A program made the position numbers and the translations under genes. From the NCBI RefSeq assembly GCF_018448905.1, contig NZ_RCWA01000038.1, forward strand, positions 1-42,732: a stretch of DNA of 42,732 bases, in the 5' to 3' direction. Positions 1 to 42,732 of the stretch are shown here, piece after piece. The DNA is from Photorhabdus heterorhabditis (lineage in GTDB: Bacteria > Pseudomonadota > Gammaproteobacteria > Enterobacterales > Enterobacteriaceae). The stretch's first letter is position 1. The number at the start of each line of letters is the position of its first letter. The notes beneath the pieces are model-generated. The model was not told the origin of the DNA. It did not search any database and worked only from the letters and a program-made list of their open reading frames with translations.

Positions 1-114
1 TTTTTGAAAGGTAATCGACGTATTGCAACACGCTATGAAAAAACAGCACGAAACTATCTGTCGATGGTGAAATTAGGCTGTATTCGACTCTTTTGCCGGA
101 GATTATATAATTAA
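1..114 (+). pseudogene. IS transposase, C-terminal end (partial, cut by window edge)
   Basis: The frame is open from base 1 and ends at TAA 112-114. It encodes a basic C-terminus with RIATRYEKTARNYLSMVKL and then LFCRRLYN. This tail is typical of IS5/IS427-type DDE transposases, whose last residues carry the RYEKTARNY signature. Only 37 codons are visible, so the IS cannot be named and its integrity is unknown. The element probably ends within the next ~20 bases, just before the Rhs-tip array, but its inverted repeat cannot be confirmed from one end. Confidence 0.75.
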
Positions 115-132
115 GGGACACTACCTAGTAGT

Positions 133-166
133 AAAAAAGCCGGAAAGATCCCCGTGATCTTCCGGC
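133..166 (-). terminator. Intrinsic terminator of the small minus-strand gene
   Basis: Imperfect hairpin (GCCGGAAAGATC / GATCTTCCGGC). On the minus strand it is followed by a run of six T. It lies 13 bases beyond the stop of the 65-codon gene. The same CCGGAAGAT hairpin recurs at 3096-3130 and 4246-4270 in equivalent positions. Confidence 0.7.
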
Positions 167-178
167 CTTATTCATGAT

Positions 179-376
179 TTACCGAGGTGCATAGCCACGG
201 TAAGCCAGAGCAGATTGAAGCTCAGCGATCGCATCTTTGATCTGATACGCTTCCTCGTCATTCACCGCACAGGCCCGTATCTCCGCCCAGCACAGCCGCT
301 TAACCAGTTGGGCCAGGGCCAGCGCTTCAATGTGGGTTAACTGAATGTCCTGTAAATGTTCAATGGCTATCGTCAT
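179..376 (-). CDS. Small conserved protein of unknown function beside Rhs tips
   Basis: A 65-residue protein rich in Ala, Leu and Glu, predicted mostly helical (MTIAIEHLQDIQLTH... , EAYQIKDAIAELQSAL). No membrane segment, signal peptide or known catalytic motif is visible. The ATG at 376 has a GAGGAG Shine-Dalgarno about eight bases upstream and the gene ends just before a hairpin terminator, so it looks translatable. A frame-shifted copy lies at 4283-4467, so it belongs to a duplicated mini-unit bracketing the Rhs-tip array. I do not recognise the family. It could be a small regulator or simply cargo of the repeated unit. Confidence 0.55.
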   Translation of the reverse strand: MTIAIEHLQDIQLTHIEALALAQLVKRLCWAEIRACAVNDEEAYQIKDAIAELQSALAYRGYAPR

Positions 377-390
377 CTCATGCTCTCCTC

Positions 391-525
391 TTAACCCACA
401 AAACCAGTTATCAGCACCCGCATCTGCTGCTTTATCTCCCGCAGCTGGGCCTGTTGCCGCTGGTACTGCTGATGCTGTTGTTGCGTGGCTTCACTGTCAG
501 GAATGAGCACCAGACAGTCGCCCAA
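391..525 (-). pseudogene. C-terminal remnant of a small Gln-rich protein (copy 1)
   Basis: A minus-strand frame reading CLVLIPDSEATQQQHQQYQ and then a helical tail ending in LITGFVG. It stops 14 bases before the start of the 65-residue gene, so the two would be co-transcribed. Upstream the frame is closed by TGA, and only TTG or GTG starts without a good Shine-Dalgarno are available. I read it as a 5'-truncated gene. Related versions occur at 1527-1665 (frame-shifted), 3162-3299 (open) and 4482-4595, which shows that the coding information sits on this strand and not on the + strand. Confidence 0.4.
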
Positions 526-846
526 CTTTTTGGGGTCACTTCACCGGCGGCTTTACCTGCGGGCCTCGCCAGCCCGCATCAGCGGCGCAGGCAAGCTACC
601 CCGGCGCTGACATCGGGGAAAAAGCGAGCTAAAATCAGCAAAGTGCTCGTCGGGGCCAGTTGGCATGCTCTTTAACAGGATGGGAAAAGCCGGCGAAGAA
701 AAAGGCTGCTAAATCAGGGGGAAAGGTCCGCTCAATCGTATGATGGCGTCGGGATAGTCCCTAAGATCCTCTGGGGTTGACAGGGGGCATAAACCTATAC
801 ACTTATGCGCCGAATCCGCTGTTGTGGATCGACCCTCTTGGATTGA
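500..846 (+). repeat. Rhs-tip anchor repeat, copy A
   Basis: About 345 bp, GC-rich, nearly identical to 1640-1987 and 3274-3616. The left part holds the minus-strand Gln-rich gene remnant and a ~200-bp spacer. The right end encodes the last residues of an Rhs/TccC core ([22 protein letters not shown]). Homology stops exactly where the toxin-specific AT-rich DNA begins, as expected of a recombination anchor. Confidence 0.85.
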
Positions 847-1169
847 TGATGTTATACAGAGGGATGCACCTTGATGAATATAACCAATTGAAGGGAACAG
901 GAAAATGGGCTGTGGGACACGGTACTATGGAAGGTAAATGGTTTGCACAATCCTATGGGGATGCTGTTACTTGGGGTAATAAAATGGGACATGGAGGAAG
1001 TTCATTCCAGGTTGTGCAAATAAACGTTCCAGACGACATAGCTAAAAACATGCACTTCGATCCAAAATTAGATGGAATTGGCCCAGCTAGATATGCTCAA
1101 TTGGAACAGTTAAATGATCCGAGAGTTAAAGTATCGTGGAGTAAAAGAGTTCAAGCTAAAAGGTGCTAA
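765..1169 (+). CDS. Orphan Rhs/TccC tip A: probable ADP-ribosyltransferase-like toxin
   Basis: The frame opens after the TAA at 762-764. It first encodes the end of an Rhs core ([22 protein letters not shown]) and then a ~110-residue variable tip. The tip begins LYRGMHLDEYNQL and continues with GKWFAQSYGDAVTWG. A YRG arginine followed by a KWFA-S-A-WG block resembles the Arg and Ser/Thr segments of ADP-ribosyltransferase-fold toxins; a candidate late Glu lies in RYAQLEQLND. This assignment is an inference. There is no proper start codon (TTG at 777 at best) and no Rhs core, so the tip is probably silent until recombined onto a complete rhs/tccC gene. Its AT-rich composition contrasts with the preceding repeat. 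Confidence 0.65.
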   Translation, partial: DPLGLTGGINLYTYAPNPLLWIDPLGLMMLYRGMHLDEYNQLKGTGKWAVGHGTMEGKWFAQSYGDAVTWGNKMGHGGSSFQVVQINVPDDIAKNMHFDPKLDGIGPARYAQLEQLNDPRVKVSWSKRVQAKRC

Positions 1170-1172
1170 ACG

Positions 1173-1478
1173 ATGTATCAGATCAAAGTTGAATGGATAT
1201 CTGAACAAAATGGCGGAAGAAAAAATCCCCCTCCTGCTGGCCGTTATTTTGCGGTATCAAGATTTCCTGAAGATATTAATTGGCAAAATAACGCTTGGAG
1301 CGTTGTCTTTGAATTCAAATCAACGGAAAAGAAAGACAATGAATATGTAAGTGAAGGAACTGTTCGTTTTCTTATGGAAAATGCTCCTAACGAGCGTATG
1401 GAAACAAATGAATATTTTAATATATATGAAGGACCTAAAAAAGTGGCTAAGGTATTTTTACTAGGTCGAGTTTCATAA
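1173..1478 (+). CDS. Probable immunity protein for tip A (EF-Tu domain 3-like)
   Basis: 101 residues, starting three bases after the tip A stop, with AAGGTG as Shine-Dalgarno. Position directly behind an Rhs tip is the usual place of the cognate immunity gene. The sequence contains NGGRKNPPPAGRY near residue 14, VRFLMENAPNERM near 66 and FNIYEGPKKVAKV near 84. These resemble in order the GGRH-P, hydrophobic strand and REG-VAGV segments of the third beta-barrel domain of EF-Tu. The immunity role is inferred from context and the EF-Tu-like fold from motif order. No signal peptide is seen, so it should act in the cytoplasm. Confidence 0.65.
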   Translation: MYQIKVEWISEQNGGRKNPPPAGRYFAVSRFPEDINWQNNAWSVVFEFKSTEKKDNEYVSEGTVRFLMENAPNERMETNEYFNIYEGPKKVAKVFLLGRVS

Positions 1479-1526
1479 CTGAAAGAAAAATCATATATAA
1501 ATATTTGAGCAATTTCCTTTTAATTA

Positions 1527-1665
1527 CTATCTTGTACTGTAGTCGCCAATCAGTTCGCATATCCTCAGTTTAATTTCACTGAGCTGGTTTTGCTGGAGCT
1601 GATACTTGTTGCCTTATGTGGCGGGCGTCGTCGCTGTTAGGAATGAGCACCAGACAGTCGCCCAA
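1527..1665 (-). pseudogene. C-terminal remnant of the small Gln-rich protein (copy 2, frameshifted)
   Basis: On the minus strand the CLVLIPNSDDA segment is followed, in another frame, by KYQLQQNQLSEIKLRICEL and a stop at 1527-1529. An indel therefore separates the two halves. The tail matches the 3162-3299 copy more than the 391-525 copy. No 65-residue gene follows this copy. Confidence 0.4.
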
Positions 1666-1987
1666 CTTTTTGGGGTCACTTCACCGGCGGCTTTACCTGC
1701 GGGCCTCGCCAGCCCGCATCAGCGGCGCAGGCAAGCTGCCCCGGCGCTGACATCGGGGGAAAAAGCGAGCTAAAATCGGTAAAGTGCTCGTCGGGGCCAG
1801 TTGGAGTGTTTTTTAGTAGGGCCGGAAAAAACGGTGGAGAAAAAGGCGGCTAAATCAGGGGGAAAGGTCCGCTCAACCGTATGATGGCGTCGGGATAGTC
1901 CCTAAGATCCTATTGGGCTGAATGGGGGTATAAACCTATACACTTATGCGCCCAATCCGATGACTTGGATCGACCCGCTTGGGCTTG
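1640..1987 (+). repeat. Rhs-tip anchor repeat, copy B
   Basis: Second copy of the ~345-bp block. It differs from copy A by scattered substitutions and one inserted G in the GGGGAAAAA run. Ends in the Rhs core tail ([23 protein letters not shown]). Confidence 0.85.
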
Positions 1988-2406
1988 CAAAGTTATTCGA
2001 ATTGGGAACATATGGTGAATTGAATGGACCAACTCACGTTGGTGATAAATTGCAAGCGCATGAATTGTTAAGACATGAATATTTACGTGAGCAGGGACTT
2101 GCAGGTAATAGCCGATTATCAGGAAATCCATCTATTGCTTTAGATTTAGATCACCACACTCGTGGCCCACAAAAAGATACACGTGGTGTTGGTAGTGCAC
2201 ATTGGCATGAGAATCAAATTAGGGCAAGTCAAGGCCTCGGGAAAAATGAGTTTGCATCAACACCGAAAAGAGAACTAGATATAACCTCTGGTGGGTTAAG
2301 AAAATCTGGTGTTCCTGCTAGCAGAGTAAAACAGTTAAGAAACCAAGCTAGAAAATTCTTTAACGGGTTATCAAACAAGGCTAAAAATGCTGGTACTTGT
2401 AAATAG
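1906..2406 (+). CDS. Orphan Rhs/TccC tip B: probable HNH/EndoVII-class nuclease toxin
   Basis: The frame opens after TAA 1903-1905, encodes the Rhs core end ([19 protein letters not shown]), then a ~140-residue tip. The tip has GTYGELNG, VGDKLQAHELLRHEYL, a GNPSIALDLDHHTRG segment and GSAHWHENQIR. Spaced AHE, DHH and HWH histidines and acids point to a metal-dependent HNH/His-Me-type nuclease as found in polymorphic toxins. The exact family is not certain. The basic C-terminus (KQLRNQARKFF, KAKNAG) fits nucleic-acid binding. As with tip A there is no true start (first ATG at 1960 lies inside the core end), so it is probably an unexpressed spare tip. Confidence 0.65.
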   Translation, partial: DPIGLNGGINLYTYAPNPMTWIDPLGLAKLFELGTYGELNGPTHVGDKLQAHELLRHEYLREQGLAGNSRLSGNPSIALDLDHHTRGPQKDTRGVGSAHWHENQIRASQGLGKNEFASTPKRELDITSGGLRKSGVPASRVKQLRNQARKFFNGLSNKAKNAGTCK

Positions 2407-2418
2407 GAGAAATATTGC

Positions 2419-3033
2419 ATGTATAGTCTTACGCGAATTGTTGTAGAAGAAACTTCGAATAATGACTCTGGTTTTATTCTTGGTGGGAAAAGAGGATATG
2501 TATCACAGTGGCCTGTAAACCCAGATGGTGAAAAACTACTTCATCTTTTTTCTATAGATTGCGAGAAGTTATCTTCTAGAATCTCTCAAGGAGTATTGCC
2601 AACATCTGGATATTTATCTGTTTTTTCAACTTATTCTGATGATGATTACTTCCTTGATAACATAACCTATTTTGGTGATGAGCAAGAACTAAAGCTTATT
2701 CAGTCAGGATTTACGTTCGTTTCATATTCTTTAACCAATGATTCATTGGAAAACAACGATAAATTCATACCAGAAAGAAGTGTTAATTTTTTAGATATGG
2801 AAATGGGTGACGATGAATATCCAATGATTTCGCTATTTTCAAATAATGTGCCAAATGGATTAGATGATATTGGTGACATCGGAAATAGCTATCACTTTGT
2901 ATGTCAGATATATTCGGCAGATTTCCCTAAACCTTTTCAAGATGCATTAGGGTTATCTGATGCTATTGGTTATTTGTTTATTAAAAGTACAGAAAATGGA
3001 ATAGAAGGTATCTTCTTTGTACAAACGGCATAA
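2419..3033 (+). CDS. Probable immunity protein for tip B (DUF1963/YwqG-like)
   Basis: 204 residues, ATG preceded by TAGGAGA nine bases upstream and 12 bases after the tip B stop. Acidic and rich in aromatic residues. The order GGKRGYVSQWPVNPDGEKL, LFSIDCEKL, VLPTSGYLSVFSTYS and the C-terminal GYLFIKSTENG recalls the YwqG/DUF1963 fold, which is common among immunity proteins of nuclease tips. The fold assignment is tentative; the immunity role rests on position, acidity and AT-rich composition shared with the tip. Confidence 0.65.
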   Translation: MYSLTRIVVEETSNNDSGFILGGKRGYVSQWPVNPDGEKLLHLFSIDCEKLSSRISQGVLPTSGYLSVFSTYSDDDYFLDNITYFGDEQELKLIQSGFTFVSYSLTNDSLENNDKFIPERSVNFLDMEMGDDEYPMISLFSNNVPNGLDDIGDIGNSYHFVCQIYSADFPKPFQDALGLSDAIGYLFIKSTENGIEGIFFVQTA

Positions 3034-3095
3034 TTTTTTTGAAATAACCGTTTAGACAAATGAGTGAAAATAATCCACTCAGTGTTTATAAAAAA

Positions 3096-3130
3096 GAAAG
3101 CCGGAAGATATACGTATTCTTCCGGCTTTC
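3096..3130 (-). terminator. Hairpin terminator between cassettes B and C
   Basis: Near-perfect stem GAAAGCCGGAAGA / TCTTCCGGCTTTC around a short loop. Read on the minus strand it is followed by a T-rich run (TTTCTTTTTTA). It follows the stop of the minus-strand Gln-rich remnant at 3162 and could also stop + strand transcription from cassette B. Confidence 0.7.
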
Positions 3131-3161
3131 TTGTTCTTACCGTGGCTAATACCCGTATATA

Positions 3162-3299
3162 TCAGCGTACTTTATAATCGCCTATCAGTTCCCGCATTCT
3201 CAGCTTAATTTCGCTAAGCTGGTCTTGCTGGCGCGGGTACTGCTGATGCTGTTGTTGCGGGGCTTCACTGTCAGGAATGAGCACCAGACAGTCGCCCAA
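3162..3299 (-). pseudogene. C-terminal remnant of the small Gln-rich protein (copy 3)
   Basis: Open minus-strand frame of 45 codons if TTG at 3299 is used: CLVLIPDSEAPQQQHQQYP, then SEIKLRMRELIGDYKVR. As in copy 1 the frame is closed by TGA just upstream and no Shine-Dalgarno is visible. I consider it a 5'-truncated gene tail carried along in the repeated unit. Confidence 0.4.
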
Positions 3300-3616
3300 C
3301 TTTTTGGTGTCACTTCACCGGCGGCTTTACCTGCGGGCCTCGCCAGCCCGCATCAGCGGCGCAGGCAAGCTGCCCCGGCGCTGACATCGGGGAAAAAGCG
3401 AGCTAAAATCAGCAAAGTGCTCGTCGGGGCCAGTTGGCATGCTCTTTAACAGGATGGGAAAAGCCGGCGAAGAAAAAGGCTGCTAAATCAGGGGGAAAGG
3501 TCCGCTCAACCGTATGATGGCGTCGGGATAGTCCCTAAGACCCGATCGGGCTGAATGGGGGCATAAACCTATACACGTATGCCCCCAATCCGATGACATG
3601 GATCGATCCTTGGGGA
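3274..3616 (+). repeat. Rhs-tip anchor repeat, copy C
   Basis: Third copy of the ~345-bp block; very close to copy A (same TTGGCATGCTCTTTAACAGG segment). Ends in the Rhs core tail with DPWGW in place of DPLGL. Confidence 0.85.
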
Positions 3617-3883
3617 TGGAGTTTTCTTGAAATCGTTGGTGATGCGGCCCAAACAACTGGAAAGAAATTTCAAGGGGCTGAAATTTATAAATTTACAAAC
3701 AAAGTAAAAGTTGAAGGCGTAGCTTTTAAGAAAAATGATTATTTTTATTTAGATAATCTTCACAAAGATCACTACGAGACATTTTCATCATTGGATAAGT
3801 CCAAAGGAGTGTTCAATTTAGATGGCTCCTATAATGAGAAAAAATCAATTAAAGCAGCAAAAAGAAAAGGGCCAGGTTGCTGA
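3539..3883 (+). CDS. Orphan Rhs/TccC tip C: probable small ribonuclease toxin
   Basis: The frame opens after TAA 3536-3538 and encodes the Rhs core end ([21 protein letters not shown]) and then a ~85-residue tip. Its last part reads [21 protein letters not shown], then [11 protein letters not shown] and a Lys-rich end (KAAKRKGPG). The D-x-x-H-x-D-H-x-E arrangement followed by a G-x-x-N-x-D-G turn resembles the cytotoxic domain of colicin E3-like ribonucleases and related Rhs tips. This is motif-level inference. No start codon outside the core tail, so probably silent. Confidence 0.6.
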
Positions 3884-3884
3884 T

Positions 3885-4217
3885 ATGAATGAGAATATTA
3901 AACTTCGTCTTCTAGAAAATAAGGATGATTTAATTGAGGGAACATTTTGTTACTCATTATTTGAAGAATCCATTTTTTGCCCGAATTTGATGACGGAATT
4001 TATTGAAATTTCTGAGTTTTTCTTGAGTTATAATAATGATCTTGAAATTAAACAATTATTGGAATGGATTATTAGCTGTGTTGAACAATGCTTTTTATCT
4101 CATCATGATGAGAATGATTATTACCATATAAAGAATTATTCAATAGATATAGAAAGTAAATGGGAAAACATATGGAAACCAAAACTTAATTATTTACTTG
4201 ATATAAAGGGAAATTGA
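3885..4217 (+). CDS. Probable immunity protein for tip C
   Basis: 110 residues from ATG 3885, one base after the tip C stop, with AGG ten bases upstream. The frame is open further upstream (to 3822), but that stretch overlaps the toxin and is Lys/Gln-rich unlike the rest, so I prefer 3885. The protein is strongly acidic (ENKDDLIEG, HHDENDYYH, DIESKWENIWK) and helical, with no signal peptide. It suits a partner of the basic tip C. The family is not recognised. Toxin and immunity are tightly coupled, as in the two other cassettes. Confidence 0.6.
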   Translation: MNENIKLRLLENKDDLIEGTFCYSLFEESIFCPNLMTEFIEISEFFLSYNNDLEIKQLLEWIISCVEQCFLSHHDENDYYHIKNYSIDIESKWENIWKPKLNYLLDIKGN

Positions 4218-4245
4218 TTTAATACGTAATAAATAAAATTTGAAA

Positions 4246-4270
4246 CCGGAAGATCTTTATTATCTTCCGG
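4246..4270 (-). terminator. Hairpin terminator after the decayed small-gene copy
   Basis: Stem CCGGAAGAT / ATCTTCCGG with an eight-base loop. Located like the hairpin at 133-166 relative to the 65-residue gene, but here next to its decayed copy. On the minus strand it is followed by TTTCAAATTTTATTT, a weak T tract. Confidence 0.5.
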
Positions 4271-4282
4271 CCTTCTTATGAT

Positions 4283-4467
4283 CTATCTTGGCCAATACCC
4301 ACGGTAAGCCAGAGCAGATTGAAGCTTAGCGATCGCATCTTTGATCTGATACGCTTCCTCGTCATTCACGGCACAGGCCCGTATCTCCGCCCAGTTCAGC
4401 CGCTTAGGGCCAATGCTTCGGTGTGGTTAAGGTTAATGTCCTGTAAATGTTCAACCACTATCGTCAT
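4283..4467 (-). pseudogene. Decayed copy of the 65-residue small gene
   Basis: Matches 179-376 along its whole length but lacks 13 bases in the middle (between AGCCGCT and the AATGTCCTG segment), which breaks the frame. The stop is TAG here instead of TAA. The start region CATCTCATCC is kept but the GAGAGG Shine-Dalgarno area has changed. Clear duplicate that is no longer translatable as one protein. Confidence 0.75.
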
Positions 4468-4481
4468 CTCATCCTCTCCCC

Positions 4482-4595
4482 TTAACCCATAAAACCGGTT
4501 ATCAGCACCCGCAGTTGAGCCTGTTGCCGCTGGTACTGCTGATGCTGCTGTTGCGTGGCTTCACTGTCAGGAATGAGCACCAGACAGCCGACCAT
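4482..4595 (-). CDS. 37-codon ORF formed at the MARTX/repeat junction
   Basis: Encodes MVGCLVLIPDSEATQQQHQ, then YQRQQAQLRVLITGFMG. This is the same small Gln-rich tail found in the anchor repeats, but here it has an ATG with GAAGG five bases upstream, both contributed by the sequence just behind the rtxA stop. It begins 13 bases after rtxA ends, so read-through from rtxA would reach it. It may be translated by accident of the junction; a function is unknown. Confidence 0.35.
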   Translation of the reverse strand: MVGCLVLIPDSEATQQQHQQYQRQQAQLRVLITGFMG

Positions 4596-4608
4596 TACCT
4601 TCACGTTA

Positions 4609-7600
4609 TTAAGCAAATTTCCCTTTGCCAATCGCTGCATCAGTCCACGCGGTCGCTATGGCGATTTTTGCTTTACTGTCCAAACTCGCAATAAAACCAT
4701 TATCACCCGCTGTCGGAGAAAAACTACTCATTGCCTGAATCAATGAATCAACGGCATTGTCAGAAAGTGCAGTAAATTCTCTCTCACCTGATTTGTCTTT
4801 ATCCCCCATCTGCCTCACCAATTTGGCTCGATGACCATTAAAGTAATCATCAAAGGTGACTGCTCCCACTGATTCAAATACGCCTTGAGCGGTTTTGTCC
4901 CTGGGATGACGATTCACCGATAGCACCAGATCATATCCGCTGCGTTGGAACCACAGGTTTTTCCAGTCAACATTGTGTAACAGAATGATATCTTCTGCGT
5001 TGATATCACTAACCCGACTATCAATCACTTCGCCACTGACCATAAAACTGTCTACGCCTGCCCCACCCTGGAAGCGGTTCTGATAACCGCCCAGCACTAA
5101 CAAATCCTGACCATCACCACCGTCAAATTGGCTGAACTTCGAAATCGCAGCGGCTATCAGGTGATCATCACCTTCTCCACCATTAATCACCGCATGGTAG
5201 CCCATTAGTTTGATCCCATCGTTACCCGTGCTGCCATCGATTCGGTTATCGTTGCCAAACACTCTGGCACTGTCATTGCTTTTACCTAAATCAACCCAGT
5301 TGTTATTGCCGATGATCACCGTATAGTCCCGACCGGCCCCGGTATCTACCCTGTTATAGTTACCGGAAGCAACAACGTAATCCTGCCCGTTACCCGCATC
5401 AATAAAACCACCTTCACCAAAGACAAAAGCTTGATCATTACCTTCTCCCATAAAGACTTGGTTAATACGTCCGGCTACCACGGCGGTATCATCACCATTG
5501 CCACCAAACATCCAGTTTTCACGCCCCATCAGGACGCCCATGTCATTCCCTTCGCCGCCCGTAAAGATGTTGGAGGTACCCATCGAGTAATAAACATCAT
5601 CACCACGACCACCCCAGAAGTTGTTGTTATCACCCAGATAAGCGCTGAGATCTTTACCGTCACCACCCCAGTTGAAGTTGTAGTTCCCCAGCGATATATG
5701 GATGTCACTATCCCCTTGCAGATGACCGCTGTTACACAGGAAATCAAAGGTTTTTTGCTCCATGTTAAGCAGATCTGCCGTTAAGTTTTCTTTTAAGTTA
5801 GCCATTAATGACTGCATTTCTGTTTGCTTATCTTGACTGAACATCGTCGCAAACAGGTTAGGTAAATTCAGTGAATTAAAGCCAAATTTACGCTCTGATT
5901 CGTCGCTAGCCTGAGCATCCGCTCTGTTGTTAATAACAACCGGAGATCCCTGTACCGGGGTTTCATCAGGCGTTTTCTCCATCAGACCATGACTTTCCGC
6001 AAATGACCTGACACCCTCTGTCCCCATATCGATGCCAGCTCGCAAACCATTAAGTAATTTTTCTGGGTTAGTGAAGGCTTTCAGTTGGTCACCACTAAAT
6101 TCTCCTATCACTTCCAGCATCTTTCGCAGAATAGCCTCTCCATCAACAGGCTCGCCTGTACGGGAAACAATTTGCCCCTCTGCGGTGTAATCCACTCCAA
6201 AGATATCCGATAAGGTGGTATCCGCACTGACACCCGCCAACCGACCAAGTAATTTGTTTTTAAGCTGACGCGGCAAGTCCTGCGGGTTATAGGTGAAGGT
6301 GGTCTTTACCAGCCCGGTTGTCGTGAATTGCTGGCTCATCAGACCAAACAGTGAACCCAAGTTGGTATCCAGAATTGACTGGATATTGTCACCGAACATT
6401 AAGTTCCAGTTACCGGTTGTCACCTGGATATCTGCCCCACGTCCGCCAACAGCAAAGTTGAAAGCCAGCTTCTGATTGGCCTGGCGGAATTTATTTGCGC
6501 GGCTCATTTTGCCTGTATCAGTACTATTACCACTTAGCCATTGGTAGTATCTCTTGTTCAACGCTGCTTCCGCGTCACTCTTCAAACCACGACTGCTTCG
6601 TTCATGTTGTGAATCCAGATTAACCAGTGTCTTGTAGTCCACACTGCTGGTTTGGTCTAAACCAGACATATCCTGCACAAACTTCTCCGCACCAGATAAC
6701 GTCCACTGCTGATCTTGCGCCACCAACCAGTTCCATTCTTCACCAGAACGGGCTATCGATTGCAGTACACCAGTAACACGAATCGCACCATCAAATGGAT
6801 TGACCAGTGGTGGCGTTGGAATGGATTTATCCATCATGACGATCAGATCATTACTTCGCCCCCGGTTGAAACTGACGTTACGGTTACCGATAAACATCTG
6901 TGCTCCCTCAAATGCCTGGTAACCGTCAATATCGAAGCTGTGTTTGCTATCACCATGACCAATGTGAACCATCACATTGTTGTCACCGAAGGCCAGTGAT
7001 TTAAAACCACCACTTCCCACTTTAACGCCTACATTCGATGTTCCCCAATTGAGCGCAGTAAACTCACCTTCCCCTACGTTTATCTGAATATTGCCAGTGT
7101 AACTGAGCGAGCGATTCAGTTTATCGTTTGCGTTAATCTCAATATTCTTTGTACGTTTTTTAGGTGCTGTAAAAGTACGATGGTGATCCGCAACCGCCCC
7201 TTTAGCCATGGCATCAGCGGATGTGTAACCTACCTTAGAAAGAGTGATATCACTTTCATCAACACCGCGAATAACCCTTTCTGTGTTGGTTGTCAGTTCA
7301 CTCTGTTTATTCCATTTGAATACGATTTTGTTATCAGGCAGGTTATTGACCCATTGGTTATTTTGGTCACGGGTAAATTTACGACCACTGATATCAACCG
7401 CCACTTCGCTACGGCGAGCGGAAACATCACTGCGAATACCTTGTTTATCCATAGCGACGATAAAACGACGGGCAAAACCGTCCCGTTTGTCATCACTGAT
7501 CAAAGAACAACCCACAATGCTGATATGGATAGGTTTACCGGCCCGCTTAAGATCCTGACTGAACTGTTTTAGTTTTACTGCCAGTTCATCGGCACTGTAA

Positions 7601-10600
7601 CCACTCAGGCGAGTGTTATTGTGTGCTGATCCGTCACGACCATGACCCACAATCTGCCAACGTAATACGCCTGATAATTTGGACGGGTTTCCATAAACCA
7701 CCTGGTATTTACCATTGGAATCGAGCTGTACAACCACGCTAGAATCAGGATGTTTACCCGCCAAATTAGCGGCAGCTTTAGCAACTACCGGGTCATCCTC
7801 CAACTGAATAATAACCTGACCAGTGAAACGTGTTTCACGATTATCAGTTTGGGATGTGATAGCAACACGTTCCCAATTTTCGACATTTTTGTTTTTAACA
7901 CTGTCATTTGATGCCAGTTTTTCCAATCCGGGGAATATCATGTCACCGTCAGCCGACGCTTTTAGTATCAGTTTGTTTGCTGCCGGATAAGTCAGTATTT
8001 TGTTGATATTCGACTGCACGAAACCAGCAGCTTGTTTAAAATTATTGTTCTCAACTTCGACTAGGATTTTCTTACTTTTCTTACCTTGCTTCGTTGTGAC
8101 TTCCAACGTTATCTCACGCTCACCGTAATCAACCACGCGTCCAGTAGCATCTGAACCCAAGGTAAAGATCTTGCCCTGCTCTTTCAGAGCGCGCAGTATG
8201 TAACCTTGTTCGCCCTCACGCGCCTGTTTCCAAACACCGTCATATCTCGCAATGGTTCCCTTTTCAAATTTATTGAATTGAACATAGAAACTTTGGTCTG
8301 GTTTTTCACTCGCCTGGAATTTGTAACCCGTGAAGTACGTTTTAAGGTACCCGTTATGGAAAGAGTCCATAAAACGGTAGAAATCATGATAATTAGCAAA
8401 CGATTTGGCACCATAGTTAGGATCGTAGAATGACCAAACCATTTGAGTGCTATTTTTATCCACCACAACCGACATGGCATGATCTTCAGACATAAATGTC
8501 ATGTAAGTTGATTTTCTTACATTGCGCAACTTATCCATGACAGATTCATAGCCTTCTGCTTCATAATTCAATGCAGCGTGGATATTCGGCCCGGTCAGCC
8601 CATTGGCTTTTAATTTTCCGCCATAAGCGGCGTTGGCTTTGTGATACGCAGCAACCGTAGAGCTATCCATCGATTGGCTGTACTGCATCGACAATAAATC
8701 TTCAATCAGTGGGCCGATATTTTGGCGACGATATTGAACCAGCAAAGAAGATTCAATGGAGTTAATATCGGTTTTCTTATTAACTGATGTGTCGTTGTAA
8801 GCTTTAACAGCATCCTTCAACCACATCATATAAGCTTTACCCCCCCCTGAGCCATGTACCCGTTCTTCTATCAGATAACGGGCAGATAGGGCAAAACATA
8901 ATCCCTTACGCAATGATTTTGACTTAACTTTATCTCCGTCCGTCAAGAGTACACTGCCAATTTCTGGAATAATCTTATCAAGTTTCTCCAGCAGGTTATC
9001 ACCCTGACTGAAATGGAATGAAGAAGCCTTCAGCTCTTTCCCACGTGCCATAAAGTCAAAGATTTTGTTGTCAATTTTTTGTAACACATCTCCCTTGATA
9101 ACATCACGATTTTGAGAATTAGCGATTTGTTTATCAGATGCCGATATTGCAAGTAATGTTTTTTCTTTCTTGTCGATTGGTGTATCCGTCGATAAATTTT
9201 TACGGTTTTTCTCTACTGAGAATTGATCGTTCATCGAATAGCGGAAATTGGCATTAATTTGCAATCGGTTGATGGCACCTTTCGCCTCTTTCAGCTCGTC
9301 CAGATCTTCTTCTGTCAATCTTGTACTGAATCGTCCATCGGCATGTATGACAGATTCAGCGTTAACATGGCTGCCAGTTTCTACTATCTCCGTCGATTCA
9401 TAAGCCTTGCCAGATAAACTACTACCAGATGCACCTACACGCTGTGGTTTTGTATGCTCATTCTGCTTTGCCCCTTTTGCATCGGTTTGTACCTGAGCCA
9501 CTGTATTCTCAGCCAGTGTAATGTCACGTTTGCCCCGATTTTCTGCATCTTGATAGACGATATTGGCGTCATTTGCCGCTTTTTCTGCCTGCTGTTGCTG
9601 CAACAACGCCTCTGCTTTTCTTAACGCTGCTTTTTCCTGAACCTCTGCAATATCTTGCTTCACGCTGACACGATGTTGCTCACTTTGTGCTACGCCGACC
9701 TCTGATTTCGCAACCGCTTCTTTTACTTGTTGTTGGTTATCCGTAATAATCTGTTGAGCATGAACTAATTTTTCCTGTGCAATATGTTTAGTGTGATTCA
9801 ATTTATCCTGCACACTGCCTAATAATTCGCTAGCAAATTGATCACGCCACTGGTCACCTGATTCGCCGTGGTAATTCGCATAGCCATTGAGCGCATCCAG
9901 ACCTTGAGTCATTGAGATAAGTTCGTTAGTGACGGCCTGTGATTCTTCTTTCACTGCATCACACTGCATTTGCCCATTGGTGTTTAACACCGTCTGATCT
10001 GTTGATTCAAGTTGAGATTGTGTTTCTGCAATCGCTGCCAGTTGTTTATCTTTTTCTTGCTCCAGAAGACGGTGATCTTTTTCGGCTTTTTCTTTATCGT
10101 TTAACGCACCTTGCGCCGCTTTATCCTGTTTCGCTTGTTCGGTAACAGCATTGGCTTGTCGGGAATTCTTAAATTTTGCAACGATATTATCCACAATATA
10201 GCCTATCCCATCACTCAAACCGGTACCTTTAAACTCAATTCGGTTACTACCCGTTTTTGCTGTCAACTCCAGTGTTTTATTTTGCCATTGAGTGACATCT
10301 CCAGACGTTGAGAATACAGATTTACCGTTCCAAAAAACCTCCATACCATTGCTGGTGAGAAAAGCCTTGGAACGATTGGCAAAATCAAAGCTCAGTACAA
10401 TCACTTCTCCTGCAAACAAGTTTCGCAGGTCCTGATAAATAGCCGTGTTTTTATCCGCATCAAGTTCACTGACTCGATCTCCATGACCTACATTATCCAG
10501 ACCGTAAACACTCGCTGAGTGATTTGCTTCCATACCATTGGTTACTAACCAGCCATGATTACCTTGTTCAAAATTACCATTGATGATCAGATTGGATTCC

Positions 10601-13600
10601 TGGCCTGAACCAAAATTTTCATTAATATCTAATGAACGATGAATCTTATCAAGATCAGGCGTTGCTATCTCTGTCACAGAACCACTCAAGCGACGGTTTA
10701 AATCCGAACTTATCGGGGCAATTTCCCCTATTTTAAAACCATCAATCGCAGAGACTTCAGCTACATTAATCGCACCTCGCCCCTTATGGGTGCCAGATGT
10801 GTTAGCCTCATTCCCCTGAATCAGATAGTTGATCGCCTGGCTGCCACCTACACCTAATGCCGTCTGTTTGATATTTTCAAAGAAGGCAACGAGTTTATTA
10901 CTTTCGGTACTACTTTCTGCAACTGCAAGGCTGTAGAAATCGCCGTTACCAATCTTAATCGCCACGTTATTGTGTGCATAAGAAGCATTGATACCCAAAC
11001 CATCACCAATATGGATATTGGCATTACCTTTGCCTTTCATAACTGCAACATTAAGACCATCCCCAACTTTGGTATTGACGTTATATTTCCCCCACGCCAC
11101 ATTAACTGAAACACCATTACCCACTTTGGTATTCACATTAAGATCACCCTGCGTTGCGGTCACACTTAAGCCGTTACCTACCGTTGTCGTGATGTTAGCT
11201 TTCCCTTTTGCTGCAATAACCTGTACACCATCACCGACTTTGGTGATGGTATTGCTTTCGCTCCATAAGGCATTAAAACTGTCTCCCTTCCCCACTTGGG
11301 TGACGATGTTGGCTTTACCTTTAGCAAGCACCACATTGCGGCCTTCTCCCACTTTAGTGATAACATTCGCCTCGCCCCAGACCCCAGTATAATCATCACC
11401 GCTACCCGCATGAGTGATAATATTGATATCCCCCTGAACAACCGTAACTTCCTGTTTATCCCCCACTTTGGTAATAATGTTCGCTTTACCTTTCGCGAAG
11501 TTGTAACGGTCGCCATTTCCCACTTGTGTCAGGATATTAGCCTCTCCCCAGACAGCATTAATCCCAGTGCCGCCTCCAACTTTGGTAATAATATTGGCTT
11601 TACCTTTGGCAAAACCGACCGTAGTACCATCACCAATATGAGTCATGATGTTACCCACATCGGAAATAAGCAGGCCAACCGTGGTACCGTCTCCCACTTT
11701 GGTCAGAATATTGCCTTTGCCAAGCAGTACGCCAGCGGTTACCGAGTCACCCACATGCGTGATGATGTTAGCTTTCGCTGTGGCAACAACTCCCATAAAA
11801 TCATTACCCACTTTAGTAACAATATTCGCTTCACCCAGTGCTAAAACACCGGTTAAGCCATTGCCTGCATGGGTCATAATGTTGGCTTTGCCAAACATTG
11901 CCGCCAGCGTTGTACCGTCACCGACTTTGGTCATCACGTTCAGTTCACCGGCGAACAAGCCAATACTGGTACCATCACCTATATGCGAATAGATATTAGC
12001 TTTACCCATCATTAAGGCCGCGGTCAGGTCATTACCGACTTTGGTCAGCACATTGGCACCTCCGATCATGGCAGCAAAAGTATTGCCATCCCCCACGTGG
12101 GTAAAGATATTAGCCTCACCTATCATTGCCGATAGCGTCATACCGCTACCCACTTTGGTCGCGATATTACCTTTTGCTAACATCAGAGCAACGCTCGTGC
12201 CGTCACCAATATGGGTAAACACATTGCCGACAGCTAGCATCAGCGCCAGTGCATTACCGTCACCCACTTTGGTAAAGAGGTTTATTGCGCCGCCCATCAA
12301 CGCCCACGCATCACCCTTGCCAACATGGGTAAAGAGGTTGCCCGCGCCGATCATAGCGGCAATCGCGCTACCCTCCCCAACTTTAGTGAAGATATTGCCT
12401 GCCGCACCCATCACCCCCAGCGTCTGACCGTCACCAACATGAGTCAGCACGTTACCGATACCCAGTATGGTACCAATCGTATCGCCGTTTCCTATTTTGG
12501 TCAGAATATTGGCACCACCCAGCATAACGCCCGTCGTATTGCCGTTACCGATATGGGTTAGAACGTTTGCGCCACCCCCCATCACAGCTAACACATCTCC
12601 CCACCCTTTCCTGGTAAGAATATTAGCGCCACCTAACGCAATTGCCTTGGTATTGGACATTTCAACATCACTACTAATATGAGTAATAATGTTGCCCCCC
12701 CCTAACATGCCAGAAACCAAATCACCTGCACCAAGCTTAGTCAGCACATTAGCACCGCCCACCAGCACCGAGGACACATTACCGTTACCCTTTTGGACCA
12801 TGAGATTAAAACCGCCAGCACCTGACCAGTTCGCTCTACCATTACCAATATGCGTGTGCGTATTATAACCACCCAACATCATCACTTGGCTGTTGCCATT
12901 GCCTTTATGAATCGAGATATTACCAACCGCCAGAAGATGGGCCAGATAGCGGCCATCACCGACTCGTACAAGAACATTTGCTGCACCGCCAGCGTTAACA
13001 TCCATTTCTCCATGCTGACTTTGGTTAACGATAACGTTTGCTAAACCAGCACCACGGAATGTTAAATCGCCCTCTTCACCACTTTTTACAATAACGTTAG
13101 CAGCACCGCCGCCTGCAAAATCGACATTGCCACGGGTAACACTAGAGTTAATAACGTTTCCACCACCCACGCCGTTAAACTGGATGTTACCGGAACTATC
13201 ACCATTGTTGGTTAATGAGTTCACAAGCTCTTGCTGGCTATATTCTTCGGTATGTGCTAACCGATCAAAGGCACGACGTACCGTTGTATTATGGCTATAT
13301 TGAAGCTGGCTCAACATGTAGCCACCCGCACTCATAGAGAGATAACCGTTTGCAAATGAAATATCTTCATCAGCCAGATTACTGGTATGATCGCCTGCTT
13401 TGAACCACGCGCTAGCAAAGTATTTGAGTTCCTGCGTAATTGGATCGTTTTCTAGCTCAACGACGACTACCTTGGTGTATGATTCCAGATATTTGGCATA
13501 CACATAAGTATTCGGCTGACGATTCGATTTCACTGCGGAAACATCAACTTTTTGACTATTGTAAAAGATCGATCGTCCCCCCATTTTTGCATTAAGGAGC

Positions 13601-14922
13601 ATGATATCTTCTACTTTAACCGTCGTTCCGCCAGCATAAACAACCCACTCGTTTTCAGATAAACTCTCCCCAACCACACAACAACAAATAGTAATAGGCT
13701 GACGGTGCTCAACAATTAAATTGGAAAGACGGTAGGCACCATTAATGTTTATATCGATAAATCCATTAGCTGAAGATATATCCGTTGAAGCAAGATCTTT
13801 AAGGTGATCGCCTTCTTTATACCAAGAGGTAGAGTAATAATTGAGATTACCGGTTTCAGGATCGTTAAAAAGATGCACTTTGCTGATCTTGGTATATATT
13901 TCGTCAACAAACGCAAAGAGATAAGTATCAGGCTCAATCGTTGATTTAATGCCTGTCACTGGCTGGGACTCCTGAATCCAACTTCCTCCCATCGTCGCTG
14001 TCGTTAAGACGATCTCACCAGCTTTAGCATATTCCAGTGATTCACCGCGAGGGCGGTCATTTGCGCCTATTCTTAATATTTCGTTGTAAGCACCGATACC
14101 GGAGAAGCTAATATTGCCGTGCCCAATATCAGAATAAATTTTGTTATAACCGCCAATACCTTCAAAAGTAATATCACCGCGAGTCCGTACGTAGATATCT
14201 TCTTTTTGGCGAATACGCTTAATCCGGTTAGATGCTCCAGCACCGCGCAAAGTAATATCACCTTCTTTACCTTTGCGTATAATGTGATTATCTGCTCCTG
14301 CGCCAGTGAAATTAATATTACCGCTTTCAATCCGCGAGCTGATGCTATTTGCAGCACCAGCACCATTAAACGTTACATCTCCATTGCTTCCACTGTAACG
14401 GTCATACCAGGTGTGATCGATTTGGTTACCTGCTCCTGCGCCATCAAAGTACAAATTACCCTGATTAATTTCATGCCATAATTTATTGTAGCCACCAGCA
14501 CCTTTAAAGCTTACGTCACCAGTCAGACCTTTACGGATCATTTCGTTATAAACAGCCGCACCAGCAAAATCCAGCTCACCGTGGTTACCTGTGTGATTCA
14601 GGGAAGCGCCACCTGCAACGCCAGAAAATAAAACATCACCATCACCTCTTTTATCAATATCAGCGTAACCTGCCCCTCCTTTTACGGTCAAATTACCCGT
14701 AGAATCCTCGATTTCTAAATACGCGGCACCACTAACCACTGTGTCATTACCTGTACCGGTATATACCTTAGCCGCTATCGAACCCAACGTAATATAGTCA
14801 TTCCCTCCGCGGGCATAAATGTAACCACCAAATCCAATAGCATCAATGTCATTATCATCATCATCAGCGAAATAATTCCCGGTAAAAAAATATTCTGCAC
14901 TCCTGTTTGATGATTTACCCAT
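4609..14922 (-). CDS. rtxA: MARTX toxin with a single YopT-like effector
   Basis: A 3437-residue secreted toxin. It starts at ATG 14922 (MGKSSNRSAEYFFTGNY) with AAGGGA six bases upstream; the in-frame TTG two codons earlier is too close to the Shine-Dalgarno. The N-terminal arm holds A-type glycine repeats (GAGGYN, GAGASN) and about thirty 19-residue B repeats (ANIxTKVGNG), then a NLIINGNFE carbohydrate-binding-like domain near 1445 and a coiled coil (~1595-1850). The effector region carries one C58 cysteine protease: C2009 in GLCFAL, H2148 in EDHAMS, D2167 in FYDPNYG. The C80 autoprocessing domain follows, with H2427 in GHGRDG and C2472 in VGCSL. The C-terminal arm ends in GGxGND-type calcium-binding repeats. 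The arms are known to form pores and deliver effectors into host cells; the single effector explains the shortness against usual 3500-5300 residues. No rtxC or transporter genes are in the window. Confidence 0.95.
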   Translation of the reverse strand: MGKSSNRSAEYFFTGNYFADDDDNDIDAIGFGGYIYARGGNDYITLGSIAAKVYTGTGNDTVVSGAAYLEIEDSTGNLTVKGGAGYADIDKRGDGDVLFSGVAGGASLNHTGNHGELDFAGAAVYNEMIRKGLTGDVSFKGAGGYNKLWHEINQGNLYFDGAGAGNQIDHTWYDRYSGSNGDVTFNGAGAANSISSRIESGNINFTGAGADNHIIRKGKEGDITLRGAGASNRIKRIRQKEDIYVRTRGDITFEGIGGYNKIYSDIGHGNISFSGIGAYNEILRIGANDRPRGESLEYAKAGEIVLTTATMGGSWIQESQPVTGIKSTIEPDTYLFAFVDEIYTKISKVHLFNDPETGNLNYYSTSWYKEGDHLKDLASTDISSANGFIDININGAYRLSNLIVEHRQPITICCCVVGESLSENEWVVYAGGTTVKVEDIMLLNAKMGGRSIFYNSQKVDVSAVKSNRQPNTYVYAKYLESYTKVVVVELENDPITQELKYFASAWFKAGDHTSNLADEDISFANGYLSMSAGGYMLSQLQYSHNTTVRRAFDRLAHTEEYSQQELVNSLTNNGDSSGNIQFNGVGGGNVINSSVTRGNVDFAGGGAANVIVKSGEEGDLTFRGAGLANVIVNQSQHGEMDVNAGGAANVLVRVGDGRYLAHLLAVGNISIHKGNGNSQVMMLGGYNTHTHIGNGRANWSGAGGFNLMVQKGNGNVSSVLVGGANVLTKLGAGDLVSGMLGGGNIITHISSDVEMSNTKAIALGGANILTRKGWGDVLAVMGGGANVLTHIGNGNTTGVMLGGANILTKIGNGDTIGTILGIGNVLTHVGDGQTLGVMGAAGNIFTKVGEGSAIAAMIGAGNLFTHVGKGDAWALMGGAINLFTKVGDGNALALMLAVGNVFTHIGDGTSVALMLAKGNIATKVGSGMTLSAMIGEANIFTHVGDGNTFAAMIGGANVLTKVGNDLTAALMMGKANIYSHIGDGTSIGLFAGELNVMTKVGDGTTLAAMFGKANIMTHAGNGLTGVLALGEANIVTKVGNDFMGVVATAKANIITHVGDSVTAGVLLGKGNILTKVGDGTTVGLLISDVGNIMTHIGDGTTVGFAKGKANIITKVGGGTGINAVWGEANILTQVGNGDRYNFAKGKANIITKVGDKQEVTVVQGDINIITHAGSGDDYTGVWGEANVITKVGEGRNVVLAKGKANIVTQVGKGDSFNALWSESNTITKVGDGVQVIAAKGKANITTTVGNGLSVTATQGDLNVNTKVGNGVSVNVAWGKYNVNTKVGDGLNVAVMKGKGNANIHIGDGLGINASYAHNNVAIKIGNGDFYSLAVAESSTESNKLVAFFENIKQTALGVGGSQAINYLIQGNEANTSGTHKGRGAINVAEVSAIDGFKIGEIAPISSDLNRRLSGSVTEIATPDLDKIHRSLDINENFGSGQESNLIINGNFEQGNHGWLVTNGMEANHSASVYGLDNVGHGDRVSELDADKNTAIYQDLRNLFAGEVIVLSFDFANRSKAFLTSNGMEVFWNGKSVFSTSGDVTQWQNKTLELTAKTGSNRIEFKGTGLSDGIGYIVDNIVAKFKNSRQANAVTEQAKQDKAAQGALNDKEKAEKDHRLLEQEKDKQLAAIAETQSQLESTDQTVLNTNGQMQCDAVKEESQAVTNELISMTQGLDALNGYANYHGESGDQWRDQFASELLGSVQDKLNHTKHIAQEKLVHAQQIITDNQQQVKEAVAKSEVGVAQSEQHRVSVKQDIAEVQEKAALRKAEALLQQQQAEKAANDANIVYQDAENRGKRDITLAENTVAQVQTDAKGAKQNEHTKPQRVGASGSSLSGKAYESTEIVETGSHVNAESVIHADGRFSTRLTEEDLDELKEAKGAINRLQINANFRYSMNDQFSVEKNRKNLSTDTPIDKKEKTLLAISASDKQIANSQNRDVIKGDVLQKIDNKIFDFMARGKELKASSFHFSQGDNLLEKLDKIIPEIGSVLLTDGDKVKSKSLRKGLCFALSARYLIEERVHGSGGGKAYMMWLKDAVKAYNDTSVNKKTDINSIESSLLVQYRRQNIGPLIEDLLSMQYSQSMDSSTVAAYHKANAAYGGKLKANGLTGPNIHAALNYEAEGYESVMDKLRNVRKSTYMTFMSEDHAMSVVVDKNSTQMVWSFYDPNYGAKSFANYHDFYRFMDSFHNGYLKTYFTGYKFQASEKPDQSFYVQFNKFEKGTIARYDGVWKQAREGEQGYILRALKEQGKIFTLGSDATGRVVDYGEREITLEVTTKQGKKSKKILVEVENNNFKQAAGFVQSNINKILTYPAANKLILKASADGDMIFPGLEKLASNDSVKNKNVENWERVAITSQTDNRETRFTGQVIIQLEDDPVVAKAAANLAGKHPDSSVVVQLDSNGKYQVVYGNPSKLSGVLRWQIVGHGRDGSAHNNTRLSGYSADELAVKLKQFSQDLKRAGKPIHISIVGCSLISDDKRDGFARRFIVAMDKQGIRSDVSARRSEVAVDISGRKFTRDQNNQWVNNLPDNKIVFKWNKQSELTTNTERVIRGVDESDITLSKVGYTSADAMAKGAVADHHRTFTAPKKRTKNIEINANDKLNRSLSYTGNIQINVGEGEFTALNWGTSNVGVKVGSGGFKSLAFGDNNVMVHIGHGDSKHSFDIDGYQAFEGAQMFIGNRNVSFNRGRSNDLIVMMDKSIPTPPLVNPFDGAIRVTGVLQSIARSGEEWNWLVAQDQQWTLSGAEKFVQDMSGLDQTSSVDYKTLVNLDSQHERSSRGLKSDAEAALNKRYYQWLSGNSTDTGKMSRANKFRQANQKLAFNFAVGGRGADIQVTTGNWNLMFGDNIQSILDTNLGSLFGLMSQQFTTTGLVKTTFTYNPQDLPRQLKNKLLGRLAGVSADTTLSDIFGVDYTAEGQIVSRTGEPVDGEAILRKMLEVIGEFSGDQLKAFTNPEKLLNGLRAGIDMGTEGVRSFAESHGLMEKTPDETPVQGSPVVINNRADAQASDESERKFGFNSLNLPNLFATMFSQDKQTEMQSLMANLKENLTADLLNMEQKTFDFLCNSGHLQGDSDIHISLGNYNFNWGGDGKDLSAYLGDNNNFWGGRGDDVYYSMGTSNIFTGGEGNDMGVLMGRENWMFGGNGDDTAVVAGRINQVFMGEGNDQAFVFGEGGFIDAGNGQDYVVASGNYNRVDTGAGRDYTVIIGNNNWVDLGKSNDSARVFGNDNRIDGSTGNDGIKLMGYHAVINGGEGDDHLIAAAISKFSQFDGGDGQDLLVLGGYQNRFQGGAGVDSFMVSGEVIDSRVSDINAEDIILLHNVDWKNLWFQRSGYDLVLSVNRHPRDKTAQGVFESVGAVTFDDYFNGHRAKLVRQMGDKDKSGEREFTALSDNAVDSLIQAMSSFSPTAGDNGFIASLDSKAKIAIATAWTDAAIGKGKFA
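4990..5720 (-). repeat. MARTX C-terminal glycine/Asp (RTX) repeats
   Basis: About a dozen degenerate 18-residue units of the form GGxGNDxxxxxGxxNxxx (for example FTGGEGNDMGVLMGRENWM). They form a parallel beta-roll that binds calcium and serves type I secretion. Their + strand shadow gives spurious ORFs. Confidence 0.85.
7335..8030 (-). other. Autoprocessing cysteine protease domain (C80) of MARTX
   Basis: Region from about residue 2300 to 2530 with LRWQIVGHGRDG (His2427) and HISIVGCSLISDD (Cys2472). The His-Cys spacing of 45 matches the family. It is known to be activated by host inositol hexakisphosphate and to cut after Leu in linkers flanking effectors, releasing the effector into the cytosol. 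Confidence 0.9.
8245..9115 (-). other. YopT-like C58 cysteine protease effector domain of MARTX
   Basis: About 290 residues between the conserved INRLQINANF end of the N-terminal arm and the C80 domain. The triad is readable: Cys2009 in RKGLCFALSARY, His2148 in SEDHAMSVVV, Asp2167 in WSFYDPNYG. Spacing 139 and 19 is close to YopT (119 and 16). By analogy it may cleave prenylated Rho GTPases or a related host substrate; the substrate is an inference. Confidence 0.8.
10150..10600 (-). other. Carbohydrate-binding-like (DUF642-type) domain of MARTX
   Basis: Begins NLIINGNFEQGNHGW and runs to GIGYIVDNIVAKF. This N-G-x-F-E...GW / DN-V jelly-roll pattern is conserved at the end of the MARTX N-terminal arm, just before the coiled coil. 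Likely beta-sandwich; ligand unknown. Confidence 0.75.
10900..12960 (-). repeat. MARTX B-repeat tract (19-residue, ~57-bp units)
   Basis: Over thirty tandem degenerate units with the pattern ANIxTKVGNG or NVxTHVGDG alternating, one every 57 bases. On the + strand the same tract gives Pro/Ser/Thr-rich shadow ORFs that are not genes. In MARTX toxins this arm is associated with pore formation and effector translocation. Confidence 0.9.
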
Positions 14923-14928
14923 AAGCAA

Positions 14929-15392
14929 TCCCTTAGTTTGATATCAAAGTTAAAACTGTATCCGACGGACAATGTTGAATATCCTATTTCACGCACAATA
15001 CAAACCCACTGCGCCTTCCAGAGAAAAAGAGCCGACAGAACAAATTATTAATAAATAATGCACAACAACGACAACATTAAACTCAGAAAAATATTAATCT
15101 GATGTATCTATAAACACGTTTAAATAAATAAATCGAATAAAATAAAAATTCAAAAACAATGTTTAACGAAGAATATAACGAATTAAAACTAAGATATAAC
15201 GTTTTACAAATTATGACCAATTATTTATTATCTCTTTATGAAAATATTAATTACACTTATTACTAACGGCAATTAATACTTAAGAAACAATATTATTTTG
15301 AGATAATTACATAAAGAAATTTATAATGGTAATCTACCTGAAGAAATTAGGTAAGATAATGAATACATAGAAAAAATCCGGCATAAGCCATT
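14929..15392. other. AT-rich region upstream of rtxA, no gene seen
   Basis: About 460 bases, strongly AT-rich, without a credible ORF on either strand. It must contain the rtxA promoter but I cannot single out a convincing -35/-10 pair. Confidence 0.6.
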
Positions 15393-15534
15393 TATACCCT
15401 ATGGATTTCAAGATGGATCGCGACGGCAAGGGAGCGAATCCCCGGGAGCAGAGATAACTATGTCATAGAGAACTCTGTGACCGGGGTGAGTGAGTGCAGC
15501 CAACAAAGAGGCAACTTGAAAGATAACGGGTATA
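15393..15534. repeat. ERIC-type palindromic element, copy 1
   Basis: About 140 bp bounded by TATACCC and GGGTATA, with inner arms GATTTCAAG / CTTGAAAG and an ERIC-like core (GCGAATCCCCGGGAGC ... GTGACCGGGGTGAGTGAG). Lies between the NRPS stop and the rtxA start, where its RNA hairpin could affect transcription of both minus-strand genes. Confidence 0.85.
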
Positions 15535-15581
15535 TACCGGATTATGAAACAAACACAGGATCATTAGCCTCAATTAAATCA

Positions 15582-16430
15582 TCACTGAACCTCTCCGTCA
15601 CAACTGATTGTCAGTGCCATATTTAAAGCTCGAATTAAAACGACTTTATCCTCGCTATCTTCCAGCAAACTAAAATGGTTACCCGAAATAGGAATTAGCC
15701 GCAGCAAAGGAGCCGGTACTATCTGCGCCCAACCTAATGACGGCTCCATACTTAAAGGCCGTGGGTTGTCATCCGTAACCAAAGGAACGAGTGGAGAAGG
15801 TTCCATTGCATAGAACTGATGAAGAGTTACCGTTAATACTTGCGGTTCATAATCCCTGACGATTTGTGCATAATTTTCTATCTGTTCCCAACGCTTCGCG
15901 ATCAAATTAGGACTCAGATTTAACGGGTATAACGCCAGTTCCTGCGCCGCGGCAATAAATTGCACCAAACTCAGTTCGTCGATTCTTTGGTACAATGCGG
16001 CAATCTCTTCAATGTGTTCTTCCCCTAAGTGCCTTACCAATTCAATAAAGAACTGAAGCTTAGGCGGTATTATCTGTTTCCTGGAATAGTGAGGCGCAGG
16101 CGTATCAATTAGCCCCAGAAAATTGATCGTCTCACCGGCATTCAAAAGTTGCTGAGCAATGGCATAAGCCAATATACCGCCAGAAGAGTAACCACATATT
16201 CGGTACGGGCCTGCCGGTTGAATGGCCTTCATAAAGATGATCATTCTTGTCACCTGCTGCTCTATCGTTGACATGGGTCCTTCACTGATAGACGGCCAAG
16301 GCAGCGCGTAAATTGGATAGCCTGATTGAATATGCTGGGCCAGCCCAAAAACATAGGAATAATCACCCATCCCACTGGGAACAAAGAACAACGGTAACCC
16401 GATTCCGTCAGGTCGCACAGGTATGGCATG
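15582..16430 (-). other. NRPS terminal thioesterase domain
   Basis: Residues ~6520-6802, an alpha/beta hydrolase with nucleophile S6602 in GYSSGG, acid in GLIDTPAP and histidine in GNHFSLL. Releases the finished peptide from T6. With a formyl cap on residue 1, hydrolysis to a linear acid is the simplest outcome, since head-to-tail cyclisation is blocked. Confidence 0.9.
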
Positions 16431-19400
16431 ACTCCGTGGCTGAGACAGCCAATCTGAGGTCATTTTTGCTGCCAGTTCCATCAGAACCGGAAATTGAAAC
16501 AAATCATTCAATGTACATACCAAATCATAACCTGCGGCAAGGTTTACCATCCGCATGGCAAGTAATGAATGTCCTCCCAACGTAAAGAAGTTGTCATGTC
16601 GGCTAATCCGCTCAATACCCAATAACTCACGCCAGATAACCGCCAATGTGGTTTCTATTTCTCCCTGCGGAGCTTCATAAATCTGACGGGCAAAAGCCTC
16701 TTTACCCGGAGCAGGTAACGCCCGGCGATCTAACTTACCATTAGTGGTCAGCGGGAAGGCATCCAGACGCACAAAGGCTGTCGGCACCATGTAGTCAGGT
16801 AAAATTGTGCTCAGATAGGTACGCAGACTATTAACCAGCCCGTCCTCTGTGTCTGCCACCACATAAGCAACCAACCGCTTATCCTGTCCATCACTCAACG
16901 CCAGCACAGCCGCCTCACGCACCGCAAAATGCTCCGTTAACCGGGCTTCAATTTCTCCCGGTTCAACGCGGAAACCGCGAATTTTAACCTGCTGGTCATT
17001 CCGGCCAAGGAATTCCAAATTACCATCTGGCAGGTAGCGAGCCAGATCCCCGGTTCGGTACATACGCGCGTTCGGTACATCACTAAACGGATCTGTCAAA
17101 AAGCGTTCAGCGGTCAATTCCGGGCGATTGAGGTAACCACAAGCAACCCCATCACCGCCAACATAAATCTCACCAGCCACCCCTAACGGCACCGGCTGAC
17201 CATCATCATCCAGCAAGTAAACACGCGTATTGGCTATCGGTCGGCCAATGGAGACCCTTGTCGCCCCCGGTGGTAACGCGGCAATACGGTACATGGTAGT
17301 AAAGGTAGTTCCTTCACTCGGACCATAAGTCTGCAATAATCGTTGTGGCGGACTGTTGTCCAAAACCTCAGCAATCACATGCAGAGCGGGGATATCTCCC
17401 CCGAAAATCAGAATTTTTATCTGCGGAAGAACCGGTGACAACTCTACAACCAGCCGATTAAATAATCCGACAGTTAGCCACAGAATCGTGACTCGATGAT
17501 CCTGTAACACCCGTACCAACGCCTGCGGCGTTAACAAAGTGGCATGATCAATCACCACCAGCGCCCCACCGTTGAGCAAAGGCGCCCAGACTTCAAAGGT
17601 GCTGGCATCGAAAGCCGGGTTAGCGGTAAAGGACACCCGATCATCTTGCTTAATTTCCGCATAGCCATTGTTAATGACCAGCCGAACCACCGCGCGGTGA
17701 GGCACTACCACGCCTTTTGGTATACCGGTCGAGCCGGAGGTATACATGACATAAGCGGGGTCTGAACTGTGACCAGACCAATCAAGATTGAAACCTTCTT
17801 CTTCCCTGCTTGTGTCTGCCTGATCAGTAAGTCGAAATAACGGAACAGTAAGGCTAATCGGAATATCAACCCGCCCATCAGTAAGCAACAATTTGGCTGA
17901 ACAATCGTTTATCAACCAATTTTTCCGCTCATCCGGCGCTCCGGGATCAATAGGAACATAAACGGCACCTACTTTGAGAATCGCCAACTGTGCCACCACC
18001 AGTTCAATCGAACGCTCTAACAGCAGTGCAACATGGTCATTCGGGCAAATTCCCTGTGCAATCAATTGACGGGCTAGCCGGTTAGCTTGAGTATTCAGTT
18101 CGGCATAGCTAAGGGTTTTATCTCCTGCGATCAATGCCGTGGCTTCCGGGGTTTTCTCCACCTGTTGTTCAAATAATTGATGAATACACAACTGATCGGG
18201 ATAGATTGTTTCAGTGGCATTCCAGGTTCCCAGCAATAACGTGCGTTCAGCCTCCGGCAGGATATCTGGCATCTGCACCGATATTTCCGGGGTCTGTTCA
18301 AGTGCTCGCACCAAACTTTCCAGTGCTTGTTGCATATAACCGCATATACGTTTCGGATCAAACGGCTGAACAATTTGAGCCGTCAGCCCCAGTGCATCAC
18401 CAAAATCCTCCACCGACATGACAAACGGATAATTAGTACGCTCCTGTCCACCAAAGAGTTCAATACCACTTATCGTTTCATGCAAAGTTTGCAAAGAGGC
18501 ATTATGTCGATAATTCAACAGAGTATTAAAGAGTGGCGTTCCACCCGGCACACCACTACAACGCTGAGCTAACACCAGAGATGCATGCTCATGTTCCAGC
18601 AACTCAGCCAGCCGGGTATGTACTATCTGTACACTATCTCGTACTGGAGTATCATCTACATCCAGTCGTAATGGCAGGGTATTGATAAACAATCCCATTC
18701 CATTATCAACCCCTTCCCCCGCTTGCATACGCCCAAACAGGACAGTCCCGAACACCACCTGCTGTTGTCCGCTGGTACGCGACAACACCTGCGCCCAGGC
18801 AAGATGACACAAAGAAGCCAAACTCACACTCAAACGCCGGGCTTGACCCCGTAAGCGGTCATTAAGTTCAGCTGCCAGCATCTGGTGTGATTCTGTGACT
18901 TGCGAACCATCATGATGCACGTCTGTCAATCCGAATGGTAACGTCGGCTCATTGACTCCAGCCAACATGTCGGTAAAGAAGCGGGTATGCTCTTCCTGAC
19001 TTACCCCCAATCGTGCCTGAGCCACCAGATTGCGGAAGGGAACCGGAACAGGCAAATTGTCCCCTTGTCCGGCAAGATACGCCTGAACTTCACGGTTCAT
19101 CACCCCCAATGTTGTATGGTCACCAATCAGATGGTGCAGTAATTGCAGCACTATCCAGCGGCCATCCTGCTCCTGTGCCACCGCAAAGCGCAGCAATGGC
19201 GCCTGTTCCAAGCCAATACGATGTTGGCGTGTATCAAAACGTCGCATCAATTGATCACCAACCGGACCATCATCCGGGTGTAGGGTCAATTCAGTCACGG
19301 ATAAAGGTGCTTGACGCCAAACCACCTGAACTGGAACCGATACCCCTTGCCAGATAAAAGCGGTACGCAAAATATCGTGACGATCAACTACCTGTTGAAC

Positions 19401-22400
19401 CGCGGCCAGATAACGATCCAATAAAGGCCGGTCAGCAAAAGCCATTTGGCTGACCAGTAGATACGGATCACCTTTATTTGCCAGTAGATGATGGAACAAA
19501 ATACCATCCTGCAACGGTGACAAAGCATAGATATCCTGAATATTGGTCATCCCGCCCGGCACTTGCCCGATGATACGGTCAATTTCCGCCTGAGTCAGAT
19601 CAATCAGTGGCAACATCTCTGGTGTCAATGTAGTCGCTGCCGGTGTCATAACATTAGGCGGTACCACCACAACCCGGTACTGTCCCAGCGTTTGGGCAAG
19701 TTCAGACAACACCGGAAATTGGAACAAGTCACGCACGGCCAGCGTCAATCTAAGAGTACGCAAGCGCTCAACCATCCGCACAGCAAGCAACGAATGTCCC
19801 CCCAGCGCAAAGAAACTATCATGCCGACTGATCTGTTCAATTCCCAGCAATTCGCGCCAGATAGCCGCCAGTGTAGTTTCTGTCTCCCCCTGCGGGGCGG
19901 CATAAACCTGATGAGCAAAATCTTCCTCTGCCGGAACCGGCAGCGCCCGGCGATCCAGTTTGCCGTTAGGCGTCAGCGGAAAGGCATCCAGACACACAAA
20001 AGCCGCCGGCACCATATAGTCAGGCAAAATTATGCTCAAGTGGCGACGCAAGTTATTAACTAACCCGTCATCCGCTTGCGCCACCACATAGGCAATCAAC
20101 CGTTTGTCTTGCCCGTCACCAGCAACTAACACGAGTGCTTCACGTACCGCAGAGTGCTCCATCAACCGAGCTTCTATTTCCCCCGGCTCAATACGGAAGC
20201 CCCTAATTTTAACCTGCTGATCATTACGGCCAACAAACACCAGATTGCCATCCGGCAAGTAACGCGCCAAATCTCCGGTTCGGTACATGCGCGCATTCGG
20301 GTCATTGCTAAATGGGTCCGTGAGAAAACGTTCAGTGGTCAGTTCTGGTTGGTTCAAATAGCCACGTGCTACACCAATACCGCCAATATACAGCTCACCT
20401 ACCGCCCCCAGCGGCACCGGCTGACCGTCGGTACCCAGTAAATAAACACGTGTGTTGGCCGTCGGGCGACCCATCGGCACCCATTCATCGGTATAGTCTA
20501 GCGGGCAAGACCAGACAGTCGCACAAACAGTAATTTCCGTCGGGCCATAAGCATTGAACAGATTCACCCGACCACTCAGAGCCTGAAGCAGTGCTGCACT
20601 GGGTGCTTCACCACCCAATATTAATGTCGGTCTTATCGTCATCACCGGCAAACCCGCCCCCTCCCGGAGCATAGCTGGTGTCAAACAGGCATGTGTCACC
20701 GCCTGCTCTTCTAGGTAATGCCAAAGGTGATGTGGCTCCTGACGAACCATGTCGGCAGGAATATCTAAAGTGGCACCACCACATAGCGCCATCATGACTT
20801 CCCAAACACTGGCATCGAAACCAAACGAGGCGAACTGCAACATTCGGCTGCCTGAATGAACATCAAACTGAACAATTTTTTCCTGAATAAGATTAACTAA
20901 CCCACGATGTTCAATCATCACCCCTTTCGGTGTGCCGGTTGAGCCAGAGGTATAAATCACATAGGCCAGATGACGGGAAGTCAATGAAGACACCAAGGGA
21001 TTGCTGTCCGGTTGGTCAGGCAATGAATTCGGATCAAATAGAGTTAATCCGGCTAACGCTTTCTCGCCTAACGCATCACATCCAGCACTATCCGCCAGCA
21101 AAATCGCTGGCGCGGCATCGGTCAGAATATGTATTAAACGCTCACCCGGATAAGCCGGGTCCAGAGGTACATAGGCTCCGCCAGCTTTTAGTATTGCCAA
21201 CAGCCCTATGACCATTGCAGGTGAGCGTGTTACGCAAATCGCTACTCGCTGATCCGGTACCACACCCAATGTAATAAGCTGGTGGGCCAGCCGGTTAGCA
21301 CAGGTATTTAATTCGGCATAACTTAAACGCTGACCTTCATGCACCAACGCAATAGCATCAGGATGCTTTTCAACTTGTTGTTCAAATAACCGATGAATAC
21401 ACCATTGGTCAGGATACCAGGCATTTGTGGCATTCCAAGTTTCCAGTAATAGCCTGCGTTCCGCTGACGCCAAAATATCGATTTTTCCAACCAACTGCTG
21501 AGGATTAGCGGCCATCTCTTGCAGTATCGTATACAAATAACCTGTATGTCGTTCAATTGTCTGCCGATCAAACAATGCGGTGGCATAATTCAGATAACCC
21601 ACAATCCTGCCATCCACCTCAGACAGATTCAGCTCAAGATCAAACTTAACCACATCAAAAGCGTGATCAACGGGTGAGATGGTCAACCCCGGTAGCCTCA
21701 ATTCCATATTCTCATTGTTCTGCCAGGCAAACATCACTTGAAACAACGGGGTATGCGCCAATCGGCGCGGTGGCTGCACAATTTCTACCACCTGTTCAAA
21801 TGGCAAATCCTGGTGTTCCTGTGCCGCCAGCGCGGTTTGCCGCACACGCGTAAGTAACTCGGTAATGTTCAGCGAACCTGATAAATCAATACGTAAAGCT
21901 AACGTATTGACAAAGAAACCGATCAGCGATTCCACCTCTTGGAGACTACGGCCCGCACTCGGCGTACCGATAACCAGATCTTCTTGACCTGACAAGCGCG
22001 ACAGGACTATAGCCCAGGCTGACAACAGGGTCATAAATAGAGTGACACCCTGCCGTTCACTCAAATGTTTAAGGGATTTCGTTAACTCTGCATCCAAATT
22101 AACAGGCAATACATGTCCGACAAACGACTGGTGAGATGGACGTAGCCGATCAGTTGGCAAATCTAATAGGACCGGCGAGTCAGCTAGCGCAGCACGCCAA
22201 TAATCAGATTGGATTTGGACTCGTTCAGCTGAAAGCCATTGACGTTGCCACGCGGCATAATCAGGGTATTGAATCGCCAACGGTGGCAACGGATCGGGCT
22301 GCTCTAGCAAGAAAGCCGAATAGAGGGCATTCAGCTCACGCATTAACACGCTAACAGACCAGCCGTCTGAAATAATGTGATGCTGGGTCAACAAGAATAC

Positions 22401-25400
22401 ATAATCATTGTCAGCCCGTTGTATCAGACAGGCACGGATCAACGGGCCACGGGTCAAATCGAATGACGTCTCAGCTTCCTGTATACACAAATGTTCAAGT
22501 TGTTGATCCACATCAGGCACTTTACGCAGATCGTATTTTTTCATTGGCAAGCCAAATTCCACTGACAACAGTTTAACTTGAGGCTGACCATCAACAGAGA
22601 TGAATACAGAACGTAACGCTTCATGACGAGCAAACAGGCGATTAAGCACCTGCTGCCAGACAGCAATATCAAGCGGCCCCTGCAAACGCAGTGCTATGGG
22701 AATATGATAGGTATCACTGACTCCCTTAAATTGAGCTAGGAACCACAAGCGTTGTTGCGCGAATGACAGCGGCAACTCACCCTCACGAGATATTGGCATA
22801 ATGGCGGGTAGTTTACTGCCTTGTTCTGTCAGTCGCTTACTCATCACCTCAGCAAAGGCGGCTAAAGAAGGGGATTTAAACAACATGGTCAGCGGCAATT
22901 CGATACCTAAAGCGGCTATTCGATTGATCATCCGCACAGCCAATAGTGAATGACCGCCCAGTGCGAAAAAGTTGTCATGGCGGCTAATCTGTTCAACCCC
23001 CAATAACTTGCGCCAAATAGCGGCCAAAGTAGTTTCCATCTCTCCTTGCGGCGCTGCATAAACCTGACGAGCAAACGCTTCTTCTCCCGGCGCGGGTAAT
23101 GCCCGACGGTTCAGTTTACCGCCAGATGTCAGTGGAAATGTATCCAAACGCACAAAAGCCACCGGCATCATATAATCAGGCAAAATCATACTCAGATGGG
23201 TACGCAAACTATTAACTAATCCGTCATCCGCGTCTGCCACCACATAGGCAACCAGCCGCTTCTCCTGTCCGTCATCGAGAGCTAACACCGCGGCTTCACG
23301 CACCGCAAAATGTTCCGTTAACCGGGCTTCGATTTCCCCCGGTTCAACGCGGAAACCGCGAATTTTAACCTGTTGGTCATTACGGCCAAGGAATTCCAAA
23401 TTACCGTCCGGCAGGTAGCGAGCCAGATCCCCGGTTCGATACATCCGCCCATTCTGTTCATCACTAAAGGGATCTGTTAGAAAACGCTCAGCCGTCAATT
23501 CCGGGCGATTGAGATAACCGCAGGCCACCCCATCTCCGCCAACATAAATCTCACCAACCACCCCCAACGGCACCGGCTGACCATAATCATCCAGCAAGTA
23601 AACACGCGTATTGGCTATCGGTCGGCCAATAGGCACTCTCATCGTTCCTTGTGGTAACGCGGCAATACGGTACATGGTGGTAAAAGTGGTTCCTTCACTC
23701 GGACCGTAAGCCTGCAATAATTGTTGCGGCGGGCTGTTGTCCAAAACCTTAGCAATCACATGCAGATCGGGGATATCTCCGCCGAAAATCAGGACTTTTA
23801 TCTGCGGGAGAACCGAGGATAATTCTACTACCAGCCGGTTAAATAACCCGATAGTCAGCCACAGAATCGTAACTCGATGAACCTGTAACACCCGTACAAA
23901 CTCCTGCGGCGTCAGCAAAGTGGCATAGTCAATTACCACCAGCGCCCCACCATTAAGCAAAGGCGCCCAGACTTCAAAGGTACTGGCATCAAAAGCCGGG
24001 TTAGCGGTGAAAGCAACCTTGTCATCCGGCCTGATTGCAACATAGCCGTTATTAATAACCAATCTGACCACCGCACGATGAGGCACCACCACGCCTTTTG
24101 GTGTACCGGTCGAGCCGGAGGTATACATGACATAAGCTGAATCTGAACTATGACAAGGTAAATCAAGATTGGCGCGATCTTCCGCTCTGATTGTTCCCAT
24201 CTCACTGGAAAGACAGAACAGAGGAACTGCAAAATTAGTCGGAATATCAAATGGTAAATCAGTGATCAGTAACCGTGCTGAACAATCGTTTATCAACCTG
24301 TTTTTCCGCTCGTCCGGTACGCTGGGATCTATCGGCACGTATACAGCATCGACCTTGAGAATAGCCAGCTGGGCCACCACCAGTTCAATCGAACGCTCTA
24401 ACAGGATTACAACGCGATCACCCGGACAAATCCCTTGTGCTACCAATTGACGGGCCAGCCGGTTAGCACTGGCATTCAGCTCTGCATAACACAGCGCCTT
24501 ATCTCCTGCTATCAACGCGACGGCATCCGGGGTTTTATCCACCTGTTGTTCAAATAACTGATGGATACACAACTGGTCAGGATAAGCGACTTCCGTCGTA
24601 TTCCAGATTTTCAGCAGTAAATTCCTCTCTGCTTCCGGCAAGATTTCCAGCGCCCGAACGGGTTTTTCCGGGGTCTGTTCAAGCGCCTGTACCAGACTTT
24701 CCAGTGCTTGTTGCATATAGCCGCATACGCGTTCCGGATCAAACGGCTGGACGATTTGCGCTGTCAGTCCCAACGCATCACCAAAATCCTCCACCGACAG
24801 CACAAATGGATAGTTGGTCCGCTCCTGCGCACCAAGGAACTCAACACCGTTTATCATTTCATTCGAAGCTGCTAACGGCGCATTATGCCGATAGTTCAAC
24901 AGAGTACTAAAGAGCGGGGTTCCACCCTGCACACCACTGCAACGCTGAGCCAATGCCAGCGAGGCGTGTTCATGCTCTAACAGCCCTGCCAACCGGGTAT
25001 GTACCGCCTGTATGCTGTCCCGCACCGGGGTATCATCGATATCCAATCGTAGCGGCAAGGTATTAATAAACAGTCCCATGCCACTGTCAGCGCCTTCGCC
25101 CGCCTGCATACGCCCAAATAGCACCGTGCCGAACACCACTTTCTTCTGGCCGCTGGTACGAGACAACACTTGCGCCCAAGCCAGATGGCACAATGTGGCT
25201 AAACTTACCCCCAGACGCCGAGCCTGATCACGTAAACGGTCATTCAAGTCAGTCGTCAGCATCCGATGCGATTGTGTTACCTGTGAACCACCATGGTGTA
25301 CCTCTATCAACCCAAACGGCAACGTCGGTTCCTCCACCTCCGCTAACATGTCGGTAAAGAAACAAGTATGCTCAACCTGATTGACACCCAATTGAACCTG

Positions 25401-28400
25401 AGCAATCAAATGACGGAAAGGTACCGGAACCGGCAGCCTGTTCTGCTGCCCGGTAAGATACGCCTGAACCTCACGGTTCATGACTTCCATCGTAGTATGA
25501 TCGCCAATCAAGTGATGCAACAATTGCAACACCACCCAACGGCCATCAGTCTCCTGCGCCATCACAAAACGTAGCAGCGGAGCCTGACTCAAATCGATAC
25601 GATGCTGGCGTGGATCAAACAATTGAGCTAACTGTTCGCAGATCGGTCCGTCAGCCAGGTTCAGCACCCGTTCCGCCACGGGTAATTGAACTTGACGACA
25701 AACCACCTGAGCCGGAACAGATAATCCCTGCCAAATAAAGGCAGTGCGCAAGATATCATGGCGATCAACCACCTGCTGAACCGCCGCCAGATAACGATCC
25801 AGCAAAGGTCGGTCAGCAAAAACCATTTGACTCGCTAACAGATACGGATCACCTTCGTTCGCCAGCAGATGATGGAACAAAATACCATCCTGCAACGGCG
25901 ACAAAGCATAGATATCCTGAATATTGCTAATTCCGCCAGGCACCTGCTCGACGATGTAATCAATCTCTGACTGAGTTAGCGCAATCAACGGCAACATCTC
26001 CGGCGTCAACGCCTCAGTTACCGATGTAATGATATTAGGCGGCACCACCACAGCCTGATATTGTGCCAACGTTTGAGCAAGTTCAGACAGCACTGGAGAT
26101 TTAAACAGATCACGCACTGCCAACGTTAAACCCAGATTACGCAAACGCTCAACCATCTGCACAGCGAGCAACGAATGTCCTCCCAGCGTGAAGAAACTAT
26201 CGTGCCGGCTAATCTGCTCAACTCCCAACAAATCACGCCAGATAGCGGCCAAAGCAACCTCAGTGTCCCCTTGCGGTGCTTCATAAACCTGATGAGCAAA
26301 AGCGTCCTCTCCCGGAGCCGGTAATGCCTGACGATCTAATTTACCGTTAGAGGTCAACGGAAAAGCATCCAGACACACAAAAGCCGCTGGCACCATATAT
26401 TCAGGCAGAATTGCACTTAAATAAGTCCGTAAATTATTAACCAATTCGTCATTCGCATCTGCCACCACATAGGCAACCAACCGCTTATCTTGCCCATCTC
26501 CCAACGCCAGTACAGCGGCCTCCCGTACCACAGGATATGCCATTAGCCGCGCTTCAATTTCCCCCGGTTCAATGCGGAAACCCCGAATTTTCACCTGTTG
26601 GTCATTACGGCCAAGGAACTCCAGATTACCGTCAGGCAAGAAGCGGGCCAGATCCCCGGTTCGATACATCCGCGCATTTGGTTGATCACTAAACGGATCT
26701 GTCAGAAAGCGTTCAGCCGTCAGTTCAGGCCGATTGAGGTAACCACAAGCCACCCCATCACCCCCCACATAAATCTCACCGATCACCCCCAACGGTACCG
26801 GTTGACCATAACCATTCAGTAGATAAACACGAGTATTCGCTATCGGTCGGCCAATGGGGACCCTCACCGTTCTCAATGGTAATGTTGCGATACGGTACAT
26901 CGTCGTAAAAGTGGTTCCTTCACTCGGACCGTAAGCCTGTAATAATTGCTGTGGCGGGCTGTTGTCCAAAACCCCAGCAATTACATGTGGATCGGGGATA
27001 TCCCCCCCGAAAATCAGAACTTTTATTTGCGGAAGAATGGGGGATAACCTTGCCACTAACCGGTTAAACAACCCAATAGTCAGCCACAGAATCGTGATTT
27101 GATGAGCCTGTAACGCTTGTACAAATTCCTGTGGTGTCAGCAAAGTAGCGCGATCAATAACCACCAATGTGCCACCGTTAAGCAAAGGCGCCCAGACTTC
27201 AAACGTACTGGCATCAAAAGCCGGGTTCGCCGTAAAAGCAACCTTGTCATCCAGCCCGATTGCGGCATAACCGTTATTAATAACCAGCCTGATTACCGCA
27301 CGATGAGGCACCACCACGCCTTTCGGTGTGCCGGTCGAACCGGAGGTATACATGACATAAGCTGAATCTGAACTGAGACAAGGTACATTGAGATTGAAAC
27401 ACGCTTTCTCCCTGATGGTGTCCATCTCACTGGAGAGACGAAACAGCGGAACCGCAAGGTCAATCGGGATATCAAACTGCAAATCAGTGAGCAGCAATTT
27501 GGCTGAACAATCGTTTATCAACCCGTTTTTCCGTTCGTCCGGCACGCTGGGATCTATCGGCACATAAACAGCACCAGCTTTAAGAATGGCTAATTGTGCC
27601 ACCACCAATTCAACCGAGCGTTCTAACATAATCGCCACGTGGTCATCCGGGCAAACCCGCAGTTCAATCAGTCGATGGGCCAATCGGTTAGCATAAGCAT
27701 TCAGTTCCGCATAACTGAGGATTTTATCTCCCGCTATCAGCGCTGTCGCTACCGGGGTTTTCTCTGCCTGTTGTTCAAATAACTGATGAATACACAACTG
27801 GTCAGGATACGGTGCTTTAGTCGCATTCCAGATTTCCAACAGCAACCTGCGCTCCGCCGACGTCAGAATATCGATCTCCCCGACTGATTGCTGAGGGTTA
27901 GTCACCATCTCTTGCAGCACCGTGTACAGATACCCCAAATGCCGCTCGATGGTTTGTTGATCAAACAGGGCCGTTGCATAACTCAAATAACCAACAATCT
28001 TGTCATCCTTCTCAGACAAGTTCAGTTCAAGATCAAACTTAGCGGTATCAAGGCATTGCTCGGCAGGTGAGACTGCCAGCCCCGGCAGTTTCCAATCTGG
28101 ATTCTCATTGTTCTGCCAGGCAAACATCACCTGAAACAGGGGTGTATGCGCCAATCGGCGCGGCGGTTGCACTATTTCCACCACTTGTTCAAATGGCAGA
28201 TCCTGATGCTCCTGAGCTGCCAATGCTGTCTGACGCACACGAGCAAGCAACTCAACCACATTTGGCGCACCCGATAAATCGATACGTAAGGCCAACGTAT
28301 TAACAAAAAAGCCGATCAACGATTCCACTTCCTGGCGACTGCGACCCGCACTTGGTGTACCAATAACCAGATCTTCCTGACCTGACAGACGCGATAAGAC

Positions 28401-31400
28401 CGTAGCCCAGGCTGACAGCAAGGTCATGAACAATGTGCCCCCCTGCTGCTCGCTCAAACGCTTCAAGGATTGGGTTAATTCGGCATCCAGATTGACAGGC
28501 AATAAATTCCCCGCAAATGATTGCTGGACAGGACGTGGTCGGTCAGTTGGCAAATCCAACAATACCGGCACATCAGCCAATATCGTGCGCCAATAGTCAG
28601 ATTGGTTCTGAATACGCTCAGCCGAAAGCCACTGACGCTGCCAGGCGGCGTAATCAGGGTACTGAATCGGTAATGCAGGCAATGGATCAGGTTGCCCGGT
28701 CAGAAAAGCCGTATAGAGAGTACTTAATTCACGCATCAGTATGCTGACAGACCAGCCATCGAAAACAATATGATGCAGGGTCAACAGGAATAGGTAATCA
28801 TCGTTAGCCAGTTGTATCAAAGCAGAGCGGATTAACGGCCCACGAGCGAGATTAAACAGTGTTTCAGACTCCTGCATGCGCAGATATTTAAGTTGTTTCT
28901 CCACATCAGGTACTTTACGCAGATCGTATTTTTTCATCGGCAGGCCAAATTCCGTCGGCAACAGTTCGATCTGGGGATGACCATCAACTGTCACAAATAT
29001 GGAACGTAAAGCCTCATGACGAGCAAATAGGTGATTAAGTGCGCGCTGCCAGGCAGCGATATCGAACTGACCACGCAAACTCAATGCTACCGGGATATGA
29101 TAGGTATTACTGACCTCGTCAAATTGGGCGAGGAACCACAAACGCTGTTGCGCAAATGACAGAGGTAACTCGCTATCGCGGGATATCGGCATGATTGCGG
29201 GTAATATGCTATCTGGTTCACCAAACTGAACACTCATCTTCTCGGCAAAAGCTGACAATGAAGGAAATTCAAATAACGTGCTCAACGGCAGTTTGATGCC
29301 TAAAGCGGCTATCCGGTTCATCATCCGAACAGCCAATAGTGAATGACCACCCAGTGCGAAAAAGTTGTCATGCCGACTTATCTGTCCAATTCCCAGCAAT
29401 TCATGCCAGATAGTCGCCAAAGCAATCTCAGTTTCCCCTTGCGGCGCTTCATAGATCTGACGGGCAAAATCCTCTTCCCCCGGAGCCGGTAGCGCCCGGA
29501 GATCCCGTTTGTCGTTAGGTGTGAGCGGAAAGGCATCCAGACGCACGAAAGCCGCTGGCACCATATAGTCAGGTAAAATTGTACTTAAATGCTCACGCAG
29601 ACCAACCACTAACCCGTCATCTGGCTCGGCCACCACATAAGCAACCAGCCGTTTATCTTGTCCATCACTTACCGCTAATACCAATGCTTCACTCACCGCC
29701 GGATGCTCGGTCAAACGCGCTTCGATTTCTCCCGGTTCAATCCGAAAACCCCGGATTTTAACCTGTTGGTCATTACGACCAACAAACACCAGATTGCCAT
29801 CCGGCAGGTAGCGGGCCAAATCCCCGGTTCGATACATGCGTGCATTCGGTACATCACTAAATGGATCTGTCAGAAAGCGTTCAGCGGTCAATTCCGGGCG
29901 ATTAAAGTAACCACAGGCAACCCCATTGCCGCCAACATAAATCTCACCGGTCGCACCTAGTGGCACCGGTTGCCTATACGCGTCTAACAGATAGAGGCGC
30001 GTGTTAGCAATTGGCCGGCCAATAGGGATCTTTGCTACTCCCGGCGGTAACGCCGTAATGGGATATATCGTGGTAAAGGTGGTGCCTTCACTTGGGCCAT
30101 AAGCTTGTAATAATTGTTGCGGCGGATTCTTGTCCAAAACCTGAGCGATCACATGCGGATCGAGGACCTCTCCGCCGAAAATCAAAATCTTGATCTGAGC
30201 AAGCACCGGAGACAACTCCGCCACCAACCGGTGAAGCAAGCCAACACTCATCCACAGAATAGTGATTCGATAAGCCTGTAAAGCTCGTACAAAATCCGAT
30301 GGCGTCAGTAAAGTAGCATGGTCGATAACCACCAATGTTCCACCGTTGAGCAACGGCGCCCAAACTTCAAATGTGCTGGCATCAAAAGCGGGATTCGCGG
30401 TAAAGGCAACCCGATCATCCTGTCCGATTTCCGCATAGCCATTATTCATCACCAGTCGGACCACAGCACGATGAGGCACTACCACCCCTTTTGGTGTACC
30501 GGTCGAACCGGAGGTATACATAATATACGCTGACTTGGCGCTGAAACCGGGTAAGTCAAGATTGCAACGCTCCTCTTCCCTGTCCGTAATGGGATCGCTG
30601 GAGAGATGAAATAACGGCACAGCAAGACCAGTTGGGATATCAGCCTGCTCATCAGTGAGCAGCAATTTGGCTGAACAATCGTTTATCAGCCAATTTTTCC
30701 GCTTATCCGGCATTCTGGGATCGACGGGAACATAAACGGCACCAACTTTGAGAATAGCCAGTTGTACCACCACCAGCTCAACAGAGCGTTCTAATAAGAT
30801 CGCCACATGGTCATCTGGTAAGATGCCCTGTTCAATCAGTTGACGAGCCAGTCGATTCGCACAAACATTCAGTTCCACGTAACTGAAAGTCTTATCTCCT
30901 GCTATCAGCGCTATGGCCTCTGGGGTTTTCTCCACCTGCTGTTCAAACAACTGATGAATGCATAGCTGGTCAGGATACGGCGCCTCGGTGGCGTTCCAGA
31001 TTTTCAGCAACAGCTGTTGCTCTGCTTCTGGCAAGATGTTCAATCTGCGTACCGGTGTTTCTGGCGCCTGTTCAAGCACTTCCACCAGGCTTTCTAATGC
31101 CTGTTGCATATAACCACATACCCGTTCTGGATCAAACGGCTGCACCACTTGGGCGATCAACCCCAAAGTGGAACCACCGTCCTCTACCGACAGCACAAAC
31201 GGATAGTTAGTACGTTCTTCTTCGCTAAGGAATTCAATACCCGGCACAACCTTATCCGGCGTCATCGGCTGATCGTTATGCAGATAGTTCAATAAGGAAC
31301 TAAAAAGTGGCATTTCGCCCTGTACACCACTGCAACGCTGAGCCAGCGCTAACGATGCATGTTCATGATCCAACAATGCTGCTAATCGGGTATGTGCGGC

Positions 31401-34400
31401 CTGTACGCTGTCCCGTACCGAAGTGTCATCAATATCCAACCGCAACGGCAAGGTATTGATAAACAGCCCCATCCCGCTATCAGCCCCATCACCCGCCTGC
31501 ATACGCCCAAACAATACCGTGCCAAACACCACCTGTTGCTGCCCGCTGGTACGCGACAATACCTGCGCCCAAGCCAAATGACACAAAGCAGCCAGACTAA
31601 CGCCCAGACGCCTCGCCTGATTGCGCAAGCGGTCATTCAGCGTGGCTGTCAGCATTCGGTGCAATTGGGTGACTTGTGAACCATCACGATGGACCTCCAC
31701 CAATCCAAACGGTAACGTCGGTTCATCTACCTCAGCCAGCATGTCAGTAAAGAAGCGGATATGCTCTTCCTGACTTACCCCCAATCGGGCTTGAGCCACT
31801 AAATTGCGGAAAGGTACCGGTGCAGGCAGACTACCCTCCTGCCCGGAAAAATACGCCTGAACTTCGTGGTTCATGATTTCCATCGTGGTATGGTCGCCAG
31901 TCAAATGATGCTGCAATTGCAATACTATCCAGCGACCATCCGTTTCCTGTGTCACTATAAAGCACAACAACGGTGCCTGGCCCAAATCGAGGTGATGCTG
32001 ACGTAAGTCAAAACGCTGGGTTAACTGGTCAATAATTGGGCCATCAGCGGGATTCAGCATCAACTCAGTCACTGACAAAGGTGCCTGACGCCAAACAACC
32101 TGAGCCGGAACTGACAATCCTTCCCAGAGAAAAGCCGTACGTAAAATATCGTGACGATCAACCACCTGTTGAACCACTGCCAGATAACGGTCCAACAAAG
32201 GCCGATCATTGAAGGCCATCATATAGGCCAACAGATACGGGTCACCTTCATTTGTGAGTAAATGGTGGAACAAAATACCGTCCTGTAGCGGCGACAGAGC
32301 ATAGATATCCTGAATATTGGCGATCCCTCCCGGCACCTGTCCGACGATACGGTCAATATCAAGCTGAGTTAGATCAATCAGTGGCAGCATCTCCGGCGTC
32401 AATACTGTCGTTGCCGATGTAATCACATTAGGCGGTACCACTACTATAGCCTGATGCTGCCCCAACATATGAGCAAGCTCAGACAATACTGGATATCGGA
32501 ATAAATCGCGGGCAACCAACGTTAACCCAAGGTTACGCAGACGCTCAATCATCCGTAAGGCAAAGAGAGAATGACCACCCAACGCAAAAAAGTTGTCATG
32601 TCGGCTAATCTGCTCAATACCCAACAATTCACGCCAGATAGTCGCCAACGTGGCTTCTATTTCCCCCTGCGGTGCTGCATAAATCTGACGAGCAAAAGCC
32701 TCCTCACCCGGAGCAGGCAACGCCCGGCGATCTAACTTACCATTAGGAGTCAGCGGGAAGGCATCCAGACGCACAAAAGCCGCTGGCACCATGTAGTCAG
32801 GTAAAATTGTACTCAGGTAGGTATGCAGATTATTAACCAACTCCTCATCCGCGTCTGCCACCACGTAGGCAACTAACCGCTTATCCTGCCTATCATCCTG
32901 AACCAGCACAACAGCCTCACGTATCGCAGAATATTCCGTTAGTCGAGCTTCGATTTCTCCCGGTTCAATGCGGAAACCCCGAATTTTAACCTGCTGGTCA
33001 TTACGGCCAAGGAATTCCAAATTACCGTCCGACAAATAGCGCGCTAAATCCCCGGTTCGATACATACGCGCATTCGTCTTATGACTAAATGGATCGACCA
33101 GAAAGCGCTCAGCGGTCAATTCCGGGCGATTGAGATAACCGCTGGCCACCCCATCACCGCCAATATAAATCTCACCGATACCCCCCAACGGCACTGGCTG
33201 ACCATAATCATCCAGCAAGTAAACACGCGTATTGGCTATCGGTCGGCCAATGGGAACCTTCGCCATCCCCGGAGGTAACAACGCGATACGATACATCGTG
33301 GTAAACGTCGTTCCTTCCGTCGGGCCATAGGCTTGCAATAACTGTTGAGGCGAATTTTTGTCCAAAACCTTAGCAATTACATGCCGATCGGGAATATCCC
33401 CCCCGAAAATCAGCATTTTTATCTGTGGAAGCACCGAGGACAACTCAGCTACCAATCGGTTAAATAACCCAATCGTTAACCACAAAATCGTGATGTGATG
33501 AGCTTGTAACTCCTGTATAAACGCTTGCGGCGTCAGCAACGTGGCATGATCAATCACCACCAACGCTCCACCATTAAGCAAAGGCGCCCAGATTTCAAAG
33601 GTACTGGCATCGAAAGCCGGGTTAGCGGTGAAAGCAACCCGGTCATCCTGCCCGATTTCTGCATAGCCATTATCAATAACCAGCCGAATTACCGCATGAT
33701 GAGGTACGATGACTCCTTTGGGTGTACCCGTCGAACCAGAGGTATACATGACATAAGCAGCGTCTGAACTGCGACAAGGTAAATCAAGATTGAAATCCGT
33801 CTCATCTTCCCCGGACGCATCTACCTCCGCAGAAATACACAATAACGGAACAATCAGGCCAATCGGGATATCAGACTGTACATCAGTGATGAGTAACCGA
33901 GCTGAGCAATCGTTTATCAACCTGTTTTTCCGCTCGTCCGGCACACTAGGATCGATAGGAACATAAACGGCCCCCGCTTTGAGGATAGCCAACTGTGCTA
34001 CCACCAGTTCAATCGAACGCTCTAACAGGATTACAATGTGATCACCCGGGCTAATCCCCAGAGCAATCAATTGACGAGCCAGTCGGTTAACACCCGCATT
34101 GAGTTCAGCATAGCTAAGGGTCTTATCTCCTGCTATCAATGCGGTGGCCGCCGGAGTTTTCTCCACCTGTTGTTCGAATAGCTGATGAATACACAGCTGG
34201 TCAGGATAGATTGTTTCAGTGGCGTTCCAGGTTTCCAACAGTAGTGTGCGTTCGGACTCAGGTAATAAATTAAGCTGCCAAACTGGTATTTCATCACCTA
34301 CTTTTTCCGCTGATGCCAACACCTGTAAATGTTCACTCATCCGCTGAACATCTTCTACGAGCAAACGAGTTGCATCGTAGATCCAGCGAAAACCACCCTG

Positions 34401-35990
34401 TGCATTAATCTGCAATGTCAGAAGTTCACCTGACACATCCTTCTCCCACTGTCTGTCATCCTTTATGACCGAGACAGCAATCCGCCATGGCTGGCAGGCT
34501 GTTAACGCTGGAATAACACTTAATGCAGGAGAACGGGAAAGAAGGTCACAACAAAATGTACGGTGTTGCGCTAAGCATGTAAGTTCGTTACTAATCCAGT
34601 CAGCGACTACACTCCACGGCTTATCAAATGCTACCTCAATCGCCATGGGAACCACTGGTGACAAACCAGCCAATAAACCCAGTTCATCTTTTGCTTCATC
34701 CACATACCAACCGATTTGGAACTTGGTCTGATGAGTCAAACGCGCCAGATAAATGGCGAATGTCTGCAACAACATCGGCAATGGATCTGTTTCACTGTTT
34801 TTCGGCAACGGAGGTTGCCAGACACTCATTGCCCATCTGGGTTCTACCTGCTCCCCGGCAATTTCGAAAGGTAATTGGAATGGCTGCCAAGAGGCAAGAC
34901 GCTCACACCAGAATGATTCACTGGGTGCCAATGACTGGAGAGTATTTTTTACATTCTGTGCTTGTTGTGGAGAAAGCAAAGGTAATGATTTACCCGGACT
35001 GAGTTCTGATATAGCAGCCAGTTCACCAGTAGATAATAATTTGCCTTCAAGAGTGGTAAACCCACCAATCCGCACATCTCCACTGCCCGTCGTGACTTGC
35101 CAGGCGTTCTCTTCTACATCAATCAACGTACCTGGTGCCGCCTGAGAACAACAGTTCAACCGTTCAAGCCAAGAAATTCGCACGGTGCCCTGCTTAAGCA
35201 ACACTTTCGGACAGCCCAGTGGATTTAGATAATTCTCGCCAAAATCTAAAGCCCGTACCAACGCTGACAATACTTCACCCGGCTGCTCCCAACACAGATA
35301 TCCCCCACCATCAGGCCGATGTGACTGAGCATAAAAACTCCGTTGCGAGAGATCTTGTGGATGGGTCACCAACGTGCCCTGACCAAGATCCTGCAACAAT
35401 TTAATAAATCCTTCCTGAGCAGCCTGATAACATTTTAGATTCAATGAAAATGCACTATCGTGTTCCCCAATAGATACCGGCCATTGCACAGCAATATCGC
35501 AGGCATCCACACCCGCTTCAATGCAATGCCAGGAAATAGCATAATGTGCCTCCTGCGCTAACAACGCCCAAGAAGTGGCATGACAACCCGCATAGCGGGG
35601 TAAGGGGCTATCGTGATAGTTAAAAGCGCCGCCGCGAATCTGTTCAATCAACGACATAGGCAGAATGATCGGACTAGCGATTGAGAAAAGCCAATCGACA
35701 GGGTGTAGCATGATTTGCTGTTGTAATGCGTCAACAGAGTCCACACAAACGATTCCTTGCTGGACAGCCCAGGTTTGCAAAACATCATCATCAGTTAGCA
35801 CCGCTTGTATTGTATGCCCAGCCGATTGAATTTGCTCGGCACAGAATACTGCAAGAGTTGTTCCTCCCACCACGACACAGATACGTGATGAAGTAGGAAT
35901 ATTATTTACGTTATTGATTATATTTTCTGACGTCTGAGAGGGGAGTGCTACTTTAAGGACATTTCCCGCGTTAGCAATGCTATCTTTCAT
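15582..35990 (-). CDS. Hexamodular NRPS with N-terminal formyltransferase
   Basis: A 6802-residue synthetase starting at ATG 35990 with GAGG six bases upstream. Domain order: formyltransferase, half condensation domain, then A1-T1, C/E-A2-T2, C-A3-T3, C/E-A4-T4, C-A5-T5, C/E-A6-T6, thioesterase. All six carrier serines are present in GGHSL (S1141, S2217, S3273, S4348, S5400, S6475). The C domains before modules 2, 4 and 6 carry the extended HHLL-x4-GD motif of dual C/E domains, so residues 1, 3 and 5 should be D. The nonribosomal codes of A1-A4 and A6 read near DAFWIGxTF, a valine-type code; A5 reads DAWCIGAVC, probably aromatic. The inferred product is an N-formylated D,L-alternating hydrophobic hexapeptide, made in the cytoplasm. 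No MbtH, phosphopantetheinyl transferase or exporter gene lies nearby. Length and identity differ from the 15-module kolossin synthetase I know from this genus. Confidence 0.95.
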   Translation of the reverse strand: MKDSIANAGNVLKVALPSQTSENIINNVNNIPTSSRICVVVGGTTLAVFCAEQIQSAGHTIQAVLTDDDVLQTWAVQQGIVCVDSVDALQQQIMLHPVDWLFSIASPIILPMSLIEQIRGGAFNYHDSPLPRYAGCHATSWALLAQEAHYAISWHCIEAGVDACDIAVQWPVSIGEHDSAFSLNLKCYQAAQEGFIKLLQDLGQGTLVTHPQDLSQRSFYAQSHRPDGGGYLCWEQPGEVLSALVRALDFGENYLNPLGCPKVLLKQGTVRISWLERLNCCSQAAPGTLIDVEENAWQVTTGSGDVRIGGFTTLEGKLLSTGELAAISELSPGKSLPLLSPQQAQNVKNTLQSLAPSESFWCERLASWQPFQLPFEIAGEQVEPRWAMSVWQPPLPKNSETDPLPMLLQTFAIYLARLTHQTKFQIGWYVDEAKDELGLLAGLSPVVPMAIEVAFDKPWSVVADWISNELTCLAQHRTFCCDLLSRSPALSVIPALTACQPWRIAVSVIKDDRQWEKDVSGELLTLQINAQGGFRWIYDATRLLVEDVQRMSEHLQVLASAEKVGDEIPVWQLNLLPESERTLLLETWNATETIYPDQLCIHQLFEQQVEKTPAATALIAGDKTLSYAELNAGVNRLARQLIALGISPGDHIVILLERSIELVVAQLAILKAGAVYVPIDPSVPDERKNRLINDCSARLLITDVQSDIPIGLIVPLLCISAEVDASGEDETDFNLDLPCRSSDAAYVMYTSGSTGTPKGVIVPHHAVIRLVIDNGYAEIGQDDRVAFTANPAFDASTFEIWAPLLNGGALVVIDHATLLTPQAFIQELQAHHITILWLTIGLFNRLVAELSSVLPQIKMLIFGGDIPDRHVIAKVLDKNSPQQLLQAYGPTEGTTFTTMYRIALLPPGMAKVPIGRPIANTRVYLLDDYGQPVPLGGIGEIYIGGDGVASGYLNRPELTAERFLVDPFSHKTNARMYRTGDLARYLSDGNLEFLGRNDQQVKIRGFRIEPGEIEARLTEYSAIREAVVLVQDDRQDKRLVAYVVADADEELVNNLHTYLSTILPDYMVPAAFVRLDAFPLTPNGKLDRRALPAPGEEAFARQIYAAPQGEIEATLATIWRELLGIEQISRHDNFFALGGHSLFALRMIERLRNLGLTLVARDLFRYPVLSELAHMLGQHQAIVVVPPNVITSATTVLTPEMLPLIDLTQLDIDRIVGQVPGGIANIQDIYALSPLQDGILFHHLLTNEGDPYLLAYMMAFNDRPLLDRYLAVVQQVVDRHDILRTAFLWEGLSVPAQVVWRQAPLSVTELMLNPADGPIIDQLTQRFDLRQHHLDLGQAPLLCFIVTQETDGRWIVLQLQHHLTGDHTTMEIMNHEVQAYFSGQEGSLPAPVPFRNLVAQARLGVSQEEHIRFFTDMLAEVDEPTLPFGLVEVHRDGSQVTQLHRMLTATLNDRLRNQARRLGVSLAALCHLAWAQVLSRTSGQQQVVFGTVLFGRMQAGDGADSGMGLFINTLPLRLDIDDTSVRDSVQAAHTRLAALLDHEHASLALAQRCSGVQGEMPLFSSLLNYLHNDQPMTPDKVVPGIEFLSEEERTNYPFVLSVEDGGSTLGLIAQVVQPFDPERVCGYMQQALESLVEVLEQAPETPVRRLNILPEAEQQLLLKIWNATEAPYPDQLCIHQLFEQQVEKTPEAIALIAGDKTFSYVELNVCANRLARQLIEQGILPDDHVAILLERSVELVVVQLAILKVGAVYVPVDPRMPDKRKNWLINDCSAKLLLTDEQADIPTGLAVPLFHLSSDPITDREEERCNLDLPGFSAKSAYIMYTSGSTGTPKGVVVPHRAVVRLVMNNGYAEIGQDDRVAFTANPAFDASTFEVWAPLLNGGTLVVIDHATLLTPSDFVRALQAYRITILWMSVGLLHRLVAELSPVLAQIKILIFGGEVLDPHVIAQVLDKNPPQQLLQAYGPSEGTTFTTIYPITALPPGVAKIPIGRPIANTRLYLLDAYRQPVPLGATGEIYVGGNGVACGYFNRPELTAERFLTDPFSDVPNARMYRTGDLARYLPDGNLVFVGRNDQQVKIRGFRIEPGEIEARLTEHPAVSEALVLAVSDGQDKRLVAYVVAEPDDGLVVGLREHLSTILPDYMVPAAFVRLDAFPLTPNDKRDLRALPAPGEEDFARQIYEAPQGETEIALATIWHELLGIGQISRHDNFFALGGHSLLAVRMMNRIAALGIKLPLSTLFEFPSLSAFAEKMSVQFGEPDSILPAIMPISRDSELPLSFAQQRLWFLAQFDEVSNTYHIPVALSLRGQFDIAAWQRALNHLFARHEALRSIFVTVDGHPQIELLPTEFGLPMKKYDLRKVPDVEKQLKYLRMQESETLFNLARGPLIRSALIQLANDDYLFLLTLHHIVFDGWSVSILMRELSTLYTAFLTGQPDPLPALPIQYPDYAAWQRQWLSAERIQNQSDYWRTILADVPVLLDLPTDRPRPVQQSFAGNLLPVNLDAELTQSLKRLSEQQGGTLFMTLLSAWATVLSRLSGQEDLVIGTPSAGRSRQEVESLIGFFVNTLALRIDLSGAPNVVELLARVRQTALAAQEHQDLPFEQVVEIVQPPRRLAHTPLFQVMFAWQNNENPDWKLPGLAVSPAEQCLDTAKFDLELNLSEKDDKIVGYLSYATALFDQQTIERHLGYLYTVLQEMVTNPQQSVGEIDILTSAERRLLLEIWNATKAPYPDQLCIHQLFEQQAEKTPVATALIAGDKILSYAELNAYANRLAHRLIELRVCPDDHVAIMLERSVELVVAQLAILKAGAVYVPIDPSVPDERKNGLINDCSAKLLLTDLQFDIPIDLAVPLFRLSSEMDTIREKACFNLNVPCLSSDSAYVMYTSGSTGTPKGVVVPHRAVIRLVINNGYAAIGLDDKVAFTANPAFDASTFEVWAPLLNGGTLVVIDRATLLTPQEFVQALQAHQITILWLTIGLFNRLVARLSPILPQIKVLIFGGDIPDPHVIAGVLDNSPPQQLLQAYGPSEGTTFTTMYRIATLPLRTVRVPIGRPIANTRVYLLNGYGQPVPLGVIGEIYVGGDGVACGYLNRPELTAERFLTDPFSDQPNARMYRTGDLARFLPDGNLEFLGRNDQQVKIRGFRIEPGEIEARLMAYPVVREAAVLALGDGQDKRLVAYVVADANDELVNNLRTYLSAILPEYMVPAAFVCLDAFPLTSNGKLDRQALPAPGEDAFAHQVYEAPQGDTEVALAAIWRDLLGVEQISRHDSFFTLGGHSLLAVQMVERLRNLGLTLAVRDLFKSPVLSELAQTLAQYQAVVVPPNIITSVTEALTPEMLPLIALTQSEIDYIVEQVPGGISNIQDIYALSPLQDGILFHHLLANEGDPYLLASQMVFADRPLLDRYLAAVQQVVDRHDILRTAFIWQGLSVPAQVVCRQVQLPVAERVLNLADGPICEQLAQLFDPRQHRIDLSQAPLLRFVMAQETDGRWVVLQLLHHLIGDHTTMEVMNREVQAYLTGQQNRLPVPVPFRHLIAQVQLGVNQVEHTCFFTDMLAEVEEPTLPFGLIEVHHGGSQVTQSHRMLTTDLNDRLRDQARRLGVSLATLCHLAWAQVLSRTSGQKKVVFGTVLFGRMQAGEGADSGMGLFINTLPLRLDIDDTPVRDSIQAVHTRLAGLLEHEHASLALAQRCSGVQGGTPLFSTLLNYRHNAPLAASNEMINGVEFLGAQERTNYPFVLSVEDFGDALGLTAQIVQPFDPERVCGYMQQALESLVQALEQTPEKPVRALEILPEAERNLLLKIWNTTEVAYPDQLCIHQLFEQQVDKTPDAVALIAGDKALCYAELNASANRLARQLVAQGICPGDRVVILLERSIELVVAQLAILKVDAVYVPIDPSVPDERKNRLINDCSARLLITDLPFDIPTNFAVPLFCLSSEMGTIRAEDRANLDLPCHSSDSAYVMYTSGSTGTPKGVVVPHRAVVRLVINNGYVAIRPDDKVAFTANPAFDASTFEVWAPLLNGGALVVIDYATLLTPQEFVRVLQVHRVTILWLTIGLFNRLVVELSSVLPQIKVLIFGGDIPDLHVIAKVLDNSPPQQLLQAYGPSEGTTFTTMYRIAALPQGTMRVPIGRPIANTRVYLLDDYGQPVPLGVVGEIYVGGDGVACGYLNRPELTAERFLTDPFSDEQNGRMYRTGDLARYLPDGNLEFLGRNDQQVKIRGFRVEPGEIEARLTEHFAVREAAVLALDDGQEKRLVAYVVADADDGLVNSLRTHLSMILPDYMMPVAFVRLDTFPLTSGGKLNRRALPAPGEEAFARQVYAAPQGEMETTLAAIWRKLLGVEQISRHDNFFALGGHSLLAVRMINRIAALGIELPLTMLFKSPSLAAFAEVMSKRLTEQGSKLPAIMPISREGELPLSFAQQRLWFLAQFKGVSDTYHIPIALRLQGPLDIAVWQQVLNRLFARHEALRSVFISVDGQPQVKLLSVEFGLPMKKYDLRKVPDVDQQLEHLCIQEAETSFDLTRGPLIRACLIQRADNDYVFLLTQHHIISDGWSVSVLMRELNALYSAFLLEQPDPLPPLAIQYPDYAAWQRQWLSAERVQIQSDYWRAALADSPVLLDLPTDRLRPSHQSFVGHVLPVNLDAELTKSLKHLSERQGVTLFMTLLSAWAIVLSRLSGQEDLVIGTPSAGRSLQEVESLIGFFVNTLALRIDLSGSLNITELLTRVRQTALAAQEHQDLPFEQVVEIVQPPRRLAHTPLFQVMFAWQNNENMELRLPGLTISPVDHAFDVVKFDLELNLSEVDGRIVGYLNYATALFDRQTIERHTGYLYTILQEMAANPQQLVGKIDILASAERRLLLETWNATNAWYPDQWCIHRLFEQQVEKHPDAIALVHEGQRLSYAELNTCANRLAHQLITLGVVPDQRVAICVTRSPAMVIGLLAILKAGGAYVPLDPAYPGERLIHILTDAAPAILLADSAGCDALGEKALAGLTLFDPNSLPDQPDSNPLVSSLTSRHLAYVIYTSGSTGTPKGVMIEHRGLVNLIQEKIVQFDVHSGSRMLQFASFGFDASVWEVMMALCGGATLDIPADMVRQEPHHLWHYLEEQAVTHACLTPAMLREGAGLPVMTIRPTLILGGEAPSAALLQALSGRVNLFNAYGPTEITVCATVWSCPLDYTDEWVPMGRPTANTRVYLLGTDGQPVPLGAVGELYIGGIGVARGYLNQPELTTERFLTDPFSNDPNARMYRTGDLARYLPDGNLVFVGRNDQQVKIRGFRIEPGEIEARLMEHSAVREALVLVAGDGQDKRLIAYVVAQADDGLVNNLRRHLSIILPDYMVPAAFVCLDAFPLTPNGKLDRRALPVPAEEDFAHQVYAAPQGETETTLAAIWRELLGIEQISRHDSFFALGGHSLLAVRMVERLRTLRLTLAVRDLFQFPVLSELAQTLGQYRVVVVPPNVMTPAATTLTPEMLPLIDLTQAEIDRIIGQVPGGMTNIQDIYALSPLQDGILFHHLLANKGDPYLLVSQMAFADRPLLDRYLAAVQQVVDRHDILRTAFIWQGVSVPVQVVWRQAPLSVTELTLHPDDGPVGDQLMRRFDTRQHRIGLEQAPLLRFAVAQEQDGRWIVLQLLHHLIGDHTTLGVMNREVQAYLAGQGDNLPVPVPFRNLVAQARLGVSQEEHTRFFTDMLAGVNEPTLPFGLTDVHHDGSQVTESHQMLAAELNDRLRGQARRLSVSLASLCHLAWAQVLSRTSGQQQVVFGTVLFGRMQAGEGVDNGMGLFINTLPLRLDVDDTPVRDSVQIVHTRLAELLEHEHASLVLAQRCSGVPGGTPLFNTLLNYRHNASLQTLHETISGIELFGGQERTNYPFVMSVEDFGDALGLTAQIVQPFDPKRICGYMQQALESLVRALEQTPEISVQMPDILPEAERTLLLGTWNATETIYPDQLCIHQLFEQQVEKTPEATALIAGDKTLSYAELNTQANRLARQLIAQGICPNDHVALLLERSIELVVAQLAILKVGAVYVPIDPGAPDERKNWLINDCSAKLLLTDGRVDIPISLTVPLFRLTDQADTSREEEGFNLDWSGHSSDPAYVMYTSGSTGIPKGVVVPHRAVVRLVINNGYAEIKQDDRVSFTANPAFDASTFEVWAPLLNGGALVVIDHATLLTPQALVRVLQDHRVTILWLTVGLFNRLVVELSPVLPQIKILIFGGDIPALHVIAEVLDNSPPQRLLQTYGPSEGTTFTTMYRIAALPPGATRVSIGRPIANTRVYLLDDDGQPVPLGVAGEIYVGGDGVACGYLNRPELTAERFLTDPFSDVPNARMYRTGDLARYLPDGNLEFLGRNDQQVKIRGFRVEPGEIEARLTEHFAVREAAVLALSDGQDKRLVAYVVADTEDGLVNSLRTYLSTILPDYMVPTAFVRLDAFPLTTNGKLDRRALPAPGKEAFARQIYEAPQGEIETTLAVIWRELLGIERISRHDNFFTLGGHSLLAMRMVNLAAGYDLVCTLNDLFQFPVLMELAAKMTSDWLSQPRSHAIPVRPDGIGLPLFFVPSGMGDYSYVFGLAQHIQSGYPIYALPWPSISEGPMSTIEQQVTRMIIFMKAIQPAGPYRICGYSSGGILAYAIAQQLLNAGETINFLGLIDTPAPHYSRKQIIPPKLQFFIELVRHLGEEHIEEIAALYQRIDELSLVQFIAAAQELALYPLNLSPNLIAKRWEQIENYAQIVRDYEPQVLTVTLHQFYAMEPSPLVPLVTDDNPRPLSMEPSLGWAQIVPAPLLRLIPISGNHFSLLEDSEDKVVLIRALNMALTISCDGEVQ
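16480..19640 (-). other. NRPS module 6: dual C/E - A6 - T6
   Basis: C/E signature FHHLLANKGD and HHLIGDHTT; A6 signature residues D-A-F-W-I-G-T-T-F (valine-type), carrier S6475. Accepts the pentapeptide and epimerises residue 5 before condensation, by analogy with dual C/E domains. Confidence 0.85.
19690..22800 (-). other. NRPS module 5: C - A5 - T5, divergent A domain
   Basis: Ordinary condensation domain (HHIISDGWS). The A5 core differs from the other five from about residue 4870 to 5200 (AYVPLDPAYPGERL, FGFDASVWEVMMAL, HACLTPAML, FNAYGPTEITVCATVW). Signature D-A-W-C-I-G-A-V-C, nearest to phenylalanine codes. Carrier S5400. Confidence 0.85.
22860..26030 (-). other. NRPS module 4: dual C/E - A4 - T4
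   Basis: C/E signature FHHLLANEGD and HHLIGDHTT; A4 valine-type signature (FDASTFEVW, ILWLTIG, LIFGGD, AYGPSEGTTF); carrier S4348. Residue 3 should become D here. Confidence 0.85.
26085..29215 (-). other. NRPS module 3: C - A3 - T3
   Basis: Ordinary condensation domain with HHIVFDGWS; A3 valine-type signature; carrier S3273. The C domain should join a D-configured donor residue only if module 2 were epimerised, but the preceding C/E acts on residue 1, so this C is expected to take an L donor. Confidence 0.85.
29230..32400 (-). other. NRPS module 2: dual C/E - A2 - T2, altered A10 motif
   Basis: C/E signature FHHLLTNEGD and HHLTGDHTT; A2 valine-type signature; carrier S2217. The A10 motif reads PLTPNDKRDLRALP where the other modules have NGKLDRRALP or close to it. 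The catalytic Lys is kept but its Gly and Asp-Arg neighbours are changed. Confidence 0.85.
32460..34234 (-). other. NRPS initiation A1 - T1
   Basis: Adenylation domain (YTSGSTGTPKGV, FDASTFEIW, AYGPTEGTTF, MYRTGDLARYL, NGKLDRRALP) with valine-type signature and carrier S1141. The aminoacyl-T1 is the expected substrate of the N-terminal formyltransferase. Confidence 0.85.
34235..34980 (-). other. Truncated condensation-like domain between formyltransferase and A1
   Basis: About 240 residues (ESFWCERLASW ... GGFRWIYDATRLLVEDV) that resemble the C-terminal half of a condensation domain but have no HHxxxDG motif. A half C domain cannot condense; it may be a structural linker or the relic of an ancestral upstream module. 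Confidence 0.65.
35025..35890 (-). other. N-terminal formyltransferase domain of the NRPS
   Basis: Residues ~34-322, fold of methionyl-tRNA formyltransferase. Readable catalytic set: N124 and H126 in FNYHDSPLPRYAG, D165 in GVDACDIAVQW. As in LgrA of linear gramicidin, it should formylate the first aminoacyl group on T1 using a formyl-tetrahydrofolate donor. Confidence 0.85.
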
Positions 35991-36857
35991 TTACAACCTC
36001 AACAATTCTGTTAGATATTTGAAAACTGTCTTTCCCGACAGTCATCAAAGTGCTTTCTTTTACTTTTCCCCGTTTTATCTTTGGAGGAATAAAGACGGAC
36101 TTGCCAAGCATCAATCAAGATACTCAGACAATACTTTCTCTCTGGCATTGAGTGTAAATAATCGCTTGATTAACCATGCTGTGGTGATAATTCACCTAAC
36201 AATGGAATAAATGATTCATTCTATGAACCGTAAACAAGCACTCTGTTTCGTCCCTGTTTTTTATATCAATGTCTATGATGAGTTGGCGTTTAATTCCATG
36301 ACTTAAAAAGGATTTATAGACGACTAATTGGTATGAGTTGACTTCGATCACGCTCCAAAAATAAAGATTATCATTCTAATAATGAACAAAAAACCCCTGC
36401 CAAAGCAACTTATTAAACATTTACAAATACATCTTGTATATTTAATTACTCAAAGATATAAGTTTAGGTTAGAATCAATTTCACCACATGTTATTTAATA
36501 ATAAAATCCTATGATTAATGTGAAAGTTAATTACATTTAACTTCGTAAAGAAATAATTTCAAATTAAAATCAACCTTATTATATATTATTTAGTATAATA
36601 TAGCTAAGATCACCATTAATGCAATACCGTATTGATTATCAGGCAACATATTCTAAGAGAGTTATTCTTTGATATGATTTATCGGATGGTGCAAACAGGA
36701 TTCAAGCTTTATACCGTTTAGTTTGCTAATACTCGTCTGCATATACAATAAAATTACCCTCCACTACAATCAATACTAAAGTATAAGTTGTTCTTTCCTC
36801 CCAAGATTCACCACAGCTTCAGAATCGTTGTTTAAAAATTGAAAATATTATCGTATA
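35991..36857. other. AT-rich region upstream of the NRPS, no gene seen
   Basis: About 870 bases without a credible ORF. It should hold the NRPS promoter; none can be named with confidence. Confidence 0.6.
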
Positions 36858-36984
36858 TATACTCAATAGATTTCAAGATGCATCACGACGGCAAGGGAGC
36901 GAATCCCCGGGATCATAGATAACTCTGTGACTGGGGTAAGTGAGTGCAGCCAACAAAGCAGCAACTTGAAGGATGAAGGGTATA
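36858..36984. repeat. ERIC-type palindromic element, copy 2
   Basis: About 127 bp, arms ATAGATTTCAAG / CTTGAAGGATGAAGGGTAT and core GCGAATCCCCGGGATC ... GTGACTGGGGTAAGTGAG. Same family as 15393-15534. It lies inside the reading frame that starts at 37055. Confidence 0.85.
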
Positions 36985-37055
36985 GGAACAGGATATTGAA
37001 TAGCCGCAATTAATAACGCTTCATCCCATGTACTTACACTTCCAATACTGCCCAT
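36873..37055 (-). CDS. Short ORF disrupted by an ERIC element
   Basis: 60 codons. The first 23 (MGSIGSVSTWDEALLIAAIQ, then YPV) are native sequence; the remainder is encoded by the ERIC element. ATG 37055 is preceded by AGAGG six bases upstream, and a TATAAT hexamer lies at 37106-37111 on the same strand. The start looks real, so this may be a small peptide gene whose end was replaced by the ERIC insertion, or a peptide that is entirely fortuitous. Function unknown. Confidence 0.35.
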   Translation of the reverse strand: MGSIGSVSTWDEALLIAAIQYPVPIPFILQVAALLAALTYPSHRVIYDPGDSLPCRRDAS

Positions 37056-37111
37056 AGTAAACCTCTAAATAAATCATAGTGATAGATTAAATGACAAGTT
37101 TCATCATTATA

Positions 37112-37996
37112 CTGACCAAATAGGCCACGACTTTATTTTCATCTATCGTTAAGCGATCTTACTAACGCATAATAACGCCGCTTTTCATCACCAAAATGCG
37201 ATCCATAACATCAAATAAAAAAATTAATAATTTGGGAGTAAGAAATTCTTTTATTAACTCGGGCATGAGTTTGTCCGATCTGAGTTGCTAATAAGAGAGT
37301 AAATAAGTTAACTGGTCGGATGGGGGATGTGGAAAGATAGATTTAAAACTACTGCATGTAAGTTAAACAGCCTTATCTTGATAATCATATTCATTTTTGT
37401 TAATAAAAAATCGTACTGATATAACTTTTCTACAAGATTAAGATAACATTTTGCTATTATATGTCATTCATGCCTGAAGACTTCGTGAACAACTTCATTG
37501 TAAAAGATCCGATAGCCCCTCAGACACTGCGGTTTCTGCTTATTAACCCACTCAGATCATTTACTCACTAACTATTCTTTTTCTGATAGTTACCTTCCAG
37601 AATCCAAAGGTTTAAATTCAAATTATCGTAAGTAACTTTGATTAACACAAACATTTAATTCTATTTAAATTAATGGATTTCCGGCAAGGGTAGAAAAAGG
37701 AAGGAAACAAACAGATTATAAATGAAATTATTTCTACCATTTTATTTTCCCTGAATAAATCATTAACAGCATTAAAATAAAATCACACAAGGTAATCATG
37801 CAAATCATTAACAATTAATTGGAATAAATAATTTTAGAAGTCATTTAACAACATCATCATATCAATACAATTAATTAAAAAATACGATATTAATTTCAAC
37901 CATTATTTGATTAGGTAGCTTAATTTTCTACAAATAAATTCAACCATAACATTGATACCGACATTAAATAATCATGCTGACAAATCCATTAAATAC
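37112..37996. other. AT-rich region without visible genes
   Basis: About 0.9 kb of very AT-rich sequence lacking ORFs with ribosome sites on either strand. No tRNA, strong hairpin or repeat was found by eye. Confidence 0.55.
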
Positions 37997-38068
37997 TATA
38001 ACCAATAGATTTCAAGTTGCAGCGCAGCAGCAAGTGAATGCATCCCCAAGAATAGGGGTAACTATAGT
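37997..38068. repeat. ERIC-type element, truncated copy 3
   Basis: Left half only: ATAGATTTCAAGTTGCAGCG and GTGAATGCATCCCCAAGAATA, then the match ends at the border with the last CdiA-CT remnant. Confidence 0.7.
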
Positions 38069-38104
38069 CCCTCCAACAGCAGAAACACCTGCTCCCCAAG
38101 CGAC

Positions 38105-38296
38105 TCACAATCCTCTTACCGGATCTTGTCCTTCCGGGTGATCACCTTTGGCATGTTTTGACAATGCTGCCGAAATCTCTTGAGGAGATTTACCTTCATT
38201 TAGCATAGCGGTAGCCAGACTGGATGCTGACCGACCGTAATCCATCATTCCTTTGGGTAAACTCAGGGCATTATTGTCAGTAACAACGCATTCCAT
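38105..38296 (-). pseudogene. Truncated orphan CdiA-CT module (second displaced module)
   Basis: 63 codons reading VVTDNNALSLPKGMMDYG and then a helical segment LATAMLNEGKSPQEISAAL, ending shortly after KGDHPEGQDPV. The DNNAL segment corresponds to the VENN-type boundary of CdiA proteins and LSLPKGM is typical of what follows it. No toxin domain remains and no immunity gene follows, so this is a decayed module. ATG 38296 has no clear Shine-Dalgarno. Confidence 0.6.
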
Positions 38297-38451
38297 TGCG
38301 ACGTTGACCGCCGAACACCGATTTTCCCCATGCGTTCAGTCAGTTACAACCCATTTTTCCCAGTACGGTTTGATGCCCGTGCCACAACGCCCTGACGCGA
38401 CTTTTGAGCCTAATAAGCCATTTTGCTTTGATGCTGTTAAAAGGCTGTGAG

Positions 38452-38994
38452 TTAAATGGTTGAATAATATTCGAATGCTTTTGAAATTATTTCATTAACT
38501 TCACTCTTATAAAGAATAGCCTCTCTGATATCAGGATTAGTGATCGTTTCCCAAAAACTATTCCCATGTTCGTCTTGTTTTAATTCACTATACTTAGCGC
38601 CAAGTATCCTAACCATATCACCATAAGAAACAGCAAAAACAATAAAACCAGCATCATTAATATTTTCTGTTGACGCTTGATATTGATAAGATTGCTCAAA
38701 ATTCTCGGGCTCATCTTGTCCTATCAACTCTGGAGAAATCATTCCTAACATAAAGTTAAAAGCATCTTTAGTTTCTTTTTCAAACAACGCTTTATTTTCC
38801 TGAAAAGAAAATAAAGCATTAGTATTGTCTTTCAACGAAAAGATATCTACCCAAAGGGTAGATGTCCTTATTTCTTCAGGGAAAAAAAAACCATCAATAC
38901 AAAAATGGAAAAGTCCATTTTTATAAGTATCATCACTCCATTCTGGAAGATGTTGTATTAACACTGCAAAACGATATGGATCACCAAAAATCAT
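38452..38994 (-). CDS. Probable immunity protein of orphan CdiA-CT module 1 (Imm42-like)
   Basis: 180 residues from ATG 38994 (MIFGDPYRFAVLIQHLPEW), which has GGAG six bases upstream. An alternative ATG at 39006 overlaps the toxin stop and would add four residues. The acidic sequence with IFGDPYRFA at the start resembles Imm42-type immunity proteins. Directly downstream of the orphan CdiA-CT, it is its expected cognate antitoxin. It has kept an open frame while the toxin lost its N-terminal carrier, as expected if immunity is still useful. Confidence 0.7.
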   Translation of the reverse strand: MIFGDPYRFAVLIQHLPEWSDDTYKNGLFHFCIDGFFFPEEIRTSTLWVDIFSLKDNTNALFSFQENKALFEKETKDAFNFMLGMISPELIGQDEPENFEQSYQYQASTENINDAGFIVFAVSYGDMVRILGAKYSELKQDEHGNSFWETITNPDIREAILYKSEVNEIISKAFEYYSTI

Positions 38995-38996
38995 TT

Positions 38997-39821
38997 TTAT
39001 CTCCATTTTCCGGACAAACCAAGTTGTTTTTTGACTTCATTAGGAATGTCATTTTTATTCAATGGATTTTTTACATCACCGGTACTTCCATTCCAGTGAT
39101 ATTCCCCATTGGTCCCTTCGAACCGATGAACATTACCTTTTTCATCCTTAGCAAATCTAACTTCTTTATTACCATAATTTTTGGAGCTTGGAATTGAATT
39201 TTCAAAAAGTTTCAATGAGTCTTTTGGTTCTATTCCCGCATTACGGCGATTTCCATCACCACCAAGAGTATGTTTAGGATTTGATTTATACACTAACCCA
39301 TTATTCGCTGTCACTGGATTAGGTACTGGTACAGCACTTCCCTTGACTCCTTTTGCTCCAGCCTTACTGATCCCTCCGGCCACTCCCGCAGACGCCGCAA
39401 TTCCCGTCTGCCCCATAATCTTCACGATTTCCTGGGTCGTTTCTTCTGAGCCGCCAGTGACTTGGGCACGATGGAGCACTAAATTCCGTGATGCGTCAAT
39501 ATTCGACATAGCACCCCGTAAATCAGCCCATTCCCGTACTTCCGCTGGTGTGAGGGAATCCAGCCCCTGCATTCTGGCTTTTTCCTGAATTTCACTTATC
39601 CGAGCACTGTAGTCACCTTGCAATGCCCGCAGCTCTTTGGCTACGGCAACGCATTGGTCAGCCCCTGAGCACGTTGCTATCCGCTCTTGAACCTGGTCAT
39701 ATTCCTGCCGATATTTATCCCTGACAGTCGCACGGCAACTGCTATCACCCTGACAATTAACCAGTTTCTCACTTCTTGAACGATTCTGGTCAACGCTTAG
39801 GTGATTATTGTCTACAACAAA
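38997..39821 (-). pseudogene. Displaced CdiA-CT toxin module 1 (no N-terminal part)
   Basis: Open frame of 274 codons starting right after a TAG at 39822-39824. It begins VVDNNHLSVDQNRSRSEKL, the VENN-type boundary, followed by a Cys-containing helical pretoxin part (CQGDSSCRATV, CSGADQCVAVAKEL). A Gly/Ala linker follows, then a C-terminal toxin segment (KEVRFAKDEKGNVHRFEG, YHWNGSTGD, KQLGLSGKWR). There is no plausible start codon at its true beginning; TTG at 39623 would lose the boundary region. It is the C-terminal part of a CdiA-like protein separated from its carrier. The toxin activity is not assigned. It ends four bases inside the ATGGAGATAA overlap with the immunity gene. Confidence 0.7.
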
Positions 39822-39833
39822 CTAACAGCGGAG

Positions 39834-39861
39834 AAAATCCCAGCCCAGTGGCTGGGATTTT
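39834..39861 (-). terminator. Intrinsic terminator after the cdiA-cdiI unit
   Basis: Perfect stem AAAATCCCAGCC / GGCTGGGATTTT with a four-base loop, placed directly after the immunity stop at 39864. The T tract is available on both strands, so it can act in either direction. It separates the active cdiA/cdiI end from displaced module 1. Confidence 0.85.
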
Positions 39862-39863
39862 TG

Positions 39864-40109
39864 TCACTCAGATAATGGTTCCAAACTAAGTAGGTGAGCT
39901 TTTGCCTTTTCTATAATGTGCAAAAATTCATCACACCTGAACTCTAGAATATTATTGTCAGGATAAATAATAATATTCACTGATTTTTTGTCCTCCGATA
40001 ATGATATTTCCCCCCACTGAACCCTATTAAAAGATAGCTCAGCATAAAGATCATCTCGGCCAGCGGAACTACCTACACTATATTCCAACATACTCTTCCT
40101 CTCTGTCAT
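39864..40109 (-). CDS. cdiI: Immunity protein of the terminal CdiA toxin
   Basis: 81 residues. ATG 40109 overlaps the cdiA stop (ATGA); a second ATG at 40094 with GGAAGAG just upstream (MLEYSVGSSAGRDDLY) is an equally good start. The small acidic protein has the order AELSFNRVQWGEISL, IIIYPD, and a helical end LHIIEKAKAHLLSL. This matches the compact immunity proteins that accompany toxins ending in DGRxxRF...GFREP. Translational coupling to cdiA supports the role. Confidence 0.75.
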   Translation of the reverse strand: MTERKSMLEYSVGSSAGRDDLYAELSFNRVQWGEISLSEDKKSVNIIIYPDNNILEFRCDEFLHIIEKAKAHLLSLEPLSE

Positions 40110-42732
40110 TTACTGGGCGGCTCACGGAATCCAATCAATTTTGTACCATCAGCATTAAATCGCAACGCTCGTCCATCAGGAGCAATTGCTTCAACTACAG
40201 CAATCCTCTGTTTATTTTCAAAAACAAACCTAGATTCTATTTTGGTATTTGGATTGCTTAGTATTTCACTAACTATAGTCTGAGCTTCCTTATTTAAAAC
40301 AGATGCTTTCTGGCTAGAATATGAATACACAGAACCTTCCCTTCCCCCGTGCTTTTGTAATGCACGCCCAGCGTCCGTCAAGCCATTACGATTGGGGGTT
40401 GAAGCAGCTTGATTAAGATTATCCCTAGATGGAAGCCCACTATTGTTACGTGCATTTTCCTCATCTTGCGGTTCCCAACCATCTGGTGTTCCAGAACCGG
40501 TTCCACCATATTTAGCCTTTTCTTCATTTGTCAGATTTTTTCCCACATTTGGTTGGTTTTCACCATCTATATAATCTGACGAACATACCCGACCAAAAGA
40601 ACATTGGGTGGCTTTATCTATAGACTCTCCCATTTCCTTCAATTTTTTGTCCAAAGCTGAAGCTATTGTCTGATTTGCTTCATTCACGGCTTCACCCGTG
40701 TTTGAACCCGCTATCGGTGGGGGTGGCATTGGTACAGCTAGGGCATTATTATCCGCTGCATTCTTCCCCGCCTGTGCCCCGGTAACGGCGCTGGCGGTGG
40801 AGTCACCGGCAATGCCGCCGGCTAATCCCGCGGCCAGCGTGGAAAGGGTGCTGATAGTCTGTTTCTGCGCCTCCGTTAATTCACTGACGTTGGCCTCGTC
40901 GCCGTAAAGCTGTTTTATCAGGACCTGCGCCGCCAGTTCACCGGAAGCCGCCCCCGCGGCACCCGACAGGGCATTGTTACCGCTCACTTCCGCCGCCACC
41001 GCGCCTAAAATCGCGTGGGCCAGCGTGTTGGTGGCGATATCCACCTGATGGGTTTGCGGGTCGGTGGTCATCTCCTTAATCACCCCGGCCAGATACGGTG
41101 AAGCCCCGCCAGCCAGCGCCTGATGATAGGCGGTGGTGTAGATTTGGCTTTTAATGTCTTCCATGCTCGGGTCGGCGTGACCCGTTTTCGCCAGGGTGGC
41201 TTTGGCAGCTTCAATATCCTGTTCACTGAGATGGTCCAGCTTCGCTTTCGCCGCGTGGGTGGCGATAATTTTCCCTTCCGTCCCGGCTATCTCGGTCATC
41301 TGGGCGCTGAGCTCGCCCATCAGTTGCGCCTGTTTCAGCCGCTGTTGTTCCTTTTCCTTATCAAATATCGGACTCAGGACATTGGCAGCGTTATCGGTAT
41401 CGCGGCTAAGGGTCGCGACATCCTGCGTTTGATGCGCCTTATCCCGGATAATCAGGGTGCCGTCACTGACGGCGGCGTGCGTGGTGGTGCTGTCATGGCC
41501 CTGGTTATTGGAACCGCTCAGTGCATTGACTGCCAGATTGTTCAGCCGCTGACTGGTGGTCGGTTTGCCAACGCTGATGCCCGCACTCTGCTGTTCAACC
41601 TTAAAATCCGCCTGATTCTGAATATCTTTAAAGCCCAGTGTGCCGGTGTTGAGGGTGTTTTTGGTTTTGTCGGCGGCACTGGCTATCACCGCACCGTCCA
41701 GCTGGGTGTGGTCGCCGACATTCACCTGATAGCCCCCTTGACCGGCATACAGCCCGGTCTGCTCCTGCACGCTGTCATAACTGCTGTGCAGTTTGCTGCG
41801 GCTGGCATTCAGGCTTAATGTGCCGTCCGGCTGCGGACCCACGGTGGCATTGACCCCGGCTCGGGCGTTGTGCTGCTGGCTGTCATAGCGCTGGCGGTCC
41901 TGTTCACTGCTTAATGTCAGATGGCGTTTCACGTCGGCGGTCAGCTGTTCGCCGCTGACCTGCGCCCCCTGCAGCGTGGTATCCCGGCCACTGTTGAGGG
42001 TAACGGTCTGTCCCGCCTCTAATGTGGTGTGCGTGTGACTGATGCCGTTGCCATTTTCATGGCCGCGGCCCCGACTGACATTGGCCGACGCCGTCAAGCC
42101 GGTGCTGCCCGGGCCGGCGGTGACACCCACGCCCAACGCGCTACCGTGGCTACTGTTTTTGCCGATAGTCTGTTCGGTGTTCTGGCTGGAACTCAGTTGG
42201 ATGTCTCGGCTGGCATTGAGTTGCAGGTCTTGACCCGCCTGTAACTGGCTGCCCTGCACGCGGATATCGCCGTTCGGTCCTGATGCGCCTTTGCCATCCC
42301 CTTTGGCGGTTATGGTGAGGTTATCCCCGGCAGTGAGGTGGCTGCCCTGTTGGGTGGTCTGGCGGTGCTGCTGTTCTGAACGCGAAGACTGGCGACCGTA
42401 GGACAGGCGAACCCCGGCCAGATTATTATTGCCTTTTTCGTCACTGCCCTGCGCTTCCGCCAGTCGGACCGCCTGGGTAGCCTGAACCCCGCTGAGCGCG
42501 GCCTGGGTATTTTGCAACGCTTTCAGGCGCGGGTCGGCGGTCTGCTGTGCGGTCCGGGCCGTCTGTACCGCGCTGTTAATGGCGCCGCCTGCCGTGCCAC
42601 TCAGCGCCACGGTTAAGCCGCTTTGCTTTTGTTCGGTTTTCGTCAGGGTGGTGTGATGATTTTCCGCACTGGTGATACTGACGCTCTGACCGGTGAGGGT
42701 CAGGTCCTTTTTCGCGACGATATCACTGCCAT
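40106..42732 (-). CDS. cdiA: CdiA/FHA-type contact-dependent toxin, C-terminal part (cut by window edge)
   Basis: About 875 codons of the C-terminal end; the frame runs through base 42732. It starts in FHA-type repeats (GSDIVAKKDLTLTGQSV, AGDNLTITAKGDG, VQGSQLQAGQDLQLNAS, LQGAQVSGEQLTADV), then a pretoxin region rich in Ala and Gly (NTLAHAILGAVAAEV, TLAAGLAGGIAGDS). The VENN-type boundary is degenerate here (KNAADNNALAVP, near 40750). The variable toxin part ends with HGGREGSVYSYSS, NKEAQTIVSEILSNP and DGRALRFNADGTKLIGF. Outer-membrane partner CdiB is not in the window. Acts by contact delivery into neighbouring cells. The toxin family is not certain. Confidence 0.85.
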   Translation of the reverse strand, partial: GSDIVAKKDLTLTGQSVSITSAENHHTTLTKTEQKQSGLTVALSGTAGGAINSAVQTARTAQQTADPRLKALQNTQAALSGVQATQAVRLAEAQGSDEKGNNNLAGVRLSYGRQSSRSEQQHRQTTQQGSHLTAGDNLTITAKGDGKGASGPNGDIRVQGSQLQAGQDLQLNASRDIQLSSSQNTEQTIGKNSSHGSALGVGVTAGPGSTGLTASANVSRGRGHENGNGISHTHTTLEAGQTVTLNSGRDTTLQGAQVSGEQLTADVKRHLTLSSEQDRQRYDSQQHNARAGVNATVGPQPDGTLSLNASRSKLHSSYDSVQEQTGLYAGQGGYQVNVGDHTQLDGAVIASAADKTKNTLNTGTLGFKDIQNQADFKVEQQSAGISVGKPTTSQRLNNLAVNALSGSNNQGHDSTTTHAAVSDGTLIIRDKAHQTQDVATLSRDTDNAANVLSPIFDKEKEQQRLKQAQLMGELSAQMTEIAGTEGKIIATHAAKAKLDHLSEQDIEAAKATLAKTGHADPSMEDIKSQIYTTAYHQALAGGASPYLAGVIKEMTTDPQTHQVDIATNTLAHAILGAVAAEVSGNNALSGAAGAASGELAAQVLIKQLYGDEANVSELTEAQKQTISTLSTLAAGLAGGIAGDSTASAVTGAQAGKNAADNNALAVPMPPPPIAGSNTGEAVNEANQTIASALDKKLKEMGESIDKATQCSFGRVCSSDYIDGENQPNVGKNLTNEEKAKYGGTGSGTPDGWEPQDEENARNNSGLPSRDNLNQAASTPNRNGLTDAGRALQKHGGREGSVYSYSSQKASVLNKEAQTIVSEILSNPNTKIESRFVFENKQRIAVVEAIAPDGRALRFNADGTKLIGFREPPSK

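Follow-up and report, generated by a model that had tools for sequence, protein, structure and literature searches.

The window analysed here, a stretch of 42,732 nucleotides of Photorhabdus heterorhabditis DNA, carries a giant non-ribosomal peptide synthetase (NRPS) gene that we consider, with a probability of roughly 0.77, to be an ortholog of PhpS, the synthetase of the photohexapeptides, with the linear peptide formyl-D-Val-L-Val-D-Val-L-Val-D-Leu-L-Val and its Val/Leu variants as product. The computed mass M of this likely main product is 654.4316 ([M+H]+ 655.4389). The gene and its product class are most probably not new and are ordinary for Photorhabdus, and the window adds one species to the photohexapeptide/kolossin group. 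In ordinary culture the gene probably stays silent.

The synthetase is encoded by a single uninterrupted ORF with an ATG start, and the earlier sighting of a giant NRPS gene is confirmed as genuine. Pfam recovered Formyl_trans_N (4e-12), Formyl_trans_C (2.5e-4), AMP-binding, AMP-binding_C, PP-binding and Condensation in the N-terminal 1730 aa and Thioesterase (1.1e-21) in the C-terminal 540 aa. A motif scan of the whole protein found six adenylation (A) domains with YTSGSTG, six carrier (T) domains with LGGHS, five condensation (C) domains and the GYSSG motif of a thioesterase (TE) near the C-terminus (Table 1), which bears out the description in the earlier note of a formyltransferase (F) start and six modules in one 20.4-kb gene. 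The A-to-T spacing of 383–388 aa is too short for a methyltransferase insert, and the gap of ~105 aa between T motif and dual C/E motif is too short for a separate epimerisation (E) domain. A chance pattern is ruled out since the 6800-aa architecture was found again in two other species.

Table 1. Features of the synthetase gene and its leader in the window (limits of A and C domains are approximate).
Feature	Positions	Strand	Basis
NRPS with six modules in a single gene (6802 aa), probable phpS ortholog	15582..35990	-	ORF, motif scan, ortholog comparison
F (formyltransferase) domain, residues ~36-335	34986..35885	-	Pfam; structure-hit alignments
~240-aa linker, possible C-domain stub, where starter C would sit	34251..34973	-	phmmer
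A1, DAFWIGATFK (Val, possibly Leu)	32709..34181	-	code reading
T1, LGGHS	32475..32687	-	motif
C2, dual C/E (residue 1 predicted D)	31080..32402	-	motifs, tree
A2, DAFWIGATFK (Val)	29481..30953	-	code reading
T2, LGGHS	29247..29459	-	motif
C3, ordinary C, HHIVFDG	27852..29174	-	motifs, tree
A3, DAFWIGATFK (Val)	26313..27785	-	code reading
T3, LGGHS	26079..26291	-	motif
C4, dual C/E (residue 3 predicted D)	24684..26006	-	motifs, tree
A4, DAFWIGATFK (Val)	23088..24560	-	code reading
T4, LGGHS	22854..23066	-	motif
C5, ordinary C, HHIISDG	21459..22781	-	motifs, tree
A5, DAWCIGAVCK (Leu in Photorhabdus, Phe possible)	19917..21389	-	code reading, GameXPeptide calibration
T5, LGGHS	19698..19910	-	motif
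C6, dual C/E (residue 5 predicted D)	18303..19625	-	motifs, tree
A6, DAFWIGTTFK (Val)	16707..18179	-	code reading
T6, LGGHS	16473..16685	-	motif
Type I thioesterase, GYSSG	15606..16403	-	Pfam, alignment
A+T-rich leader upstream of start codon, ~690 bases	36001..36687	-	alignment with orthologs and kolossin locus

The stereochemistry of the peptide can be predicted from its C domains. C2, C4 and C6 carry HH[IL]xxxxGD plus HHL[TI]GDH, as dual C/E domains do, and C3 and C5 carry the HHxxxDG of ordinary C domains. Eight synthetases supplied 46 C domains for a tree, in which a single branch with 100/100 support separated the 29 domains with dual motifs from the 17 others. Motifs and tree thus both support the strict alternation of dual C/E and ordinary C domains put forward in the earlier note, and the dual domains stand apart in the tree instead of classing as ordinary. 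The window peptide should have the configuration D-L-D-L-D-L, with D at residues 1, 3 and 5. The same rule was applied to the presumed GameXPeptide synthetase (GxpS) of genome G007 (5216 aa), whose dual domains C2, C4 and C5 predict D at residues 1, 3 and 4. GXP-A is cyclo[D-Leu/L-Leu/D-Val/L-Leu/D-Phe] (PMC10764021); following the modules, its residues are D-Val, L-Leu, D-Phe, D-Leu and L-Leu, and the dual C/E rule fits 5/5 configurations. This agreement is not fully independent, since the GameXPeptide gene was chosen between two five-module frames of that genome (5457 and 5216 aa) by the position expected for it and by its codes.

In the proposed assembly, A1 would load Val onto T1, where the F domain would formylate it with 10-formyltetrahydrofolate as donor. 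Each dual C/E domain would epimerise its donor residue and then condense, leaving D residues at the odd positions, and the ordinary C domains would join residues without epimerisation. The thioesterase would hydrolyse the finished chain to give a linear peptide, and Val/Leu exchanges would yield a small peptide library. A linear product is expected because the formyl cap bars head-to-tail closure and the side chains of Val and Leu offer no nucleophile; cyclic release was rejected on the same chemistry. The TE of the window gene resembles those of linear-product (kolossin) and cyclic-product (GxpS, szentiamide) synthetases alike, so that its sequence is not decisive on this point. Of the whole scheme, the order of domains and the motifs are read directly from the sequence, and the residues, formylation, stereochemistry, linear release and the tie to PhpS are inferred.

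Among solved structures, the F domain matches ArnA, Met-tRNA formyltransferase (1fmt) and LgrA, the alignments examined being those to ArnA and 1fmt; it resembles LgrA only moderately, with E from 2e-10 to 3e-9 and the match lying mostly in residues 79-212. N124, H126 and D162 fall in the formyltransferase triad columns, with N-x-H and D present, and we take these residues to act as the triad. It is present in 17 of the 18 loaders of one alignment and 18 of the 19 of another. The losses, in the second gene of G007 (L020, D162 to N) and in X. vietnamensis (L039, N124 to H and D162 to N), suggest that these two start modules no longer formylate. Beside the catalytic Asp, the window reads GVDACD vs GVDTGD in most relatives, the Cys being common to P. 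australis. The F-A1 linker is possibly a C-domain stub: against 14 C domains, residues 340-580 gave a best phmmer E of 4.6e-5, in the last 50 aa, and the weak likeness to ordinary C domains is greatest towards the C-terminus of those domains. An active C domain at this place was rejected, the stretch having no Pfam Condensation match at 1e-3 and weak similarity to C domains. Linker-like stretches, 62–71% identical, occur elsewhere in Photorhabdus, and in two five-module frames (L066 and L068) such a stretch is N-terminal without an F domain, with the A1 motif near residue 434.

Full-length loaders of at least 65% identity were found as 19 copies in 11 of 13 Photorhabdus genomes, the window's own included; G010 and G012 gave none at this threshold. 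A scan of named genomes, which may leave out the window's own, returned 25 loader loci (17 in Photorhabdus, two in Xenorhabdus, five in Sinorhizobium/Ensifer and one in Mycetohabitans), and the two nearest lie in the reference genomes of P. australis and P. asymbiotica. A second formyl loader of the window's own genome (L019/L065 on G000:C86, 73%) breaks off where its contig ends. Across Photorhabdus, assembly lines that differ in module count and codes thus start from one conserved loader, F plus C-like stub. Such a fixed starter with varied downstream modules may be read as a natural record of module shuffling.

Two orthologs are full-length, with six modules and 6800 aa: that of P. australis DSM 17609 is 93.5% identical to the window gene, that of P. 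asymbiotica DSM 15149 85.1%. The P. tasmaniensis T327 copy (78.0%), truncated at a contig end, agrees with the window gene in its C alternation and in the Leu code of A5, and its A1-A4 codes are of Val type. Fourteen of the 19 full-length loader genes were examined, the window's included, the remaining five (G011:C33, G004:C12, G005:C43, G004:C38 and G000:C86) having frames that run to contig ends; the complete six-module form occurs in 3 of the 14 (window, P. australis and P. asymbiotica), and among the other kin are genes with 15 A domains (kolossin type) and with 11 (G008:C6). Both flanks of the window gene recur in P. asymbiotica: the MARTX-like gene on the downstream side (87.8% identical in DNA) and, upstream, sequence of haemagglutinin type. 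Pairwise identities among the five Val-type A domains of the window gene run from 75.5 to 84.0%, and A5 is 51.4–56.4% identical to them. For every A domain of the window gene the nearest one in P. australis is that of the same module (88–97%), and in P. asymbiotica this is so for A1, A2, A5 and A6, not for A3 and A4. In the C-domain tree, window C3 is likewise nearer to P. asymbiotica C5 than to P. asymbiotica C3. Since A3, A4 and C3 are not closest to their own P. asymbiotica counterparts, exchange between repeated modules is suggested.

Photohexapeptides are linear D/L-peptides obtained by activation of the silent phpS of P. asymbiotica PB68.1 (Zhao and Bode, 2019, according to the 2022 review PMC9002308, which groups them with kolossin and gramicidin A). 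The passage of that review on these peptides names no residues and no formyl group, and the main text of the Nat Chem survey of Photorhabdus and Xenorhabdus contains none of the words 'kolossin', 'hexapeptide' and 'formyl' (PMC9177418). What a PhpS-type synthetase would be expected to have, a single gene with six modules and a C-domain order giving D/L alternation, is present in the window gene, the six modules of PhpS being deduced from its hexapeptide product. The window gene is most likely the PhpS ortholog because no frame other than its 6800-aa counterpart has six AMP-binding matches in the reference genomes of P. asymbiotica DSM 15149 (58 matches) and P. australis DSM 17609 (46). This identification proceeds by elimination in two strains other than PB68.1 and from one review passage, the phpS of PB68.1 being taken from its description. 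The earlier note knew of no described product matching the gene; this statement falls, provided that phpS of PB68.1 is the window ortholog, as the photohexapeptides are already in print (PMC9002308). The note had also named a close described synthetase with a known product as evidence against its reading, and under the same proviso phpS with the photohexapeptides would be such a case. The photohexapeptides might instead come from another gene, possibly from multi-gene clusters that may add up to six modules, leaving the window gene as a kolossin-type synthetase of a formyl-started D/L hexapeptide still undescribed. The review passage without residues or formyl group would agree with this, as would the tally in another 2022 review, which counts anabaenopeptilides, linear gramicidin and kolossin A as the only three peptides known to be formylated by an F domain (PMC8949500); that tally omits the photohexapeptides and also omits the formylated szentiamide. 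Against it, neither reference genome has another six-A-domain frame, and the two loaders nearest to the window's in the scan of named genomes are theirs, PB68.1 being called P. asymbiotica (PMC9002308). We regard this alternative as unlikely, if the least so of those weighed here. Less likely still is a product of the window gene outside the photohexapeptides, a D/L hexapeptide with a formyl cap and valine at almost every position. If true, the product could be the shortest natural gramicidin-like D,L peptide, and the code change in A6 could give the strain its own variant. A decayed or inactive copy, as might be argued from the shortness of some frames with kin loaders (G006:C2, 727 aa; G008:C1, 2031 aa) and from the reported silence of phpS (PMC9002308), is very improbable given that the 6802-aa frame is intact, that the F triad, all six LGGHS motifs, the His motifs of the C domains and GYSSG are present, and that 6800-aa frames are maintained in two other species.

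The PhpS reading includes Leu as residue 5, which has to be weighed against Phe. Codes were read at positions placed by motif, without a solved reference structure. The earlier note gave five A domains the same Val-type code; the type holds for A1-A4 and A6, but A6 departs at one code position, its DAFWIGTTFK standing against DAFWIGATFK in the P. australis and P. asymbiotica orthologs, a strain-specific alteration of the binding pocket. The A1 of GxpS takes Val and Leu, and its A3 takes Phe and Leu (PMC9315016); among the 22 nearest neighbours listed for window A1, GxpS A1 is absent. The codes of the presumed GameXPeptide synthetase of G007 (DAFWIGATFK, DAWCIGAVCK, DAWCIAAVCK, DAWCIGAVCK and DAWCIGAVCK) agree with the residues of GXP-A, DAWCIGAVCK standing at all three Leu modules and DAWCIAAVCK at the Phe module. 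Since these Leu modules have exactly the code of A5, from which that of the Phe module departs at one position, A5 is likely best read as Leu, and the aromatic module of the earlier note was dropped as the main reading after this calibration. The identity of A5 to the three GxpS Leu domains (77.4–77.7%) also exceeds that to the Phe domain (74.5%), if by a small gap. DAWCIAAVCK is likewise the module-3 code of the X. szentirmaii synthetase, where szentiamide presumably carries Phe; the motif pattern missed one of the six A domains there, and the last two of the five codes read are those of modules 5 and 6. A product with mainly D-Phe at residue 5, formyl-D-Val-L-Val-D-Val-L-Val-D-Phe-L-Val ([M+H]+ 689.423), would be in keeping with a 2025 survey that places DAWCIGAVCK in its Leu/Ile/Val section and has it also accommodate Phe (PMC12283262). 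In view of the GameXPeptide and X. szentirmaii codes we consider it improbable, more so than a product outside the photohexapeptides, and Phe possible as a minor residue at this position. The Leu/Phe calibration by one code residue (G vs A) may aid the reading of other Photorhabdus codes.

P. australis, P. asymbiotica and P. tasmaniensis all have the leader before the start codon, and so does the kolossin locus, to which these 687 bases are 70.7% identical; starter and leader of the two loci may accordingly have a common origin. It could be a shared promoter or a long 5' leader. Rfam at gathering score found no known RNA element in the window, the leader included, and between 35900 and 38500 promoter-like sites (11 vs a mean of 12.7) and terminator-like sites (2 vs 1.2) were near chance level. 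Further upstream, a repeat of ~130 bases (36853-36985), which we take to be ERIC-like, has many copies at ~84–92% in P. asymbiotica, P. australis and the kolossin flanks. At 38452-42730 lie a haemagglutinin-repeat protein with a pre-toxin VENN domain, open at the window edge, a frame without Pfam match and an Imm42 immunity gene, together a putative contact-dependent-inhibition-like locus. On the other side, an intact 3439-aa frame on the minus strand (4609-14928, TTG start) has RtxA repeats, a C80 peptidase and a weak C58 peptidase match and would be a MARTX-like gene; P. asymbiotica, P. tasmaniensis and P. australis each have a gene resembling it in the neighbourhood of the ortholog. In positions 1-4200, several short frames on the plus strand carry WIDPLG or WIDPWG close to their start, presumably as at the tips of Rhs-type proteins, and a DUF1963 frame lies there too.

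Compared with known systems, the window gene is closest to PhpS and its photohexapeptides, with which it would share a linear D/L-hexapeptide product, a single silent NRPS gene and the nearest named species group (PMC9002308). The likeness of design to linear gramicidin and kolossin proposed in the earlier note finds support in the formyl loader and the predicted D/L alternation, and the comparison with kolossin and GameXPeptide that it advised was run. Kolossin A is among the peptides N-formylated by an F domain (PMC8949500), and its gene plu2670 measures 49.1 kb (PMC9002308), which the 16,367-aa frame of G007 with 15 A domains fits. The window gene and this synthetase have in common the F-stub-A-T loader (75% identical), the upstream leader, a similar TE, near-strict D/L alternation and Val- and Leu-type codes, but the kolossin synthetase has 15 modules instead of six, additional codes and consecutive dual C/E domains at C8 and C9. 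X. szentirmaii DSM 16338 makes szentiamide, which has six residues and a formylated N-terminus (PMC3343279); its synthetase resembles the window gene in the F loader (66%), six T domains and, as predicted for the window, a six-residue N-formyl product, and differs in its cyclic depsipeptide product, its codes and a C pattern of dual/ordinary/dual/dual/ordinary. GxpS shares DAFWIGATFK at A1, DAWCIGAVCK (at its A2, A4 and A5), a homologous TE and the dual C/E rule, but has five modules, no F domain and a cyclic product, as opposed to six modules and an F domain in the window gene. With the linear gramicidin synthetase (LgrA) the window gene shares F-A-T initiation and a D/L alternating design. 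The gramicidin system has no C-like stub, consists of several proteins and makes a peptide of 15 residues with separate E domains, which are absent from the window gene, where dual C/E domains stand instead.
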